A DNA stretch of 64,000 bases, from the NCBI RefSeq assembly GCF_038719015.1, contig NZ_CP152276.1, positions 3,799,501 through 3,863,500 of the forward strand, in the 5' to 3' direction. This document shows positions 1 through 64,000 of this stretch, piece after piece. Position 1 is the stretch's first letter. Every line of letters begins with the position of its first letter. The DNA is from Nguyenibacter vanlangensis (GTDB taxonomy: Bacteria; Pseudomonadota; Alphaproteobacteria; Acetobacterales; Acetobacteraceae). The notes under the pieces were generated by a model. That model worked only from the letters and a program-made list of their open reading frames with translations, was not told the origin of the DNA and did not search any database. The position numbers and the translations under genes are program-made.

Positions 1-376
1 CATCCTGGTAATACCACAGCTCCTTGACATCCTCGCCATGGTTGCCCTCGGCATTGGTCAGGCCGAACATCCGTTCCTTCAGGATCGGATCACGCCCGTT
101 CCACAGCGCCAGCCCCAGGCACCAGCGCAAATGGTCGTCCCCCCAGCCGGCAATGCCGTCCTCCCCCCAGCGATAGGCCCTGCTGCGCGCGTGATCATGC
201 GGGAAATAATCCCAGGCCGTGCCGCCGGCGCTGTAATCCTCGCGCACCGTTCCCCATTGACGCTCGCTCAGATAGGGCCCCCAGCGCCGCCACGGCGCGC
301 CCTCGGCAATGCGCGCCAGGCGGCGCCCCTCCGTGGTCTCGAACAGAGTGCGGCGTGGGGGGATCGCATCCATCAT
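1..376 (-). CDS. MGH1-like glycoside hydrolase, 5' part (runs off the window)
   Basis: The first 125 codons of a minus-strand gene are present; the rest lies beyond base 1. The protein opens [13 protein letters not shown] and continues with [32 protein letters not shown] and [15 protein letters not shown]. This is the typical start of the MGH1-like (GH63-related) glucosidase family, (alpha/alpha)6-barrel enzymes that hydrolyse alpha-glucosides. No signal peptide is visible, so the enzyme is probably cytoplasmic. The ATG at 376 is one of two in tandem (373 and 376). The amylo-1,6-glucosidase gene stops 13 bp upstream, so the two are probably co-transcribed and act together on alpha-glucan or trehalose-like reserves. 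Family assignment is firm; the substrate is unknown. Confidence 0.85.
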
Positions 377-389
377 CGTCGGTCGAGCC

Positions 390-2414
390 TCACGGGTTGC
401 GCGCCTCGGCCAGCATCCGCTCGATGCGGATCAGCTCGCCCAGCGACCAGGCCTGGAAAGGGCAGCCGCCCGGCACATGCGGCGGATCGCCGTCCGCGAC
501 CTCCGACACATGGCCCAGTCCAGCCGTCTCGAGATGCGCCTGCAACGGCGCCAGGAACCGCGCGCGCGCCTCCGCCCGGGCGGCCGGCCCCGCGCCGCGC
601 ACCCGCAGCCACGCCTCCACGAACGGCCCCATCAGCCAGGGCCAGACGGTTCCCTGGTGATAGGCCGCATCCCGCGCCGCCGGATCGCCGCGATAATGCG
701 GCCGGTATTGCGGATCGTCCGGCGCCAGCGAGCGCAGCCCCAGCGGCGTCAGCAGCGCCCGTTCCACCAGGGCGACGACGCCACGCGCCAGATCGCCCTC
801 CACCACGGGGCAAGGCAGCCCGCCCACCGCCAGGATCTGGTTCGGGCGGACGCACCCATCCGTCGCGCCGGGCCGATGGTCGGCATCGACCACGTCGAAC
901 AGCCCCCCGCTGGCCGGGTCGGGAAACCGCGCGGCGAAGGCCGCCCGCGCCGCCCGCTCGACCGGCGCCCAGCGCGCCGACCACCGCCCGGCAATGAACA
1001 GGGCATTGATCCACAGCGCCTGGATCTCCACCGGCTTGCCGATGCGCGGCGTCACCGGCCGGTCGCCGATCCGCGCATCCATCCAGGTCAACTGGCTGCC
1101 CGGCACGCCGGCACGGACCAGCCCGTCGGCATCGCAGCCGATCCCGTGCCGCGTCCCGCGCAGATAGCCATCCAGGATCGCCTCCACCGCGGCGGCCAGC
1201 ACGGCTGCGTCGCGCGGCGCATGGCCGGCCGCCGCCGCCGCATCCAGGAAATCCCCGACCGCAACGACGAACCACAGCGACGCGTCCACCGCATTGAATT
1301 CGGCGACATCCCCCGCGTCGGTAAAGCGGTTGGGCAGCATGCCGCCATCCACCAGCCCCGCCCACAGGCACAGCAGCGCATCCGCCTCCTCCAGCCGCCC
1401 GGTCGCCAGCAACAGCCCCCGCATCGCGACGAAGCTGTCACGCCCCCAGTCGGTGAACCAGGGAAACCCGGCCAGGATCGTCCGGCCCCCACCCCGCCCG
1501 ACCACATAGCTCGCGGCCGCCACCCCATGCGGATCCGCCGCCCCCGCACGCCGCGCGCGCTCGGCACGGGCCAACCCCTCCGCCCGTTCCGCCGCTCCCT
1601 CCTGGGCCGCGGCCGGACCCGCCGCATCCTGCCCGCCCTCCGCCTGCAGGATCAGCACCGCCATGCCGTCCGTCGGCGCGAAGGTGAACCGCCCCGGCGA
1701 CGCCAGGTCCTCGACATCGTCCAGCCCGCGCGCCTGCTCCGCCCGATAGAGGAAATTCCGGTACCACACCGGCTCCGGCTGATACGCGCCGTTGCCCGCC
1801 GCGACGATCGCCGGCAGCGCGGCATAAGGCCGCCAGACGACGCACCCCTCCCGCACCGCGCTGCCCAGCGCGCAGACCGGATTCTCCCGGTGCAGCGCGT
1901 GATAATCGCGGCCCGAGAGCAGCGGCCGCACATGCAGCCGCCACGGGCCCACCCCCTCCTTGTCCAACCCCGCCGTGCCTGTCCACGCCGCGCAGGTCCA
2001 CGCCGCGCAGGTCCAGCGCAGCACGGTCTCCGCCGTGTCGCGCGCCACGAACAACTCCTGGCCGATCGCGGTGCCGTCCGGCAGCACGAAATCCCAGCGC
2101 GGCCACGGCACGCGCGCAAAGCCGGCCAGATGCGCCGCGCCGTCGGGAAACACCACATCCGGCAGATAAAGCTGGGTGCTCAGCGGATAGGTGCCGGACG
2201 GCGTCTCCATCCAGACATCCAGCCCGTTCACCAGCACGACACGCCCGCCCGGCGGCCGGGTCGCGGCCAGCAGCAGCGCGTGATAGCGGCGCGTGCGCGC
2301 CCCGCCCACCGTCCCCGACGCGAAACCGCCCCGGCCGTCCGCCTCCAGCCACTCTGCGTCGCGCTCCATGATCGCCCGCACTCCCGCATGGGACATGCAG
2401 GACATCCCCGGCAT
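390..2414 (-). CDS. Amylo-alpha-1,6-glucosidase (glycogen debranching enzyme family)
   Basis: A 674-residue protein. The N-terminal GDE domain starts near residue 16 ([15 protein letters not shown], then [10 protein letters not shown]). The C-terminal (alpha/alpha)6 catalytic domain carries [32 protein letters not shown] and [10 protein letters not shown], which are conserved in archaeal/bacterial debranching enzymes. It probably removes alpha-1,6 branches. The start is uncertain: M1, M4, M7 and M16 are all possible, and conservation begins just after M16. An in-frame 15-bp duplication at 1981-2010 gives a [11 protein letters not shown] repeat in a loop. The gene is upstream of and probably co-transcribed with the MGH1-like hydrolase. 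Confidence 0.9.
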
Positions 2415-2529
2415 CGAAACCAGGCAAGCCCCTCCCGGCCGAAATCACGATCTATTGCTCCTGGCGCCCCACATTGACCGCGCGCGCGAAATACGCTGAA
2501 TTCCCCGGCGCATCGCCGGTCGAGGACCC

Positions 2530-3489
2530 ATGGCCCAACCCAATTCCGCCGCCCCGCCCGCCCCCCAGCCTGCCATCGCGGTGCGGAACGTGACCAAGAC
2601 CTACGCGTCCGGCTTCCAGGCCCTGTCCGACGTCACCCTGGACATCCGCCCCGGCGAGATCTTCGCCCTGCTCGGCCCCAACGGCGCGGGCAAGACGACG
2701 CTGATCAGCATCATCTGCGGCATCGTCACGGCCACCGGGGGCACTATCCGGGCCAACGGCCACGACATCGCCCGCGACTACCGCGCGGCACGGCGCCAGA
2801 TCGGCCTGGTGCCGCAGGAACTCAGCACCGATGCGTTCGAAACCGTGCTCGCCACCGTCCGCTTCAGCCGCGGCCTGTTCGGCCGGCCCGCCGATCCCGC
2901 CTATATCGAGAAGATCCTGCGCGACCTGTCGCTGTGGGACAAGCGCGACAGCAGGATCGTGACCCTGTCGGGCGGCATGAAACGCCGGGTGATGATCGCC
3001 AAGGCCCTGTCGCACGAACCGCGCATCCTGTTCCTCGACGAACCCACGGCCGGCGTCGACGTCGAACTGCGCCGCGACATGTGGCAGATGGTGCGCGCCC
3101 TGCGCGACACCGGCGTCACCATCATCCTGACCACCCATTATATCGAGGAAGCCGAGGAAATGGCCGACCGGATCGGGGTGATCAACAAGGGACGGATCAT
3201 CCTGGTCGAGGAAAAATCCCGCCTGATGCACAAGCTGGGCAAGACCCAGCTCGTGCTCCGGATGCAGGCCCCGCTGGCCGAATGTCCCGCCGCCCTCGAT
3301 GCGTGGCAATTGGAATGCACGGCCGGCGGCACCGAACTGGTCTACACCTACGACGCGCAGGCCGCCGATACCGGCGTGGCCGCCCTGATGCGGCAGATCG
3401 ACGCGCTGGGACTCGAAATCCGCAACCTGCAGACCCGGCAAAGCTCTCTGGAAGACATCTTCGTCAGCCTGGTGCGGAGCGAATCATGA
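2530..3489 (+). CDS. ABC-2 type exporter, ATP-binding subunit
   Basis: 319 residues. A Walker [10 protein letters not shown] lies at about residue 50, followed by a Q-loop (VPQELS), signature LSGGMKRR, Walker [13 protein letters not shown] and H-loop [14 protein letters not shown], then a roughly 90-residue C-terminal extension. This matches the ABC-2 (YadG/DrrA/NodI-like) exporter ATPases. The stop overlaps the permease start by 4 bp (ATGA), so the two are translationally coupled and form one transporter. The substrate cannot be read from the sequence. A 115-bp gap separates it from the divergent debranching enzyme gene, which probably has its own promoter. Confidence 0.93.
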
Positions 3490-4247
3490 ATCTTCATGCC
3501 ATCGGCGCCATCTACCGGTTCGAGATGAGCCGTACCTGGCGCACCCTGCTGCAGAGCATCGTCTCGCCCGTCCTCTCCACGACCCTCTATTTCGTGGTCT
3601 TCGGCGCGGCGATGGGGGCCCATATGCGCATGATCGACGGCGTCGCCTACGGGGCCTTCATCGTGCCGGGCCTCGTCATGCTCTCGCTGCTGACGCAAAG
3701 CATCATGAACGCCTCCTTCGGCATCTATTTCCCGAAATTCCTCGGCACGATCTACGAGGTCCTGTCCGCTCCGGTCTCGCCCCTGGAAATCGTGATCGGC
3801 TATGTCGGGGCGGCCGCCAGCAAATCGCTGATGCTGGGCCTCATCATCCTGGCGACCGCCCGGCTGTTCGTGCCCTTCGGCATCGCCCACCCGCTGCCGA
3901 TGGCGGCCTTCCTGGTCCTGACCGCCGTGACCTTCAGCCTGTTCGGCTTCATCATCGGCATCTGGGCCGATAATTTCGAGAAGCTGAACCTGGTCCCCAT
4001 GCTGATCGTCACCCCCCTGACCTTCCTGGGCGGCAGCTTCTATTCGATCGGCATGCTCCCGCCCGCCTGGCGGACCGTGACCCTGTTCAACCCCGTCGTC
4101 TATCTCATCAGCGGCTTCCGCTGGAGCTTCTACGGCATATCCGAAATCGCGGTAGGGATCAGCCTGGGCATGACGCTCCTCTTCATGGCGCTCTGCCTGG
4201 CCACGATCTGGTGGATCTTCAAGACGGGCTACCGCCTGAAACGCTGA
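3486..4247 (+). CDS. ABC-2 type exporter, permease subunit
   Basis: 253 residues with about six hydrophobic segments, beginning [18 protein letters not shown]. Typical ABC-2 membrane elements are visible: the [16 protein letters not shown] first span, and ending in a [13 protein letters not shown] loop and final spans. It is the inner-membrane partner of the ATPase whose last codons overlap its ATG at 3486. The stop codon lies inside a 7-bp tandem repeat (4240-4279), so slippage there could alter the C-terminus. Related to YadH-type permeases; cargo unknown. Confidence 0.92.
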
Positions 4248-4279
4248 ACGCTGAACGCTGAACGCTGAACGCTGAACGC
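4240..4279. repeat. 7-bp tandem repeat (AACGCTG), five copies plus partial
   Basis: Five perfect head-to-tail AACGCTG units occupy 4240-4274 and a sixth decayed unit follows. The permease stop codon (4245-4247) sits in the first unit. The array fills most of the 62-bp gap between two convergent genes. Because every frame of the repeat soon meets TGA, copy changes would leave the permease end unchanged. Confidence 0.9.
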
Positions 4280-4309
4280 CGGGGGGCCGGGCAGGGCAGG
4301 GGGCTACCC

Positions 4310-5222
4310 CTACCGCCCCGGCCCCGGATCGCCCCGCACATTGACATGCAGAGCGTACAGCGAATGCGTCGCCGCCATGAACAGGCGATTGCCCCGCACG
4401 CCGCCGAAGCACAGATTGGCGCATCGCTCCGGCAGCGGAATATGGCCCAGCCGCACGCCCGCCGGCGTAAAGACCGTCACGCCGCCCCGCTCCGCCGCCC
4501 CAGCCGCACCACAGACGCCCCTCCGCGTCACAGCGCAGCCCATCGGCCAGTTCTCCGTCCCCGGCCGTGACCAGCACCGATTTGCGGACGATGGCGCAAC
4601 GCCCGTCATCCAGCACGCAGGCCCAGATCCGGTTGGGCTCCGCCCCGGTCTCGATGACGTACAGGATCGTCTCGTCCGGCGAGAAGCACAGCCCGTTGGG
4701 ATTGGCGAAATCCGCGCAGGCCAGATGAATCCCGCCCGCCGGATCGATGCGGTACAGGTTGGTCGTCGCCTCGGCCGCCGCCCCGCAGCCGCCTTCATAC
4801 ACGCTGCGCAACCCGTAATCCGGATCGGTGAACCAGACCGATCCGTCCGACGCGCACACCACGTCGTTGGGCGAATTCAGCCGCCCGCCCCCGACCCCGG
4901 CACGCGCGGCCAGCACGGTGATCGTCCCGTCATGCTCGGTGCGCGTCACCCGCCGCGTCTCATGCTCGCACGTCACCAGCCGCCCCCGCCGGTCGCGGCT
5001 ATGGCCGTTGGCGAAATGCGACGGCGCGCGAAAGACCGATACCGCCCCGTTCTCCGCGCACCAGCGCATGACCCGGTTGTTCGGGATGTCGCTCCACAGC
5101 AGGAACCGCCCGTCGCCGAACCACACCGGTCCCTCCGCCCAGGCCATCCCGCCGGCCAGCCGCACGACCGGGCTGTCGGGCGGCACCAGCGCCGCGAACG
5201 CCACCGCATCGCCGCCCGTCAT
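4310..5222 (-). pseudogene. SMP-30/gluconolactonase family protein, frameshifted
   Basis: The family acts as a sugar-acid lactonase with a six-bladed beta-propeller. From the ATG at 5222 the reading is continuous through [41 protein letters not shown] and ADGLRCDAEGRLWCGW. It then loses homology at the G/C-rich run 4485-4501. The expected ending (GGVTVFTPAGVRLGHI, PERCANLCFGG) continues in the +1-shifted frame to a stop at 4310. A single extra base in that run explains this. It could be a real pseudogene or a sequencing error; without the shift the protein would be about 304 residues. The ATG overlaps the stop of the upstream MFS gene by 4 bp (ATGA), so they form an operon. Confidence 0.8.
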
Positions 5223-6502
5223 CGTTCCAACTCGCCGTCCATGCGCGCGCCCGGCAGATGGCGGGGGCGATAGGCCACCACCCCGGCCACCAGCACGGTA
5301 CCCACCAGTACGCTGCTCTCGATGGCCTGGACCAGGCCATGCGTGGCGCTGAACCACGGAATCCAGAATCCCGCCAGCCCCTGGCCCAGCGCCGCGACGG
5401 CATAGCTCGTGCCCATGCCCAGCGACCGGCTGTCGGACGCGAAACGCTGCGACAGGTAATGCGGCACCAGCGCGAACACGCTGTTGCCGAACGCCCCGAC
5501 CACGAACGCGCTCGCCAGCATCGCCTCCATGGTGCGCGCGGTGACGAACGGCACGATCACCAGCATCGTCACGATGAAATAGGCACCGAACACCACGCGT
5601 TCGCCCAGCCGGCCGGCCAGCGCGCCGCACAGCGGCTTGCCCAGCAACGACCCCACGCAATAGGCCGCGATCAGCGGAAAGACCTGCCCCGGCGTCAGGT
5701 GGCGCACCGTCCGCAGCAAGGTCGGATAGAAACTGTACAGCGCGGCATTCTGGAACTGCAGCACCGCCATGAACACCAGCGCCTGCACCGCCGCGCCGTC
5801 CAGCCGGAACATCCAGCGCCGCGGCGCGGCATGCCGTGTCGGGGAAGATGCCCGCGCGGCCTGCAATTTCAGCCAGACCGGGCTCTCCGCCACGTTGCGG
5901 CGGATAAAGATCGCCAGCAGCGCCGGCGCGATCCCGATCAGGAACAGCCCCCGCCATCCCCAGCGCGGCAGGATGACCGCCTGCGCCGCGGCCGCGGCAA
6001 AGAACCCGCACTCATATCCCGCCATCATGATGGACGACGCCAGCGACCGCGCGCGCGGCGGCACGCTTTCCATCAGCAGCGCGGCCGACGCGGTCCATTC
6101 GCCGCCGAAACCGATGCCGAACAGGAACTGCACCACCACCATCGCGGCATAGCTCCAGGCCAGCGCCGTCATGCCGGAAAACACCGCGAACCAGATCACC
6201 CCGATCATGAAGGTCAGCTTGCGGCCATAGCGGTCGGCCAGCCAGCCCCAGCCGGTATTGCCGAGAATCCGCCCGACGCTCTGGGCGGTGATGATCAGCC
6301 CCATCGCCGTCAGGCCGGCATTCAGGCTGCGTCCCATGTCCGGCAGGCACAGCAGCAGGGCCACCTGGTCGAACGCATCCAGAAACCAGCCCAGAAATGC
6401 CGCGATCGTCACCCGCCAGTACGGCATCAGCAATCGCACGGGACTCGCAAGCGTCTCATCCGCGTCCAGCGCGGACGGTATGGCGGTGCCTTGTGTCAGC
6501 AC
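5219..6502 (-). CDS. MFS transporter (sugar-acid/sialate:H+ symporter-like)
   Basis: 427 residues and about 12 predicted membrane spans. The first reads [16 protein letters not shown], and the loop 2-3 signature appears as [32 protein letters not shown] is characteristic of the metabolite/sialate:H+ symport groups of MFS. It forms a 4-bp-overlap operon with the SMP-30 lactonase gene, so its substrate is probably a sugar acid or aldonolactone-type compound. The 294-bp gap upstream is shared with the divergent adenine deaminase gene. Confidence 0.88.
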
Positions 6503-6796
6503 GTCTTGTTCTCCTGTCGCCAGGTTTTTCGTTATTCTTTATTCTTGCGCCGGAGTCCTGTATCGGATCTCGGCATCGGTCCGGCATCTGGCGTGGCTCC
6601 AGATGTACGGGCCGGTCCGGCGATCCGACAACAGCAATTCGTTCCACCGCACGTCACGATATGGTGCATCGCCCATAATATGGGTTCGCCGGCCGCCGAT
6701 ATCCCCCGAGCATCCCAGGATCGTTCCCGAACCATTCCCAAGCCATCTCAGGATCGCGCCCTGGTCCGCGCCGCGCGAATATGCTTACGATTCCGC

Positions 6797-8620
6797 ATGA
6801 GCAACGATATGCCGATCACCCGCCTGACCGTTCCCCCGCTGCACGCCGTCACCCGCGACCTGGCCGCGACCGCCGGCGGCGGCAGGGCGCCCGACCTGGT
6901 CATCACCGGCGCGCGCGTCCTGTCGACCTATTCCGACCGGATCCTGTCCGACCGCGAGATCTGGATCGCCCACGGCCGCATCGCCGCCGTCAAGCCCGCC
7001 GGAAGCTGGCGACGCCTCGCCGCCGCCCCCGCGCAGCTTTACGACGCGCGCGGCGGCCTGCTGGCGCCCGGCCTGGTCGATCCGCACCTGCATATCGAAA
7101 GCAGCATGATGACGGCCTGCGCCTATGCCGAGGCCGCCTTGCTCAACGGCACCACCACGATCTTCTGCGACAGCCATGAAATCGGCAATGTCGCCGACGT
7201 GGCCGGCATCGAATGGATGCTGCAGGATGCGCGCCAGGCGCCGCTGAACATCTTCCTCACCGTGCCCAGCACCGTCCCCGCCACCGATCCCGCATTCGAA
7301 ACCGCGGGCGGCGACCTCACCCCCGCCAAGATCGGCGCGCTGTTCGACAATTGGCCCGAGGCCGTGGCGCTGGGCGAGAAGATGGATTTCGTGCCGCTCT
7401 GCCTGGGCGATTCGCGCAGCCACGCCGTGGTGGCCGAGGCCCTGAAACGCGGCCGGCCGGTCAGCGGCCATGTCTATGGGCGCGAATTCGTCGCCGCCTA
7501 TGCCGCCTCCGGCGTCACCGACACGCATGAGGCCGTCACGCGCGAGATCGCCGACGACCTGATCGAGGCCGGCATCTGGGTCTTCCTGCGCGGCGGCCCG
7601 CCGACCACGCCCTGGCATTCGCTCCCCGCCGCGATCCGCGCCGTGACCGAATGGGGCGCCAGCCCCAAGCGCGTCTGCGTCTGCACCGACGACCGCGATG
7701 CCGACGATCTGTTCCTCTTCGGCCAGGACTGGGTGGTGCGCCAGGCCATCGCCGCCGGCATCCCCCCGGCCCAGGCCTGGAGCATGGGTTCGCTCAATCC
7801 CGCGACCCGCTTCGGCATGGATGGCGAATTCGGCGGCCTGGGCGGCGGTCGGCGGGCCGACATCGTGCTGCTCGATGACGACCGGCAGGTCCGCAACACC
7901 TGGTACGGCGGCGCCCTGCTGGTCGAGGACCGCAAGGTCACGCCCATCCTGGACCGGCAACTTTCCCACGGGCGCTATCGCTATCCCCCGGCGGCCTACC
8001 GGACGATGCGCCTGGGTCCGCTCGCCGACCTCACGCCGCCCCTGCCGCGCGACCCCGTCACCGCCAACGTCATCCGGATCGGCCGGCCCGGCGACATCGC
8101 CCTACTGCACGAACGGATCGACCTGGCGCCGGCCCCGGACTGGCGGACCCATCTCGATGCCCATGATCTCTGTTTCGTCACCGTGCTGGAACGCCACGGC
8201 CGGCACGGCCACGCGGCGCACGGGCTGCTCCAGGGGTTCGGCCTGACCGACGGCGCGGTGGCCAGCAGCGTGGGGCACGACGCGCACAACGTCATCGTCG
8301 CCGGCCGCGACCCGGCGGACATGCGCCTCGCGGTCGAAACCATCCGCGACGCGGGCGGCGGCGTGGTCGTGGTGGCGCAGGGGCGGGTCCAGGCCCTGGT
8401 GAAGCTGCCCGTCGCGGGCCTGCTGTCGGACGAACGCGCCACCGTGGTGGCCGAACAGACACGGCGGCTGAAACAGGCGTGGAGCGCCCTGGGCTGCCGC
8501 ATGCCCTATATGGGCTTCAACCTGATCCCGCTCTCCGTCGTGCCGGATATCCGCCTGACCGATCGCGGCCTGATCACCGTGCCGGCCATGCGGCAGGTCC
8601 CGCTCTTCGAGACGGCCTGA
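6797..8620 (+). CDS. ade: Adenine deaminase
   Basis: 607 residues in the amidohydrolase superfamily. The metal-binding HxH motif is seen in [14 protein letters not shown], followed by [24 protein letters not shown] and [11 protein letters not shown]. The C-terminal adenine-deaminase domain ends near [20 protein letters not shown]. It converts adenine to hypoxanthine and ammonia in the cytoplasm, in purine salvage. The ATG at 6797 was chosen because the reading frame open further upstream is non-conserved antisense of the MFS gene; 6809 is an alternative. The periplasmic nucleoside-hydrolase homologue follows 182 bp later, which suggests a nucleoside-to-hypoxanthine route. Confidence 0.93.
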
Positions 8621-8802
8621 CCCCCGCCGCCGGTTTGGGGCGGCGCGCGCGGCCCGTCGCCGAAACGGCAACAGCCCGTGCGCGTCTTTGTGTTGGATTT
8701 TCCGTTACGTATCCGTCATTTTCTGCCCGCCGCGCCCAGGCGTGCAACTATGCCGCGCTCACCCATGACGCGCGCAATCACGACGAAAGAATAGTCCGAA
8801 GC

Positions 8803-9951
8803 ATGTTCCAGACCGCACCGCCGCCCGACCGCCCCCGCCGCCTCCCGCTCGTCCTTGGCGCCCTGTTGCTCGCCGCGACGGCGGGCGCCGCCCGGGCCGA
8901 ACCCCGCAAGGTGATCCTCGATGATGACGGATTCAGCCTGGCGCAATGGCTGGTCATCAAGGCCCCCGAGACGCAGGTGCTCGGCGTCGCCACCGTCAGC
9001 GGCGACGTCTGGCAGAAAGAGGCCACCGCCAACGCCCTGCGCGGCGTCGAAATCGCCGGCCGCCCCGACATCCCGGTCGTGCCCGGGGCCACCGACCCGC
9101 TGCTGAATTCCGAGGCTCTGACCGAACGGTGGGAAAGCCTCTACGGCAAGCTGGTCTGGAAAGGCGCCTGGATGAAGCACTGGGTCGAACCGACCACCCA
9201 GGCCCTGCCGCCCTATCACGGGCCGGACGTCGTGCCCGACCTGCCGCTCGGCAATCCCGTGAAACAGCCCTCGGCCGAACGCGCCGCCGATTTCATGATC
9301 CGCATGGTCCATCGCTATCCGGGCCAGGTCAGCATCATCGAAACCGGCCCCTTCACCAACCTCGCGCTCGCCCAGCGTCTGGACCCCGCATTCGCCGGCC
9401 TGGCGAAGGAACTGGTCTATATGGGCGGCAGCCTCAACCCCCGCCAGACCCGCACCGATGCCGTCGCCGCGCAGTTCGCGCGCGAATTCGTCAATTCCCC
9501 CCGGCGCGAATTCAATATCCGCTTCGACCCCGAGGCCGCCAGCATCGTGCTGCGCGCCCCCTGGCGGCATATCGTCATGGTCCCCGCCGACCCCGCGACC
9601 GACACCGAACTCACGCCCGACCTCATCAAACGCCTCGGCGCCGCCGACACGCCGGTCGCCCACGCCCTGCGCACCCGTCCCGCCGGCTTCCCGCTATGGG
9701 ACGAAATCGCCACCCTCGTCTGGCTCGATCCGTCCCTGATCGTAAAGAAGACCGAATTGTTCATCGACGCCAACAGCCAGTTCGGCCCCGGCTACGGCGA
9801 CATCCTGTCCTGGACCCCCGGCTACGAACCCGGCCTCGGCGAACGGAAGAACATCGTGGTCCAGAAAGTGGACGTCCCCCGGCTCGAAGCCGAAATGACC
9901 ACCCTCGTCGCCCGCCCCCAGCCTCCGGTCAGCGGCCGGCCCCTCCCGTGA
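8803..9951 (+). CDS. Exported nucleoside hydrolase family protein with an altered N-terminal aspartate motif
   Basis: 382 residues. A Sec signal peptide (PRRLPLVLGALLLAATAG, cleavage probably after ARA near residue 32) predicts a periplasmic enzyme. The fold matches inosine-uridine nucleoside N-ribohydrolases: TTVSGDVW-like region (here ATVSGDVWQKEATANALRG), IIETGPFTNLALA, VYMGGSLN, EFNIRFDPEAA and WDEIATLVWLDPSL. The usual DxDxxxDD calcium/catalytic loop reads LDDDGFSLAQW, so the last two aspartates are absent. It may be a variant subfamily with a different metal site or substrate. Neighbouring adenine deaminase supports a role in purine nucleoside salvage. Confidence 0.82.
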   Translation: MFQTAPPPDRPRRLPLVLGALLLAATAGAARAEPRKVILDDDGFSLAQWLVIKAPETQVLGVATVSGDVWQKEATANALRGVEIAGRPDIPVVPGATDPLLNSEALTERWESLYGKLVWKGAWMKHWVEPTTQALPPYHGPDVVPDLPLGNPVKQPSAERAADFMIRMVHRYPGQVSIIETGPFTNLALAQRLDPAFAGLAKELVYMGGSLNPRQTRTDAVAAQFAREFVNSPRREFNIRFDPEAASIVLRAPWRHIVMVPADPATDTELTPDLIKRLGAADTPVAHALRTRPAGFPLWDEIATLVWLDPSLIVKKTELFIDANSQFGPGYGDILSWTPGYEPGLGERKNIVVQKVDVPRLEAEMTTLVARPQPPVSGRPLP

Positions 9952-9970
9952 CGGGGGGCATAAAAGGACT

Positions 9971-10014
9971 CTTCTTTTGTCTTCCGAAAAAGAAGCAAAA
10001 AGACTTTTATTAGT
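9971..10014 (+). terminator. AT-rich hairpin element, copy A (3' end of nucleoside hydrolase gene)
   Basis: Twenty bases after the stop codon. CTTCTTTT pairs with AAAAAGAAG (9987-9995), followed by CAAAAAGACTTTTATT. The same unit recurs downstream of the genes ending at 14625 and 20287, always in the sense orientation of the gene it follows. It probably acts as an intrinsic terminator or 3'-end stabiliser; the stem is unusually poor in G:C pairs. Confidence 0.65.
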
Positions 10015-10186
10015 TATGGAGTTCGGTGTGCGTTCGGGCACACCGGACTCCAAACAATCAAGGTTTTTTCGGTATTCAAAAGATCATATCTTGGTCGAAC
10101 TTCGGCGGATGTTTCGTCCTTGTCGAAACCAGGGCGCTCAGCGCGGGCCGGAATCAGGTCGGCGATGGTCTGGACGATGACCATGG

Positions 10187-11170
10187 TTACGACAGTGGCG
10201 GAGGTTTCGCCTCATTGTGACCGGAGGCACCATCCGTGCGGGCAGGGCTGGAAGGGCTGTATGCGTTCGAATTGCTGCCGAAAAGTTCCGTGACGATTTC
10301 CTTGTCAAGCGTCTCTTGAGGGTTTTCGCCACTGGGCGGCGTTATCAGGTCGGTCGTGGATGCGGATTCCGTGACGGCAGATGCCGTTGAACCCGTCGAT
10401 GTGGGGGTCCATCCCATGCTGGTTTCTTTGGCAGCATAGATAGCATCGGGCCGCTCGCCATCGAACGCGCTTTGTGGATCGACAAGAGAACTGCTGACCC
10501 ATTCGCCGGCCCGTGGAGAGGCCGTCAAATCGTAAGAGAACGCATAATTTGTTTCAGAACCCGCGGTAGTTTGTGTCGTGGTTTCCGTGATGTTTATGGA
10601 AAGGGAAGACGTGCCGTCCACGCTTGCCAGATTTGCAATTACATTATTTTTGTTGATTTCATACAGAGCCGTTTGCAGGTCCGATGCATCGGGCGGTAGA
10701 GAACTGGTGGCTGCCTGCTCTGCTTCGTTTGCGATCGTGCTGTTGGCAATGCTGTCAACAAAATTCTGCTCCAACCCGATCAGTCTGGAACTGTATGAGT
10801 TTGGATTGAGCAGATCCGTCTCGTCGAGAGAAAAATCGGATTCCTGTTCAAGAGTATGGGCGGCTCCATAGGCGGCAATTTTTTCTTCGTCGCTGCTGGA
10901 TGAACTGTTGATGACGGCAGCGGCCGCATCGAAAATTTTTGCTATGGTATTCAAACCATCGTCGTCGTTGTTCCCGGCATAATCCAATGCCTGTTGCGCT
11001 TCGTTCGACAAATCGATCGAATCGCCGTCAGCCTTCATGGTCGTTTCGGAAGAGTCTTCAGTATAATATCTTTTATTATAATTCCCAACCCCGCCATCTT
11101 GGTCCGACCCGGCCGGTATTTGTGTCCATGAACCGGACCACGAAAGATTTGTGGTCGTGATGTTTGTCAT
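10187..11170 (-). CDS. Orphan Ser/Thr/Asp-rich protein of unknown function
   Basis: 327 residues, not recognised. No signal peptide or membrane span is visible. The protein is acidic and rich in Ser, Thr, Asp, Asn and Ala, with a segment of five serines (INSSSSSDEEK), long low-complexity tails (SSPARTDGASGHNEAKPPPLS region) and few hydrophobic stretches. The N-terminus MTNITTTNLSWSGSW is followed by a helical Ala/Glu-rich middle (about residues 50-165). Base composition is visibly lower in GC than in flanking genes, suggesting horizontal acquisition. The next gene (11208-11702) lies 37 bp upstream on the same strand, so the pair may be one transcript. A secreted effector or cargo role is possible but unsupported. 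Confidence 0.6.
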   Translation of the reverse strand: MTNITTTNLSWSGSWTQIPAGSDQDGGVGNYNKRYYTEDSSETTMKADGDSIDLSNEAQQALDYAGNNDDDGLNTIAKIFDAAAAVINSSSSSDEEKIAAYGAAHTLEQESDFSLDETDLLNPNSYSSRLIGLEQNFVDSIANSTIANEAEQAATSSLPPDASDLQTALYEINKNNVIANLASVDGTSSLSINITETTTQTTAGSETNYAFSYDLTASPRAGEWVSSSLVDPQSAFDGERPDAIYAAKETSMGWTPTSTGSTASAVTESASTTDLITPPSGENPQETLDKEIVTELFGSNSNAYSPSSPARTDGASGHNEAKPPPLS

Positions 11171-11207
11171 GATTGCGATATCCTCACAAGTGCGATCTAT
11201 CGAATTT

Positions 11208-11702
11208 TTATAATGATTTTATGGAAAATAAAGGATCGAAATATGATGCTGCTTCAACAGGCCCCGATGCCTCTGCCGCGCATTGGGGTATTGTTGTCGA
11301 ATTGGAAGGATATATTGGATATGCATAATAATTAGGATAGTAATAATCAAATGGTGCTATGCTGTATAGGTATGAAAATTTAGCCTCGAATGAACACCCG
11401 TAACCGAGGTTTGTCGACGACATGGCTGTGATAACAATATCGACACTCGTCTGGGGTTGACCCGTTCCCGATACGGCCATGAGCGTTTGTCCGTTTTCTA
11501 TGGTAGAGTTCGTAATTTGAGGAGAAAATGTCGATGATGAGCTAACGATTTGTATTGTTACGGCACTAGATGATCCATTGTACACACTCATATTTCCCAC
11601 CGTTTGGTTTTGGGCATGTGCACAAAATGGAATGATGGAAAAAAATATTCCAAAAATGGCCAAAATTGACGTTCTCGTATCGGCATATATTTGCAAATTC
11701 AT
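11208..11702 (-). CDS. Small secreted protein of unknown function
   Basis: 164 residues. A clear signal peptide (TRTSILAIFGIFFSIIPFC, probable cleavage AHA|QNQ near residue 30) predicts export. The mature part is a Ser/Thr/Tyr-rich domain with a beta-strand-like pattern (MSVYNGSSSAVTIQIV), a tyrosine/proline cluster (FDYYYPNYYAYPIYP) and two cysteines (YGCSF, PQCAAEA) that could form a disulfide. Codon use is AT-rich compared with the region. It precedes the orphan 327-residue gene on the same strand. No family recognised; surface or matrix protein is only a guess. Confidence 0.6.
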   Translation of the reverse strand: MNLQIYADTRTSILAIFGIFFSIIPFCAHAQNQTVGNMSVYNGSSSAVTIQIVSSSSTFSPQITNSTIENGQTLMAVSGTGQPQTSVDIVITAMSSTNLGYGCSFEAKFSYLYSIAPFDYYYPNYYAYPIYPSNSTTIPQCAAEASGPVEAASYFDPLFSIKSL

Positions 11703-11998
11703 TCAATCGGCCTTTGAAAAAGAAGGTAATCCAGTGGAAATTACGCTATCAAAGGCCAAGAGGTTCACCAAGGCGATGTTTTCTAAAATTTAATTTTATC
11801 ACAGCCTTCCAAATATGTGCACCTTCGAAGGGAAAGACATGGTCGCAGCAGCCAGCACCTCATCCGAAAACCAGCGAAGGCTCGCGCAGCCTGCCCGGCC
11901 AAATTCCCACGTTGCCCGTAAGTTAAGACGGGCCAGAGCAGATCCAGCCCAAACAGAATCGTTGGAACGGGTGAAGATGCTCGATAAAATAACAACAT
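11703..11998. other. Gene-free AT-richer stretch
   Basis: Nearly 300 bp between the small secreted protein gene and the palindrome cluster. A 61-codon frame (11815-12000, plus) exists but has no recognised homologue, no convincing ribosome site and ends in the first palindrome. It also contains an AT-rich stretch (TTTTCTAAAATTTAATTTTATC, 11779-11800) that could hold the minus-strand promoter of the secreted-protein gene. Confidence 0.4.
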
Positions 11999-12157
11999 AG
12001 AGTATTTCCGCTGAACCGGTGTTCAACGGAAATACTCTAGTGTCCTGCCCGAGAAATTCTTATGAGAATTTCTCGGGCCAGCAGGCCACTAAAATATTGA
12101 TTCTAGTGTCCTTTCGATTCCAAAATTCGCTTGCGAATTTCGGAATCAGGACACTAG
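11999..12157. repeat. Cluster of three large palindromes (REP/BIME-like)
   Basis: P1, 11999-12038: AGAGTATTTCCG pairs with CGGAAATACTCT. P2, 12038-12091: a perfect 14-bp stem GCCCGAGAAATTCT / its complement around a TATG loop, with TAGTG/CACTA at the outer ends. P3, 12103-12157: CTAGTGTCCT...AGGACACTAG enclosing GATTCC...GGAATC and AAATTCGC/GCGAATTT. P2 and P3 share the TAGTGTCCT end. The stop codon of the Lrp-type gene (12154-12156) is the last part of P3. They may be RAYT-type REP elements or terminators. Confidence 0.75.
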
Positions 12158-12618
12158 ATATCGAACGGCGCGTTGTCGATCACGTTCTTCATCACGAAGA
12201 ACGTGCGCGTCTGCCGCACGCTCGGCAGCGCGATCAGTTTCGCAGCGTGCAGGCGGTTGAAATCCGCCATGTCACGCACCCGGATCTTCAGGAAATAATC
12301 GAAATCCCCGGCGACCAGATGGCAATCCAGGATCGCCGGAATCTCCCGCGCCGCCCGCTCGAACGCCGCGAAACTTTCCGGCGTCGAACGGTCCAGCACC
12401 ACGCCGACGACCACCAGCGCCCCCAGATCCACCTTGTCCGGGTCCAGCACCGCCCGCACCGTGCGGATATAACCCGCCTCGACCAGCCTCTGCGTGCGCC
12501 TGTGACAGGTCGCGGCGCTGACATTCACGGCCTGGGCAAGGTCGGCATTGGCCATCCGCCCATCCGCCTGCAATAGCCGCAGGATCTTGCGATCGATCTT
12601 GTCCAGCCCATCCGCCAT
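12154..12618 (-). CDS. Lrp/AsnC family regulator, probable acdS activator
   Basis: 154 residues. The N-terminal winged helix-turn-helix (DKIDRKILRLLQADGRMANADLAQAVNVS, recognition part TCHRRTQRLVEAGYI) is followed by a RAM/ligand-binding domain (ILDCHLVAGDFDYFLKIRV). It lies divergent to ACC deaminase with a 154-bp gap, the arrangement of AcdR and acdS in many Proteobacteria, where AcdR activates acdS in response to ACC. Assignment as AcdR is by context. The stop codon is inside a palindromic repeat. Confidence 0.88.
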   Translation of the reverse strand: MADGLDKIDRKILRLLQADGRMANADLAQAVNVSAATCHRRTQRLVEAGYIRTVRAVLDPDKVDLGALVVVGVVLDRSTPESFAAFERAAREIPAILDCHLVAGDFDYFLKIRVRDMADFNRLHAAKLIALPSVRQTRTFFVMKNVIDNAPFDI

Positions 12619-12772
12619 GAAAGATCATTCCACCAGACAACGTTATAACGGACACTCATACCGTATTTGCGCCATGCATGAAAGCAAGGCCAAAAATCCA
12701 GCCCGACTTGGAAAGCACCCACCGCGATCGGAATGATAGGCTCCATGCCGGTTCCACCGCACGAGGTTCGTC

Positions 12773-13783
12773 ATGCTGTCCCGCTTCGCCCGTTATCCGC
12801 TGACCTTCGGTCCCACCCATATCCAGCACCTGCCGCGCCTGACCGAATATCTCGGTGGCGACGTCCAGATCTATGCCAAGCGCGAGGACTGCAATTCCGG
12901 GCTCGCCTTCGGCGGCAACAAGCTGCGCAAGCTGGAATATATCGTCCCCGACGCGATCGCCTCGGGTGCCGACACGCTGGTCTCCATTGGCGGGGTGCAA
13001 TCCAACCACACCCGCCTGGTCGCGGCGGTCGCGGCCAAGATCGGCATGAAATGCCACGTGATCCAGGAAAGCTGGGTGCCGCATGACGACGCGGTCTATG
13101 ACCGGGTGGGCAATATCCTGCTGACCCGCCTGATGGGCGCCGAGGCGCAACTGGTCGATGAAGGCTTCGATATCGGCATCCGCGACAGTTGGCTGCGCGC
13201 GTTGGACGAGGTCCGCGCCAGGGGCGGCAAGCCCTATCCCATTCCGGCCGGCGCATCGGTCCATAAATTCGGCGGCCTGGGCTATGTCGGCTTCGCCGAG
13301 GAAGTCCGCGCCCAGGAAGCCGAGATGGGCATCACGTTCGACTATGTCATCGTCTGCAGCGTCACCGGCTCGACCCACGCGGGCATGGTGGTGGGCTTCG
13401 CCGCCGACGGCCGGGCCCGCAACGTCATCGGTATAGACGCCTCCTTCACCCCGGCCCAGACCAGGGCCCAGATCCTCGACATCGCGCAGAAGACCGCCGC
13501 CCTCGTCGAAGCCCGCCCGATCGTCGAAGACGACATCACGCTGATCACGGACTACGCCTACCCCGCCTACGGCGTCCCCTCCCGCGAAACGATCGAGGCC
13601 ATCCGCCTCTCCGCCCGGCTCGAAGCCATGATCACCGACCCGGTCTACGAAGGCAAATCGATGCAGGGCCTGATCGACCTGGTGCGGAAGGGCACCTTCC
13701 CCAAGGGCGCGAACATCCTCTACGCCCATCTCGGCGGCGCCCCCGCGCTGAACGGCTACAGCTACACGTTCCGCAACGGATAG
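12773..13783 (+). CDS. acdS: 1-aminocyclopropane-1-carboxylate deaminase
   Basis: 336 residues, the family's usual length. A PLP enzyme that splits ACC, the plant ethylene precursor, into 2-oxobutyrate and ammonia. The PLP lysine lies in [10 protein letters not shown], and the substrate-binding serine in [10 protein letters not shown]. The Tyr-Glu pair (DPVYEGKSM) and the Leu of [12 protein letters not shown] are the residues that separate true ACC deaminase from D-cysteine desulfhydrase. This indicates plant association and use of ACC as nitrogen source. The TAG stop begins a TAGTGTCC sequence that also ends the palindromes at 12038 and 12103. Confidence 0.95.
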
Positions 13784-13864
13784 TGTCCCGGCTGCGAAAT
13801 CCGCGCGCAAAAGCCCCCGGCAATCGCTCCAGAGTTGGAGAAAGGATCGCAGAGTTTGAATACG

Positions 13865-14443
13865 CTATCGATGGCGCGAGCGCCATTCTTCCCGTGTGAT
13901 TTCCCAGATTTCAACCGGGAGGCGCCCTGACACGAAATCCCGATCGCCCGAGGCGACGATGCGCATTCCGGCGCTCTCGGAGATGCGCCGAGAGGGAATG
14001 TTGGCAATCGCCTTTGGCACCCGGAGCACCGCCCTTCCGAGTGTCTCGAACCAGTAGTCGGTCACAGCGTCGGCGGCCTCTGTGGCCAGACCCCGGCCCT
14101 GCCACTCCGGGGCGAGCCAGAAGCCTCTATTGTTGTCCGGTTCGTCCGTCAGGCTGATGATGCCGATCAGTTGATCCGCCGCGCCATTCGGCCTGATGGA
14201 CCAGTGCCACGCCGTTCCTTCTTCCATCTCCGGAAGCGCCATGTCACGGATGAACGTCAGCGCGCCATCGGCCGGATACGGCCATGGGATCGTGGACATG
14301 AACTGCACGATTTCCCAGCGTGGGAAAATCTCCTGCACCGCCGCGGCATCGGAGAGATCGAGTGGACGCAAGATTAAGCGACGGGTTTCCAGTGTCGGGA
14401 TCGCGGCAGTCAAAATTTCCTCCAAGCCACACTGAAATTCCAT
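13865..14443 (-). CDS. GNAT family N-acetyltransferase (RimJ/RimL-like)
   Basis: 192 residues. LETRRLILRPLDLSDAAAV at residues 18-36 is the standard opening of RimJ/RimL-type acetyltransferases. The acetyl-CoA loop reads WLAPEWQGRGLATEAADAV, followed by NIPSRRISESAGMR. The family transfers acetyl groups to amines of proteins, drugs or small molecules; the substrate is unknown. Convergent with acdS, 81 bp apart. M1 at 14443 gives an N-terminal extension of about 15 residues that is probably not conserved. Confidence 0.88.
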   Translation of the reverse strand: MEFQCGLEEILTAAIPTLETRRLILRPLDLSDAAAVQEIFPRWEIVQFMSTIPWPYPADGALTFIRDMALPEMEEGTAWHWSIRPNGAADQLIGIISLTDEPDNNRGFWLAPEWQGRGLATEAADAVTDYWFETLGRAVLRVPKAIANIPSRRISESAGMRIVASGDRDFVSGRLPVEIWEITREEWRSRHR

Positions 14444-14544
14444 GTGCCGGCAGGTCGCGGTACAACCACTTCAGGCATTTCCACAGCGAGCTTAAATTGC
14501 ACCTTGTTCGATGACGGCTGGAGCCTGAAACACGAACCCCAACG

Positions 14545-14584
14545 AATAAAAGTCTTTTTGCTTCTTTTTCTTCAGAAAAAGAAG
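14545..14584 (-). terminator. AT-rich hairpin element, copy B (3' end of MHS-type transporter)
   Basis: A perfect 10-bp stem CTTCTTTTTC / GAAAAAGAAG with a 4-base loop (14561-14584), preceded on the plus strand by AATAAAAGTCTTTTTG. Read on the minus strand it begins about 40 bp after the transporter stop at 14625, with the same order of parts as copies A and C. Flanked by direct repeats CCCCAACGAA (14538-14547 and 14597-14606). Confidence 0.65.
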
Positions 14585-14624
14585 ATTCTTCCCCCACCCC
14601 AACGAACACCCTGCGCCGCGCCCC

Positions 14625-15971
14625 CTACGACACCAGGGGCAGGGACGCCTCCAGTCCCGGCACCGCGGCATGCGCTTCCAGTTGCCCGCGCCGGATCGCA
14701 TGCAGGCGCAGATAGGCAAGCAGCCCCAGCGGAATCACCAGCGCCATGGCATAGCCCGGCGTCATCGGGTCCTGTGTCCGGGCGATCAGCCAGGCGGTCA
14801 CCGGCTGGGTCAGGCCGCCGAAACTGGACACCGCCAGCGCATAGACGATCCCGAAGGCGAAGGAGCGGCCGCGATGGCCCAGCGCCTCCAGCATCGCCTG
14901 CCAGATCCCCACGGCCATGATGCTGGCCAGCAGGAACATGCCGATATTCAGCGCCAGTTGGCTGGCCAGCCCCGGCCGGTGGATCGCGTCGTAATACAGC
15001 GGCAGGCTGGCGGCGGCGGTCAGCAGCCCGACCAGGATAAAGGGCGTCCGCCGCCCCGGCCAGCGTATGGCAATGAAAATTCCCGCCAGCATGCCCACCA
15101 CGCCGGCGGCCAGGCCCGCCGCCATGCCCGTCATCGCGGTCGCGGGCGGCAGATGCAGGACCGACACCGCGTAGCTCACGCCGAAATTCCGCAGATAGGT
15201 GCTGATCGTGATGCTGGTGATGGCCAGGAAGACGAACGGAATGACCGGCCACAGCGATGCCGGCTCGCCCGACATGAACTCACCCGAGGGGGACTCACCC
15301 GGCACGGCTCCGGCCGGCGGCGGCGCGGCGGCCTGATGGGCGACGGCGGAACGCCGCAGCACCAGCCCGACCGGCAGGATCGCCAGCCCGGCCAGGAACG
15401 GCACCCGCCATCCCCACGCGTACAGCGCATCGTGCGACAGCACCAGCGACAGCACCAGCCCCAGCAGGACCGCCAGCAGCGACCCCAGCAACTGGGTCAT
15501 GTATTGCAGCGTGCCGAACACCCCGCCCAGCCGCCCCGGCGCGGCGCTGAAGATCAGCGCGGTCGCCGGCCCCACCTCGCCGCCGTCGGAAAACCCCTGC
15601 AGCAGCCGGGCAATGATGACGGCAACCGGCGCCAGCGTGCCGATCACGCGGGTCGACGGCGTCACCGCCAGCAGGAACGACCCCGCGGCCATCATCGCAA
15701 AGGTCAGCATCAGCGCCGGCCGCTGGCCATGCGTGCGCGCATACCGCCCGATCACCACCGCGCCCAGCGGCCGCAGCACGAAGCCCACGGCAAAGGTCAT
15801 CAGCGAAAGCAGCAGGCTGATCAACCGGTTCCCGTTGGGAAAGAAGGCATGGCCGATCATCGGCGCAAAGAACGCATAGGCCATGAAATTATAGAATTCG
15901 AGAAAATTCCCGACACAGGCGGCGGCGATGATGGCGGGCAGGGAACGGCCCCTTTCAACCGGCTCAGGCAT
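14625..15971 (-). CDS. MFS transporter, metabolite:H+ symporter type (citrate/tricarballylate-like)
   Basis: 448 residues from the ATG at 15971 (MPEPVERGRSLP); the frame is open further upstream but not conserved. About 12 spans. GNFLEFYNFMAYAFFAPMIG and RPLGAVVIGRYARTHGQRPAL are characteristic of the MHS group (citrate, tricarballylate, proline/betaine, shikimate symporters). A cytoplasmic loop carries a threefold in-frame 15-bp repeat (15261-15305; SGE-containing pentapeptides). It lies 149 bp downstream of the M81 gene, so it is probably the last gene of the minus arm, and would import a carboxylate-type product or substrate of that pathway. Confidence 0.87.
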   Translation of the reverse strand: MPEPVERGRSLPAIIAAACVGNFLEFYNFMAYAFFAPMIGHAFFPNGNRLISLLLSLMTFAVGFVLRPLGAVVIGRYARTHGQRPALMLTFAMMAAGSFLLAVTPSTRVIGTLAPVAVIIARLLQGFSDGGEVGPATALIFSAAPGRLGGVFGTLQYMTQLLGSLLAVLLGLVLSLVLSHDALYAWGWRVPFLAGLAILPVGLVLRRSAVAHQAAAPPPAGAVPGESPSGEFMSGEPASLWPVIPFVFLAITSITISTYLRNFGVSYAVSVLHLPPATAMTGMAAGLAAGVVGMLAGIFIAIRWPGRRTPFILVGLLTAAASLPLYYDAIHRPGLASQLALNIGMFLLASIMAVGIWQAMLEALGHRGRSFAFGIVYALAVSSFGGLTQPVTAWLIARTQDPMTPGYAMALVIPLGLLAYLRLHAIRRGQLEAHAAVPGLEASLPLVS

Positions 15972-16120
15972 CTTCGGTCTCCTCGGACGATCTGCCGGCG
16001 GGCGGCGGCGCAACGCAGGCCGGCTCCCGATATGGCCACAGCCATCATTCCGGTGCAAACACGAATGCATGCGGCATCACCCCGCCGCCATTGCCCCTCG
16101 TCCCCCTCGGGGCGCGCCGC

Positions 16121-17602
16121 TCAGCCCGTCCCGGCAAACGGGTCTGCCACATGCGGCCACAGCGGCGCGCGCGCCCGGGGCAGGCGCAGCGCCGTCATGT
16201 CGGGCACCACGCAGCCGGCGACCGGAACGAAGACGACGTCGTCCGCGATCGCGGCGAAGGCGTTGTAGAAATGCTGCGCCGATTTCACGACGACGGCATC
16301 CTTGTCCGCCAGCGTAATACCCATGTTGCCGAACACGTCCGGCGAGAAGACCTGCTGCCGGCGCGCGGTCACGACGATGTCGATCCCGTCCACCGCAATC
16401 CACGCGCTCCGGCCCATATAGGCCGCGCCGCCGCTCAGTCCGGTCTGCACCAGATTGTCCGAACAGCGCCGCACATGGGCCGTCACGTCGATCGGATCGC
16501 CCGATGCCGGGCCGCATTTCCCTCCCAGCCGCAGCGGAAACGTCGCGCCTTCGCCCGCTTCGGTGCAGAACGCGACGGCAGCCGGGTCCCAGATGCAGCC
16601 CAGCGCCACGTTCGTCACACCATGCGCCAGCAGGTCACGCAGGATGATCGTATTGTCCGACGGCGCGCCCCCGCCCGCATTGTCCGACACGTCGGCGATC
16701 ACCAGCGGCCTGGCGGGCCTGGACGCGGCGCGCGCGGCAATGCGCGCCCGCGCCGCGTCCATCGTCAGGCCGGACGGCACGCTCGCCGCCCGCATGGCCC
16801 AGATCTCCCGGCCCAGCGTCCGGGCCAGCGCCGCCGCCCGGTCCGCGTCCCCATCGGCGATCACCAGCATCTTCGCCCCGACATCCGGCACGTCGGCCCA
16901 GGGAAATCCATGGACGAACGAAACCGACAGGATGCCGTCCTTGCCCTCCAGCGCCGTCATGCGATCGACGAAGGCGCGCACCGGCCCGTGCGGCGTGCGC
17001 CAGATCCCCAGCATCCGGCAGTCGTGATACGCCATGACCGGCCGGATCGCCCCCGCCGCCGTGCGCACCGCCAGCCAGTACAGCTCGGCCGAACGCTCCC
17101 GGATATCGTCGTGCGGATATTCCTTGTAGGTGACGATCAGGTCGGCCTGTTCGCGCATCGGCTCCGTCAGGTGGCAATGCAGGTCCAGCACCGTGCCCAC
17201 CACGGCCTCCGGCCCGGCCGCAGCCCGCACATGGGCCAGCACGTCGCCCTCGCAATCGTCGTATCCCACGGCCACCATCGCGCCATGCATCGACAGCAGC
17301 ACGATATCGACCGGCAGCGCCGCCTTCAGGTCGCCGACGACCAGGTCGCGCAGCTCTTCATGGACCGATGCCGGCGTACGGCCCCCGGGCTGGGCGAAGC
17401 TGCAGATGCTCTCGACGACCTCGTGCCCCCCGGCCGCCGCCATCTCCCGCCAGGTCCGCAGCGGCAGGGTGGCCGGCGTCGCGGTGGCCAGGCTGCCCCC
17501 GGTCCGGTGCCATTCCCGCGCGCCCATGAAGGCACCCCGCCCCGTGACGATCGGCGAGAACGTATTGGTTTCCGTCCCCAATGTGGCAATGAAGATCTTC
17601 AT
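16121..17602 (-). CDS. M81 family metallopeptidase (MlrC-like), paralogue 1
   Basis: 493 residues. The N-terminus MKIFIATLGTETNTFSP is the hallmark of the M81/MlrC family, whose founder cleaves linearised microcystin. Also visible are LSMHGAMVAVGYDDCEGD, a probable zinc motif VLDLHCHLTEPM, and DVSDNAGGGAPSDNT followed by a C-terminal domain (GRSAWIAVDGIDIVV). Probably a cytoplasmic zinc amidohydrolase acting on small peptides or amides with unusual residues. It is 12 bp downstream of the CobW-type GTPase gene, part of a minus-strand operon with a D-aminoacylase. A second paralogue is at 31138-32616. Confidence 0.9.
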   Translation of the reverse strand: MKIFIATLGTETNTFSPIVTGRGAFMGAREWHRTGGSLATATPATLPLRTWREMAAAGGHEVVESICSFAQPGGRTPASVHEELRDLVVGDLKAALPVDIVLLSMHGAMVAVGYDDCEGDVLAHVRAAAGPEAVVGTVLDLHCHLTEPMREQADLIVTYKEYPHDDIRERSAELYWLAVRTAAGAIRPVMAYHDCRMLGIWRTPHGPVRAFVDRMTALEGKDGILSVSFVHGFPWADVPDVGAKMLVIADGDADRAAALARTLGREIWAMRAASVPSGLTMDAARARIAARAASRPARPLVIADVSDNAGGGAPSDNTIILRDLLAHGVTNVALGCIWDPAAVAFCTEAGEGATFPLRLGGKCGPASGDPIDVTAHVRRCSDNLVQTGLSGGAAYMGRSAWIAVDGIDIVVTARRQQVFSPDVFGNMGITLADKDAVVVKSAQHFYNAFAAIADDVVFVPVAGCVVPDMTALRLPRARAPLWPHVADPFAGTG

Positions 17603-17614
17603 GTCTCTCTCCCG

Positions 17615-18601
17615 TCATGCCTCTCCCGTGGTCCCGGGCGGCACGCAGCCATCCATGTCCGCCGCGATGGCGGCGCAGTCGATGCGGCCCCGGCGGCCGA
17701 TGAAGACCAGGCGCGTGCCGTCCGCGCCGGCCGCGCGCGCCGGGGCCGGCCCGACCGTTACCCGCTGGCCCACCATCTGGAACAGCAGGGGCGCCGCCTC
17801 CCGCCCATGCAGGCGCAAGATCCCCTTGGCCCGCAGGATCGTGGCCGCATGGCGCTGGATCGCCGCCTGGAACGTCCCGAAATCCAGGGCCCGCGCGCTC
17901 CGCCAACTGACCGAGGCGAACAGCGACGACGCATCCGCGCCATCCTCGGCCCGAAACCGCGCCCCCTGGCGTGGCACCGTCGCGCGCGCATGGCCCGGCG
18001 CGGCCGCCAGCAGCAGCCCCGGCAGGTCCGCCGCGTCGGCCGGGCGCAGGATCAGGTCCGCCCGCTTGCGGGCATGCAGCGCCGCCAGGACCCGCTCCAA
18101 CACGGCGCCGGACAGCAGGTCCGTCTTCGACAGCACCACCAGGTCCGCATCGCGGATCGACGCGGCGCGCAGCGGATCGTCGAAATAGCCCCCGTCGGCG
18201 GCCATGTCGGCGGCCATGTCGGCGGCATCCGCGACGCAGACCACGGCCTCCAGCGCCGCGGCTTGCCAGATCACCGGGTCCAGCAGCGCATCGCGCACCG
18301 CGCCGATCCGCGACACGCCGCTGCATTCGACCAGCACGGCATCCGGCGGGTCCGGCCGCGACAGCACCATCCGGATCGACGCCAGCAGGTCGCCCTGCAG
18401 CGAACAGCAGACGCACCCGTTCTTCAGCGTGACGATCCGCTCGCCGGCCTGTTCGATCAGGTCGGAATCGATGGCCAGCGCCCCGAAATCATTCACCAGC
18501 ACCGACAGGCGCAGCGGCGCGCACCGGTTGACGATGCGGTTGATCAGGCTGGTCTTTCCCGCCCCCAGAAAGCCGCCCACCACCACGACCGGAACCGCCA
18601 T
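17615..18601 (-). CDS. CobW/COG0523 family GTP-binding metallochaperone-like protein
   Basis: 328 residues from the ATG at 18601, just before the P-loop (VVVVGGFLGAGKTSLINRI); upstream codons are antisense to spacer. It carries the metal motif NGCVCCSLQGDL (CxCC), the guanine motif LSKTDLL and a C-terminal CobW_C domain. COG0523 proteins deliver metals, mostly zinc or cobalt, to client enzymes. Lying between two likely metallohydrolases (M81 and D-aminoacylase), it may load one of them; this is inference. A 12-bp in-frame repeat (18195-18231) gives DMAADMAAD. Confidence 0.9.
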   Translation of the reverse strand: MAVPVVVVGGFLGAGKTSLINRIVNRCAPLRLSVLVNDFGALAIDSDLIEQAGERIVTLKNGCVCCSLQGDLLASIRMVLSRPDPPDAVLVECSGVSRIGAVRDALLDPVIWQAAALEAVVCVADAADMAADMAADGGYFDDPLRAASIRDADLVVLSKTDLLSGAVLERVLAALHARKRADLILRPADAADLPGLLLAAAPGHARATVPRQGARFRAEDGADASSLFASVSWRSARALDFGTFQAAIQRHAATILRAKGILRLHGREAAPLLFQMVGQRVTVGPAPARAAGADGTRLVFIGRRGRIDCAAIAADMDGCVPPGTTGEA

Positions 18602-18620
18602 GGCGGCACCTCCCGGCGCG

Positions 18621-20105
18621 CTAATGCCGCCGCCCCCGGACGGGCCGTCCGGGGGCGGCATCGCGCCGCAGCGTCCCATCGTCGATCACCGGCTGGCCAT
18701 TGACCAGCAGATGGCGCACGCCCTCCGACGGCCGGTTCAACGCCGCGAAATCGGCCCGGTCGCCGATCGTCCGGTCATCGAAGACGCACAGATCGGCATC
18801 GCACCCTTCCTGCAACCGTCCCTTGCGCCGCATTGCGGGGGCGGCGGGCGCGACGATGCTGGCCGGCAGCCACGAACATTTGGCCATGGCCTCCATCAGC
18901 GACAGCATGCCGCGCTCGCGCATATAGACGCGCAGGAACCGGGCGAACGTGCCCGACGAACGCGGGTGCGACACCGCATCGGCGGGCAGGGGCCACGCAT
19001 CGCCGCCATAGACCGTGCCGTCGGGCAGGGTCCAGGGCATGGCGTCCGATGCGATGATCCCGCCCGGATACAGCACCGACACGTCCAGCAGGTCCCGATG
19101 CCGCGCATCGCCCTCGACATCCAGGAAATGCCACAGCACCAGGTTCTCGGGCCGCTCGGCCCGCGCCTGCAGCAATTCGGCGCGGCTGCCGATCCGCCGC
19201 CCGTCATCCAGCCGCTGCAGCGCGTCATAGCCGCGGCCGGTCCGCTCGGGAAAGGCCGGATCGGCGAAGAACGGCGCGCCGATCACCGTCGACGCCACCC
19301 CGTACGGATAGGCCTCCACCGTCACCTTCAGCCCCTGCGCTTGCGCGGTGCGCACCAGGTCCGCCGCGCGTTCGACATCCATCAGGCTGGTACTGTTGAA
19401 ATGGCAGATATGCATGCGCGCGCCGGTCGACCCGGCATAGCCGATCAGCCGCGTATAGGCCTCGATCGAACTGCGCGGATCGATGTTCGACGCATAGGCG
19501 ACATGGGTATAGGTCGGCACGTCGTACTCGGCCGCCAGGCTGCAGATCCGCGAAATCTCCTTCACCCCCGCGCCGGGGACATAGGCATTCGGGATGCCGA
19601 TCCCCACGCCGCCCTCATCCAGCCCCTGCCGCACGCGCGACAGGATGTCCTCCAGCTCCGCATCGCCGGCCACGGTCTCGACCCAGCGCGGATCGTCCAT
19701 GCAGCGTCCCATGAAGCTCAGCGACGGCTCCAGCGTCCGTCCGGTCATCGCCGCGATACGCGCGAAGACCCAGCCGACCGACACGCCGTAATTCAGCACG
19801 CGGCCGCTGCTTTCCTGCGCGTCGTACCAGCCCGCCACCGGCAGGCTGCCGACCTCGCATTCCAGCGTGGTCGTCACGCCGTCGAACGCCTGCATCCGGT
19901 CCGCCGGAACCGATTGCCCATGGGCATGGATATCGATGAATCCGGGCGCCACGACCAGCCCCGTGGCGTCGATCTCGCGCAGGGCGGACCCCGTGACGCC
20001 CCCCACCCGCATGATCGCGCCATTGCGGATCGCAACGTCGCCGATCGCATCCAGCCGCGTCTCGGGGTCGATCAGCCGTCCCCCCCGGATGATCAGGTCG
20101 TACAT
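18621..20105 (-). CDS. N-acyl-D-amino-acid deacylase (D-aminoacylase) family amidohydrolase
   Basis: 494 residues. Amidohydrolase fold: MYDLIIRGGRLIDPETRLD, the HxH metal motif in GFIDIHAHGQ, GVTTTLECEVGSLPVAGWY with the conserved Cys-Glu, then THVAYAS, ICHFNSTS (metal histidines) and IIASDAMPW (catalytic Asp). The family removes acyl groups from N-acyl-D-amino acids or dipeptides with D-residues. Length matches. The stop is 20 bp from the GTPase start, so the genes form an operon with M81. No signal peptide, so cytoplasmic. Confidence 0.9.
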   Translation of the reverse strand: MYDLIIRGGRLIDPETRLDAIGDVAIRNGAIMRVGGVTGSALREIDATGLVVAPGFIDIHAHGQSVPADRMQAFDGVTTTLECEVGSLPVAGWYDAQESSGRVLNYGVSVGWVFARIAAMTGRTLEPSLSFMGRCMDDPRWVETVAGDAELEDILSRVRQGLDEGGVGIGIPNAYVPGAGVKEISRICSLAAEYDVPTYTHVAYASNIDPRSSIEAYTRLIGYAGSTGARMHICHFNSTSLMDVERAADLVRTAQAQGLKVTVEAYPYGVASTVIGAPFFADPAFPERTGRGYDALQRLDDGRRIGSRAELLQARAERPENLVLWHFLDVEGDARHRDLLDVSVLYPGGIIASDAMPWTLPDGTVYGGDAWPLPADAVSHPRSSGTFARFLRVYMRERGMLSLMEAMAKCSWLPASIVAPAAPAMRRKGRLQEGCDADLCVFDDRTIGDRADFAALNRPSEGVRHLLVNGQPVIDDGTLRRDAAPGRPVRGRRH

Positions 20106-20151
20106 GCATCCCCCTCGCGCACCGCATGATGATTATGCCCCATGGATTCTC

Positions 20152-20190
20152 GTTCTTTTTTGAAAAAAAGAACCAAAAAACTTTTGGACG
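20152..20190 (+). terminator. AT-rich hairpin element, variant copy D (inverted relative to copy C)
   Basis: GTTCTTTTTT / AAAAAAGAAC stem (20152-20173) with a 2-base loop, then CAAAAAACTTTTGG. The order of parts is as in copies A-C, but on the plus strand where no gene ends. It is joined to copy C by an inverted CGTTAAGGGA pair (20189-20198 and 20223-20232), forming a large nested palindrome. Confidence 0.6.
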
Positions 20191-20232
20191 TTAAGGGACT
20201 GCGGCATGCGCCCGGCACAAAATCCCTTAACG

Positions 20233-20272
20233 AATAAAAGTCTTTTTGCTTCTTTTTCTTCAGAAAAAGAAG
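20233..20272 (-). terminator. AT-rich hairpin element, copy C (3' end of TonB-dependent receptor)
   Basis: A perfect 10-bp stem CTTCTTTTTC / GAAAAAGAAG (20249-20272), identical with copy B, beginning about 15 bp after the receptor stop when read on the minus strand. It would end the receptor transcript before the D-aminoacylase gene. The 181-bp gap is otherwise filled by copy D and short spacers. Confidence 0.65.
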
Positions 20273-20286
20273 AAATACCCCACCCA

Positions 20287-22740
20287 TCAGAAATCACACC
20301 CGAACCGCCCGCCGACAAAGCGGGGCTCGCCGGAAATCCCCATCAGCACGGTGGTCGCCGCCACCGGCACGACGTCGATATAATGCCGGTTCAGGATGTT
20401 CGACGCATAGGCGGTGACGAACCAGCGCCCGTTCCGCGGCCTGAGGGTGATGCTGCCGCCCATCAGGAAATAGGCCGGCACGACATAGACGCCGCTTCCG
20501 CGCGGCTGCAGGCTGTCCTGCAGGTCGCGATAGGAATAATTCCCCTCGAAGGTCAGCGTATAGCGGCGGAACACCGGCCGCGTCTCGTACGACACCTGCC
20601 CGTTCAGCGTCAGCTTGGGCATGCCCATGTCGGCGCCGTCATAATTGGTATAGACCGGGCTGTAGAAACCGGTCCTGGTAAAGTTCGCCGCCACGGCGGC
20701 CGAATTCACCTGCTGGTAATCGGTGTATTTGCCGCGCAGATAGCCGATGCTCTGCGACAGGGTCAGGCCGCGGACCGGATTGGCCTCGATCTGGAATTCC
20801 GTGCCCCACAACTGCGCATGCGGAATATTGATATAGGACCCGTACGTCCCCGGCGCCCCCTCGGGGTTATAGGCCCCCAGCGCGCCCGGAATCACCAGGG
20901 TGCCCAGCATCTGCTTGTCGTGGTAGTCGTCCCAGAACAGCGCGCCGTTCAGGCGCAGCCGCCGGCGAAAGAAATCGCTCTTGAATCCGACTTCATAGGC
21001 CAGCACCCATTCGGGCTTGAAAGGCTGGATCTGCACGTTCGCGACCGTCGTGTTGGTGGTAAAGCCCCCGGGCTTCACGCCGCGCGCTATATCGGCATAC
21101 AGCAGCAGGTTCGGCCGGGCCTGCCAGGACAGGCCCACCTTGCCGGAAAACTGGTTGGTCAGCGCGCCATGGGTCGGAAACGGATTGGCGCTGGCGCAGG
21201 GCGCTGGATCGGCGCCGCAATGCGCCCTCTTGGTCGCCGAGGGCAGATAATAATATTGCGCGACCGTATCGCCGACCAGGCTGCGCGTATCCGACTGGTG
21301 CTGCAGCCCGAAGGTGAATTTGACCGTATGGGTGATGTGATAATCCAGCGTCGCGAACTGGCTGAAATTCTCCTGCGGCTGGTTGTGGAAACTGTCGCGG
21401 ATATAGCCCGCGGTATCGCTCATGTCGAACCAGTTCGCCCCGAAGGCGCGCGCCCGGTTATAGTACAGACCCGCAATCCACTCCAGCCGCCCGTCCAGCA
21501 CCGGCCGCCCTTTCAGGCTGACCTCCTGCGAAAAGACGTTGCTGTTGCCGGCAAAGAAACTGTCCCCGGACCGAAAGGCCGACGCATCGCGATCGACATA
21601 TTCATGCCGCTGCTGCTGGCTGAAATTGCCGATCGTCTGCAGCGTGGCCCAGCCCAGGTCGCGCGCCGCCTTCAGGGTAATCCCCCACGTCACGTCGTCA
21701 TAGGACGGGATCGAATTCGGCGCGATGCCCACCAGCTTGGCAAAGGCGGGATTCAGGCTCCATCCCGTGGCATAGATGTTCCGGTCGCGCGGCATGTGGC
21801 TGACCGCGCTGAAATCATCCAGGATAAACCCGGCGGTGGCGTCGGATTCGTCCATCGACCAGTTCGCAATCAGGTCGATGTCGGTCTTCGCGTCGGGCTG
21901 CCAGGCCAGCCGGCCGCGCAGCGCCCCCAAATTGGCATTGCCGATCGATTGTCCGGTGACGCGGTTGAACCGATAGGCGCCGCCCTGCACGGTCTGGCCG
22001 GCAAGGCGATATTGCAAGCTGTTGGTGATCGGGCCCGAGACATAAAGCGTGGTCTTGCTCCTGTCCCGCGTCGCCAGATCCTCCGACGCACCGTAATGCA
22101 GCGTCCTGGTCGGCGCACGGCTTTCGATCCGCACTTCGCCGCCCGTATCGGCCATCCCGTGGGTAAAGCCCACCGGCCCGGGATCGACGCCGACAGTGGC
22201 GATGTCGAACATCTGCCCGCTGCTCATCGGCGACAGCGGATAGGCCACGCCGTCGAAATAGGTCATGACCGACGGCATGTTGTTCTGGGTATAATCCTCC
22301 AGCCCGATCCCGCGCAGATAGAATGACGGCGCGTTCGATCCGCTTTCCGTCTGGATCGTCAGGTTCGGCACCAGTTTCTGCAGATCCATGACAGTGTTGA
22401 CATGGTGCGAGATCAGCGCCTCCTCGCTCAGCATCGTCGTCGATCCCGCCTGGTGCTGCTGCGCGTCGAAACCGAACCGGCTGGCATGGGCGACCACGTC
22501 GATCGCTTCCGGACTGGCCGCCGCCGCGCGGCGCCGCGCCGGGCGGACCGGGGCCTGCGCCACCGCGACCGCCCCGCCGTCCGCCGCCGGGCGCCGATGA
22601 TGGCCGGGCTTATGGATGGGCCTCCTGCCGTCGGCCGTCGCGGCCAGGGCCCCCGGCACCATCTCCCCCCCGATCGGCAGGCAGGCCAGTGCCGTCGTCA
22701 CGGACAGCACCGTCAATAATCCGGCTCGACCTGATCTCAT
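20287..22740 (-). CDS. TonB-dependent outer-membrane receptor
   Basis: 817 residues. A signal peptide (RAGLLTVLSVTTALACLPIGG, cleavage near ALA at residue 33) and a possible TonB box (IDVVAHA, near residue 84) precede a plug domain with DLQKLVPNLTIQTES and FYLRGIGL. The long beta-barrel ends in phenylalanine (GRFGCDF), as outer-membrane proteins do. It imports a large or scarce substrate in an energy-dependent way. The RpiR-type regulator lies upstream and the D-aminoacylase operon downstream, so the ligand is likely the substrate of that pathway and not necessarily iron. Confidence 0.93.
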   Translation of the reverse strand: MRSGRAGLLTVLSVTTALACLPIGGEMVPGALAATADGRRPIHKPGHHRRPAADGGAVAVAQAPVRPARRRAAAASPEAIDVVAHASRFGFDAQQHQAGSTTMLSEEALISHHVNTVMDLQKLVPNLTIQTESGSNAPSFYLRGIGLEDYTQNNMPSVMTYFDGVAYPLSPMSSGQMFDIATVGVDPGPVGFTHGMADTGGEVRIESRAPTRTLHYGASEDLATRDRSKTTLYVSGPITNSLQYRLAGQTVQGGAYRFNRVTGQSIGNANLGALRGRLAWQPDAKTDIDLIANWSMDESDATAGFILDDFSAVSHMPRDRNIYATGWSLNPAFAKLVGIAPNSIPSYDDVTWGITLKAARDLGWATLQTIGNFSQQQRHEYVDRDASAFRSGDSFFAGNSNVFSQEVSLKGRPVLDGRLEWIAGLYYNRARAFGANWFDMSDTAGYIRDSFHNQPQENFSQFATLDYHITHTVKFTFGLQHQSDTRSLVGDTVAQYYYLPSATKRAHCGADPAPCASANPFPTHGALTNQFSGKVGLSWQARPNLLLYADIARGVKPGGFTTNTTVANVQIQPFKPEWVLAYEVGFKSDFFRRRLRLNGALFWDDYHDKQMLGTLVIPGALGAYNPEGAPGTYGSYINIPHAQLWGTEFQIEANPVRGLTLSQSIGYLRGKYTDYQQVNSAAVAANFTRTGFYSPVYTNYDGADMGMPKLTLNGQVSYETRPVFRRYTLTFEGNYSYRDLQDSLQPRGSGVYVVPAYFLMGGSITLRPRNGRWFVTAYASNILNRHYIDVVPVAATTVLMGISGEPRFVGGRFGCDF

Positions 22741-22857
22741 ATTCTCTCTCCGGTATATTTCTCATGGCGCTGGATGGCTGGCACGCCCGATGGGTCCGTC
22801 TCCGATAGAATGTTATTATATCGTAACAAAATAAGACATGCGGCGGCCGGGGGCCGG

Positions 22858-22902
22858 TTCTCAGGGCTCCAATTCTCAGGGTCCCGATTCTCAGGGTCTT
22901 GG
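22858..22902. repeat. 15-bp tandem repeat, three copies
   Basis: Three head-to-tail units starting TTCTCAGGG (22858-22872, 22873-22887, 22888-22902) lie in the 216-bp gap between the receptor gene and its upstream regulator gene. They may affect spacing of regulatory sites for the receptor. Confidence 0.8.
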
Positions 22903-22956
22903 ATCGGACCGCGTGTCTATGGACGCTTCACATGCCGCCGCGCCACGGTCCGGATA

Positions 22957-23814
22957 TCATCCGATTCCATCGATATCCTTCCGCAGCGCCTCGATATTCG
23001 CCAGCCGCTCGGCCACGCCCGGTCCCATGGATTGCTCCAGCAGCGACACCAGGCAGTTCGCGACGCACAGCGCCGTCGAATAGCTGTCGAAAATCCCCGC
23101 GCCATCCACGACGCAGCGCAGCGTCAGGACGGACGGGTTGGGGCTGGCCGGCGCGCCGATATGCGTCAGTTGCAGGACCTTGGCGTTCCGTTCCAGGGCC
23201 GCGCGCATAAGCTGCGTCAGCACCGGCGGCCGGCGCCGCATGCCCACGACGACCAGCAGGTCCTCCGCCCCCATCGTCGCGACATCCTCGCCCATCGCCA
23301 TGCCAAGCTGCGGCAGGACCTGCACATTGTCGTGCAGCAGCGACAATTGCGCCCGCAGATACAGCGCGATCAGCACCGAATTGCGAAAGGCCACGATGCG
23401 GATCTTCCGCGCCTCCCGCAGCATCTGTACCGCCGCATGCAGCGTCTCGCCGGAAATCTCGGCCATCGTCCGGCGCAGATTCAGGATTTCATGTTCGGCA
23501 TACCGCCCCAGGTCGTAATCGACGTCGCCGATCCGGTGGCGGCGCTGCAACGCCACCAGCGGCGACCCCAGCGACGCCTGGTCGCGGGCATGGGTGCGGG
23601 CCTGCTGGTAATTCTCATATCCCAGGCGACGGAAGAAGCGCGCCGCAGTCGGGTTCGACACATTGGCCCGCGCCGCAAGCTCGCTGGCGGTAAATCCCGA
23701 GAAATTCCCGTCCAGTTCCAGAATCACCGATGCCAGGCGCTGTTCACCGGCCGTCAGCGCGTCATGAATCTTCATGATCCGGGCCCCGATCGAAACATCT
23801 GAGTCGTCGTTCAT
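22957..23814 (-). CDS. MurR/RpiR family transcriptional regulator
   Basis: 285 residues. The N-terminal HTH_6 domain (about 10-85: ALTAGEQRLASVIL, FTASELAARANVSNPTAARFFRRLGY) is followed by a SIS sugar-phosphate-binding domain (about 125-265: RIVAFRNSVLIALYLRAQL, DLLVVVGMRRRPP). RpiR proteins usually sense phosphorylated sugars or amino sugars. It sits at the centre of the two-armed locus, upstream of the receptor gene and divergent from a 17-kb plus-strand gene train, so it is the obvious pathway regulator. Confidence 0.9.
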   Translation of the reverse strand: MNDDSDVSIGARIMKIHDALTAGEQRLASVILELDGNFSGFTASELAARANVSNPTAARFFRRLGYENYQQARTHARDQASLGSPLVALQRRHRIGDVDYDLGRYAEHEILNLRRTMAEISGETLHAAVQMLREARKIRIVAFRNSVLIALYLRAQLSLLHDNVQVLPQLGMAMGEDVATMGAEDLLVVVGMRRRPPVLTQLMRAALERNAKVLQLTHIGAPASPNPSVLTLRCVVDGAGIFDSYSTALCVANCLVSLLEQSMGPGVAERLANIEALRKDIDGIG

Positions 23815-23862
23815 GTGCCTCTCACCGAACGCAGGAGAAGTGAAACATAACCATCATTCCAA

Positions 23863-23886
23863 TTTCAATATGAAAATGATTTTTCA
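23863..23886. promoter_or_regulatory. Overlapping TTTCA/TGAAA palindromes, probable RpiR operator
   Basis: TTTCAATATGAAA (23863-23875) and TGAAAATGATTTTTCA (23871-23886) overlap in the 403-bp divergent region, about 50 bp upstream of the regulator start. An AT-rich symmetric site in an otherwise GC-rich gap is a good candidate for autoregulation and control of both arms. A TTGACA hexamer at 23895 could be a -35 box for the plus arm. The rest of the gap (to 24217) shows nothing recognisable. Confidence 0.55.
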
Positions 23887-24217
23887 TTACGTCCTTGACA
23901 CGGGGCGGGTGGATGCGGCGCAGTATGGCCGTGCAGCCGCTGGGGCAAGGGCTTCGTCATGTCCGTCGATCCTTTTTCCGTCCTCTCCCGACCGGACCGG
24001 GCGCCGCCCGCTTTCCGTCCCTGTTCCGCCGGCCGCGCGGCCGCGTCGCGCGTCATGCCCCGCTGGCCTGGATATGCCGCAACGCCCCTCCTGTCACGGC
24101 CCCGTCCGGCGGCATGAGCCGCGTCATCATCCTCGCCGCCGCCTGCGACCCGGATCGCCTCGCGCGGCACCGGCGGCCCGACATGTATCCGCTGCCCGGC
24201 ATCGTGGGGACCCGATC

Positions 24218-25576
24218 ATGACGATGACGCAAGACACGATGACGCAGGACACGGTGCCGCACGACGCGGCGTGCCGCGCGGCACAAGGCGGCGCCCTCGA
24301 CCGGCTCTATCGCCAGGTCGACCGGCGCGTGGTCGCCGTGCTGGCGATCGCCTACCTGCTCGATTGCATCGACCGGATGAATATCGGCTTCGCCCAGCAC
24401 CAGATCGCACAGCGGATCGGCCTGTCCACCGCCGATTACGGCGTCGCGGCCGGCATTTTCTTCATCGGCTACGTGCTCTTCGAAATCCCCTCCAACCTGC
24501 TGCTGCCCAGGGTCGGCGCGCGCCGGACATTCTTCCGCATCATGGTCCTGTGGGGCCTCGCCTCGGCCGCCATGGGCCTGCTCCACGACCGGTACGGCTT
24601 CTACGTCATGCGCTTCCTGCTGGGCGTGTTCGAAGCCGGCTTCGCCCCGGCCTGCATGTATTACCTCACGCTCTGGTACCCGCGCGACCGCATGGCGACG
24701 GTGGTCTCCGTCCAGCAGACCGCCGGCCCGCTTTCGGGCGCAATCTCGGGGCCGCTCTCCGGCTTCCTGCTCCAGGCCATGGACCATGTCGGCGGCCTGG
24801 ACGGCTGGCGCTGGATGTTCGTGCTCGAGGGCCTGCCGTCCGTGCTCATGGGCATCGTCGTGCTGGCCGTGCTGTGCGACCGGCCGGCCGACGCGCGCTG
24901 GCTGTCCCCGGCCGAACGGGCGGTGCTCACCGCGCGCGCCGCCACGGCCGGCGCCTCGCATGCCGGCTTTCGCGCCGTGCTGCGCGACCGTGCGGTCCAT
25001 GTCCTGGCGCTGGCCTATTTCTGCCTGATCTGCGGCCTGTACACGATCAATTTCTGGCTGCCCGCGATCATCCGCCGCGCCGGCGTGCAGTCCGACCTGC
25101 GGGTCGGGCTGCTCTCGGCCATGCCCTATCTGGTGGCGACCGGCGGCATCCTGCTGTGGGGGCGCCGCTCCGACCGGGCGCGGGAACGCCGCTGGCACAG
25201 CGCGATCCCGGCCTTCGCCGGCGCGGCCGGCTTGCTGCTGGTCATCGCCGCCGGCCATCATCTGTGGGGGGCGCTGGCCGCCCTCTCGGCCACCGCGGCG
25301 GCGCTCTACGCCGCCTACGTGATCTTCCTGTCCGTGCCGTCGGACCGCCTCAAGGGCCCTGGCGCCGCCGGCGGCTACGCGCTGATCAATTCGCTCGGCC
25401 TGCTCGGCGGCTTCCTCAGCCCGATGATCATCGGCCAGCTCGCCCGCCTCACCGGCAGCCTCGATGGCGGGCTGGCCTGCATGAGCCTGGTCGTGGCCCT
25501 CGGCGGCGTGGTGCTGTGCCTGGCGGTCCCGCCCGGGCGCCGGGCACCGGCGGCCGGCGCCGCCCTGCCGAAATAG
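24218..25576 (+). CDS. MFS transporter, anion:cation symporter family
   Basis: 452 residues. Typical ACS features: AYLLDCIDRMNIGFAQ in the first span, GIFFIGYVLFEIPSNLLLPR and a long C-terminal half. ACS members carry carboxylates such as tartrate, hexuronates, phthalate or dipeptides. The start ATG at 24218 is followed by a 15-bp in-frame duplication (24224-24253) that gives MTQDTMTQDT. First gene of the plus arm; the next MFS gene begins 8 bp after its stop. Confidence 0.88.
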   Translation: MTMTQDTMTQDTVPHDAACRAAQGGALDRLYRQVDRRVVAVLAIAYLLDCIDRMNIGFAQHQIAQRIGLSTADYGVAAGIFFIGYVLFEIPSNLLLPRVGARRTFFRIMVLWGLASAAMGLLHDRYGFYVMRFLLGVFEAGFAPACMYYLTLWYPRDRMATVVSVQQTAGPLSGAISGPLSGFLLQAMDHVGGLDGWRWMFVLEGLPSVLMGIVVLAVLCDRPADARWLSPAERAVLTARAATAGASHAGFRAVLRDRAVHVLALAYFCLICGLYTINFWLPAIIRRAGVQSDLRVGLLSAMPYLVATGGILLWGRRSDRARERRWHSAIPAFAGAAGLLLVIAAGHHLWGALAALSATAAALYAAYVIFLSVPSDRLKGPGAAGGYALINSLGLLGGFLSPMIIGQLARLTGSLDGGLACMSLVVALGGVVLCLAVPPGRRAPAAGAALPK

Positions 25577-25584
25577 GCCGCGCC

Positions 25585-26781
25585 ATGTCCGTCCAGCCGA
25601 AATACGCGGTCTTCGCCCTGCTCTATCTCGGCTGGTGCGTGTCCTATCTCGACCGCGCGGCAATGACCCTGTCCGTCCCCGCCATGCTGCACGACATTCA
25701 CATGTCGCCCACGCGGCAGGGGTTCGTGCTGGGCGTGTTCTATCTGGGCTATTCCTGCATGCAGATACCCGGCGGATGGCTGGCCGACCGCTTCGGGTCG
25801 AAACCCGTCGTCCTGGCCGGACTGGTCCTCTGGTCGCTGTTCACGCTCGGCACTGGACTGGTCGCGACGGCCTCGGCGCTCCTGCTCGTGCGGCTGCTCT
25901 TCGGCATGGGCGAGGGGATCTTTCCCGCCGCCAGCATCAAGGCCCTCTACGACGTGTTCCCCGCCGCCGCCCGGGACAAGGCGCCCTCGGCGCTGATGTC
26001 CTCCAACTATTTCGGCTACCTCGTCGCCCCCGTCCTGCTGCTGCCGCTGCTGGCCTGGGGCGGCTGGCGCCGGCCCTTCCTGGTCATGAGCATCGCGGGC
26101 CTCGCCTGTGCTGCGGCCTATCTGGTGCTGGCCCCGGGCCGCGCGCGGCGATCCGCCCCGCGTGCCCCCGCATCCGGCCGCATGTTCGCCGACGTGCTGC
26201 GGGTGCGGGGCATCCGGCGGCTGATGGGGGTGTGGTTCCTGGTCAGCTTCATCAACAAGGCGCTGGAAAGCTGGATGCCCACTTACCTGCTGCATGAACG
26301 GGGCGTGTCGCTCAAAGCGGCGGGCGTGCTCCTGACGCTGCCCTATGTCGCGGCGACCCTGGCGGCGGCTTCCGGCGGGTGGATCATGGCGCGCTGGTTC
26401 CGCGACCGCGAACATCATTTCATGTCGGCCAACATCATATTGTCCTGCGCGGCCTTGCTGGCCATGGCGCACGCCCCCGGCGTGAACGGCGTCGTGGCGG
26501 CGGAAACCTGCCTGTATTTCTTCAAATCCCTCGTCTTCGCCGCCATCCTCTCCCTGCCCGCGCGCATGCTGTCCGCCGATCGCGCCGGATCGGGCTTCGG
26601 GCTGATCAATTTCGGCGGCCAGTTCGCCGGCTTCGTCGCCCCGCCGGTCATCGGCGCCCTGCTGGGCGCCTTTCACAGCTATCCGCTGGTGTTTCTCAGC
26701 CTGGTGGGCGCCGGGGCGCTGGCGCTCGTCTTCAATGCCGCCTGCGGGCGCTTCCCGTCCGCCTTGCCCCTAGCGGAGTGA
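25585..26781 (+). CDS. MFS transporter, second of a tandem pair
   Basis: 398 residues. YLGWCVSYLDRAAMTLSVPAM and GYSCMQIPGGWLADRFGSKPVV resemble sugar-acid (ExuT/GudP-like) ACS transporters. It starts 8 bp after the preceding MFS gene and ends 5 bp before the amidase. The two MFS proteins differ in sequence, so they probably take different substrates, for example parent compound and a breakdown product. Confidence 0.87.
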   Translation: MSVQPKYAVFALLYLGWCVSYLDRAAMTLSVPAMLHDIHMSPTRQGFVLGVFYLGYSCMQIPGGWLADRFGSKPVVLAGLVLWSLFTLGTGLVATASALLLVRLLFGMGEGIFPAASIKALYDVFPAAARDKAPSALMSSNYFGYLVAPVLLLPLLAWGGWRRPFLVMSIAGLACAAAYLVLAPGRARRSAPRAPASGRMFADVLRVRGIRRLMGVWFLVSFINKALESWMPTYLLHERGVSLKAAGVLLTLPYVAATLAAASGGWIMARWFRDREHHFMSANIILSCAALLAMAHAPGVNGVVAAETCLYFFKSLVFAAILSLPARMLSADRAGSGFGLINFGGQFAGFVAPPVIGALLGAFHSYPLVFLSLVGAGALALVFNAACGRFPSALPLAE

Positions 26782-26786
26782 TATCG

Positions 26787-28280
26787 ATGGAACTCTGTGA
26801 CGCGACCGCCCTGGACCTGCTGCATCTGTTCCGCACCCGCCGGGCCTCGCCGGTCGAAGCGCTCGATGCCTGCCTGGTACGGACCGACCAGGTCAATCCG
26901 GCCGTCAACGCCGTAGTGGCCGAGGACCGCGCCGCCGCCCGCGCCGCCGCCCGCCGGGCCGAGGCCGCCTGGCATCGCGGCGAACCCGACGGCGCGCTCT
27001 GCGGCCTGCCGCTGGGGGTCAAAGACACCCACGTCACCGCCGGCCTGCGCACCACCTTCGGCAGTCCCCTGTTCCGCGACCACGTCCCCGCCGCCGACCA
27101 GGCGCTGGTGGCCCGGCTGCGCGCGGCCGGCGCCGTCATCATGCACAAGACCAACACGCCGGAATGGGCCGCCGGCGGCAACACGCGCAATCCGGTCTAT
27201 GGCGCCACCGGCAATCCGTTCGACCCCGCCCTGAACGCCGCGGGGTCCTCCGGCGGCTCCGGCGTGGCGCTGGCCTGCGGCATGGCCACCCTGTGCACCG
27301 GCTCCGACACGGGCGGCAGCCTGCGCAACCCGGCTGCCTATAACGGCATCGTGGGCATGCGCCCCTCGGCCGGCCTGGTGCCCAGCGAAACGCGGCCGCA
27401 TGGCTGGTCCTGCCTGCCGGTCGACGGCCCGATGGCGCGTACCGTGGCCGACACCGCCCTGCTGCTCGGCACCATGGCCGGCGACCAGGCCTACGACCCG
27501 CTGGCCTACACGCTGCCCGGCCGCGCGGTCCGCGGCGGGGCCGGCGCCTATACGCCGCTCGCCCCGATCGACCTCGCCGGCCTGCGCCTCGCCGCGACCG
27601 AGGATTTCGGCACGGCCCCCACGGAATCGATCGTCCGCCGGGCCTTTCGCGACAAGCTGCCCGCCATCGCGGCCCTGTTCGGCGCGGCGGACCTGGCATC
27701 GCCCGACTGCACGGGTGCCGACGACGCCTTCGCCGTGCTGCGCGGCGCCATGTTCCTCGCCGCCCACGGCGCGCGCTATCGCGACCATTACGATCAGCTC
27801 GGCCCGAACATCCGCGCGAATGTCCAAGAGGCCCTGTCCTACACGCTCCAGGACCATGCCCGCGCCGCGACCGTCCAGACCAGGATCTACCGCGCCTACC
27901 AGGCGTTCTTCACCCGCTACGACATCCTGGTCAGCCCGGCCGTCACCGTCAGTCCCCGTCCCTGGACCGAACTCTACCCGACCGAGATCGACGGCGCGCC
28001 GACCCGCAGCTATTTCCACTGGCTGGCGCTGGCCTACATGGTCACGCTGTCCGGCCATCCCGCCATCAGCATCCCCGTCGGCACCGATGCGCGCGGCATG
28101 CCCTTCGGCCTGCAGATCGTCGGGCCGCGCGGCGGCGACGCAATGCTGCTGCGGGTCGCCGCCGCGATCGAATCCGCCTTCGCCGCCACGCCGGACCTGT
28201 GCCGCCCGGTGCCCGACATCGCGGCCCTGCGCCGCATGCCCCCCATCGCCGCCCGCCCCGGCTTCGGCGATCCCGAATGA
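26787..28280 (+). CDS. Amidase (amidase signature family)
   Basis: 497 residues. The Ser-cisSer-Lys triad is visible: lysine in GLPLGVKDTH, and GSSGGSG and GSDTGGSLRNPAAYNG with the cis-Ser and nucleophile. C-terminal PAISIPVGTDARGMPFGLQIVG is standard. Hydrolyses carboxamides; some members act on aryl or D-amino-acid amides. No GatB neighbour, so a catabolic role is more likely than Glu-tRNA amidation. The stop codon is inside the first copy of a 17-bp duplication that carries the start of the next gene. Confidence 0.92.
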   Translation: MELCDATALDLLHLFRTRRASPVEALDACLVRTDQVNPAVNAVVAEDRAAARAAARRAEAAWHRGEPDGALCGLPLGVKDTHVTAGLRTTFGSPLFRDHVPAADQALVARLRAAGAVIMHKTNTPEWAAGGNTRNPVYGATGNPFDPALNAAGSSGGSGVALACGMATLCTGSDTGGSLRNPAAYNGIVGMRPSAGLVPSETRPHGWSCLPVDGPMARTVADTALLLGTMAGDQAYDPLAYTLPGRAVRGGAGAYTPLAPIDLAGLRLAATEDFGTAPTESIVRRAFRDKLPAIAALFGAADLASPDCTGADDAFAVLRGAMFLAAHGARYRDHYDQLGPNIRANVQEALSYTLQDHARAATVQTRIYRAYQAFFTRYDILVSPAVTVSPRPWTELYPTEIDGAPTRSYFHWLALAYMVTLSGHPAISIPVGTDARGMPFGLQIVGPRGGDAMLLRVAAAIESAFAATPDLCRPVPDIAALRRMPPIAARPGFGDPE

Positions 28281-28306
28281 GCGCACCCCCCGAATGAGCG
28301 CACCCC
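28273..28306. repeat. 17-bp direct duplication across a stop/start junction
   Basis: CCGAATGAGCGCACCCC occurs at 28273-28289 and again at 28290-28306. The first copy holds the amidase stop (TGA in AATGA), the second the GntP start (ATG at 28294). Removing one copy would give a 4-bp ATGA overlap, the coupling seen elsewhere in the window. The duplication adds an out-of-frame ATG at 28277. Confidence 0.9.
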
Positions 28307-29622
28307 TCGTCGTCGCCGTCGGCGCGCTGGCGATCCTGGCGGTCATCGTCCTGATCGCCCGCTTCCGGCTGGAACCGATCATGGTGCTGTTCGGCGTGGC
28401 GGTGCTGGTGGCCGTCGCGACCGGGCGGATGCCCTCGGCCGGCGTCGCCTCGTTCGAAGCCGGCGCGGGCCACGCGCTGGGGCATATCGCCTTCGTCATC
28501 GCCTTCGGCACGATGCTGGGCCGCATCGTGTCCGAAACCGGCGCCGCCGAACGCATCGCCCGCACCCTGGTCGCGCGCTTCGGGCCGCGCAACATCCATT
28601 GGGCGATGATGACGGTCGGGCTCGCGGTGGGGCTTCCGGTCTTCTTCGATGTCGGGTTCGTGCTGCTGGCCCCGCTGGCCTTCGTCGCGGCACGGGCGGC
28701 CGGACAGCCGATCCTGCTGGCGGCGCTGCCCCTGGCCGCCAGCCTGTCGGCCGCGCACGCGCTCATGCCGCCGCATCCGGCGATCATGCTGGCCATCCAG
28801 GCCTATGGCGCCGGCGTGCCCCGCATGGTCCTGCTGGGGGCCATGGCCATGGTGCCGGCCGCGATCGTCGCCGGCCCGCTCTTCGCGGCCCTGGTCGTCC
28901 CGCGCCTGCGCGTGACCGGCGTCAGCACGCTCGAGGCCCAGTTCCTCGAACGCGCGACCGACCGCCTGCCGCCCTTCGGCCTCAGCCTGCTGGCCGTGCT
29001 GATGCCCGTCCTGCTGATCCTGGGCGGCATGCTTGCCGCCCGCCTGCTGCCCGGCGCCGGCGGACGCTGGCTTGCCGATTTCGCCGGCAGCACCGATATC
29101 GCGCTGGTTCTCTCCACGCTCTTCGCCTGCGTCGCCCTGGGCACCGCGCGGGGCATGGGCGGGCGCGACCTGGCCCGCCATCTGCATGACTGCCTGGCGC
29201 CGATCGCCTTCGTCGTGCTGCTGGTCGGCGCCGGCGGCGGCTTCGGCCGCGCCCTGATCGATTCCGGCATCTCGGGGGTGCTGACCGCGCTGGCCCTGCG
29301 GATGCACATGCCCGTGCTGCTGCTGGCCTGGGGGCTGGCGGCGATCATCCGTCTGGCCACCGGCTCGGCCACCGTGGCGATGAGCACCGCCGCCGGCATC
29401 CTCGCCCCCCTGGCGCATCAGGCCGGCCTCGCGGCGCCCGAGGCCCTCGTCCTGGCCACCGGCGCCGGATCGGTCGCCTTCGGGCCGGTCACCGACCCTG
29501 TCTTCTGGCAGGTCAAGGAATATCTGGGCCTCTCGGTCGGCCAGACCCTGCTGACCTGGTCCTGCATCGAGACGCTGATTTCCCTCATGGCCCTGGCCGC
29601 CGCCATGATATGTAATATATAA
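28294..29622 (+). CDS. GntP family permease
   Basis: 442 residues, about 12-14 spans. GLPVFFDVGFVLLAPLAF, SAAHALMPPHPAIM and RLATGSATVAMSTAAGIL are GntP hallmarks. Family members carry gluconate, other hydroxy acids or D-serine (DsdX) with protons. Next to a D-threonine-aldolase/D-serine-dehydratase-like gene that begins 3 bp after its stop, a D-hydroxy-amino-acid substrate is attractive; gluconate is the alternative. Confidence 0.9.
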   Translation: MSAPLVVAVGALAILAVIVLIARFRLEPIMVLFGVAVLVAVATGRMPSAGVASFEAGAGHALGHIAFVIAFGTMLGRIVSETGAAERIARTLVARFGPRNIHWAMMTVGLAVGLPVFFDVGFVLLAPLAFVAARAAGQPILLAALPLAASLSAAHALMPPHPAIMLAIQAYGAGVPRMVLLGAMAMVPAAIVAGPLFAALVVPRLRVTGVSTLEAQFLERATDRLPPFGLSLLAVLMPVLLILGGMLAARLLPGAGGRWLADFAGSTDIALVLSTLFACVALGTARGMGGRDLARHLHDCLAPIAFVVLLVGAGGGFGRALIDSGISGVLTALALRMHMPVLLLAWGLAAIIRLATGSATVAMSTAAGILAPLAHQAGLAAPEALVLATGAGSVAFGPVTDPVFWQVKEYLGLSVGQTLLTWSCIETLISLMALAAAMICNI

Positions 29623-29624
29623 CA

Positions 29625-30701
29625 ATGAGTTACACAGACCAGGAGACGACGATGCCCTTCGCCACCCTGCCGACGCCCTGCGTCCTGATCGATATCGACC
29701 GCGTCACCGCCAACATCCGCCGGGCGCAGGATTATGCCAACTCACACGGCTTCGCCCTGCGCCCTCACGTCAAAACACATAAAATCCCAACTTTCGCCCA
29801 CATGCAGGTCGCCGCCGGCGCCCGCGGCATCACCTGCCAGAAACTCGGCGAAGCCGAGATCATGGCCGACGCCGGCCTCGACGACATCCTGGTCAGCTAC
29901 AACATCATCGGCTTCGACAAACTCGCTCGCCTCGCCGCCCTGGCCCGCCGCGTGAAACTGACCGTCGCCGCCGACAGCGCCCACACCATCGCCGGCTATC
30001 TCCGCACGGCCCGCGCCGCCAACGTACAATTCGACATCCTGATCGAATGCGACACCGGCGGCGGCCGCTGCGGCGTCCAGACCCCGGACGAAGCCGTGGC
30101 ACTGGCGCAAATGCTCGACGGCGGCACCGGGGCGCGGTTCGGCGGCGTGATGACCTATCCGGCTGCCGGCAAGACCGCCCTTGCGGCCGAATGGCTCGCC
30201 GTCGCCTCGGCACGCTTCGACGCCGTAGGCATCCCCCTGCCGGTCGTCTCCGCCGGCGGCACCCCGGACCTGTGGCGCGCGCACACGCTTCCCGGCCTGA
30301 CGGAATACCGACCCGGTACTTATATCTACATGGACCGCTCGCAGGTCGCCGCCGGCGCGGCCCGGCTCGACGAATGCGCGCTGACCGTTCTCTCCACCAT
30401 TGTCAGCAAACCAACGCCGAACCGCGCCATCATCGACGCTGGCACCAAAACCCTGACCAGCGATCTGCTGGGCATGGACGGGTTCGGCCATGTCCTGTCC
30501 TGTCCCGACGCGACGCTCACCGGACTCAGCGAAGAGCACGGTATCCTGCGCGGCGGCGGCCTGCCGCGGATCGGCGACCGGGTCCGCATCGTGCCCAATC
30601 ATGCCTGCGTCGTCAGCAACCTGTTCGACAAGGTCTATGTCGTATCCGGTGATCGCGTCGTCGACGCCGTAACCGTCGCTGCGCGCGGATGCGTGACCTG
30701 A
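29625..30701 (+). CDS. D-threonine aldolase / D-serine dehydratase-like PLP enzyme
   Basis: 358 residues. Fold-type III PLP enzyme with an alanine racemase N-terminal domain; the PLP lysine is in RPHVKTHKIP. Metal site residues typical of the family appear in VPNHACVVSN (His-x-Cys), near the C-terminus. It cleaves D-3-hydroxy-amino acids to glycine and an aldehyde, or dehydrates D-Ser/D-Thr. The downstream RidA protein fits the dehydratase option. A shorter start at M10 (MPFATLPTPCVL) is possible and better matches the family. Confidence 0.88.
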   Translation: MSYTDQETTMPFATLPTPCVLIDIDRVTANIRRAQDYANSHGFALRPHVKTHKIPTFAHMQVAAGARGITCQKLGEAEIMADAGLDDILVSYNIIGFDKLARLAALARRVKLTVAADSAHTIAGYLRTARAANVQFDILIECDTGGGRCGVQTPDEAVALAQMLDGGTGARFGGVMTYPAAGKTALAAEWLAVASARFDAVGIPLPVVSAGGTPDLWRAHTLPGLTEYRPGTYIYMDRSQVAAGAARLDECALTVLSTIVSKPTPNRAIIDAGTKTLTSDLLGMDGFGHVLSCPDATLTGLSEEHGILRGGGLPRIGDRVRIVPNHACVVSNLFDKVYVVSGDRVVDAVTVAARGCVT

Positions 30702-30730
30702 TTCTGACGCCAGTGAAACAGGACAAGCCA

Positions 30731-31093
30731 ATGGTCAAGAAAATATTCGGGGCGGCCCATGTTCCCCTCTCCCCGGCAGTGCGTGCGGGTGATTTTGTCT
30801 TTGTTTCCGGCCAGGTCCCGGTCCGGGATGGCAAGATCGTTGCCGGCGGCGTGATCGAACAGACGCATGCGGTGATGGAGAACATCGCCTCCGCATTGCA
30901 ACTGGCCGGATGCGCGATGACCGACGTCGTCAAGACCTTCGCCATTCTCAGCGACGCGAAGGATTTCGATGCTTTCAACCAGGCTTATGCCGCCTGGTTT
31001 CCGTCCGAGCCACCGGCCCGCACGACCGTCGAGGCCAAATTGATGATCGATATCGCGGTCGAGATCGAAGTTGTCGCCTATCGTCCGCTCTAG
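30731..31093 (+). CDS. RidA family protein (imine/enamine deaminase)
   Basis: 120 residues from MVKKIFGA at 30731; an upstream ATG at 30689 overlaps the previous gene and gives a non-conserved tail. Family motifs are DFVFVSGQVPV, the Glu/Gln-rich helix EQTHAVMENI and the catalytic arginine in PPARTTVEAK. RidA proteins hydrolyse reactive 2-imino acids made by PLP dehydratases, so it probably protects against products of the preceding enzyme. Plus-strand base skew changes from C-rich to G-rich at about this gene. Confidence 0.92.
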   Translation: MVKKIFGAAHVPLSPAVRAGDFVFVSGQVPVRDGKIVAGGVIEQTHAVMENIASALQLAGCAMTDVVKTFAILSDAKDFDAFNQAYAAWFPSEPPARTTVEAKLMIDIAVEIEVVAYRPL

Positions 31094-31137
31094 GCCTGTA
31101 AATCCGAAATCACACGGGAACCTGACGGGGTCATATC

Positions 31138-32616
31138 ATGCGGGTGTTTGTCGCGTCCCTGGCGACTGAAACCAATACGTTCTCGCCGATACCCACCGAT
31201 CGGTCGAGTTTCCTGTCCGCCTTCTATGCGCCGCCGGGGGCGCATCCGCCAACCCCCACCTTGTGCTCGGCCGTCTTTCCGGTCCTGCGCGATCGGGCGC
31301 GGCGGGACGGATTCACATTGATCGAAGGGACCGCAACATGGGCCGAGCCGGGCGGCCTGGTGCAGCGCGAGACGTTCGAAAGCCTGCGCGACGAGATATT
31401 GGCGCAGTTGCGTGCCGCATTGCCGGTAAATGCGGTCGTGCTGGGGCTGCATGGCGCCATGGTGGCGCAAGGCGAGGACGATTGCGAGGGCGACCTGATC
31501 GCGCGCGCACGTGCGATCGCCGGGCCGGACACGGTGATCGGCGCGACCTTCGATCCGCATAGTCACCTGACTCCGAAACGCGTGGAGAATCTCGATATCC
31601 TGAACGCCTTCCTGGAATTTCCGCACACGGATTTCGTCGCGCGCGCCGAACAGGCCGTGGATCTGGTGCTGCGGGCGGCCCGGCGCGAAATCCGGCCGGT
31701 CATATCCACGTTCGACTGCCGGATGATCGACGTCCTGCCGACCAGCCAGCAGCCGATGCGCGGCTTCGTCGACCGCCTGCGCGCGTTGGAAGGCCAGGAT
31801 CGGATCCTCAGCGCCTCGATCATTCACGGCTTTCTGGCGGGCGACGTGCCCGAACTGGGGACGCGGATCGCGATCGTCACCGACAATGCGCCGGAACGCG
31901 GCAAGCGGCTGGCCCGGGAAACGGGCAACGCCCTGTTCGCCATGCGCGGTACGACCAGTATGCCGAAACTGGGGATCGGGCCGGCATTGGTCCGTGCCGC
32001 CGGGGCCGCCGCGACCGCCGGCGCGCCTGTGGTGCTGGCCGACATATGGGACAATCCCGGCGGCGGCGTGGCGGGCGACGGCACATTGATACTCGATGCG
32101 ATGATGAAGGCCGGGATGGACGACATCGCGGTCGGGACGATCTGGGATCCGATCGCGGTCATGTTCTGCCTGGCCGCGGGCGAGGGCGCGCGGATCGCCT
32201 TGCGGTTTGGAGGCAAAAGCGGTCCCGGCGCCGGAGAACCGATTGATGCCGACGTGATCGTGCGGCGTGTCGTAGCCGAAGCCTGGCAGAGTTTCGGCGC
32301 CAGCCGGGTACCGCTGGGCGCAAGCGCGGTGGTGCGACCGGCCGGCACGCACATCGACATCATCCTGAACACCAACCGTACCCAGGCTTTCGACCCAGAT
32401 ATATTCGCCGGCCTGGATATCGATATCGCCGCCAAGCGCTATCTGCTGGTGAAATCGACAAATCATTTCCACGCGGCGTTCAAGCCGATCGCCGCTGAAA
32501 TTCTATACGTCGATGCCGGCACCCATTATCCGTCCGATCCGCGAAGGACGCGATACCGCAAGCTGACGCGCGCCATCTGGCCGCGCCACGAAGATCCGCA
32601 CGGGGCCGAGACATAG
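31138..32616 (+). CDS. M81 family metallopeptidase (MlrC-like), paralogue 2
   Basis: 492 residues, start MRVFVASLATETNTFSP. It shares with paralogue 1 the blocks LHGAMVAQGEDDCEGD, the DxHxHLT metal motif (TFDPHSHLTP), STFDCRMIDVLPT and ADIWDNPGGGVAGDGT, and the C-terminal NHFHAAFKPIAAEI. The two are clearly diverged, so not a recent duplication. The gene follows RidA by 44 bp and probably ends the plus arm of the locus; 181 bp separate it from the aldolase. Confidence 0.9.
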   Translation: MRVFVASLATETNTFSPIPTDRSSFLSAFYAPPGAHPPTPTLCSAVFPVLRDRARRDGFTLIEGTATWAEPGGLVQRETFESLRDEILAQLRAALPVNAVVLGLHGAMVAQGEDDCEGDLIARARAIAGPDTVIGATFDPHSHLTPKRVENLDILNAFLEFPHTDFVARAEQAVDLVLRAARREIRPVISTFDCRMIDVLPTSQQPMRGFVDRLRALEGQDRILSASIIHGFLAGDVPELGTRIAIVTDNAPERGKRLARETGNALFAMRGTTSMPKLGIGPALVRAAGAAATAGAPVVLADIWDNPGGGVAGDGTLILDAMMKAGMDDIAVGTIWDPIAVMFCLAAGEGARIALRFGGKSGPGAGEPIDADVIVRRVVAEAWQSFGASRVPLGASAVVRPAGTHIDIILNTNRTQAFDPDIFAGLDIDIAAKRYLLVKSTNHFHAAFKPIAAEILYVDAGTHYPSDPRRTRYRKLTRAIWPRHEDPHGAET

Positions 32617-32797
32617 GGCAGATTCCGTTCAAACGGAATCGCGGGCCGCGGCGGACCGACACAGCGGCGGACGGCCGCCCTGTCCGGCGGAATGCATCAT
32701 CTTTCGGTGATCGGCGTCGTCGGACAGGCGGTTTCAGGATTGAATTTCCGGCCCTGCCCGTCAATCATGCCGCCAAACCCACCGGGAAGGGAATATC

Positions 32798-33694
32798 ATG
32801 TCCAATGATGGAATGACGGCGCAAATGGCGAAAAAACCGGGTTTTATCGCCGCTCTCGACCAAAGCGGCGGCTCGACCCCCGGCGCTCTGCGCCATTACG
32901 GCATCCCCGACAGCGCTTATGACGGCGAAGAGGAAATGTTCCGGCTGATGCACGAGATGCGCGTGCGTATCATGACGGCGCCGTCTTTCAGCGGGGACAA
33001 GGTCATCGCGGCCATCCTGTTCGAGCGTACGATGGACGGCTTGGCGGAAGGCAAGCCCGTCCCCAGCTTCCTCTGGGAAGATCGGGGGATCGTGCCGTTT
33101 CTGAAAGTCGACAAGGGGTTGGAGCCCGAACGGAACGGCGTCAGCCTGATGAAGCCAATCCCCGGTCTGGACAACCTGCTTGCCCGTGCGGTGAAGCTGG
33201 GCGTGTACGGCACCAAGGAACGCTCGGTCATCAATCTGCCGGATCGCGAAGGCATCGCCGCGATTGCGAAGCAGCAATTCGATCTGGCCGAGCAGATCGC
33301 AGCCCACGGCCTCGTCCCCATCCTGGAGCCGGAGGTCCTGATCAAGAGCCCCGATAAGGCGGGCGCCGAAGCGATTCTGCTGGAAGAACTGACAAGGGGC
33401 CTGGACGCGCTGCCTGGCAGTTATCCGGTCATGTTGAAGCTGACGATTCCCGAAAAACCGGATCTCTATCTGGATCTGATGACGCATTCGCGCGTGCAGC
33501 GCGTCGTCGCGTTATCGGGCGGTTATACGCGGGCCGACGCGTGCAGGCGCCTGTCGGCCAATCACGGCATGATCGCCAGCTTCTCGCGCGCATTGGTCGA
33601 CGATCTGAAATATACGATGAGCGAAGAGGTGTTCGACGCGACACTGGCAGCGGCGATAGACGAAATTTACCAGGCGTCCACCGTCAAGCTTTGA
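32798..33694 (+). CDS. Fructose-bisphosphate aldolase, class I (bacterial type)
   Basis: 298 residues. AALDQSGGSTPGALRHYG at the N-terminus and ILEPEVLIKSPDKAGAE plus VMLKLTIPEK (candidate Schiff-base lysine) are typical of the bacterial class I aldolase. It splits fructose-1,6-bisphosphate, and in some homologues tagatose-1,6-bisphosphate, to two trioses. Stands alone between the M81 gene and the FGGY kinase, with a strong hairpin at its end. It could supply aldolase activity for the neighbouring polyol pathway, which lacks a visible catalytic GatY. Confidence 0.92.
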   Translation: MSNDGMTAQMAKKPGFIAALDQSGGSTPGALRHYGIPDSAYDGEEEMFRLMHEMRVRIMTAPSFSGDKVIAAILFERTMDGLAEGKPVPSFLWEDRGIVPFLKVDKGLEPERNGVSLMKPIPGLDNLLARAVKLGVYGTKERSVINLPDREGIAAIAKQQFDLAEQIAAHGLVPILEPEVLIKSPDKAGAEAILLEELTRGLDALPGSYPVMLKLTIPEKPDLYLDLMTHSRVQRVVALSGGYTRADACRRLSANHGMIASFSRALVDDLKYTMSEEVFDATLAAAIDEIYQASTVKL

Positions 33695-33705
33695 AGCCCC
33701 ATTGC

Positions 33706-33740
33706 CGCCTTCCCCCATCCGTCACGGATGGGGGAAGGCG
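33706..33740. terminator. Perfect 16-bp hairpin after the class I aldolase gene
   Basis: CGCCTTCCCCCATCCG (33706-33721) and its exact complement (33725-33740) flank a 3-base TCA loop, 11 bp after the stop codon. There is no T-run on either side. It is probably a transcript-end or mRNA-stabilising structure. Confidence 0.7.
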
Positions 33741-33887
33741 GGGGCCGTCCGTCTATGCCGATCAGGCCGGCGCATGCCGGAAGTGATCGATTTCCTTTCA
33801 TCACTCCACCGTTATTCCTGCATATATTGCGGTTTGGCGGCGCACCCGATAGGGTCATAAAAAATAATAAAAACGAGTACCTCGGAC

Positions 33888-35519
33888 ATGGATGTCGTAC
33901 TAGGGGTCGATGTCGGTACCGGCAGTGCCCGTGCCGGGATTTTCACCACCGATGGCCGGAAGCTCGGTGCGGGCAGCAAGTCGACACGGACATGGCATCC
34001 GCGCCCGAGACACGTGCAGCAATCCTCGATCGATATCTGGCAGGCCGTGTGTGACAGCGTCGCCGCGGCGATCGCGGCGGCCAGGCAGAATGTCGCAGGG
34101 CCTTTGAATGTGCGCGGTATCGGGTTCGACGCGACCTGCTCGCTGGTAATGCTGGATCGCGACGGCGCGCCTCTGTCCGTCGACATGGACGGGACGCCCG
34201 GCCAGGACGTGATTCTGTGGATGGACCATCGTGCCCTTGCCGAGGCGGCGGAAATCAATTCCAGATCCTTCGACGTGTTACGTTATGTCGGCGGCGTGAT
34301 CTCGCCCGAGATGGAAACGCCGAAATTATTGTGGATAAAAAGGAATCTTCCTGACCAATTCGACCGCGCGGGCTATTTTTTCGATCTGCCTGATTTCCTG
34401 ACCTGGCGTGCGACGGGCGCCGATTCGCGCTCGCGCTGTTCGACTGTCTGCAAATGGACCTATCTGGCGCATCAGGACCGGTGGGATGACTCCTATTTCC
34501 GGTCCATCGGGCTGGGCGTGCTGGTCGACGAGGCCTATCGCCGCATCGGCACCGATATCCGCCCCCTGGGCGGCCGTGTCGGAGCCGGCTTGTGCGCGGA
34601 AGCGGCCGAAGAACTGGGCCTTTCCCGGGGGATTCCCATCGCCGTATCGGCGATCGACGCACATGCGGGCGGCATCGGGCTTATCGGCGCTGCGCCGCAG
34701 GCCGGCGGGGCTGCTTCGTTCGATCGCCGCCTCGCGCTGATCGGCGGAACATCGAGCTGCCATATGACGGTATCGCCGGATGCGCGTTTCGTGCCCGGAA
34801 TCTGGGGCCCCTATTTCGATGCCATGGTGCCGGGCATGTGGCTGAATGAAGCGGGGCAGTCCGCGACCGGCAGCTTGGTCGATTTCATCATTGCCACGCA
34901 TCCGGTATCCGACGCGCTGCGCCGGCGGGCCGAGGAAGATGATCGGACGGTCTATCAGGTACTGAACGGCATTCTGGCCATGATGGACGGCGCGGGGCCG
35001 GCGGGCGCGCAAACGCGCGACTTGCACGTCATGCCGGATTTTCACGGCAACCGCTCGCCGCATGCCGATCCGGACCTGCGCGGGATGATCAGCGGATTGA
35101 CCCTGTCCGCGAGCGAGGAGGATCTGGCGCGGCTCTATCTGGCGACCATCCAGGGGCTGGCGTACGGCACGCGCGACATTATCGAGGCCCTGAATCGGCA
35201 GGGCTATGCGATCGACACGATTTTGGCGACCGGCGGCGGGACCAGGAACCCGGTGTTCGTCCGGGAGCATGCCAATGCCACGGGGTGCCGGATTTTGCTG
35301 CCCGAGGAACCGGATGCCGTCTTGCTGGGGAGCGCCATTCTGGGGGCGGTGGCGGGGGATGTGTATCCGTCGATCGGCGTGGCGATGGCGGCGATGAGTC
35401 GGGTGGGAGCGGAGGTGCGGCCGGATGGGGCGACGCGGGCGTTTCATGAGGCGAAGCTGGAGGTCTTCAGGCGGATGTACAGGGATCAGATGGATTATCG
35501 GCGGATCATGGGAAAGTAG
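33888..35519 (+). CDS. FGGY family carbohydrate kinase (ribulokinase-like)
   Basis: 543 residues. The phosphate loop is GVDVGTGSARAGIF. GFDATCSLVML contains the TCSL motif that marks the D-ribulose kinase group (FGGY/YDR109c-like). GGTSSCHM and ATGGGTRNPVFV complete the ATP site. It phosphorylates a ketopentose or polyol, D-ribulose being most likely. Preceded by an AT-rich promoter-like stretch (33860-33887) and followed 27 bp later by the ABC permeases, so it heads the polyol operon. Confidence 0.9.
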   Translation: MDVVLGVDVGTGSARAGIFTTDGRKLGAGSKSTRTWHPRPRHVQQSSIDIWQAVCDSVAAAIAAARQNVAGPLNVRGIGFDATCSLVMLDRDGAPLSVDMDGTPGQDVILWMDHRALAEAAEINSRSFDVLRYVGGVISPEMETPKLLWIKRNLPDQFDRAGYFFDLPDFLTWRATGADSRSRCSTVCKWTYLAHQDRWDDSYFRSIGLGVLVDEAYRRIGTDIRPLGGRVGAGLCAEAAEELGLSRGIPIAVSAIDAHAGGIGLIGAAPQAGGAASFDRRLALIGGTSSCHMTVSPDARFVPGIWGPYFDAMVPGMWLNEAGQSATGSLVDFIIATHPVSDALRRRAEEDDRTVYQVLNGILAMMDGAGPAGAQTRDLHVMPDFHGNRSPHADPDLRGMISGLTLSASEEDLARLYLATIQGLAYGTRDIIEALNRQGYAIDTILATGGGTRNPVFVREHANATGCRILLPEEPDAVLLGSAILGAVAGDVYPSIGVAMAAMSRVGAEVRPDGATRAFHEAKLEVFRRMYRDQMDYRRIMGK

Positions 35520-35546
35520 TGGAAAGTTGGTTTTGGGGAGCGGATC

Positions 35547-36467
35547 ATGGATGGAGCCGTGAGGCGTGTCGGGTTCGTCATGAACCTGCGGGGGCGGGCG
35601 TTGGGCAGGAAGAGGCATGGTGCCGGCATGTTGCTGTCGCCGGCTGTTGTGCTTCTTCTGGTGTGGTCGCTGGTTCCTCTGGCGATGACGTTGTGGTATT
35701 CGACACGTAATTACAACCTGGTGGATCCGACGCTGCATGGATTTTCGGGTGTCAATAATTATTGGTATTTGCTGACCGATCCGGATTTCCTGACTGCGCT
35801 TTTGAATACTGCGATTTTGGTCGGTGGGGTACTGGCGATCACCGTGGGGCTGGGGACCGTGCTGGCCGTGCTGTTCGACCAGGCGTTCCTGGGGCGCGGG
35901 GTGGCGCGGGTGCTGGTGATCTCGCCCTTCTTCATCATGCCGACCGTGTCCGCCCTGCTGTGGAAGAACCTTATGCTGCATCCGATCTATGGCGTCTATT
36001 CCGCCATGATGCGGGCGGTCGGGCTGACCCCGGTGGACTGGCTGTCGAACTATCCGCTGGCGACGCTGGTGATGATCGTGGCGTGGGAATGGCTGCCTTT
36101 TGCGATCCTGATCCTGCTGACGGCGATCCAGTCGCTGGACTCGGAACAGAAGGAGGCCGCACGGATGGACGGCGCGGGGCCGCTGGCGCAATTCCGCTTC
36201 ATCATCCTGCCGCACCTGGCGCGGGCGATCACGGTCGTCATCATGATCGAGACGATCTTCCTGCTGGCGGTGTTCGCCGAGATCGCGGTCACCACGGCCG
36301 GCGGGCCGGGGGTAGCGTCGACCAACCTGGCCTTCTTGATCTATTCCCGCGCGCTGCTGCAATTCGATGTGGGCGGCGCCTCGGCGGGGGGCGTGGTGGC
36401 CATCGTGATCGCCAATATCGTGGCGGCGTTCCTGCTGCGCGCCGTCGCCCGCAACCTGGAGACCTGA
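35547..36467 (+). CDS. Sugar/polyol ABC transporter permease 1 (SmoF/MalF type)
   Basis: 306 residues, six spans. The EAA loop for ATPase contact is EAARMDGAGPLAQFRFIILP. GVNNYWYLLTDPDF and FFIMPTVSALLWKNL resemble the Rhodobacter sorbitol/mannitol permease. M12 at 35580 is a possible alternative start. The next permease starts 4 bp after its stop. Confidence 0.92.
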   Translation: MDGAVRRVGFVMNLRGRALGRKRHGAGMLLSPAVVLLLVWSLVPLAMTLWYSTRNYNLVDPTLHGFSGVNNYWYLLTDPDFLTALLNTAILVGGVLAITVGLGTVLAVLFDQAFLGRGVARVLVISPFFIMPTVSALLWKNLMLHPIYGVYSAMMRAVGLTPVDWLSNYPLATLVMIVAWEWLPFAILILLTAIQSLDSEQKEAARMDGAGPLAQFRFIILPHLARAITVVIMIETIFLLAVFAEIAVTTAGGPGVASTNLAFLIYSRALLQFDVGGASAGGVVAIVIANIVAAFLLRAVARNLET

Positions 36468-36471
36468 CGCC

Positions 36472-37299
36472 ATGCCTGCCCGTCATGCGAGAGTGAAGCG
36501 CGCGGCCATCGGCGCCCTGGCCTGGGCCGTGGCGCTGTGGGTCTTCTTTCCCATCCTGTGGATGGGGCTGACCGGCTTCAAGAGCGAGGCCGATGCGATC
36601 TCGACCCCGCCGCAACTGATCTTCCACCCGACCCTGGCCAGCTATCGCGAGGTGTTCGCGCAGGAGAATTACTGGCATTTCGCGGCAAACAGCATCGCCA
36701 TTTCCGTGCTGGCCACGATCGTGGTCCTGCTGCTGGCGATTCCGGCGGCCTATGCCATGGCCTTTCATCCCGGGCCGCGCACGCGCGGCACGCTGCTGTG
36801 GATGCTGTCCACCCGCATGCTGCCCTCGGTCGGCGTGCTGGTGCCGATCTATCTGCTGGCGCGCAATACGGGACTGCTGGATACCCGTACCGGGCTGGTG
36901 GTGATCTATGTGCTGACCAACCTGCCGATCATGGTCTGGATGCTGTACACCTTCTTCCGCGAGGTGCCGGTGCCGATCCTGGAGGCCGGGCGGATGGACG
37001 GCGCCACGCGCTGGCAGGAGATCACCCAGGTGCTGCTGCCGCTGGCCCTGCCGGGGATCGCCTCGACCGGCCTGCTGTCGATGATCCTGTGCTGGAACGA
37101 GGCGTTCTGGTCGCTGAATCTGACATCCTCGTCGGCGGCGCCGCTGCCGACCTTCATCGCGTCCTTCTCGTCGCCCGAGGGGCTGTTCTTCGGCAAATTG
37201 TCGGCGGCGTCGACGCTGGCGGTGGCGCCGATCCTGGTGTTCGGCTGGCTGAGCCAGAAGCAACTGGTCCGGGGGCTGACCTTCGGCGCGGTGAAGTAG
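36472..37299 (+). CDS. Sugar/polyol ABC transporter permease 2 (SmoG/MalG type)
   Basis: 275 residues, six spans, with EAA loop EAGRMDGATRWQEITQVLLP. The C-terminal GLTFGAVK is the normal end of MalG-type permeases. Forms the inner-membrane channel with permease 1 and is energised by the ATPase that starts 39 bp later. Confidence 0.92.
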   Translation: MPARHARVKRAAIGALAWAVALWVFFPILWMGLTGFKSEADAISTPPQLIFHPTLASYREVFAQENYWHFAANSIAISVLATIVVLLLAIPAAYAMAFHPGPRTRGTLLWMLSTRMLPSVGVLVPIYLLARNTGLLDTRTGLVVIYVLTNLPIMVWMLYTFFREVPVPILEAGRMDGATRWQEITQVLLPLALPGIASTGLLSMILCWNEAFWSLNLTSSSAAPLPTFIASFSSPEGLFFGKLSAASTLAVAPILVFGWLSQKQLVRGLTFGAVK

Positions 37300-37338
37300 C
37301 CGGATCATTCAATAAAAACAACAAGAACGGGGGGTGTC

Positions 37339-38445
37339 ATGGCGACAGTGGAGTTGCGGGACGTCCGCAAGACCTATTCGGACGAGGAGATCATCAAAGG
37401 GGTCTCGATGACGATCCGGGACCGGGAATTCGTGGTCTTCGTCGGGCCGTCAGGCTGCGGCAAATCGACCCTGCTGCGCATGATCGCGGGGCTGGAGGAG
37501 ATCAGCGCGGGGGACCTGCTGATCGACGGCGCGCGGGTGAACGACATGGGGCCGGCCGAGCGGGGGCTGGCGATGGTGTTCCAGTCCTATGCGCTGTATC
37601 CGCACATGAATGTGTACCGGAACATGGAATTCTCGCTGCGCCTGGCCGGCATGCCGGAGGCCGAGCGGCGGCACCGCATCGCCGACGTCGCGCGGATCCT
37701 GCAACTGGAGCCCTATCTGAACCACAAGCCGGGGCAGTTATCCGGCGGCCAGCGGCAGCGCGTGGCGATCGGGCGGGCGATCGTGCGCAACCCCAAGGTC
37801 TTTCTGTTCGACGAGCCGCTGTCCAACCTGGATGCGGCGCTGCGCGGGCAGATGCGCGTGGAACTGGCCACCCTGCATCGCCGGCTGGGGGCGACAACCA
37901 TCTATGTGACGCATGACCAGGTCGAGGCGATGACGATGGCCGACCGGATCGTGGTGCTGCGCAAGGGGGTGGTCGAGCAGATCGGCACGCCGCTGGAGCT
38001 GTATCACCGCCCGCGCAACCTGTTCGTCGCGCAGTTCATGGGATCGCCGGCGATGAATTTGCTGCCGGCGCGCGTGGTGGCGCGGTCGGACCGGGAGATC
38101 ACGGTGACGACCGGGCCGCTGACCGTGGTCCTGCCGATGGACGGCACGGCGCTGGAGACGGGGGCCAGCGTCACGCTGGGGGTGCGGCCCGAGCATGTCG
38201 GCCTGCATGACGGCGGCACCACGCAGGGGCTGGTGGAGATCAGCGAGCGGCTGGGGGCGGCCACCCTGCTGCATGTGCGCCTGTCCGACGGGACGCAGAT
38301 CGTGGTGCAGACCGGCGGCGACAATGCCGACAGGCCCGACACGCCGGTCAGCGTCGCCCCCGACCCGGAACATTGCCACCTGTTCGACGCCGACGGCATG
38401 GCGCTGGATCATTCGGCGGCGCACCCGTTGCTGGTCGGGTCCTGA
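37339..38445 (+). CDS. Sugar/polyol ABC transporter ATPase (SmoK/UgpC type)
   Basis: 368 residues. Walker A GPSGCGKST, Q-loop FQSYALYPHM, signature LSGGQRQRVAIGRAIV, Walker B VFLFDEPLSNLD and H-loop VTHDQVEAMTMADR are all intact. A C-terminal TOBE/MalK-like domain starts near residue 245 (LPARVVARSDREITV, GVRPEHVGL). It powers the two permeases. The binding protein is not in this operon but in the convergent one (39321-40676). Confidence 0.94.
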   Translation: MATVELRDVRKTYSDEEIIKGVSMTIRDREFVVFVGPSGCGKSTLLRMIAGLEEISAGDLLIDGARVNDMGPAERGLAMVFQSYALYPHMNVYRNMEFSLRLAGMPEAERRHRIADVARILQLEPYLNHKPGQLSGGQRQRVAIGRAIVRNPKVFLFDEPLSNLDAALRGQMRVELATLHRRLGATTIYVTHDQVEAMTMADRIVVLRKGVVEQIGTPLELYHRPRNLFVAQFMGSPAMNLLPARVVARSDREITVTTGPLTVVLPMDGTALETGASVTLGVRPEHVGLHDGGTTQGLVEISERLGAATLLHVRLSDGTQIVVQTGGDNADRPDTPVSVAPDPEHCHLFDADGMALDHSAAHPLLVGS

Positions 38446-38473
38446 GGGCGGATATCGAGAGGAATCGGATCGT

Positions 38474-39247
38474 ATGTACACGCAAAAGTTGCGCCTGGAC
38501 GGCCGCACGGCGGTGGTGACGGGCGGCGCGCAGAATATCGGCCTGGCCTGCGTGACGGCGCTGGCGGAATTCGGCGCGCGGGTGATCATCGCCGACCTGG
38601 ACGGCCGGCTGGCGGAAGGCGCCGCCGCCGAATTGCGGGCCGGGGGGCTGGATGTCGCGGGGGCGACGCTGGACGTGACCAGCACCGAAAGCGTGGACGC
38701 GCTGGCCGCCCGGCTGAAGGCGGAGGAGGGACATGTGGATATCCTGGTCTGCAATGCCGGGATCTGCATTTCCGAGGTCAGGGCCGAGGACATGACCGAT
38801 GCGCAATGGCTGAAGCAGGTGGACATCAACCTGAACGGCATCTTTCGCTGCTGCCGGACCTTCGGGCGGATCATGCTGGAGCAGGGGGGCGGCGCGATCG
38901 TCAATATCGGGTCGATGTCCGGGCAGATCGTCAACAAGCCGCAGGAGCAGGCGGCCTATAACGCGTCGAAGGCCGGGGTGCATCAATATACCCGCTCGCT
39001 GGCGGCGGAGTGGGCGACGCGCGGCATACGGGTGAATGCGGTGGCGCCGACCTATATCGAGACGACGCTGACGCGCTTCGGCATGGAGAATCCGCGCCTG
39101 TACGACGCCTGGCTGGAGGGGACGCCGATGCATCGGGTGGGGCAGCCGGACGAGGTGGCGTCGGTGGTGCAGTTCCTGGCGTCGGATGCCGCCAGCCTGA
39201 TGACCGGGGCGGTCGTCAATGTCGATGCCGGATTCACGGTCTGGTAG
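38474..39247 (+). CDS. SDR family polyol dehydrogenase (arabinitol/xylitol dehydrogenase-like)
   Basis: 257 residues. Rossmann motif TGGAQNIGLA (TGxxxxIG), NAGIC, then catalytic Ser-Tyr-Lys as IGSMSGQI and YNASKAGV. The end (TGAVVNVDAGFTVW) is typical of D-arabinitol 2-dehydrogenase/galactitol-type SDRs. It would oxidise an imported polyol to a ketose for the FGGY kinase. Last gene of the plus-strand operon, ending at a bidirectional hairpin. Confidence 0.9.
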   Translation: MYTQKLRLDGRTAVVTGGAQNIGLACVTALAEFGARVIIADLDGRLAEGAAAELRAGGLDVAGATLDVTSTESVDALAARLKAEEGHVDILVCNAGICISEVRAEDMTDAQWLKQVDINLNGIFRCCRTFGRIMLEQGGGAIVNIGSMSGQIVNKPQEQAAYNASKAGVHQYTRSLAAEWATRGIRVNAVAPTYIETTLTRFGMENPRLYDAWLEGTPMHRVGQPDEVASVVQFLASDAASLMTGAVVNVDAGFTVW

Positions 39248-39255
39248 GCGAGGCG

Positions 39256-39279
39256 GACCGGGCGGCATGCCGCCCGGTC
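39256..39279. terminator. Bidirectional hairpin between convergent operons
   Basis: A perfect 24-bp palindrome (GACCGGGCGGCA plus its complement) 9 bp after the SDR stop. It can end transcripts from both sides. Two tandem 16-bp copies of CCCGGTCCTGTTGGAT follow at 39273-39304. Confidence 0.7.
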
Positions 39280-39320
39280 CTGTTGGATCCCGGTCCTGTT
39301 GGATCAGGTCCGGCTGGAGG

Positions 39321-40676
39321 TCATTTCTGGTAGCCGGCCTGGCGCATCGCGCGATTGGCGATGGCGTTGGCGGATTTCAGCCCGCCATCGAGGCTGGTCG
39401 CGCCGGTGAGCATGGCGGCCACGATCTGGCCGATCTGGGTGCCGATGCCCTGGAAGGGCGCGATATCGACGAATTGCGCGCCGACATAGGGGCGGGGCTG
39501 CGCGGTCTGACCGGACGGGTTGGAGTGTTCGATCGCCTGGAGGACGAAGTCCGAGAACGGCGCGACCTTCTGGTATTCCGGCGACTGGTAGGACGAAGTA
39601 CGGGTGCCTGGAGGGATGTTCACCCACCCGTCGGTCTTGGCGACGAGCTGCACATACTCCTTGGACGTCGCCCATTCGATGAAGGTGCGCGCGGCATCGG
39701 CATGGGTCGAGGTCGCCGGGATCGCCAGGTTCCATGACCACAGCCAGGTCGGGCCGCCCTTGAAGACGCCGGTCGGCATGGCGGCGAAACCGACCTGGTC
39801 GGCCACGCTGCTCTGCTTCTTGTCGAACACGGTGCCGGCGGCGCTGGTGGCGTCGATCCACATGGCGCAATGGCCGGTGACGAACAGGGAGAGGTTTTCG
39901 TTGAACCCGTTGGCGCTGGCGCCGGGCGGGCCGTATTTGGTCATGACGCCGGTATAATAGGCCAGCGCGTCATGCCAGGCCGGCGTATCGATCGTGGCCT
40001 TCCAGTCCCGGTCGAAATACTGGCCGCCGAAGGCCGTGACCAGGGTGGTGACATAGGCCATGTTCTCGCCCCAGCCGGGCTTGCCGCGCAGGCAGATGCC
40101 GTAGATGCCGGCGGCCTTGTCCGTGGTCTTGGCGGCGAAGTCGCGGATCTGGTCATAGGTCGGGGCGGCGGGCATGGTGATCCCGGCCTTGGCGAACAGG
40201 TCCTTGCGGTACAGGGTCATCGCGCTTTCGGCATAGAAGGGCAGGGCGTAGAGCTGTCCCTGGTAGCTGATGCTGTCGCGCACGGCCGCGATGATGTCGC
40301 CCGCGTCGTATGCGGCGGGCAGGTTGTCGAACTTGTCCAGCCAGCCCAGTTTCGCCCAGAGCGGAACCTCGTAATTGCCGATGGTCAGAATGTCGAACTG
40401 GCCGGCATGGGTCGCGATGTCGGTCGTCACGCGCTGGCGCAGGACATTTTCCTCGAGCGTGACCCATTGCAGGTGGATGTCGGGATGGGCGGTTTCGAAC
40501 ACATGCGACAATTTGCGCATTTCGATCATCTGCACGTTGTTGACCGTGGCGATGGTCAGGGTCGTGTCGGCGCGGGCCGTGGCGAGGCCGGCCAGGGAGA
40601 CGGCGACCAGGGAGGCGGCCCCGCCGGCGAGGAGGGCGAGGGTCCGCAGGACCGGCTTTTTCATGTCTGTCGTCAT
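39321..40676 (-). CDS. Polyol/sugar ABC transporter substrate-binding protein (SmoE-like)
   Basis: 451 residues from ATG 40676 (MTTDMKKPVL); MKKP at 40664 is also possible. A Sec signal peptide (LRTLALLAGGAASLVAVSLA, cleavage near ARA|DTT) sends it to the periplasm. TIATVNNVQMIEMRKLS, YALPFYAESAMTLYRKDLF and GCLRGKPGWGEN-like (here CLRGKPGWGENM) match the sorbitol/mannitol binding proteins. It is last in the minus operon headed by the DeoR gene, so it can be controlled separately from its permeases. Confidence 0.92.
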   Translation of the reverse strand: MTTDMKKPVLRTLALLAGGAASLVAVSLAGLATARADTTLTIATVNNVQMIEMRKLSHVFETAHPDIHLQWVTLEENVLRQRVTTDIATHAGQFDILTIGNYEVPLWAKLGWLDKFDNLPAAYDAGDIIAAVRDSISYQGQLYALPFYAESAMTLYRKDLFAKAGITMPAAPTYDQIRDFAAKTTDKAAGIYGICLRGKPGWGENMAYVTTLVTAFGGQYFDRDWKATIDTPAWHDALAYYTGVMTKYGPPGASANGFNENLSLFVTGHCAMWIDATSAAGTVFDKKQSSVADQVGFAAMPTGVFKGGPTWLWSWNLAIPATSTHADAARTFIEWATSKEYVQLVAKTDGWVNIPPGTRTSSYQSPEYQKVAPFSDFVLQAIEHSNPSGQTAQPRPYVGAQFVDIAPFQGIGTQIGQIVAAMLTGATSLDGGLKSANAIANRAMRQAGYQK

Positions 40677-40732
40677 TTTTCTTTTCTTGTTTTTCTTGTT
40701 GTCGTCGGGAACGCGCGGAAGAAGAACGGCGG

Positions 40733-41590
40733 TCAGCTCATCCAGTTGCCGCCATCGATATTGTAGGTCTGCGCGACGATATAGTCGGCATCGGGCGAGG
40801 CGAGGAACACCGCGAGGCCCGCGATTTCCTCGGGCCGGGCCATGCGGCCGAACGGCACGGCGGCGCCGACCATGCGCTTCTTCTCGCCGGGCTGCAGATG
40901 TTCGTATTGCGCGAAGCGGCGGTCCACGTCGTCCCAATGCTCGTTGTCCACCACGCCGGGGGCGATGGCGTTGACGTTAATGCCGTATTTGATCAGGTCG
41001 AGGCCGGTGCTCTGGGTGATCGAGATCACGGCGGCCTTGGACGCGCAATAGACGGCGACCAGGGCCTCGCCGCGCCGGCCGGCCTGGGAGGCGAAGTTGA
41101 TGATCTTGCCGCCCTTGCCTTTACCGCCCTTGCCTTTACCGCCCTGGCCTTCACCGTCCTTGCCTTGCGCGATCATCTGGCGGGCGGCGGCCTGCAGGGT
41201 GAACAGCAATCCCTCGACATTCACCGCGAAGACCCGCCGGTAGCTGTCGCGCGTGATCTCGACCGTGGGGGCCAGGTCGAAGATCCCGGCATTGTTGACC
41301 AGGATGTCGAGCCGCCCGTGGCGGGCGACGACATGGGCGATCGCCGCGTCGATCGAGTCCTGGCGGGTGACGTCCAGCGCGATGCCGGAATGTCCGCCGC
41401 CGGGCTGTCCGTCGCTGGGATGTCCGTCGTCCAGGGCGGCGGCCGTCGCGGCGGCGCCGTCGCCGTTGAGATCGCCGATGACGACATGCGCGCCTTCCTG
41501 GGCATAGCGCGCGGCGATCGCCTTGCCGATGCCGCGCGCGGCCCCGGTGATCAGTGCGGTCTTGCCCGCCAATGGCTTGGGGTTGGCCAT
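40733..41590 (-). CDS. Sorbitol (L-iditol) 2-dehydrogenase, SDR family
   Basis: 285 residues against about 256 in the family. TGAARGIGKAIAARYA, NNAGIFDLAPTVEITRDSY, INFASQAGRRGEALVAVYCASK (Ser-Tyr-Lys centre) and YNIDGGNWMS closely resemble Rhodobacter SmoS. It oxidises D-glucitol to D-fructose (or galactitol to D-tagatose). The extra length comes from two in-frame 15-bp repeat expansions: 41110-41169, four units, giving a Gly/Lys-rich loop before the catalytic strand; and 41387-41431, three units, in the loop before ALDVT. The gene starts 2 bp after the GatZ/KbaZ stop. Confidence 0.92.
   Translation of the reverse strand: MANPKPLAGKTALITGAARGIGKAIAARYAQEGAHVVIGDLNGDGAAATAAALDDGHPSDGQPGGGHSGIALDVTRQDSIDAAIAHVVARHGRLDILVNNAGIFDLAPTVEITRDSYRRVFAVNVEGLLFTLQAAARQMIAQGKDGEGQGGKGKGGKGKGGKIINFASQAGRRGEALVAVYCASKAAVISITQSTGLDLIKYGINVNAIAPGVVDNEHWDDVDRRFAQYEHLQPGEKKRMVGAAVPFGRMARPEEIAGLAVFLASPDADYIVAQTYNIDGGNWMS
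41110..41169. repeat. 15-bp tandem repeat, four units, inside the sorbitol dehydrogenase gene
   Basis: Units 41110-41124 and 41125-41139 are identical (CGCCCTTGCCTTTAC), 41140-41154 and 41155-41169 are diverged. They encode Gly-Gly-Lys-Gly-Lys-type pentapeptides on the minus strand. The catalytic residues remain intact on both sides. Confidence 0.9.
41387..41431. repeat. 15-bp tandem repeat, three units, inside the sorbitol dehydrogenase gene
   Basis: Units 41387-41401, 41402-41416 and 41417-41431 share the core TGTCCGYCG. They expand a surface loop (HPSDGQPGGGHSG) just before the third strand of the Rossmann fold. Confidence 0.85.
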
Positions 41591-41592
41591 TT

Positions 41593-42927
41593 TTATTGTC
41601 TTTCTTCCTTGGCTGGGGGATCGCCGGCGGCATGGCCGTAGCGATCCAGGACGTCCCCGACCGCCTGAAGCAGCAGAGCGTCGGGGGTGGCCGGCAGGGC
41701 GCCGGATCGGACGCGATCGTACAGGCGCGGCAGGTACTGGCTGACCAGGGTGGGGGGCAGGGGGGCGGATGACAGGCGTGCGCGCAACGCCTGTACCGCG
41801 GCCCCGGCCTCGGCCGTCGGCCAGTAATACCGGATACGATCGCTGTAGCTGAAATGGCGCAGCAGGTGCTGGGCGTCCGGAGCGCCGGGATAATGGCCGG
41901 CCCAATGGGCGGGAGCGGCCAGCATGAGGCGCTCCATCGTATCGCGCAGCGACGGCGCGCCAGGGTGCAGGAAGCCCGACATCGCATCCAGGCCGTACAG
42001 TGCCTCACGCAGCGCGAAGGTCAGTTCGGGGCCGACCTTGAGGATGGCGAAACCATCCCGCACCAGTGAGGCCAGCGCGGCGTCCGGCTGGTAGTCGGTC
42101 GAATGGGCCTCGAACACCAGGCCGGGCATGTGGTCCAGCGTGGCCGACAGGGCCCGGGCGCGGTCGGGCCGGTAGATCGCGACGTCGTCATGGCCGAATT
42201 CCACCCCCGGTTGCACGACGAGGCCCAGCACCCGGGACCAGGCGGCGGGCGCGTGTTGGGCGAAGGCGGCCTGGTGGATCCGCCAGGTGGCCAGCGCGGC
42301 GTCGGGGGCGGTCGGGGCCAGATGGTCCAGCGCCTCGGTCGCGCCGCCCGGCGTCGGGATTTCGGTGCCGATGACATAGAGCGGTCCGGTTTGGCCCGGC
42401 GTGATGCGGCCCGGCGTGACCTGGCCCTGGGTTTCGGCGCGCGCGGCCAGGCGGGCGGCGCGCTGGGCGACGATCGCGTCGGGCAGGTGCGCGGGCTCTC
42501 CCCGGCAGCCCATGCTGGCGTCGAGATGCAGCTTGCGGAATCCGGCCCGGACATAGGCGGCGATCATGTCGCCGGCCCGGGCCATGGCGTCGTCGGGCGG
42601 CAGGTGCCGCCACGGGTTGGGGCCGAGATGGTCGCCGCCCAGGATGATCCGCGCCGGCGGCAGTCCGATCCGGCCGGCGATGGCGAAGACGAAATCGCGG
42701 AAATCGGCCGGCGTCATGCCGGTATAGCCGCCATCCTGGTTGACCTGGTTGCAGGTGGCCTCGATCAGCGCGTGGGTGCCCCGGGCGCGGGCATGGCGCA
42801 AGGCGGCCTCGATCACCATCGGGTGGGCCGAGCAGACCGAGACGATCCCGCGCGGATGATCCTGGTCGCGCAGCGGGCGCAGGGCGGCCAGCGGGCCGTC
42901 GCTTGTGGCGGCGGTTTCCGGAGTCAT
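41593..42927 (-). CDS. D-tagatose-bisphosphate aldolase, non-catalytic subunit (GatZ/KbaZ family)
   Basis: 444 residues. GIVSVCSAHPMVIEAALRHA, LIEATCNQVNQDGGYTGMTP and ILGGDHLGPNPW are family signatures, as are KLHLDASMGCRG and FEAHSTDYQ. The subunit stabilises the class II aldolase GatY/KbaY; some lone homologues are proposed to be epimerases or kinases. No GatY gene is seen in this window. ATG at 42927 overlaps the upstream PfkB stop by 4 bp. Two 15-bp units (42394-42423) lengthen a loop (VTPGRITPGQ). Confidence 0.9.
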   Translation of the reverse strand: MTPETAATSDGPLAALRPLRDQDHPRGIVSVCSAHPMVIEAALRHARARGTHALIEATCNQVNQDGGYTGMTPADFRDFVFAIAGRIGLPPARIILGGDHLGPNPWRHLPPDDAMARAGDMIAAYVRAGFRKLHLDASMGCRGEPAHLPDAIVAQRAARLAARAETQGQVTPGRITPGQTGPLYVIGTEIPTPGGATEALDHLAPTAPDAALATWRIHQAAFAQHAPAAWSRVLGLVVQPGVEFGHDDVAIYRPDRARALSATLDHMPGLVFEAHSTDYQPDAALASLVRDGFAILKVGPELTFALREALYGLDAMSGFLHPGAPSLRDTMERLMLAAPAHWAGHYPGAPDAQHLLRHFSYSDRIRYYWPTAEAGAAVQALRARLSSAPLPPTLVSQYLPRLYDRVRSGALPATPDALLLQAVGDVLDRYGHAAGDPPAKEERQ

Positions 42928-43925
42928 GCCGCGGCTCCGGCGCCGTGGGCGAGTACGGCATCCAGTTCGGCGAAGGTCGAAACCCCTTCCATCGGGCCGC
43001 GGACCGTCACCGCGCGGGCGCCGGCGGCGTTGGCGTAGCGGAGGCTGTCGCGCGGGGCGCGGCCTTGCAGGCGGCAGGTTACGAAGGTGGCGCCGAAGCA
43101 GTCGCCGGCGCCGGTCGGGTCGATTTCCTGCGCCGGGCAGGCGGGCAGGTGCAGCGTTTCGCCACGGCCGTAATAGCTGGCGCCCCGGGCGCCGCGCTTG
43201 ACGACGATTTCGGACACGCCGGCGCCGAGGATTTCCCGCACCGCCTCGTCCTCGGTCTTCGCGTCGGTCAGCATCATCAGTTCCGGGCCGCTGGGCAGGA
43301 AGATGTCGCAATGCTGCAGCATCATTTCCATCGCCGCGCGCATTTCCGGAATATCGAGCATTTCCTTGCGGATATTGGGATCGAAAGACAAGGTGCCGCC
43401 GCGTTGCCTGATATGTTTCAGCGCCGTCGCGACCTCATCGATGATGCGGAAGGAAAAGAGGGACGAGCCCATGACATGCAGGTGGCGCGCGCGGTCCAGC
43501 AGGCCGAGCGCCTGGTCGGTCAGGCTGACCAGGCCGCAGGCGGAATGGCGGATATTATAGACGAAATCGCGCTCGCCATCCGGCCGGTAGCGGACGAACG
43601 CGGTGCCCGTGGCCTGGTCGGGGGCGACGCGGATCGCCGAGACGTCGACGCCGTCGCGCCGCAGCCGCTCGATGTTCAGCATGCCGAAATCATCGTTGCC
43701 GACGCAGGAAACCAGCCCCGCCGGATGGCCGAGCCGCGCCACCTGGTCGATGAAGATCGCCGGCGCGCCCGAGGGATAGGGGCCGCGCAGGGCCATCGGT
43801 TCGCGGAAGCCGTGGCCGGTCTGTTCGGCCATGATCTCGGCGAGGGTCTCGCCGATGGTCACGATCATGTCCGTCATTCCCGTCATGTCCGCCGGGGCCG
43901 GGCGCGGGGCCGTGTCGGATCTCAT
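42924..43925 (-). CDS. PfkB family sugar kinase
   Basis: 333 residues. TIGETLAEIMAEQ near the N-terminus, and the anion-hole/ATP motif DPTGAGDCFGATFV near residue 265. It phosphorylates a ketose or ketose phosphate; in context fructose, tagatose or tagatose-6-phosphate are likely. Overlaps the DeoR stop and the GatZ/KbaZ start by 4 bp each (ATGA), so the three are translationally coupled. The shorter start M20 (MIVTIGETL) would better fit the family. Confidence 0.9.
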   Translation of the reverse strand: MRSDTAPRPAPADMTGMTDMIVTIGETLAEIMAEQTGHGFREPMALRGPYPSGAPAIFIDQVARLGHPAGLVSCVGNDDFGMLNIERLRRDGVDVSAIRVAPDQATGTAFVRYRPDGERDFVYNIRHSACGLVSLTDQALGLLDRARHLHVMGSSLFSFRIIDEVATALKHIRQRGGTLSFDPNIRKEMLDIPEMRAAMEMMLQHCDIFLPSGPELMMLTDAKTEDEAVREILGAGVSEIVVKRGARGASYYGRGETLHLPACPAQEIDPTGAGDCFGATFVTCRLQGRAPRDSLRYANAAGARAVTVRGPMEGVSTFAELDAVLAHGAGAAA

Positions 43926-44803
43926 GTCACGGGGGCTCCAACGTCTTGGGTGTCTTTACGCGTGCTGGGCGGGCGGGCTGCGTCAGCGGACCTGGCGCGC
44001 GATCGTGCGTAGAGCCGTGCCGGGTCGCCGGATGGCGGGGCGGGCGCGAAGCCCAGATCGGCGAGCAGAAATGGGGAGGGCGTGTCCGGCCGGTCCGCGG
44101 TGATCAGGAAATCGGTGGCCTGGAGCAGCACGGCGCATGGCGGGGTGGAGGCGCCGTGCCGGCCGGCGTCGAGCAGGGACGCGGTGGCGCGCGCGGCCCT
44201 GGCCGCGGCCTGGTGCAGCGGGAGCGAGGCGTTGGCGTGCAGGGCCAGGCCGGTCCGGGCGATCCAGGCGGTTTCCAGGACGAACAGGTCGATGTCGTGC
44301 AGCGCCAGCGCGCGGATGGCGGCCGGTCCGTCGATGTCCGGCCGGTCGGGGTGGCACTGGCCGCCCAGCAGATGCACCTGTCCGCCGCCATGCTGGCGGG
44401 CGGCGGGCAGCGCGTCGAGCGACGTCACGACGATGTTCAGGTCGGGCGCGGGCGGCAGATAGGGCGGCAGCAGGGCCGGCAGCGTGCCCGGACCCAGCAG
44501 TACGGTCATGGGCGGCCGCGCCAGCCGCGCCGCGATCATGGCCATGGCGCGGTGCTGCGGCGTCGAGAGCGGGCATTGCGCGTCGCGCGCGCCGTGGCGG
44601 ACGGCGCCGGTCGCGCGTGCGCCGCCGCTGGTGCGGATGGCCAGGCCCTGGTCCTCGAGATAGGCGAGGTCGGCGCGGATGGTGACCGTGGAGATGCCGC
44701 ATTCGCGGGCGAGCGCGTCGACCCGCACCTGTCCCTGCTGCCGGATCCGTTCGGCGATGTGCAGGCGGCGTTGCAGGACCGTGCTTCGGGTACCGATCGA
44801 CAT
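43922..44803 (-). CDS. DeoR/GlpR family transcriptional repressor of the polyol operon
   Basis: 293 residues from the ATG at 44803. The N-terminal winged HTH (LQRRLHIAERIRQQGQVRVD, ECGISTVTIRADLAYLEDQG) is typical of DeoR sugar repressors; the C-terminal sensor domain is DeoRC-like (TVLLGPGTLPALLPP, LHDIDLFVLETAWI). It probably binds a sugar phosphate and represses its own operon. ATG 44821 is in frame too, but would lie inside the inverted repeat at 44817-44848, so 44803 is preferred. The C-terminal 30 residues are low complexity. Confidence 0.87.
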   Translation of the reverse strand: MSIGTRSTVLQRRLHIAERIRQQGQVRVDALARECGISTVTIRADLAYLEDQGLAIRTSGGARATGAVRHGARDAQCPLSTPQHRAMAMIAARLARPPMTVLLGPGTLPALLPPYLPPAPDLNIVVTSLDALPAARQHGGGQVHLLGGQCHPDRPDIDGPAAIRALALHDIDLFVLETAWIARTGLALHANASLPLHQAAARAARATASLLDAGRHGASTPPCAVLLQATDFLITADRPDTPSPFLLADLGFAPAPPSGDPARLYARSRARSADAARPPSTRKDTQDVGAPVT

Positions 44804-44816
44804 GGCGCGATCATCT

Positions 44817-44848
44817 TTCATATCGAAAGAAAGGACTTTCGATGTGAA
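44817..44848. promoter_or_regulatory. Inverted repeat with TTTCG half-sites, probable DeoR operator
   Basis: TTCATATCGAAAG (44817-44829) and CTTTCGATGTGAA (44836-44848) form a 13-bp inverted repeat with one mismatch and a 6-bp spacer, 14 bp upstream of the repressor start. DeoR/GlpR regulators often recognise TTTCG-type half-sites. Autorepression of the DeoR-PfkB-GatZ-SDR-binding protein operon is the natural reading. Confidence 0.65.
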
Positions 44849-44918
44849 GCTGTATGCGCCTGCCGGGGGGAGGGCGCAACGGCGTTGCTGCCGTTTCACG
44901 CCGACGTGTTCGGGATTT

Positions 44919-46331
44919 TTACAGAGTGCTTCGGACGGCCGCGGCGAAGGTCAGGGTGCAGCGCAGGCCGGGGTGGTTATCGTCCAGCGTGAGTTCGGCA
45001 TCGTGCAGCCCGGCGATCGCGGCGACCAGGCTGAGGCCCAGGCCGTTGCCCGGCGTCGTGCGGCTGGATTCCAGCCGGAAGAAACGTTGCAGGACCTTCT
45101 GCCGCAGGCCGGCGGGAATGCCCGGCCCGGTGTCGCTGACGGTGATGTGGACCCGTTCGCCGGTGCGCCCCGCGTCGAGGGCGAGTGCCGCGCCGGGGCC
45201 GGCATGGGTGATCGCGTTTTCGATCAGGTTGGCCACGAGCTGGGTCAGCAATTCGGGATCGCCCTGGACCGGCAGGGGGAGGGGGCCGGGCTGGAACGTC
45301 ATGGTCTGGCCGCCTTCCTCGGCGACGGGGGCGTAGGCTTCGTGCAAGGTTTGAAGCAGCGGGCGCAGGTCGAGCGCGGTGAAGCCCGCGCGCCGGCTGC
45401 CGGCCTCGATCTGGGCGATACGCAGCAGGGCGGAGAAGGTGGACAGGATGCGGTCCAGCTCGCCGCCGGCGCCGGCCAGCGCCTCGCGCAGGGCGTCGCG
45501 GGTCAGGTCGTCGCGTTCGGCCAGTTCAAGCTTCTGCCGCAGGCGGGTCAGGGGCGTGCGCAGATCGTGGGCGATGTCGTTGGTGACCTGCGACAGGTTC
45601 AGCATCAGGGTGGCGATGCGGTCGAGCATGGCGTTGAGGCTGTCGGCGAGATGGTCGAATTCGTCGCCGCCGCCGCCGCGCGCGATGCGCTGCGACAGGT
45701 CGCCATCCATGATCGCGCGGCTGGCCACGCTGATCCGTTCGACCTTGCGGGCCATGCTCATGCTGAGCAGAAAGCCGGAGACGAGCCCCAGCGCGAGGAT
45801 CGGCCCCAGGCACCAGAGGAAGGCGCGGGCGAGGGACTGGCGCATTTCGGCGACCGAGTAGACGTTCAGTCCGACGAACAGGAAGCGTCCGTCGGGCAGG
45901 ACGCGGCCCTGGCCGTGGAGGACGGTCGGTTCGGGATTATTTTCATGGCCCAGGCGATGGTCGCGCAGCATCAGCCGGATCCCGGGCACCGGGCGCAGCG
46001 CGTGCATGTTGCCGGCCAGCGGTTTGCCGTCGGCCGATTGCAGAAGGTACTGGAATGCCGGCGAGCGGCGGGCCAGGGAGTCGATGACCGTCTTGTACGG
46101 ATCGCCGTGGAGCGCCGGGTCGGCGGCATCGGCCATCACCTCGGCCATCTCGGCGGCGATCGAGGCATCGACCTGCCGCGTCATGAAGCCGGTCGCCGAC
46201 CACAGGATGACGACGAGCAGCGCCATCCCCGCCAGGGCGAAGAACGCGGCGTAGGCCAGGGTGAGGCGGAAGACGGTCGTGCGCCACAGCCGCCAGCCGC
46301 GCCGCGATCCAGCGGGCGCGCTAACCGGCAA
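44919..46331 (-). CDS. Sensor histidine kinase
   Basis: 470 residues, partner of the response regulator whose stop it overlaps. The start appears to be TTG at 46331; no ATG exists before the first membrane span. Order: span 1 (LTLAYAAFFALAGMALLVVI), a roughly 130-residue periplasmic domain, span 2 (LWCLGPILALGLVSGFLLS), HAMP, H-box DIAHDLRTPLTRLR, N-box LIENAITHA, G1 DTGPGIPAG, G2 NGLGLSLV. Similar to QseC/PmrB-like and metal-responsive kinases; the signal is unknown. Confidence 0.9.
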   Translation of the reverse strand: MPVSAPAGSRRGWRLWRTTVFRLTLAYAAFFALAGMALLVVILWSATGFMTRQVDASIAAEMAEVMADAADPALHGDPYKTVIDSLARRSPAFQYLLQSADGKPLAGNMHALRPVPGIRLMLRDHRLGHENNPEPTVLHGQGRVLPDGRFLFVGLNVYSVAEMRQSLARAFLWCLGPILALGLVSGFLLSMSMARKVERISVASRAIMDGDLSQRIARGGGGDEFDHLADSLNAMLDRIATLMLNLSQVTNDIAHDLRTPLTRLRQKLELAERDDLTRDALREALAGAGGELDRILSTFSALLRIAQIEAGSRRAGFTALDLRPLLQTLHEAYAPVAEEGGQTMTFQPGPLPLPVQGDPELLTQLVANLIENAITHAGPGAALALDAGRTGERVHITVSDTGPGIPAGLRQKVLQRFFRLESSRTTPGNGLGLSLVAAIAGLHDAELTLDDNHPGLRCTLTFAAAVRSTL

Positions 46332-47004
46332 CGGGATCGGGCGCGCGCAGGCAGTATCCGGCGCCGCGGACGGTGTGGATCAGTTCGACATGGCCGCGAT
46401 CGACCTTGCCGCGCAGGCGGCTGATATGGCTTTCGACCAGGTTGGTCAGCGGGTCGAAATGAAAATCCCAGACCAGTTCCATCAACATCGCCCGCGTCAG
46501 GACCTGGCCGGCATGACGCATCAGGATTTCGAGCAGCTTGAGTTCGCGCGGCTGCAGGTCGATCGCCTTGCCGGCGCGGGAGGCGGTGCGGGTCAGCAGG
46601 TCGATTTCCAGGTCGGCGACCCGCAGCACGGTTTCGCGCGGGCCGCGGGCGGCGCGCCGGCCCAGCGCGCCGACGCGGGCCGCCAGTTCGACCAGTGCGA
46701 AGGGTTTGACCAGGTAATCGTCGCCGCCGGCCCGCAATCCGGCCACCCGGTCATCGATGCCGTCCATCGTGGTCAGGAACAGGACGGGGGCCTGGAGGCC
46801 GGTGGCGCGCAGCCGGCGCACGATCGACAATCCGTCGAGGCCCGGCAGCATGCGGTCGACGATCAGCAGGTCCCAGTCCTCGGCGGCGCGTTTCAGGCCG
46901 GCATGGCCGTCGGCGGCGACGTCGATTGCGTGGCCTTCGCCGCCCAGCCCCTGGGCGATGAAGGCGGTGGATTCCGGATCATCCTCGATCAGCAGGATAC
47001 GCAA
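46321..47004 (-). CDS. OmpR-family response regulator
   Basis: 227 residues. Receiver domain with acidic pocket (IEDDP), phospho-acceptor Asp in LLIVDRMLPGLDG, Thr in LFLTTMD and Lys in YLVKPFALVEL. C-terminal winged helix: LQPRELKLLEILMRHAGQVL, then VESHISRLRGKVD and HTVRGAGYCL. Upstream of and overlapping the kinase gene. Targets unknown; it is next to sugar-use genes but not part of their operon. Confidence 0.94.
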   Translation of the reverse strand: MRILLIEDDPESTAFIAQGLGGEGHAIDVAADGHAGLKRAAEDWDLLIVDRMLPGLDGLSIVRRLRATGLQAPVLFLTTMDGIDDRVAGLRAGGDDYLVKPFALVELAARVGALGRRAARGPRETVLRVADLEIDLLTRTASRAGKAIDLQPRELKLLEILMRHAGQVLTRAMLMELVWDFHFDPLTNLVESHISRLRGKVDRGHVELIHTVRGAGYCLRAPDPVAG

Positions 47005-47152
47005 ATCGTCCCTCTCCCCGCGCCGCCGCCCTTTGCCGATGGGCGGACTGCCGGCACCCCGTACGCCAGGAAACCGGCGACATCGTCAAGGGGAATCGGG
47101 CGCTGCCGGCATCATCGCCGGCGCGGGAGGGGCGCGGGCGATCGGCGGGAGG

Positions 47153-47854
47153 TCATGGGTGCATGAACAGGCCCAGCGCGCCCGTTTCGTCCTGGCCGTG
47201 GGCCAGGCGGACATAATCCGCGATGGCGGGGTGGTGGGTTTCCATCCTGTGGCGATGGGTGGCGGTCAGGACCACGACCCCGGCGCCGGCGCCCTCGGCC
47301 GCAGCGATACCGGCGGGCGAATCCTCCCAGACCAGGCAGTCCTCGGCGGCGACGCCCAGGATGCCGGCGGCCAGCAGGAAGCAGTCCGGGGCCGGCTTGC
47401 CCCGCGCGACGTCGTCGGCGGTGATGAAGACGGGCGGAATCGGCAGGCCGGCGGCGCGCAGCCGGACCGTGGCCAGCGCGCGGGGCGCCGAGGTGACGAT
47501 CGCCCAGCGATCGGTGGGCAGCGCGCGGACGAAGGCGTCGGCGCCCGGCAGGGCGATCGTGCCCTCGGCATCCGCGATTTCGGCCTGGGTGATGCGGTCG
47601 GCCTCGTGCTCGGGGTCGATGTCCGGCAGGTTCAACTGGCGGATCGTTTCGACCGCGCGGACACCGTGCAGGACTTTCAGCACCGAATCCGGCGCCAATC
47701 CATGCCCTTCGGCCCAGCGGCTCCAGACGCGGTTGGCCGAGGCGATGCTGTCGAGCAGCGTGCCGTCCATGTCGAACAGGAAGGCCGCGTAGGCACGTTG
47801 CATCGGCCAGAGGGGCATCGAGAGAGGCGGCTGAAGGGGCGTTTCGTGCTGCAT
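47153..47854 (-). CDS. HAD superfamily phosphatase (sugar phosphatase/beta-phosphoglucomutase-like)
   Basis: 233 residues. The nucleophile motif is FLFDMDGTLLDS, motif II IVTSAPR and motif III GKPAPDCFLLAA followed by VWEDSPAGIAAAEGAG. Resembles the YfbT/YniC hexitol-phosphate phosphatases, which suits the nearby polyol genes. M1 gives an 18-residue leader; M18 (MQRAYAAFLF) is a plausible alternative start. Confidence 0.9.
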   Translation of the reverse strand: MQHETPLQPPLSMPLWPMQRAYAAFLFDMDGTLLDSIASANRVWSRWAEGHGLAPDSVLKVLHGVRAVETIRQLNLPDIDPEHEADRITQAEIADAEGTIALPGADAFVRALPTDRWAIVTSAPRALATVRLRAAGLPIPPVFITADDVARGKPAPDCFLLAAGILGVAAEDCLVWEDSPAGIAAAEGAGAGVVVLTATHRHRMETHHPAIADYVRLAHGQDETGALGLFMHP

Positions 47855-47979
47855 CCTGTCGTGCCTTTTCGTGTCTTGCCGTGTCGTGCGCGATGTCCGG
47901 GCGGTCTGGGCAGGGGTAGACTAGCTGCAGGTGCGGCACGCCGCTACCCGGCGCGGCCGGCGGCGGCGTGCCGCCAGCT

Positions 47980-48173
47980 TCGATCGCGAAATGGCGGTGT
48001 ACACTTTCCGGTGCGTCCTGCTGCAAGGCGCGGATGGCGGTGAGCCTGGGGCGTGCGGTGCGCGCGCGCCCCTCGGCGACGTCCATGCGCAGCCGGCTCG
48101 GCCGTGGGCGGCCACTCATTCGCCGACGGCGTCGTCCCGCCCATGATGTCGCGCAGCAGTTCCAGGGCTTGCG
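47980..48173 (-). pseudogene. Decayed fragment of a class I SAM methyltransferase gene (copy of 58483-59253)
   Basis: On the minus strand the piece reads TAIRALQQDAPESVHRHFAIEA, nearly identical with the C-terminal part of the intact methyltransferase at 58.5-59.25 kb, where the same stretch has SVRRHFAIEA. DNA identity is evident in GCGAAATGGCGG, GTGTACACTTTCCGGTGCGT-like and GATGTCGCGCAGCAGTTCCAGGG blocks, interrupted by small deletions that break the frame. Only the 3' third of the gene is represented. It marks the left edge of the accessory region. Confidence 0.8.
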
Positions 48174-48434
48174 GTCATCATGGCTGGGGCGTCAGCCGTG
48201 CGATCCATTTTTTAGGTGTTTTGCTGCGATGATGGCGGCCCGATCTGCTAGCCCGACACACCGACACCAGAAACCCCACGGACGAACGGATCTCCGATCA
48301 TGAGGGTGACGGTGCTTCGACGGTGAAGACGTCAGCTTTCTCGGCTCAACGCTTATTCTCGCCGGCCATTTTCCCCAGCTCATCGAATGCGGCTATCGGC
48401 AATGCTGAGCTTGGGCATCAGGTCGATTCCTTTC
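48174..48434. other. Spacer without a recognisable gene
   Basis: About 260 bp between the methyltransferase fragment and the TetR gene. No frame shows family motifs, and no clear hairpin or repeat was seen. It may be further degraded sequence. Confidence 0.4.
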
Positions 48435-48998
48435 CTACTCGGTCCTGTCGAGCAGCACCTTTACGGCCTCTTTCGCCGCCACGAAGGGGGCGACTTCATT
48501 GAATACTTGAGCCAGAAGAAGGGCGCCTTGGAAGAGTATATTGATCTGGCGCCCTAGATCACCTGCCCGCTTGTATCCGGCAGCTATACAGAGTGTGGTG
48601 AAGCGCTCCTCAACCCGCCGGGGAGCCTTCGCACCATGTCTGGCGATCTCAGCATTCTTTCCAGAAAATTCCTGGCTGGCCTTAATCCCCAGACATCCAC
48701 GGGTTGGCTCCTTTTCCATCATCTCCCTGCGAATATCAAAAAAGCGCAATATCTGCTCGCGGGGATCGGCATTCGATGGCAGGGGATCGAATAGCTCCCG
48801 AATAATGTCCTCGCCATAGAAGTCCAACACGGCTTCGATCAGATCTTCCTTCGATGGGAAGTATTTGTAGAGCGTGCGCTTCGAAATGCCGCTTTCAGCG
48901 AGAATGGTGTCGACGCCGGTCGCGTGAAAACCGCCATCGTAAAACCGGCTGAAGGCCAGCCGGACGATCTCCTCTCGCTTGCTCTCCGTGCCAGGCAT
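48435..48998 (-). CDS. TetR/AcrR family repressor
   Basis: 187 residues. The N-terminal HTH reads FYDGGFHATGVDTILAESG followed by SKRTLYKYFPSKEDLIEAVL. The C-terminal ligand domain resembles TetR_C regulators that control short-chain dehydrogenases. Divergent from an SDR gene with twin palindromic operators between (49055-49101), so it very likely represses both itself and the SDR. Confidence 0.93.
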   Translation of the reverse strand: MPGTESKREEIVRLAFSRFYDGGFHATGVDTILAESGISKRTLYKYFPSKEDLIEAVLDFYGEDIIRELFDPLPSNADPREQILRFFDIRREMMEKEPTRGCLGIKASQEFSGKNAEIARHGAKAPRRVEERFTTLCIAAGYKRAGDLGRQINILFQGALLLAQVFNEVAPFVAAKEAVKVLLDRTE

Positions 48999-49054
48999 CT
49001 CAGCTTACCCTGCTCCAATTGAGGTGCATTCCTATAGCCAATGCCCTTGACGAT

Positions 49055-49101
49055 GTAAACAGATCGGTTTACACAGCCTGTGTGTAAACCGATCTGTTTA
49101 C
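49055..49101. promoter_or_regulatory. Twin 18-bp palindromic operators for the TetR repressor
   Basis: GTAAACAGATCGGTTTAC (49055-49072) and GTAAACCGATCTGTTTAC (49084-49101) are each GTAAAC-N6-GTTTAC and are reverse complements of each other. Together with the 11-bp spacer they form one near-perfect 47-bp palindrome. Position: 57 bp before the repressor ATG and 39 bp before the SDR ATG. Confidence 0.88.
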
Positions 49102-49139
49102 CGCCTGCCAAAATACCCGAAATCAGAAAAGGGCTCCCG

Positions 49140-49874
49140 ATGTCTTATCAGAACAAAGTCGCCTTGGTCACAGGCGCCAACCGCGGGATCGGAGCGGCAA
49201 TCACGCGCGAACTCCTCAAATCGAATGTCGCCAAGGTCTATGCCACGGCGCGCCGTGCTGATTCACTGCCACACTTCGGCGACAGTCGCGTGGTTCCGCT
49301 GCAGCTCGATGTGACGAGCGACACATCCGTCGCGAACGCCATTCACGCGGCGAAGGATGTCGATATCCTCATCAACAATGCCGGCACTATGGCCTACGGC
49401 AACTGGATCGACAGCGCCCAGGACGTGATCGAAGCCGACATGAACACGAATTTCTATGGTACGCTTCGTGTCACACGCGCTTTCCTGCCGCAGTTCACGT
49501 CACGGGGTTCGGGCACGATCGCCAACGTGGTCAGCATCGTCGGACTGGCGCCCGTGCCACTTCTGGCCGGCTATTCAGCGTCCAAAGCCGCCCTTCAGTC
49601 GTTCACTCAAAGTCTGCGCGGCACACTGGCCAAGTCGGGCATCACCGTCCTCGGCATCTATCCAGGCCCGGTAGACACGGATTTGGCAAAGGGCATCCCT
49701 CTCGCAAAGGAGCAGCCTGAGGTGGTTGCCGCGAAAATCATTCAGGGCATTGCCGAGAGCCAATCGTACATCTTCCCGGACGCCATGGCGCTGCAGGTCG
49801 AACTTCTCTGGGCATCCAACGGGCGCGAGCTAGAGGTCGCGCTCCGCGCCGCGGAAGAGGGTGCCGCAGCATGA
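49140..49874 (+). CDS. SDR family oxidoreductase under TetR control
   Basis: 244 residues. TGANRGIGAAITREL, NNAGTMAYGNW, and catalytic Ser (VVSIVGLAP) with YSASKAAL. Start ATG 49140 is preceded by an AAAAGGG ribosome site; the frame is open back to 49080 but through the operators. It reduces or oxidises a small carbonyl compound, identity unknown. Overlaps the next gene start by 4 bp. Confidence 0.9.
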   Translation: MSYQNKVALVTGANRGIGAAITRELLKSNVAKVYATARRADSLPHFGDSRVVPLQLDVTSDTSVANAIHAAKDVDILINNAGTMAYGNWIDSAQDVIEADMNTNFYGTLRVTRAFLPQFTSRGSGTIANVVSIVGLAPVPLLAGYSASKAALQSFTQSLRGTLAKSGITVLGIYPGPVDTDLAKGIPLAKEQPEVVAAKIIQGIAESQSYIFPDAMALQVELLWASNGRELEVALRAAEEGAAA

Positions 49875-50405
49875 AGCCGGCAATCCTTGTAACCGGCGCC
49901 ACGGGTTCCACCGGAGCGTCCACCGTCCAGCAACTCCTTGATCTTGGTTATCCCGTTCGTGCCTTCGTCCACCGCGAAGATGAGCGGTCGCATAAGCTGG
50001 CAGCCGTCGGCGCCGAAGTGATGGTCGGCGACCTTCTCGATTTCCAGGCCGCGCGCAAAGCCTTCGCGGGCATGCAACGGGCCTACTTCGTGTATCCGAT
50101 CTACCCCGGCGTCACGCAAGCCTCGGCACAGTTTGCTCAAGCTGCCCGCGAGGTTAAGGCAGAGTTTATCGTCAACATGTCGCAGAAGTCATCGCGTTCG
50201 GACGCGAAGAGCAATGCGGCGCTTCAGCACTGGCTCTCGGAACAGGTGTTCAACTGGGCGGGAATCCCAGTTGCCCATCTTCGGCCGACTTATTTTGCCG
50301 ACTGGTCCGGGGCGTCGAGAGCCGCTTTCTAGCCCAACACCTGGATGAGGTGGCTCGGGATCATCGTGAAGGCATTTTTGCCGGCACCAATGATTTCATC
50401 GAGAA
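49871..50405 (+). pseudogene. NmrA/NAD(P)H-binding family gene with internal deletion
   Basis: The first 148 codons are normal (MKPAILVTGATGSTGASTVQ, VHREDERSHKL, VNMSQKSSRSD, HLRPTYFADW). Near 50310 the gene jumps to another frame that reads ESRFLAQHLDEVARDHREGIF and AGTNDFIEKIG, the C-terminal part of the same family. About 110 codons of the middle are missing and the frame is broken: the original frame stops at 50332. An intact protein would be about 290 residues. The start overlaps the SDR stop (ATGA). Confidence 0.8.
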
Positions 50406-50407
50406 AA

Positions 50408-51067
50408 TTGGCAAACGCCGGGTTCGCGGCAGCGCGGGCACTCTCGACGGGGTATAATGACAAGCCCGCCAGTGCCTCGCGTCCCTTCGATGCCGGGCGT
50501 GATGGCTTTGTAATGGGCGAAGGCGCCGGCATCCTCGTGATTGAGTCCTTGCATCACGCCTTACATCGCGGTGCGCCACCCCTGGCCGAACTCGTCGGCT
50601 ACGGGACCAGCGCAGACGCGTATCATCTCACTGCTGGCCCGGAAGACGGCAGCGGTGCCGCACGGGCAATGCTTGCCGCCTTGAGGCAGGCGGATATCGA
50701 GCCGTCCCTGGTGCGCCACCTTAATGCGCATGCGACATCCACGCCGGTCGGGGACCGCAGCGAGATCGCTGCAATTAAAAGCATCTTCGGGCCAAAGCCC
50801 GGACTGGCGATCAGCGCGACCAAGTCGGCCACGGGTCACATGCTCGGCGCGGCAGGCGGGGTCGAGGCGATCTTCACTATCAAGGCTCTTCACGACCGAG
50901 TGGTGCCACCAACGCTCAACCTGATCGACCCCGATCCGCTCGCTACGGGTCTCAATATTGTCGGCCCGACGGCGCGACCCTGGGATTTCCAATACGCGAT
51001 CTCAAACGGCTTCGGCTTTGGCGGCGTCAACGCGAGCGTTCTCTTTCGCCGCTGGGACGGGCGCTGA
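50408..51067 (+). pseudogene. 3' fragment of a beta-ketoacyl-ACP synthase II (FabF/NodE-like) gene
   Basis: The frame reads GFAAARALSTGYND, RPFDAGRDGFVMGEGAGILV, HLNAHATSTPVGDRSE (first active-site His), SATKSATGHMLGAAGG (second His) and SNGFGFGGVNASVLF. The N-terminal half with the active-site cysteine is absent. It is fused directly to the tail of the NmrA remnant without a start codon of its own; the ATG at 50345 lies in NmrA-derived sequence. A product, if made, could not condense acyl-ACP. Confidence 0.85.
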
Positions 51068-51131
51068 TAATGCTCGCAACCTGGGCTTTGCGATCTCTGA
51101 CAGCTGGCGCGGACTTCAAGGAGTAGAATTC

Positions 51132-52109
51132 ATGCAATTTAGAAAGCTTGGCGGCACGGGGCTTCAAGTGTCGCGGCTGTGCATCGGCACCGGCACGTTT
51201 GGGAAACAGACTGACGAAGCCGAAGCGTTCCGCGTTCTGGATGCCGCCGCTGATGCCGGTGTGAACTTCATCGATACCGCCGACATTTATCCGGGCGTCA
51301 TGGAACTGGCAGAGGTCGGCCGGGCTGAAGAAATCACAGGCCGTTGGCTGAAGGACAGGCGGGGGCAATTCATCATCGGCACGAAGGCCGGCTGGCCCAT
51401 GGGCCCCTTCCCTTGGGACCAAGGTTGCTCTCGCAAGCATCTGCTTTCTGCGATCGATGAGTCGTTGCGGCGTCTGAACACGGATTATATCGATCTTTAT
51501 CAATTACATCGGGATGACGCGGACACACCGTTGGACGAGACAGTCGAAGCCCTCGACATCATTGTTCGGTCGGGAAAGGCACGCTACATCGGCGTATCGA
51601 ATTTCCTGGCATATCGTCTGGCACGAGCGATCGGGCGCCAGGACATGCTGCGGCTCGCGCGGTTCGTATCCGTCCAGCCGCGGTATAACCTTCTGACTCG
51701 GGACATCGAGCGCGAATTGCTGCCGCTGGCAAAAGAAGAGAACATCGCTGTAATACCGTTCAACCCCCTGGCCGGCGGCCTTCTCACCGGTAAATACAAA
51801 CGGGACGACAACCCTGAGCAAGGGCGATTCTCAGCCGAGGTCGGGCGGTTTGGTGCGATGTACCGAGACCGCTACTGGCACCAGCGCGAGTTCGACACGA
51901 TCGACGAGCTCCGCAGTCTAGCTGACGGCCAGAATACATCCATGCCGACAATGGCGATTGCATGGATCTTGGCCAATCCGACGATAACGTCCGTCATCCT
52001 CGGGGCAAGCAGGACGGCGCAGCTGACCGATACGCTGGCGGCCGTAGACTATGATCTCTCGCCAAATCTCAAAGCTGAATTTGACGCACTAACAGAGGCC
52101 TATCGCTGA
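51132..52109 (+). CDS. Aldo/keto reductase
   Basis: 325 residues. Tetrad residues are seen: FIDTADIY (Asp, Tyr), IGTKAGW (Lys) and LYQLHRDD (His); VILGASRTAQL near the end binds NADPH. A cytosolic NADPH-dependent reductase of the YghZ/Tas-like group, substrate unknown. Starts 64 bp after the FabF remnant. The spacer after it (52110-52291) shows no feature. Confidence 0.92.
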   Translation: MQFRKLGGTGLQVSRLCIGTGTFGKQTDEAEAFRVLDAAADAGVNFIDTADIYPGVMELAEVGRAEEITGRWLKDRRGQFIIGTKAGWPMGPFPWDQGCSRKHLLSAIDESLRRLNTDYIDLYQLHRDDADTPLDETVEALDIIVRSGKARYIGVSNFLAYRLARAIGRQDMLRLARFVSVQPRYNLLTRDIERELLPLAKEENIAVIPFNPLAGGLLTGKYKRDDNPEQGRFSAEVGRFGAMYRDRYWHQREFDTIDELRSLADGQNTSMPTMAIAWILANPTITSVILGASRTAQLTDTLAAVDYDLSPNLKAEFDALTEAYR

Positions 52110-52291
52110 GACGAGGGTGGAGGGTTCTGCCTGGAGAATAGAACTGAGCAACGCTGCCTGACCCCGTTCGAGGATGTTCTCGGTTGAGGAAATAGTCGAG
52201 CTTTCTACAGCACTGGCAACCATTTGAACGTCACCCAGACCCAACACCCATGGAGTTTCAGCACATCGCTTCCACAGGATAGCCAGGGGGT

Positions 52292-53251
52292 CTACTCCTC
52301 GGCGCGTAACTCTCGAACCCCTCGGCCGAGCCGCCTACGCAACAGGTTCCGCAGAGTCCCCGTATCATCGTACCCGACTTCACTCGCAATATGATCGAGG
52401 TCCTGCCCTAACGAGATCAGATGCTGCGCCCGTTCGACCCGCAGGTCCTGGAAGAAGGCAAGTGGGGACTTGCCGAGCACGGCCTCGGTGCGGCGTTGCA
52501 GCGTGCGCGGCGTAACAGCTAGGGCTTTCGCCGCGGCCTGCAGCGAAAAGCCCGAGGTCAGGTGCTCGCGCGCCCATCGTTCGAATTGCTCGATCAACGG
52601 ATCGGCGTGCGCCAGAAAATCCGGGATGATGTATCTGGCTTGTGAGGGGCGTCGGTCGATCAGCATGAACCGCGCGACAAGCGCAGCCAATTCGGGGCTC
52701 GTCTGGCGCATGAGCCACAGGGCGAGATCCAAATGTCCCATCGCCGCCCCTGCCGTCACGATTCGGCCGGAGGCGGCTATCATACGTGTATCGTCGAGAC
52801 GGACGCGCGGGTAGCGTTGTCGAAATAGTGGTGCAAGCGACCAGGTCGTGGTCGCCTCATGACCGTCGAGAAGCCCGGATTCGGCGAGCAGGAATGTTCC
52901 AATGCAAGCCGCCGCAATGCCCGCACCGCGTGCGTGCCAGGCGCGAAGCTGTATGGCCGTCTGCAGGACGTCCTCGCGATCCAAGGCCCGGAGCAGTTGC
53001 TGCGGCTGCTTGGCGTTGAGCGCTGGCACAACGACCCAGTCAGGTCTGCGCACGCGGTGCAGCAGCTCGACAGTCACCGTCAGGCCGAGACCAGTGCGGA
53101 CCTGCTCCTGCAAGCCGACGACCCGTGCTTCGAACGGTGGGCGGGCGATACCTTGCATCACGGCCAACTCATTCGCCGCCGCGATGGTGTCCAGCAACAC
53201 CGCCAACCCCGTGTCGAAAACGCCCTCGAGCGCGAGGATAGCAAGTCGCAT
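52292..53251 (-). CDS. GlxA-type transcriptional regulator (DJ-1/PfpI + AraC HTH)
   Basis: 319 residues. The N-terminal DJ-1/PfpI-like domain (about 1-180) contains GAGIAAACIGTFLLAESGLL at the nucleophile elbow. The C-terminal AraC DNA-binding domain (about 220-315) contains SLQAAAKALAVTPRTLQRR and QDLDHIASEVGYDDTGTLRN. Such proteins regulate amino-acid, betaine or carbonyl metabolism. Its divergent neighbour, the MAPEG gene, is the likeliest target. Confidence 0.9.
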   Translation of the reverse strand: MRLAILALEGVFDTGLAVLLDTIAAANELAVMQGIARPPFEARVVGLQEQVRTGLGLTVTVELLHRVRRPDWVVVPALNAKQPQQLLRALDREDVLQTAIQLRAWHARGAGIAAACIGTFLLAESGLLDGHEATTTWSLAPLFRQRYPRVRLDDTRMIAASGRIVTAGAAMGHLDLALWLMRQTSPELAALVARFMLIDRRPSQARYIIPDFLAHADPLIEQFERWAREHLTSGFSLQAAAKALAVTPRTLQRRTEAVLGKSPLAFFQDLRVERAQHLISLGQDLDHIASEVGYDDTGTLRNLLRRRLGRGVRELRAEE

Positions 53252-53372
53252 GTCGCAAATGACCCGGAGATTGTCACATACGACCGTAGCCTAAGCGTCG
53301 TGGAAAATCTACGGTACGGGCTAGTGGCGCATGCAGGATGCGCAGGCCTCTGACGAATGATGAAGTGACACG

Positions 53373-53780
53373 ATGCAACTCACGCCAGAACTCTATTTCC
53401 TTGTGCTGATCGCGTGTCTGACCGTGTTGATGTGGATTCCCCATACGATCGCCCGGGTTTTGACGCGTGGCCTCATGCCGGCGTTGCGCAACCCCGATCC
53501 ATCATATACCGCCGACCCGGCATGGGCCGAGCGAGCAAGACGTGCCCACGCCAATGCCACCGAGAATCTGGTTGTATTCGCACCGCTGGTCATCGTCGCG
53601 ACGCTCCTGGGCGTGCACACGCCGGCAACGGTCATCGCGGCCAAGATCTATTTTGGCGCGAGGATTGTCCATTACCTCGTCTATGCAGCCGGCATACCCG
53701 TCGTAAGGACGCTCGTCTTTGTTGTCGGCGTCGGCGCCACCTTGGTGTTCGCGGCCGCGATTCTCGGCCATGCCTCTTAG
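53373..53780 (+). CDS. MAPEG family membrane protein
   Basis: 135 residues with four hydrophobic segments. RARRAHANATENLVVFAPLV is the conserved MAPEG (eicosanoid and glutathione metabolism) motif. Bacterial members are inner-membrane proteins, some with glutathione transferase or peroxidase activity. Divergent from the GlxA-type regulator (121-bp gap). Confidence 0.88.
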   Translation: MQLTPELYFLVLIACLTVLMWIPHTIARVLTRGLMPALRNPDPSYTADPAWAERARRAHANATENLVVFAPLVIVATLLGVHTPATVIAAKIYFGARIVHYLVYAAGIPVVRTLVFVVGVGATLVFAAAILGHAS

Positions 53781-53828
53781 ATCTGGCCACCGCGATCTCC
53801 GGAATTTCTTCCGAGCTTCGAGGACACC

Positions 53829-54569
53829 GTGACGAATCTCCCAATGGCGCGGGCGGCAGCACCGGTTGAGAAACAGGTAACGAGGCAGGAGCCCCTTGAT
53901 GCCCCGGTATGGGCGGCTCTGACATCGGGCAATCGGGCGCTGGCCGAAGGAGGCCCACGGGCAAAGTGCTATCTGCCCGACGTTGCCCCCTTTGGGGCCA
54001 TCGCGGACCGATCCGACGCATCCTTTGCTTCCCTGGTGAAGCTTGTCGCCCGCAACGGGCGGGTTGTGCTGGAGACGATGGATGCCCTCGTCCCGCCATC
54101 CGGTCTGACGGTCGAAATGCAGAAGCCGATCCTGCAGATGGTTCTGGAAACGGCACAGGTCAGTGTTCCGCCCGGCCCCGACTATGTTGATCTGAGACAG
54201 TCGGACGTGGCGGAGATGATGGACCTCGCCGCTCGCACCAAGCCCGGCCCGTTTGGCCCGCGGACGATCGAGTTGGGCCGCTATATCGGTTTTCGTTTCG
54301 ACGGGGTGCTGGCTGCGATGGCCGGCGAACGGATGCGATTCGATCGCTTCGTGGAGATCAGCGCTGTGTGCGTTGACCCGGCATACCGAGGCAAAGGCTA
54401 TGCCGCTTGCCTGATGATGCAGCTTGCGCGCGCGATCAGGGAACGTGATCTGATCCCGTTCCTGCATGTGTTCGAGGACAATGAGGGTGCTATCGCGCTA
54501 TACAAAAAACTAGGCTTCGTTATCCGAGAGCGCTTTTTCGTCACGAGCTTACGATCGGCCTCAATATAG
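53829..54569 (+). CDS. GNAT family N-acetyltransferase
   Basis: 246 residues. Start is GTG at 53829 (alternative ATG 53844). The C-terminal GNAT domain shows ISAVCVDPAYRGKGYAACLM (acetyl-CoA loop) and FLHVFEDNEGAIALYKKLGF. The N-terminal 100 residues resemble the FR47-like group. Substrate unknown. Its 3' end overlaps the 3' end of the convergent LysR gene by 9 bp. Confidence 0.88.
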   Translation: MTNLPMARAAAPVEKQVTRQEPLDAPVWAALTSGNRALAEGGPRAKCYLPDVAPFGAIADRSDASFASLVKLVARNGRVVLETMDALVPPSGLTVEMQKPILQMVLETAQVSVPPGPDYVDLRQSDVAEMMDLAARTKPGPFGPRTIELGRYIGFRFDGVLAAMAGERMRFDRFVEISAVCVDPAYRGKGYAACLMMQLARAIRERDLIPFLHVFEDNEGAIALYKKLGFVIRERFFVTSLRSASI

Positions 54570-55478
54570 CGCCGTCGCGCCGGCCGAAATCTCGCGGACG
54601 AAGTCAAGAAACGCCCGAACCTTGGCAGGGGGAAGATGCCGAGACGGGTGATAGGCAATGAGCGGATATCGCTCGTCGGACCAATCGGCTAGAATCTGCA
54701 CGAGTTCACCTCGTGCGAAAAAGGGTGCCATGCCAATCCCAAGACTCTGGAAGATCCCCTGACCCGCGATGCAGGCAGAGAGAGCCGCTGACGGGTCATC
54801 GGTCATGAACCGACCCGTCGGGGTCTGGATTTCGATAACCTTGCCGCCCCGGTGGAATTCCCATGAAAACGGGCGGCCGGTCTGGGGATCGCGAAACAGC
54901 AGGACTTCGTGGTGCTCGAGATCATGAGGCGTCGCCGGCATGCCGTGCTTCTCGAGATAGGCGGGCGACGCGCAAGTCAGTACCGGCACCTCAAGCATCT
55001 GTCGCGCGATCAGGGATGACGTATCCGGCGGCCCAAAGCGCACAGCCACGTCGATCCCGGCCATCATCTCCTCACGATAATTACTGGTCGTCAGATCGAC
55101 GGACAACAATGGGTACCGGGCGAGAAACTCCTGCATACGCGACGCCAGCACCGTGCGTGCGAACCACGGATCGACAGAGACACGAAGGCGGCCGTTTATC
55201 AGCACCGCGGTGCCGGCCGCCTGGGCAGCAGCCTCTTCGAGCCCAGCGAGAAGCGGCATGACCTGGGCATGAAAGCGCAGCCCTTCCTCAGTCAGCACGA
55301 CATCTCGCGCATTGCGATCGAAAAGGCGGACGCCGATGCGCGCTTCTAGCCGCGCAACTGCTCGACTGACACCGGAGGGCGTCAACCCCAGCATCTTCGC
55401 GGCTCGCGCGAAGTTCCCAGTATCCGTCACGGCCGCGAGAACGCCCGCCCCGGTCAGCAATCGCGTATCGAACGTCAA
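54561..55478 (-). CDS. LysR family transcriptional regulator
   Basis: 305 residues. The HTH (LAAVTDTGNFARAAKMLGLTPSGVSRAVARLEARIG) is followed by RLFDRNARDVVLTEEG and a type 2 periplasmic-binding-like effector domain (VRFGPPDTSSLIARQML). The nearest upstream divergent gene is the NmrA-type protein 400 bp away, a frequent LysR target. Confidence 0.92.
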   Translation of the reverse strand: MTFDTRLLTGAGVLAAVTDTGNFARAAKMLGLTPSGVSRAVARLEARIGVRLFDRNARDVVLTEEGLRFHAQVMPLLAGLEEAAAQAAGTAVLINGRLRVSVDPWFARTVLASRMQEFLARYPLLSVDLTTSNYREEMMAGIDVAVRFGPPDTSSLIARQMLEVPVLTCASPAYLEKHGMPATPHDLEHHEVLLFRDPQTGRPFSWEFHRGGKVIEIQTPTGRFMTDDPSAALSACIAGQGIFQSLGIGMAPFFARGELVQILADWSDERYPLIAYHPSRHLPPAKVRAFLDFVREISAGATALY

Positions 55479-55886
55479 TCCTGGGCTCCCTGCAGCAGTT
55501 CAATCTGAGCATGCATCCGCATGCCACAACAATGATTCTGAGTCACTATAACTTTGATATTAATGCTCTGGCCTCACCATCCATAGCGGCGTAGATGGAC
55601 CCATCCTGGTTGCTTCGATGAGGGTGGAATGAAGGACGTATCGCGCAGAGCCCTGTTGGCCGGCGGAGAACTTCCGGCCGCTGGCGCAGCGCTTAATGGC
55701 GGTCGGGCCGCCGCATCGCAGCCACTGTCGCAAGAGCTTTGGGTAGGTATCGGCGTTCCCTTCACTTAGGCCCTACCCTTCCACGACCCGAAGATCGCTG
55801 CCCTTTACGGCACCTTCGAGCGCGGCCCCCGGGCGGCCCTCGCCTGGCCACGCTCCTTTTCCGACTAATTTCTTGGGAGTGACATC
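55479..55886. other. 408-bp stretch with a possible Tat-leader gene remnant
   Basis: The gap between LysR and the NmrA-type gene. A plus-strand frame at 55629-55769 encodes 46 residues starting MKDVSRRALLAGGELP, which has a twin-arginine-like leader (SRRALLAGG), then stops. Similar-looking protein sequence (PFHDPKIAALYGTFERG) continues after the stop. It may be the 5' remnant of an exported oxidoreductase; no family could be named. Confidence 0.35.
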
Positions 55887-56741
55887 ATGTACGCAATCAC
55901 GGGTATCACTGGCAAAGTGGGCGGCGCGCTCGCGCGCAAGCTGCTGGCGGAGGGACATGCGGTGCGCGCCGTACTCCGTGACGCTACGAAAGCAGGTCCT
56001 TGGGCAGCGCAAGGCTGCCAGATCGCCTTTGCGGGAATGGAGGAACCGGCGCGGCTAGCGGCTGGATTTGAAGGGGTAGAAGGCGTTTTCATCCTTCCGC
56101 CTTCGGAGTTCGATCCGGCGCCAGGCTATCCCGAAGCCAGGATCGTCATTGATGCGGTGACCGCTGCGCTCAAAGCCGCCAAACCCAAGAAGATCCTCTG
56201 CCTATCGACCATCGGTGCCGATGCGCCGCACGACAACCTCCTGTCTCAGCGTACGTTGATGGAGGAGGCGGTCGGCGCGCTAGGACTTCCTGTCACCTTC
56301 CTGCGGCCGGGTTGGTTCATGGAGAATGCGTTGTGGGACGTGGCCTCGGCTCGCGAGGGCATTTTGCACTCCTTCTTGCAGCCCGCCGACAAGCGCTTCC
56401 CCATGGTGGCGACGCAGGATGTCGGATCCACCGCGGCAGAGCTGCTTGTGCAGGATTGGGATGGCGCACGTGTCGTCGAGTTGGAAGGTCCTGTGCGAGT
56501 GTCACCCAATGACGTGGCATCGGCCTTTGCGACGGCACTCGGCCGGTCCGTCCGCGTCGAAGTCGTGCAGAGATCGACCTGGGAGGAACTCTTCACATTA
56601 CAAGGCATGAACCACCCTCTGCCCCGCATCCGCATGCTCGACGGCTTCAATGAGGGGTGGATCGATTTCGCTGATAACGGTGCTTCGGCAATTAAAGGCC
56701 CGACGCCACTGGCTGACGTGATCGCGAAACTCGTTCGATAG
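55887..56741 (+). CDS. NmrA/NAD(P)H-binding family protein
   Basis: 284 residues, full length. The dinucleotide motif is AITGITGKVGGALAR, then ILCLSTIGADAPHDN and TFLRPGWFMENALW. These atypical SDRs are NADPH-dependent quinone/azo reductase-like enzymes or redox sensors. It is a paralogue of the broken gene at 49871. ATG 55887 has a GGGAGTGA ribosome site. Confidence 0.9.
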   Translation: MYAITGITGKVGGALARKLLAEGHAVRAVLRDATKAGPWAAQGCQIAFAGMEEPARLAAGFEGVEGVFILPPSEFDPAPGYPEARIVIDAVTAALKAAKPKKILCLSTIGADAPHDNLLSQRTLMEEAVGALGLPVTFLRPGWFMENALWDVASAREGILHSFLQPADKRFPMVATQDVGSTAAELLVQDWDGARVVELEGPVRVSPNDVASAFATALGRSVRVEVVQRSTWEELFTLQGMNHPLPRIRMLDGFNEGWIDFADNGASAIKGPTPLADVIAKLVR

Positions 56742-56824
56742 AGCGATGGCCATGCAGGCGATAAAGTGTGAGATCCGACGAAATCGTTTCAATTTTCCTG
56801 GCCTAATTTCAGGTAATCGAGCAT

Positions 56825-56903
56825 GCTGTGGAGCTGTGGAGCTGTGGAGCTGTGGAGCTGTGGAGCTGTGGAGCTGTGGAGCTGTGGAGCTGTGGAGCTG
56901 TGG
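56825..56903. repeat. 8-bp microsatellite (GCTGTGGA), about 9.9 copies
   Basis: Nine perfect units (56825-56896) plus GCTGTGG. The unit length is not a multiple of three and every frame stays open through it, so the array encodes repeating peptides in all frames. It is next to two gene remnants and followed by a shorter GCAGGAA duplication (about 56922-56937). Confidence 0.92.
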
Positions 56904-56934
56904 TCAGCGCGTCGCGCGACGCAGGAAGCAGGAA

Positions 56935-57080
56935 GCAGGTTGACGCCGAACGGTCGCGCGGTCCGCGCCTGTACTTTCCGGATCACCTGCCGTGCAGTGA
57001 CGGCATCGGACGCGCCGAGCCCGAGAAAGCCGAACCCGCCCACCTCTGACATGGACGCCGCCAAGGTTGAAGTCGAAGCG
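56935..57080 (-). pseudogene. 5' fragment of a nitronate monooxygenase-like gene
   Basis: On the minus strand the sequence reads LAASMSEVGGFGFLGLGASD followed by VIRKVQARTARPFGVNLLPA. This matches the N-terminal region of nitronate monooxygenases (2-nitropropane dioxygenases): Val-Ser-Glu-Ala-Gly-Gly...Gly-Phe-Leu and Arg-Pro-Phe-Gly-Val-Asn. The rest of the gene (over 300 codons) is lost at the repeat array. Only the fragment is present. Confidence 0.7.
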
Positions 57081-57086
57081 TCAGAG

Positions 57087-57320
57087 AGTGTCCGATCTTC
57101 TGTGTATGAGTGATCTGGTCCATGCTTCACCGAAAGGAAGCATGAATGACCATCTCGAAGGAACTCCTGGACGAATTGCTGACAGGCGTGGAACGTGCTG
57201 AAGATCTGCTCGGAGACGCCGGGCTGCTGAAGGAGCTGAAGATTCGGCTCATGGAGCGTATGCTCGGTGCGGAGTTGACCGCGCATCTGGGCTATGAGGA
57301 AGGCAAGGCTGTCCGGCCGG
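57087..57320 (+). mobile_element. IS256-family insertion sequence, left-end fragment
   Basis: A frame from ATG 57146 reads MTISKELLDELLTGVERAED, KELKIRLMERMLGAELTAHL and GYEEGKA, the N-terminus of IS256-type transposases. Homology ends at about 57320; the DDE catalytic region is missing. The terminal repeat is probably within GAGAGTGTCCGATCTTCTGT at 57087. Non-functional. Confidence 0.8.
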
Positions 57321-57501
57321 CGCCGGCCAGACTGCCTTCATCAAGAGCCGCGACGAAGACGCGCATGGCGTCGATCCGATCCATGATTGTTCCGATCTAT
57401 GCAAAACTGACTTCCATTCTGCATAAATTCACCCGAAATCGGCAACAGATTACCGTCAGGGCACGGCAATACCGCCCGTCACGACTGACAGGACCACATT
57501 A
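57321..57501. other. Spacer between IS fragment and alpha/beta hydrolase
   Basis: The IS256 frame continues open to 57502 but without family similarity. The AT-richer segment 57400-57450 could hold the promoter of the hydrolase gene. No other feature. Confidence 0.4.
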
Positions 57502-58380
57502 ATGCACCCGCCCATCCGCACCCGCTTCCGCCATGCCCAGGTGAACGACGTTTCGGTCTTCTATCGCGAGGCTGGCAACCCCGCGCACCCGACCCTGCTG
57601 CTGCTGCACGGTTTTCCCAGTTCGTCGCATATGTTCCGTGACCTGATCCCGCTACTGGCCGAACGGTTCCACCTGGTCGCGCCGGATCTGCCGGGCTTCG
57701 GCTTTACCCAGGCGCCCGCGCGCGGCGACTATGCCTATACGTTCGACAATCTGGCCCGCACCATCGAAGGCTTCGTCGATGCGATCGGCCTGACGCGTTA
57801 TGCGATCTATGTGTTCGACTACGGCGCACCCGTCGGCTTCCGCGTGGCCTTGAGCCGGCCGGAGCGGGTTACGGCGATCATCTCACAGAACGGCAATGCC
57901 TACGAAGAGGGATTGAGCGACGGTTGGGCGCCGATCCGCACCTACTGGACCGACCCGACACAGGAAAATCGCGACGCCATCCGTTTTCTGCTGACCTTCG
58001 AGGGGACGAAGTGGCAGTACGTGCATGGGGTGCCCGACGAATCAAAGGTGGCGCCGGAATCCTACACGCTGGACCATGCGCTGCTGACCCGTCCGGACAA
58101 TGACGAGATCCAGCTCGATCTGTTCCTGAATTATGCCAGCAATGTTGGGCTCTATCCCGCGTTCCAGGATTATTTCCGGACCCGCAAGCCGCCTGTCCTG
58201 GCCGCCTGGGGCCGACATGACCCGTTCTTCCTGCCGCCGGGCGCGGAAGCATTCCGCCGCGACAACCCGAATGCGGACGTGCATCTGCTCGATACCGGGC
58301 ATTTCGCGCTGGAAACGCATGCGGTTGAAATTGCCGGCTTGATGGAAGGCTTCCTGGGCCGGGTCATCGCGCGGACCTGA
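57502..58380 (+). CDS. Alpha/beta hydrolase (haloalkane dehalogenase/epoxide hydrolase-like)
   Basis: 292 residues. Oxyanion motif LLLHGFPSSSHMFRDL, nucleophile Asp in YVFDYGAPVGFRVAL (the Asp-Tyr-Gly-x-Pro-Val-Gly elbow common in dehalogenase-like hydrolases), acid in WGRHDPFF and His in LDTGHFALETH. An aspartate nucleophile suggests ester, epoxide or C-halogen bond hydrolysis. No signal peptide. Stands alone after the IS remnant. Confidence 0.92.
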   Translation: MHPPIRTRFRHAQVNDVSVFYREAGNPAHPTLLLLHGFPSSSHMFRDLIPLLAERFHLVAPDLPGFGFTQAPARGDYAYTFDNLARTIEGFVDAIGLTRYAIYVFDYGAPVGFRVALSRPERVTAIISQNGNAYEEGLSDGWAPIRTYWTDPTQENRDAIRFLLTFEGTKWQYVHGVPDESKVAPESYTLDHALLTRPDNDEIQLDLFLNYASNVGLYPAFQDYFRTRKPPVLAAWGRHDPFFLPPGAEAFRRDNPNADVHLLDTGHFALETHAVEIAGLMEGFLGRVIART

Positions 58381-58482
58381 TTTCAAGCCAAGGCATCGCA
58401 CGGGCTGATGCACTGGTTTGCAGGGCCCTACCGGCTCTATCTCCGCCGGACGTGTCCGCAGGCGTGCCGGCCTGGGCGCGGG

Positions 58483-59253
58483 TCAGGCCGCGTGGGGCGC
58501 GAGTACGAAACTGGCGGTATCCAGCAGGAAGCTGCCGTCGGCCTCGATCGCGAAATGGCGGCGTACACTTTCCGGTGCGTCCTGCTGCAAGGCGCGGATG
58601 GCGGTGATCCGCGCCTGGGGCGCGCGGGTGCGCGCGACCCAGTCGGCGAAGTCCATGCGCAGCCGGCGCGGGGTGACGGCCTGCACGGCGAAGCCGGCGC
58701 GGCCGCAGGCGGCCACCCATTCGGCGATGGCGTAGTCCCGCACATGCGTGATGTCGCGCAGCAGTTCCAGGGTTTGCAACCAACTGTCGCACAGCGGATC
58801 GGCGGGGGCGACGACGTCGGCGAAGATGGCGAAGCCGCCGGGTTTCAGCACCCGGCGGGCCTGGCGCAGTCCGGATTCCATGTCGCGCCAGTGATGAGTG
58901 GAAAACCGGCACAGCACGGCGTCGAACCGGGCGTCGGCGAAGGGCAGGGATTCGGCCGCCGCCTGCCGCGTGACGATGTTGGCCAGGCCCCGTGTGGCGG
59001 CGGTGCGCGCCACGGCGTCCAGCATGTCCGGCGTGATGTCGCAGGCCGTGACCTGGCCGACATGGGGGGCGGCGCGGTAGCTGACATGGCCGCCGCCGCA
59101 GCCCAGGTCCAGCACGGTTTCCAGCCCCCGGCCGGCGACGGATCGTTCGATCTGGTCCAGGTCGGCGCCATCGGCATGGACCGCGCTGGCCACGTACTCG
59201 GCAGCGCGGGGGCCGTATCGTTCGGCGGTGAAATCCTGGTGCGTCTCGGTCAT
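58483..59253 (-). CDS. Class I SAM-dependent methyltransferase
   Basis: 256 residues from ATG 59253 (MTETHQDFTAERYGP); upstream codons are not conserved. Motif I VLDLGCGGGHVSYRAAP, then SLPFADARFDAVLCRFSTHHW and RVLKPGGFAIFADVVAP are typical of the UbiE/COQ5-like group (Methyltransf_11). Divergent from the XRE regulator (98-bp gap). A broken partial copy lies 10.5 kb away at 47980-48173. Confidence 0.92.
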   Translation of the reverse strand: MTETHQDFTAERYGPRAAEYVASAVHADGADLDQIERSVAGRGLETVLDLGCGGGHVSYRAAPHVGQVTACDITPDMLDAVARTAATRGLANIVTRQAAAESLPFADARFDAVLCRFSTHHWRDMESGLRQARRVLKPGGFAIFADVVAPADPLCDSWLQTLELLRDITHVRDYAIAEWVAACGRAGFAVQAVTPRRLRMDFADWVARTRAPQARITAIRALQQDAPESVRRHFAIEADGSFLLDTASFVLAPHAA

Positions 59254-59326
59254 GGGGGGCTCCTGCGTGGTTGTGCCCGGATCGGCTGTCCGGCGGCGCA
59301 GGCAGGATGGTATGGCGTATAATCGG

Positions 59327-59347
59327 GTATAAGATCCAAATTTATAC
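59327..59347. promoter_or_regulatory. GTATAA/TTATAC inverted repeat between methyltransferase and XRE genes
   Basis: GTATAA (59327-59332) and TTATAC (59342-59347) with a 9-bp spacer lie just before the XRE start; a further GTATAA is at 59317-59322. This AT-rich symmetric site in a GC-rich gap is a candidate operator and promoter for the divergent pair. Confidence 0.5.
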
Positions 59348-59351
59348 GGGT

Positions 59352-60170
59352 ATGAAAACCACCATGACGCTTCGTGCCGCAATGCCGCCATCCGATCCGC
59401 GCCGGGCGCTGGGGGCGTTTTTGCGTGCGCGGCGCGAGGCCCTGTCGCCCGCCGACGCGGGGATGTATCCGATGCCGGGCCGTCGCCGCACGCCAGGGTT
59501 GCGGCGCGAGGAGGCGGCGCAGCTCTGCGGGATCAGTACGACCTGGTACACCTGGCTGGAGCAGGGGCGGCCGGTCGCCTGTTCGGCGGCGACCCTGGCG
59601 CGGCTGGCCGAGGCGCTGCGCCTGTCGCGGGCCGAGCGGGCCTATCTGTTCGAACTGGCGCGGCAGACCGATCCGCGCCCGCTCGATGCCGGCGCCGCGC
59701 CGTGCGTGCCGCCCGAATTGCTGGCCTTGCCCGGACTGGTCCTGGTGCCGGCCTATCTGCTGGACCGGTCCTGGTCGGTCAGGGCCGCGAACGACGCGGC
59801 GCGGCGGCTGTTCGCGGCCTGGATCGGCGGGGCGGAACCGAACCTGCTGCGCTATGTGTTCCTGGACCCGGGGGCGCGGGGTTTCCTGGATGACTGGGAG
59901 GAGAGCGCTCGGCGCATCCTGGCCGAATTCCGGGCCGAGATGGCGCGGCTGTCGGAGGATGCGTCGATCGTGGCGATGCTGGACCGGCTGCATGGCGAAA
60001 GCCCGGATTTCGCCCGGCTGTGGCGCGGCCATGCGGTGCTGCCGCGGGCCGGCGGGCGGCGGCGTTTCCATCATCCGCTGGACGGGACCGTGTCCTATGT
60101 CCAGGCGACGCTGGTTCCGGCCGGCCATCCGGACCATAAGCTGGTGATCCTGACCCCCGTCACGGAATAG
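59352..60170 (+). CDS. XRE-type helix-turn-helix regulator (MmyB-like ligand domain)
   Basis: 272 residues from ATG 59352; 59364 is an alternative. The HTH (LRREEAAQLCGISTTWYTWLEQGR, preceded by GRRRTPG) is typical of the MmyB group in which HTH_31 is joined to a PAS-like MmyB_LBD (SWSVRAANDAARRLFAAWIG, LRYVFLDPGAR). Such regulators often control a divergent oxidoreductase or methyltransferase gene. Its 3' end overlaps that of the convergent sigma-factor gene by 11 bp. Confidence 0.88.
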   Translation: MKTTMTLRAAMPPSDPRRALGAFLRARREALSPADAGMYPMPGRRRTPGLRREEAAQLCGISTTWYTWLEQGRPVACSAATLARLAEALRLSRAERAYLFELARQTDPRPLDAGAAPCVPPELLALPGLVLVPAYLLDRSWSVRAANDAARRLFAAWIGGAEPNLLRYVFLDPGARGFLDDWEESARRILAEFRAEMARLSEDASIVAMLDRLHGESPDFARLWRGHAVLPRAGGRRRFHHPLDGTVSYVQATLVPAGHPDHKLVILTPVTE

Positions 60171-61206
60171 GGGCCCACGGAATAAAGGCCCACGGAATAG
60201 GGGCTATGGCGGCGAGATGGCCCAGTTTTTGCGGATTGCGGACAATATAGATCGTGGCGATCCGGCTGCCGTGCCCCTCGTTGCGCCACTCCAGTGCCGT
60301 GGTCTGGGGCAGCCCGTCGGCTTCTTGCGTCACGTAGCCCGGCAGGGCGTTGACCGGCCCGCGATAGAGCAGCTTCGCCGGTCCCGGTTTCCTGGCGGCC
60401 AGGCCGGCGAACAGGCGCAGCAGCTTCTCCCGCCCCCGGATGGGATTGAGGGCGGCCGGACGCAGGCCGCCCCCATCGGTATAGGCCACGGCGTCCTCGG
60501 CCAGCAGCGTGCGCAGCGTGTCGATATCGCCCTGCTGTACCGCCCTGTAGAAGGCGTCGGTCAATCGGGCGGCGCCGGCGGTGTCGAGCGTGATGGTGTT
60601 GGGCATGATGGTGTCGGGCGCGGTGGTGTCGGGCATGGGGGTGTCGTGCAGGCGTGCGCGTGCGCGGCCGGCGGCCTTGCGGCAGGCCGTGGCGCTACGG
60701 CCCACCATCGGGGCGATTTCGGCGAAGGGCAGGTCGAACACGTCATGCAGGATGACGATCGCGCGTTCGACCGGCGAGAGGCGCTGCAGCGCCAGCAGGA
60801 TGGCGACCGAGAGATCCTGCCGCCGCGCCAGGGCGGCCTCCTGCGGTGCGGCGTCGTCGTCGATCACGGGTTCGGGCAGCCAGACGCCGACATAATGTTC
60901 GCGCCGCGCCCGGGCCGAGCGCAACTGGTCGAGGCACAGGCGGGCGGCGATGGTCAGCAGGACGGAGCGGGCGTCGCGTACCGCCGCCCGGTCGGCCGCC
61001 CGCCAGCGCAGGAACGCATCCTGCGCCACGTCCTCGGCCAGGGCCAGGGAGCCGGTCATGCGATAGGCCAGGCCGATCATTTCGGCGCGGTGGGCCAGAA
61101 AGGGGCCGAGACCGTCGGGATCGGGATCGGGATCGGGATCGGGGGCGGTCAGGAGGCGGTCTCCGGCGGCGGGGCGACGGCGAAGCCGATCGCGATGCGG
61201 TTCCAA
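60160..61206 (-). CDS. ECF sigma-70 factor with SnoaL-like C-terminal domain (SigJ/ECF41 type)
   Basis: 348 residues as drawn. Sigma2 (EMIGLAYRMTGSLALAEDVAQDAFLRW), sigma4 (LSPVERAIVILHDVFDLPFAEIA) and a C-terminal NTF2/SnoaL domain (ALNPIRGREKLLRLFAGLAA). ECF41-type factors commonly lie beside a carboxymuconolactone decarboxylase gene, as here. The start is uncertain: no ATG precedes sigma2 and TTG 61206 lies inside the AhpD gene. Repeats: (GGGATC)n at 61117-61141 gives Asp-Pro runs at the N-terminus, and four 15-bp units at 60592-60651 give a pentapeptide linker between sigma4 and SnoaL. Confidence 0.87.
   Translation of the reverse strand: MEPHRDRLRRRPAAGDRLLTAPDPDPDPDPDGLGPFLAHRAEMIGLAYRMTGSLALAEDVAQDAFLRWRAADRAAVRDARSVLLTIAARLCLDQLRSARARREHYVGVWLPEPVIDDDAAPQEAALARRQDLSVAILLALQRLSPVERAIVILHDVFDLPFAEIAPMVGRSATACRKAAGRARARLHDTPMPDTTAPDTIMPNTITLDTAGAARLTDAFYRAVQQGDIDTLRTLLAEDAVAYTDGGGLRPAALNPIRGREKLLRLFAGLAARKPGPAKLLYRGPVNALPGYVTQEADGLPQTTALEWRNEGHGSRIATIYIVRNPQKLGHLAAIAPIPWAFIPWAPIP
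60592..60651. repeat. 15-bp tandem repeat, four units, in the sigma-factor linker
   Basis: Units at 60592-60606, 60607-60621, 60622-60636 and 60637-60651 share GGTGTYGKGC. On the coding strand they give MPDTT, APDTI and MPNTI type pentapeptides between the sigma4 and SnoaL domains. Frame is preserved. Confidence 0.9.
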
Positions 61207-61601
61207 CTGTTGATGGTGCAGATCAGCAGGGTGAGATCGACCTTTTCCGTGTCGGTGAAATGGGGGTTCAGCGCCTGGTACACCGCATCCGGCGCGCCGT
61301 CGGTGGCGATGCGGGTCAGGGTTTCGGTCCAGGCCAGGGCCGCGCGTTCGCGGGGCGTGTAATGCGGGGCCTCGCGCCAGGCGGACAGCAGGTAGAGGCG
61401 GGCCTCGCTCTCGCCGGCGCGGCGGGCGTCGCGCGTGTGCATGTCGATGCAGAAGGCGCAGCCATTGATCTGCGACGCCCTGGTCTTCACCAGTTCGATC
61501 AGGCTGCGTTCCAGCCCGCTGGTGGTGACCGCGCGTTCGAGGGCGAACAGGGCGGCCATGGTCCTGGGGGCGGCCTTGGCGTAGTCCAGTCGTTGGGTCA
61601 T
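61149..61601 (-). CDS. Carboxymuconolactone decarboxylase/AhpD-like protein
   Basis: 150 residues. The redox motif is QINGCAFCIDMHTRDARRAG (CxxC...H), as in AhpD-type alkylhydroperoxidases; the end resembles LICTINSWNRIAIGF. It probably reduces peroxides or serves as the ECF41 partner. Upstream of and overlapping the sigma-factor gene by up to 58 bp, so co-transcribed. Confidence 0.93.
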   Translation of the reverse strand: MTQRLDYAKAAPRTMAALFALERAVTTSGLERSLIELVKTRASQINGCAFCIDMHTRDARRAGESEARLYLLSAWREAPHYTPRERAALAWTETLTRIATDGAPDAVYQALNPHFTDTEKVDLTLLICTINSWNRIAIGFAVAPPPETAS

Positions 61602-61699
61602 GGGACTCTCCCGTGCTGATGGGTTACGGGATCAAGACGGGACAGCGCGGCCGGATGTGACGGCGGCCCTGCTTTTTGTCGATTTTTTTATGGTGTTTT

Positions 61700-62368
61700 T
61701 TATGTCGGGGCTCCGGCCGGGCGGATGCGGTAGGCGCAGCGCCGGGCGCCGGAGGGGATGTGGTCGCGCCGTTCGACGACGACCGTGGGGCCCAGCACGT
61801 CCTGGAAGATGTCGTGCTCTGCCCGGCAGAAGCCGGCGCAGGCGGTGGCGGCGGCGCAGATCGGGCAGTGATTTTCGATCAGCAGGAAATGCCCCCCGGC
61901 CTCGGCGTGCCATTCGGCCATGTAGCCCTCGCGCGAGCGGATGGCCGCCAGGGCGGCGATGCGCGCGGCGAGGCCGTGGATGCCGTCCAGTTCGCGGCGA
62001 TAGGCGGCGCGGGTTTCGGCCTCCCGCGCCGCGATCAGGCGGTTCAGCAGGTCGGGCCCGCCCATGTCGTGCAGGAGGCGCAGCAGACCGGCCGTCAGTT
62101 CGGCATGGGTGTCGGGGAAATGCCGCCGGGCGGCGTCGGTCAGGTGCCAGGTCTGCGCGGGGCGCCCCACGCCGCGCGGTTCGGTGCGGGTTTCGACCAG
62201 CCCGTCCTGTTTCAGCCGTGCCAGATGCTGGCGCGCGTTCTCGCCGGTCGTGCCGATGGCCTGGCCGAGTTCGGCCGCCGTCAGCGGGCCGCGCATCTTC
62301 AGCAGCATCAGGAGCCGTTCGGTGGCGGGGCGGGCGGGTGCCGCGGCGTCCGGCGGGTGGCTTGACAT
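61700..62368 (-). CDS. SufR-like winged-helix regulator with a four-cysteine cluster
   Basis: 222 residues from ATG 62368. The N-terminal ArsR/DeoR-type wing (MLLKMRGPLTAAELGQAIGT, ENARQHLARLKQDGLV, GVGRPAQTWHLTD) is followed by a C-terminal cysteine motif NHCPICAAATACAGFC (C-x2-C-x6-C-x3-C). Such cysteines bind an Fe-S cluster in SufR. Divergent from an MFS exporter, with a palindrome in the gap, so it probably represses the exporter and itself in response to redox or iron signals. Confidence 0.88.
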   Translation of the reverse strand: MSSHPPDAAAPARPATERLLMLLKMRGPLTAAELGQAIGTTGENARQHLARLKQDGLVETRTEPRGVGRPAQTWHLTDAARRHFPDTHAELTAGLLRLLHDMGGPDLLNRLIAAREAETRAAYRRELDGIHGLAARIAALAAIRSREGYMAEWHAEAGGHFLLIENHCPICAAATACAGFCRAEHDIFQDVLGPTVVVERRDHIPSGARRCAYRIRPAGAPT

Positions 62369-62389
62369 GGCGATTGGGAGCCTAATAAA

Positions 62390-62405
62390 CAAAGTATATG
62401 CTTTG
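62390..62405. promoter_or_regulatory. CAAAG-N6-CTTTG palindrome upstream of the SufR-like gene
   Basis: CAAAGTATATGCTTTG lies 21 bp before the regulator ATG in the only AT-rich part of the gap (62378-62415). SufR-type regulators bind CAAC/AAAG-like palindromes. Likely autoregulatory site; the rest of the gap to 62550 is GC-rich with no feature. Confidence 0.55.
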
Positions 62406-62550
62406 AAAATAGCAGGGTCGGTCGCGGTTGCAAGCGGGGCGCGGCCGGGATGGCCGGCCGCAGGGGAGTTCGGGCGATGGACGCCGCCATGTTTTCTTGT
62501 CTGCCCCTTCGCCGCCATCCCCTTCGTTCCGGGTGGCGGGCGGCCGGGCG

Positions 62551-64000
62551 ATGAGCGCCGCGCCTGCCCGCTGGGGCGCGCTGTTTTCCGGCGGCAATGC
62601 GCCGCGGACCCTGGTGCTGGCCGGCGGCGTGGCGCTGCATGCGGTCAATCTTTATATCGCCACGACCATCCTGCCTTCGGTGGTGCGGGATATCGGGGGC
62701 CTGGATTATTACGCCTGGAGCACGACCCTGTTCGTCGCGGCGTCGATCCTGGGGGCGTCGCTGTCGGGTGGGCTGCTGGGGCGGGCGGGCGTGCGGGGCG
62801 CGTACGGGTTCGCCGCCGCGCTGTTCGCGGCCGGATCGCTGGCGTGCGGCCTGGCGCCCGCGATGCCGGTGCTGCTGGCGGGGCGCTGCGCGCAGGGGTT
62901 GGGCGGCGGCATTCTGCTGGCGCTGTCCTATGCGATGATTCGCCTGGTCTTCGCCGAGGCGCTGTGGCCGCGGGCCATGGGGCTGGTTTCGGCGATGTGG
63001 GGGGCGGCGACCCTGGTCGGCCCGGCGGTCGGCGGCCTGTTCGCCGAATGGGGGGCGTGGCGGGCGGCGTTCTGGTCGCTGGTGCCGGTGACCGGGCTGT
63101 TCGTGGGGCTGGCGGCGTCCGTGCTGCCGCGCGATGCCCGCGTGCCGGCGCCGTCGCCGCTGGCCTGGCGGCGGGTCCTGCTGCTGACCACCATGGTGAT
63201 GGCGGTGTCGGCGGGCAGCGTCGGCAGCCGGCCGGGCTGGAACCTGGCGGGGCTGGCGGGGTTCGGGCTGCTGGCCGCGTGGCTGGTGCGGCTGGAGGCG
63301 GGAGAGGGCGGCGGGCCGCGCCTGTTTCCCACGGGGGCGCTGCGGCCGGGGACGAAATTGAACGCGTTGTATGCGATGATGTCGCTGCTGGCGGTGACGG
63401 TGACCACCAGCGAGATCTTCGCCCCGCTGTTTCTGCAGAGATTGCAGGGACGATCGCCGCTGGTCGCGGGGTATCTGGCGGCGCTGATGTCGGGGGCCTG
63501 GTCGGTCGGATCGGTCGCCAGTGCCGGCATGCGCGGGCCGGCGACGTCCCGCGCGCTGATCGCCGCGCCGTTGCTGGGGCTGGCGGGGATGGCGGCGCTG
63601 GCGATTCTGGTGCCCGCGCCCTCGGCCGGAGGGCGGGACGTGCTGCTGCCGATCTGCCTGGCGCTGATGTCGGTGGGGTTCGGGGTCGGGCTGGCCTGGC
63701 CGCACCTGCTGACCCGCGCATTGCAGGCGGCGCCGGCCCATCAGCGCGACCTGGCGGCGTCATCGCTGACCAGCCTGCAACTGTTCGCCACCGCCCTGGC
63801 GGCGGCGCTGGCGGGGATGGTGGCCAACCTGGCCGGGTTGAGCGTGCCGGGCGGGGTGGCGGGCACGGCGGCGGCCGCGTTCTGGCTGTTCGCCGTCTTC
63901 GCGGCCGCGCCGGCGCTGGGCCTGGTGACGGCGGTGCGGATCGTCCGGCGCGGGCGGGCGCGGGACGTCGCGACGGGGAGGGAGACGGCGGTGCCGGAGG
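62551..64000 (+). CDS. MFS transporter, DHA-type exporter (runs off the window)
   Basis: At least 483 codons from ATG 62551 with no stop before the window end. Spans such as LVLAGGVALHAVNLYIATTI, WSTTLFVAASILGASLSG and GRCAQGLGGGILLALSYAMI (motif with Arg-x-x-Gln-Gly-x-Gly) place it among multidrug MFS exporters of the DHA group. Divergent from the SufR-like regulator. No substrate can be named. Confidence 0.88.
   Translation, partial: MSAAPARWGALFSGGNAPRTLVLAGGVALHAVNLYIATTILPSVVRDIGGLDYYAWSTTLFVAASILGASLSGGLLGRAGVRGAYGFAAALFAAGSLACGLAPAMPVLLAGRCAQGLGGGILLALSYAMIRLVFAEALWPRAMGLVSAMWGAATLVGPAVGGLFAEWGAWRAAFWSLVPVTGLFVGLAASVLPRDARVPAPSPLAWRRVLLLTTMVMAVSAGSVGSRPGWNLAGLAGFGLLAAWLVRLEAGEGGGPRLFPTGALRPGTKLNALYAMMSLLAVTVTTSEIFAPLFLQRLQGRSPLVAGYLAALMSGAWSVGSVASAGMRGPATSRALIAAPLLGLAGMAALAILVPAPSAGGRDVLLPICLALMSVGFGVGLAWPHLLTRALQAAPAHQRDLAASSLTSLQLFATALAAALAGMVANLAGLSVPGGVAGTAAAAFWLFAVFAAAPALGLVTAVRIVRRGRARDVATGRETAVPE

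Follow-up and report, generated by a model that had tools for sequence, protein, structure and literature searches.

A two-module locus around one RpiR regulator in Nguyenibacter vanlangensis, a candidate pathway for amide-masked D-amino acids

Which compound do the 13 genes grouped around a single RpiR-type regulator in Nguyenibacter vanlangensis handle, and do their two divergent arms work as one pathway? We analysed a window of 64,000 nt (assembly GCF_038719015.1, contig NZ_CP152276.1, positions 3,799,501-3,863,500), in which the locus occupies positions 14625-32616. On balance we lean slightly towards one RpiR-controlled catabolic regulon made from two older modules, which would serve an amide-masked D-amino acid with an eliminable beta group.

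Gene content of the locus

The sequence-only reading had placed two arms around one RpiR regulator, and this gene set and order are borne out: the coordinates, strands and Pfam families of all 13 genes agree with that description (Table 1). Its near-zero spacings hold for the plus arm, where the gaps from MFS1 through MFS2, amidase, GntP, lyase and RidA to M81b are 8, 5, 13, 2, -13 and 44 bp, and for M81a, CobW and the amidohydrolase, but not around the TonB receptor (50, 12, -59, 181 and 216 bp between MHS, M81a, CobW, amidohydrolase, TonB receptor and RpiR). The GntP permease is by model score nearer to gluconate than to D-serine transporters, with 285 bits for the gluconate model PRK14984 and 225.5 bits for the DsdX model, both below their own cut-offs. 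The genes past 32798 (aldolase, FGGY kinase and ABC) were left out of the locus because a 181-bp gap precedes them and because the aldolase and FGGY kinase are not beside the lyase-RidA-M81b trio in Acetobacter fallax, G. tumulisoli and the family genome G174. A scan of 12000-36000 gave no RNA family above threshold.

Table 1. Features of the locus, in window coordinates
Feature	Position	Strand	Evidence
MHS/MFS-type metabolite:H+ symporter, last gene of minus arm	14625-16070	-	Pfam Sugar_tr/MFS_1; best NCBIfam TIGR00883, 230 bits (cut-off 443)
M81a, M81/MlrC-type metallohydrolase, minus-arm-module orthologous group	16121-17602	-	Pfam DUF1485 + MlrC_C
CobW-type (COG0523) GTPase	17615-18679	-	Pfam cobW + CobW_C
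D-aminoacylase-like amidohydrolase, PRK09061 subfamily	18621-20105	-	NCBIfam NF006560, 744 bits (cut-off 340)
TonB-dependent outer-membrane receptor	20287-22740	-	Pfam Plug; weak hemin-type NCBIfam matches far under cut-off
RpiR/MurR-family regulator	22957-23814	-	HTH_6 + SIS
Candidate RpiR operator ATGAAAATGATTTTTCAT, between divergent arms	23870-23887	+	Palindrome search
MFS1 permease, D-galactonate/HpaX-like	24218-25576 (refined start)	+	TIGR00893, 292 bits (cut-off 395)
MFS2 permease, same broad group as MFS1	25585-26781	+	TIGR00893, 175 bits (cut-off 395)
Amidase-signature amidase	26787-28280	+	Pfam Amidase, E 7.2e-87
GntP-family permease	28294-29622	+	TIGR00791 gntP, 358.6 bits (cut-off 292.75)
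Fold-III PLP lyase (D-TA/DSD1 family)	29625-30701	+	Pfam Ala_racemase_N + D-ser_dehydrat
RidA-family protein, predicted imine/enamine deaminase	30689-31093	+	Pfam Ribonuc_L-PSP
M81b, second M81/MlrC-type metallohydrolase, plus-arm-module orthologous group	31138-32616	+	Pfam DUF1485 + MlrC_C

Separable modules and a shared operator

The family sample consists of 249 genomes of the acetic acid bacterium family. One of these genomes, G174 (presumably Gluconacetobacter asukensis), was compared through two fetched stretches (L035 and L060); of the 13 genes, 12 are present there, the MHS symporter having no match. By comparison across genomes, the locus splits into two separable modules. In the minus-arm module (A), the amidohydrolase is followed by the CobW-type GTPase in 21 of the 21 family genomes that have the amidohydrolase; for 19 further family genomes the fetched stretches contain this pair and none of lyase, RidA and M81b, and four annotated plasmids carry the pair as well. 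The trio of the plus-arm module (B) recurs in Devosia, Phyllobacterium, Mesorhizobium, Paracoccus and acetic acid bacteria, and Devosia and others carry the module without a minus arm. M81b is found at 76 of 113 lyase loci; RidA is present at every one of these 76 and lies within 1 kb of M81b at 75. Eighty genome-contig lyase loci were seeded with the lyase of the window and are biased to its close kin, and of 262 plasmid records 10 were examined.

The 249 family genomes include 11 that hold the amidohydrolase together with a lyase at 47% identity or more; both arms are complete at one locus in two of these, the genome of the window and G174. In eight of the other nine the lyase belongs to another clade, and neither RidA nor M81b was found next to it; the remaining one (G206) consists of short contigs. 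Since these tallies come from tblastn with single queries, fixed bit-score thresholds and a search range of 10.5 kb, they may overlook remote replacements. In two genomes with other-clade lyases (G159 and G236), some 20-25 kb separate the lyase from an M81 gene with 48-49% identity (L066 and L067), which is beyond the counted range. In L079, the 584-aa gene downstream of the trio was considered as Edd-like and is a Hint-domain protein instead. Co-occurrence of the two complete arms has a narrow base. Because each module occurs alone elsewhere, the idea of one indivisible pathway is less supported.

Evidence for common control of the arms comes from a palindrome, ATGAAAATGATTTTTCAT, which has no other match in the 4.75-Mb genome even when 2 mismatches are allowed, and which appeared in none of 100 shuffles of the window. 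In G174 the arms are rearranged and separated, yet the same RpiR-like palindrome heads each of them, which gives co-regulation independent support. A search of the 4.4-Mb G174 genome with the pattern of both orthologous RpiR promoters, allowing up to 2 mismatches, gave the head of the plus-arm operon as best second site, with 1 mismatch; three further sites had 2 mismatches. Across relatives, a GAAA-N5-TTTC RpiR-like palindrome with at most 1 mismatch lies in the M81b/RidA divergent promoter at 29 of 40 loci, against about 1 expected by shuffling, which makes no correction for the kinship of Devosia species. The regulator of the window agrees at 52% with that of G174. Its match to the module-B RpiRs of Phyllobacterium and Paracoccus is confined to the DNA-binding part, and two other module-B RpiRs gave no match at E 1e-5. 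A search for a further operator in front of the TonB receptor found none, and promoter calling placed no promoter near the candidate operator. Our analysis suggests that a single RpiR probably controls both arms, as had been proposed.

Lyase, hydrolases and GTPase

The PDB kin of the lyase are D-threonine aldolases, D-threo-3-hydroxyaspartate dehydratase, D-3-hydroxyaspartate aldolase and D-serine dehydratase. Its metal pair is His-x-Cys, with PNHAC as in the D-threo-3-hydroxyaspartate dehydratase 3wqc; it has H-A-C where 4v15, 7dib and 6qkb carry H-x-D, and the D-threonine aldolase/BhcC pair is absent. The His-x-Cys pair is generally regarded as a mark of dehydratases. Judged by these residues the lyase is dehydratase-type, and the aldolase reading was set aside. 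The earlier assignment to a D-threonine-aldolase/D-serine-dehydratase-like enzyme was right as to family and is narrowed accordingly. The products expected from lyase and RidA together are ammonia and a 2-oxo acid, the latter being one of the two end products that had been suggested; the other, glycine, is unlikely because the metal pair is that of a dehydratase and not of an aldolase.

M81b matches microcystinase C (7ylq) over nearly its full length with E 6.8e-106 and with the zinc-site residues aligned. These are E11, H105, D139, H141 and H163, following a residue list for MlrC (PMC12474180, in the part available), and all five have equivalents in M81a; the last zinc ligand is numbered differently in PMC9982164. 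M81b is 60-67% identical to the module-B M81 proteins of Phyllobacterium, Nitratireductor and Paracoccus. M81a is 59% and 48% identical to the module-A M81 proteins of Roseomonas and Sulfitobacter, and 41-42% to three module-B ones. On these identities the two proteins belong to different orthologous groups.

The 113 lyase loci include 76 with M81b, 6 with a D-aminoacylase and none with both, and this mutual exclusion suggests that M81b may be an N-deacylase. In line with such a role, three of the six D-aminoacylase loci share with many M81b loci the presence of carbohydrate-ABC-permease-like and SDR genes, and both hydrolases are missing at three loci that carry an ABC importer for polar amino acids. 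Against it, neither gene was found at 31 of the 113 loci, some of them on short contigs and many in full stretches. In the lyase tree the enzymes linked to M81b also group apart from those linked to a D-aminoacylase, so the exclusion may reflect few events.

The amidohydrolase matches N-acyl-D-glutamate deacylase (3gip, E 1.6e-25) and PpOngB (9kb1, E 9.8e-19) in the PDB. Its neighbour carries the CobW GTPase motifs, i.e. the P-loop GFLGAGKT at 36 and CVCC (CxCC) at 89, and scores 134.7 bits with the true CobW (cobalamin) equivalog TIGR02475, below the cut-off of 332.1. This GTPase is likely a metallochaperone for the amidohydrolase. Our literature search found no treatment of an amidohydrolase-COG0523 pairing, and its occurrence in 21 of 21 genomes would allow a clear-cut check on whether a COG0523 protein works for a single named metalloenzyme.

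Proposed pathway, its alternatives and known systems

In the regulon that we favour, the TonB receptor and the inner-membrane permeases (MFS, GntP and MHS) would import an amide-masked, e.g. N-acylated, D-alpha-amino acid. This compound would carry a group on its beta carbon that can be eliminated, as in an N-acyl beta-hydroxy-D-amino acid or an N-acyl amino-sugar acid; the candidate substrates are beta-hydroxy D-amino acids and amino-sugar acids, probably N-acylated. The mask might be removed by the zinc-type hydrolases M81b, M81a and the D-aminoacylase-like amidohydrolase, the last served by its own CobW GTPase, together with the amidase. The PLP lyase would then eliminate the beta hydroxyl to an enamine/imine, and RidA may hydrolyse this to a 2-oxo acid and ammonia for central metabolism. 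RpiR would repress both arms from the palindrome between them. The enzymes fit the earlier idea of uptake followed by processing of a D-amino-acid-like compound. If the locus is one switchable regulon, it would give an everyday job to an enzyme family known mainly from cyanobacterial toxin breakdown.

The arms could instead be two unrelated pathways, each with its own substrate and with incidental shared control. The solitary modules described above (the pair in 19 other family genomes and on four plasmids, the plus module in Devosia and others) and the different orthologous groups of M81a and M81b point that way, but one operator heads both arms in G174 even though they are separated, and we consider this unlikely. 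A ureido route resembling the reductive degradation of uric acid, in which the hydrolases would act on ureido compounds and supply 2,3-diaminopropionate, is very improbable. It has parallels in the G174 plus-arm operon, whose first genes encode a diaminopropionate ammonia-lyase, an M20 enzyme of the hydantoinase/carbamoylase family and a CN-hydrolase, and in Clostridium difficile, where a D-aminoacylase homologue takes off the 2-ureido group and YgeY/YgeX finish (PMC12507026, in the part available). However, the genome of the window has no match to the G174 ammonia-lyase at E 1e-20, and no M20 or CN-hydrolase domain was found among the genes of its locus.

Two further readings concern the substrate. 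Plain D-amino-acid use, in which N-acyl or peptide-bound D-serine, D-threonine or D-3-hydroxyaspartate would yield pyruvate, 2-oxobutyrate or oxaloacetate, is a serious minority possibility: the lyase kin in the PDB act on these amino acids, some relatives adjoin polar amino-acid ABC importers and RidA, one has a dipeptide-type importer with a D-aminoacylase, and a KDG kinase, of which there is none among the locus genes, is not required. Against it, the GntP permease scores as gluconate-type, and a carbohydrate-ABC-permease-like gene lies within 10.5 kb at 51 of 73 deduplicated M81b loci, a link that is loose in Devosia because there the carbohydrate ABC operon stands several kb off and has a separate RpiR-like gene. 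Somewhat doubtful, though possible, is an N-acyl 2-amino-2-deoxy-aldonic acid (GlcNAc1A or an isomer) going to 2-keto-3-deoxygluconate and ammonia, with M81b for OngB. It is modelled on the ong pathway for oxidised chitin in Pseudoalteromonas prydzensis, which as far as described in the available part of PMC9537276 comprises RpiR, TonB receptors, the D-aminoacylase-like deacetylase OngB, the D-serine-deaminase-like PLP enzyme OngC and the RidA OngD. The gluconate-like GntP permease, the carbohydrate ABC permeases and SDR at related loci, a Paracoccus kinase whose best model is 2-dehydro-3-deoxygluconokinase (under the model cut-off), and two KDPG-aldolase-family and two GH20 genes in the genome of the window agree with it. 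The only genome match to KdgK at E 1e-10, however, is the PfkB gene at 42990-43871, which is 28% identical and was rejected as KDG kinase since it scores as tagatose kinase; LPMO (PF03067) has no match in the genome, the control being positive in 1 of 14 genomes; and DgaE-like and KdgK-like neighbours each lie near the lyase at one locus only. The signature residues of OngB include Ser292, Gln298 and Lys254 (PMC12017989, in the part available). The amidohydrolase has Thr at the position of Ser292 and Asn at that of Lys254 when aligned to 3gip/1m7j and sister D-aminoacylases (298 is not surely alignable), and six sister-locus D-aminoacylases have Thr or Tyr at 292, mapped by motif without the OngB sequence. 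On the OngB residues, KDG kinase and LPMO we rejected the ong cluster as the identity of the locus.

Returning to the favoured regulon, we tentatively speculate, with some doubt, that the M81 family acts in nature mainly as N-deacylase of D-beta-hydroxy amino or amino-sugar acids. It might stand in for D-aminoacylase/OngB in an alphaproteobacterial ong-like pathway ending in dehydratase and RidA, joined here to a second M81 and an amidohydrolase with a dedicated CobW chaperone, and microcystin breakdown might be a recruited side use. M81 proteins are abundant (of 8000 scored candidates, 7363 are relatives at E 1e-30), with four genes in the genome of the window and none in 14 control genomes. 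Microcystin degradation is their sole worked-out activity in the portions of the literature searched, and the search found no paper on an M81-RidA link. The trio and the exclusion between M81b and D-aminoacylase offer a concrete and cheap assay for an ordinary M81 role.

Among known systems, MlrC/microcystinase C shares both domains and the zinc-site residues with M81a and M81b. These two proteins, however, score 354 and 372 bits against an exception-model cut-off of 999, and are set in lyase/RidA or amidohydrolase/CobW operons; no mlrA/B/D-type partners were found by domain among the locus genes. The GTPase resembles the COG0523 chaperones of PMC2770081 as a G3E GTPase with P-loop and CxCC that is coupled with a single putative metalloenzyme, in the way that Nha3 pairs with nitrile hydratase, but its target would be a D-aminoacylase-like amidohydrolase, a pairing absent from the available part of that paper. 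The lyase has the fold-III PLP domain and metal-binding C-terminal domain common to D-serine dehydratase, D-threo-3-hydroxyaspartate dehydratase and D-threonine aldolase, with His-x-Cys as in 3wqc; the D-threonine aldolases give the top overall scores but have His-x-Asp, and most close relatives of the lyase here adjoin M81b and RidA. The earlier statement that no pathway with exactly this set is known has less support in view of ong (PMC9537276, in part), which is the nearest known system, although several of its defining features fail here. The role of OngD was left open by its authors in the available text; the pairing of RidA with a lyase of dehydratase type points to imine hydrolysis. RpiR, the TonB receptor, a D-aminoacylase-family hydrolase, a D-serine-deaminase-like fold-III PLP enzyme (lyase and OngC belong to the same broad family, at family level only) and RidA are common to both, whereas the locus of the window has GntP/MFS importers, with no SSS-type importer identified there, and adds two M81 proteins, an amidase and the CobW GTPase.

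Gene content and surroundings of the locus

The two-armed locus is real as the sequence-only reading had observed it, since a domain scan of the window found all thirteen listed genes with the coordinates and domains as claimed. The genome is a single contig of 4.75 Mb and encodes four M81-family proteins, two of them within the locus (M81a on the minus arm and M81b on the plus arm). Among named organisms, Nguyenibacter vanlangensis is the closest at the locus, one contig of it sharing six proteins at 98-99% identity, which places the genome among the acetic acid bacteria.

Two other gene groups flank the locus. The ACC deaminase gene scores 558 bits against TIGR01274 (cut-off 392), and the kinase of the carbohydrate locus scores above the tagatose kinase cut-off. 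The 45-base repeat may be a dispersed repeat or a terminator.

Features of the window and of two fetched stretches, L035 (from genome G174, probably Gluconacetobacter asukensis) and L077 (Gluconacetobacter tumulisoli)
Feature	Position	Description
Two-armed locus	14625-32616	thirteen genes
ACC deaminase and Lrp-family regulator genes	12154-13783	opposite strands, immediately ahead of the locus
Separate carbohydrate locus	32798-43871	after the two-armed locus; class I fructose-bisphosphate aldolase, FGGY pentulose kinase, UgpC-type sugar ABC transporter, kinase
A+T-rich 45-base repeat with hairpin	20229-20273	intergenic
Same 45 bases	14541-14585	intergenic
First genes of the G174 plus-arm operon	L035:14197-17601	diaminopropionate ammonia-lyase, M20 carbamoylase-like, CN-hydrolase
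DgaE-family PLP lyase	L077:7114-8382	directly upstream of GntP-lyase-RidA-M81b

Two modules and their predicted chemistry

Matches to the plus-arm lyase of at least 47% identity are encoded in 24 of the 249 Acetobacteraceae genomes, one being a fragment. We collected 113 lyase loci from 23 family regions, 80 genome contigs and 10 of 262 plasmid records. M81b is nearby in 76 of them, a D-aminoacylase in 6, both in none and neither in 31, several of which are contig ends; dropping four duplicates gives 73, 6, 0 and 30 of 109. Every one of the 76 M81b loci has RidA, and in 75 the two genes are no more than 1 kb apart. RidA also occurs at 5 of the 6 loci with a D-aminoacylase, and 9 of the 31 with neither hydrolase have it too. 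M81b-linked and D-aminoacylase-linked lyases form separate groups in the tree, so the swap between the two may have occurred few times. Carbohydrate-ABC-permease-like and SDR genes are found at 52 of the 76 M81b loci and 3 of the 6 D-aminoacylase loci; in Devosia the carbohydrate ABC operon lies several kb away and has its own RpiR-like gene.

Three lyase loci that carry an ABC importer of the polar amino-acid type have neither M81b nor D-aminoacylase. Three TRAP-type loci without M81b (L095, L140 and L151) share the order RidA-RpiR-lyase-TRAP. A PRK09237 deacetylase-family amidohydrolase adjoins RidA in L095 and L140, the two of these three loci that were scanned, and L140 additionally encodes a creatininase-family protein and a PLP protein resembling threonine synthase.

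The best overall alignment of the lyase is to D-threonine aldolases. Its metal pair is His-Ala-Cys, as in D-threo-3-hydroxyaspartate dehydratase, while D-threonine aldolases have His-x-Asp; as judged from these residues, elimination of the beta substituent is favoured over retro-aldol cleavage. The proposed D-compound pathway is plausible in its theme and less so in its glycine branch. RidA is the expected partner for an enamine or imine arising from beta-elimination. Both M81a and M81b keep the MlrC zinc-site residues, and we predict that M81b is an N-deacylase; in the simplest reading it would unmask the amino group ahead of the lyase. This predicted role is the point of most general interest.

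The minus-arm amidohydrolase belongs to the PRK09061 subfamily, with orthologues in 21 of the 249 family genomes. A CobW-type GTPase gene directly follows it in all 19 fetched family regions (L187-L205; the window genome and G174 were counted separately), and also in the window, in G174 and on four plasmids; for plasmids with amidohydrolase matches, 6 of 20 records were examined. No CobW gene was seen beside the amidohydrolase on two more distant plasmids (Photobacterium and Vibrio, 46% and 30% identical). We consider the two proteins a candidate pair of dedicated metal chaperone and client. M81a, of a distinct orthologous group from M81b, adjoins the amidohydrolase in 1 of the 19 regions, and in Roseomonas marmotae and Sulfitobacter alexandrii.

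Co-occurrence and probable co-regulation of the arms

The amidohydrolase and the lyase (at least 47% identity) occur together in 11 of the 249 family genomes, and at one locus in two, the window genome and G174. Eight of the 11 have a lyase of another clade, with RidA and M81b not found adjacent (L044-L048, L050, L051 and L053), and the last, G206, has the genes on short contigs. In G174 the two arms have been rearranged and share a strand, separated by an aldehyde dehydrogenase gene among others, and none of the three first genes of its plus-arm operon was seen in the window's locus.

Comparison of ten mostly non-coding stretches revealed a near-palindrome common to the window's RpiR/MFS1 divergent region, the G174 RpiR promoter and the G174 plus-arm operon promoter. 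The three-site pattern has no further match in either genome, a partly circular result as it was built from those sites. In a fairer test, using only the two orthologous RpiR promoters and up to 2 mismatches, the window genome has a single match, and the second-ranking site of G174 is its plus-arm promoter (1 mismatch), ahead of three sites with 2 mismatches. The palindrome GAAA-N5-TTTC, with at most 1 mismatch, occurs in 29 of 40 divergent M81b/RidA promoters versus about 1 by shuffling; these loci are nearly all from Devosia, and the count overstates independence because the species are related. Shared control of the arms, as earlier suggested, is probable, since the near-palindrome fronts both RpiR and the plus-arm operon in G174 despite the rearrangement, and the locus is probably a co-regulated, two-module catabolic locus.

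Substrate and the oxidised-chitin pathway

PMC9537276 describes the oxidised-chitin (ong) pathway of Pseudoalteromonas, which has a repressor of the RpiR family and includes TonB receptors, a deacetylase resembling D-aminoacylase, a PLP enzyme that resembles D-serine deaminase and also accepts D-serine and D-threonine, and RidA, which is essential and whose role its authors leave open. We set aside the identification of our locus as an ong cluster because no LPMO was found in the window's genome, the best genome match to a KDG kinase is only a tagatose kinase, and the signature of the deacetylase OngB was not found in the window's amidohydrolase. Hints of a sugar-acid substrate come from the gluconate-like GntP in the window, a KdgK-like kinase in a Paracoccus locus and the DgaE-family gene of Gluconacetobacter tumulisoli (TIGR01437 324 bits, below the cut-off of 385; PDB 7lc0, E 3.6e-75). 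An amino-sugar acid and a simple beta-hydroxy D-amino acid are about equally probable as the substrate. In gene anatomy the window locus comes near to the ong pathway (PMC9537276), which makes the sequence-only view that no pathway is known with exactly this set less plausible.
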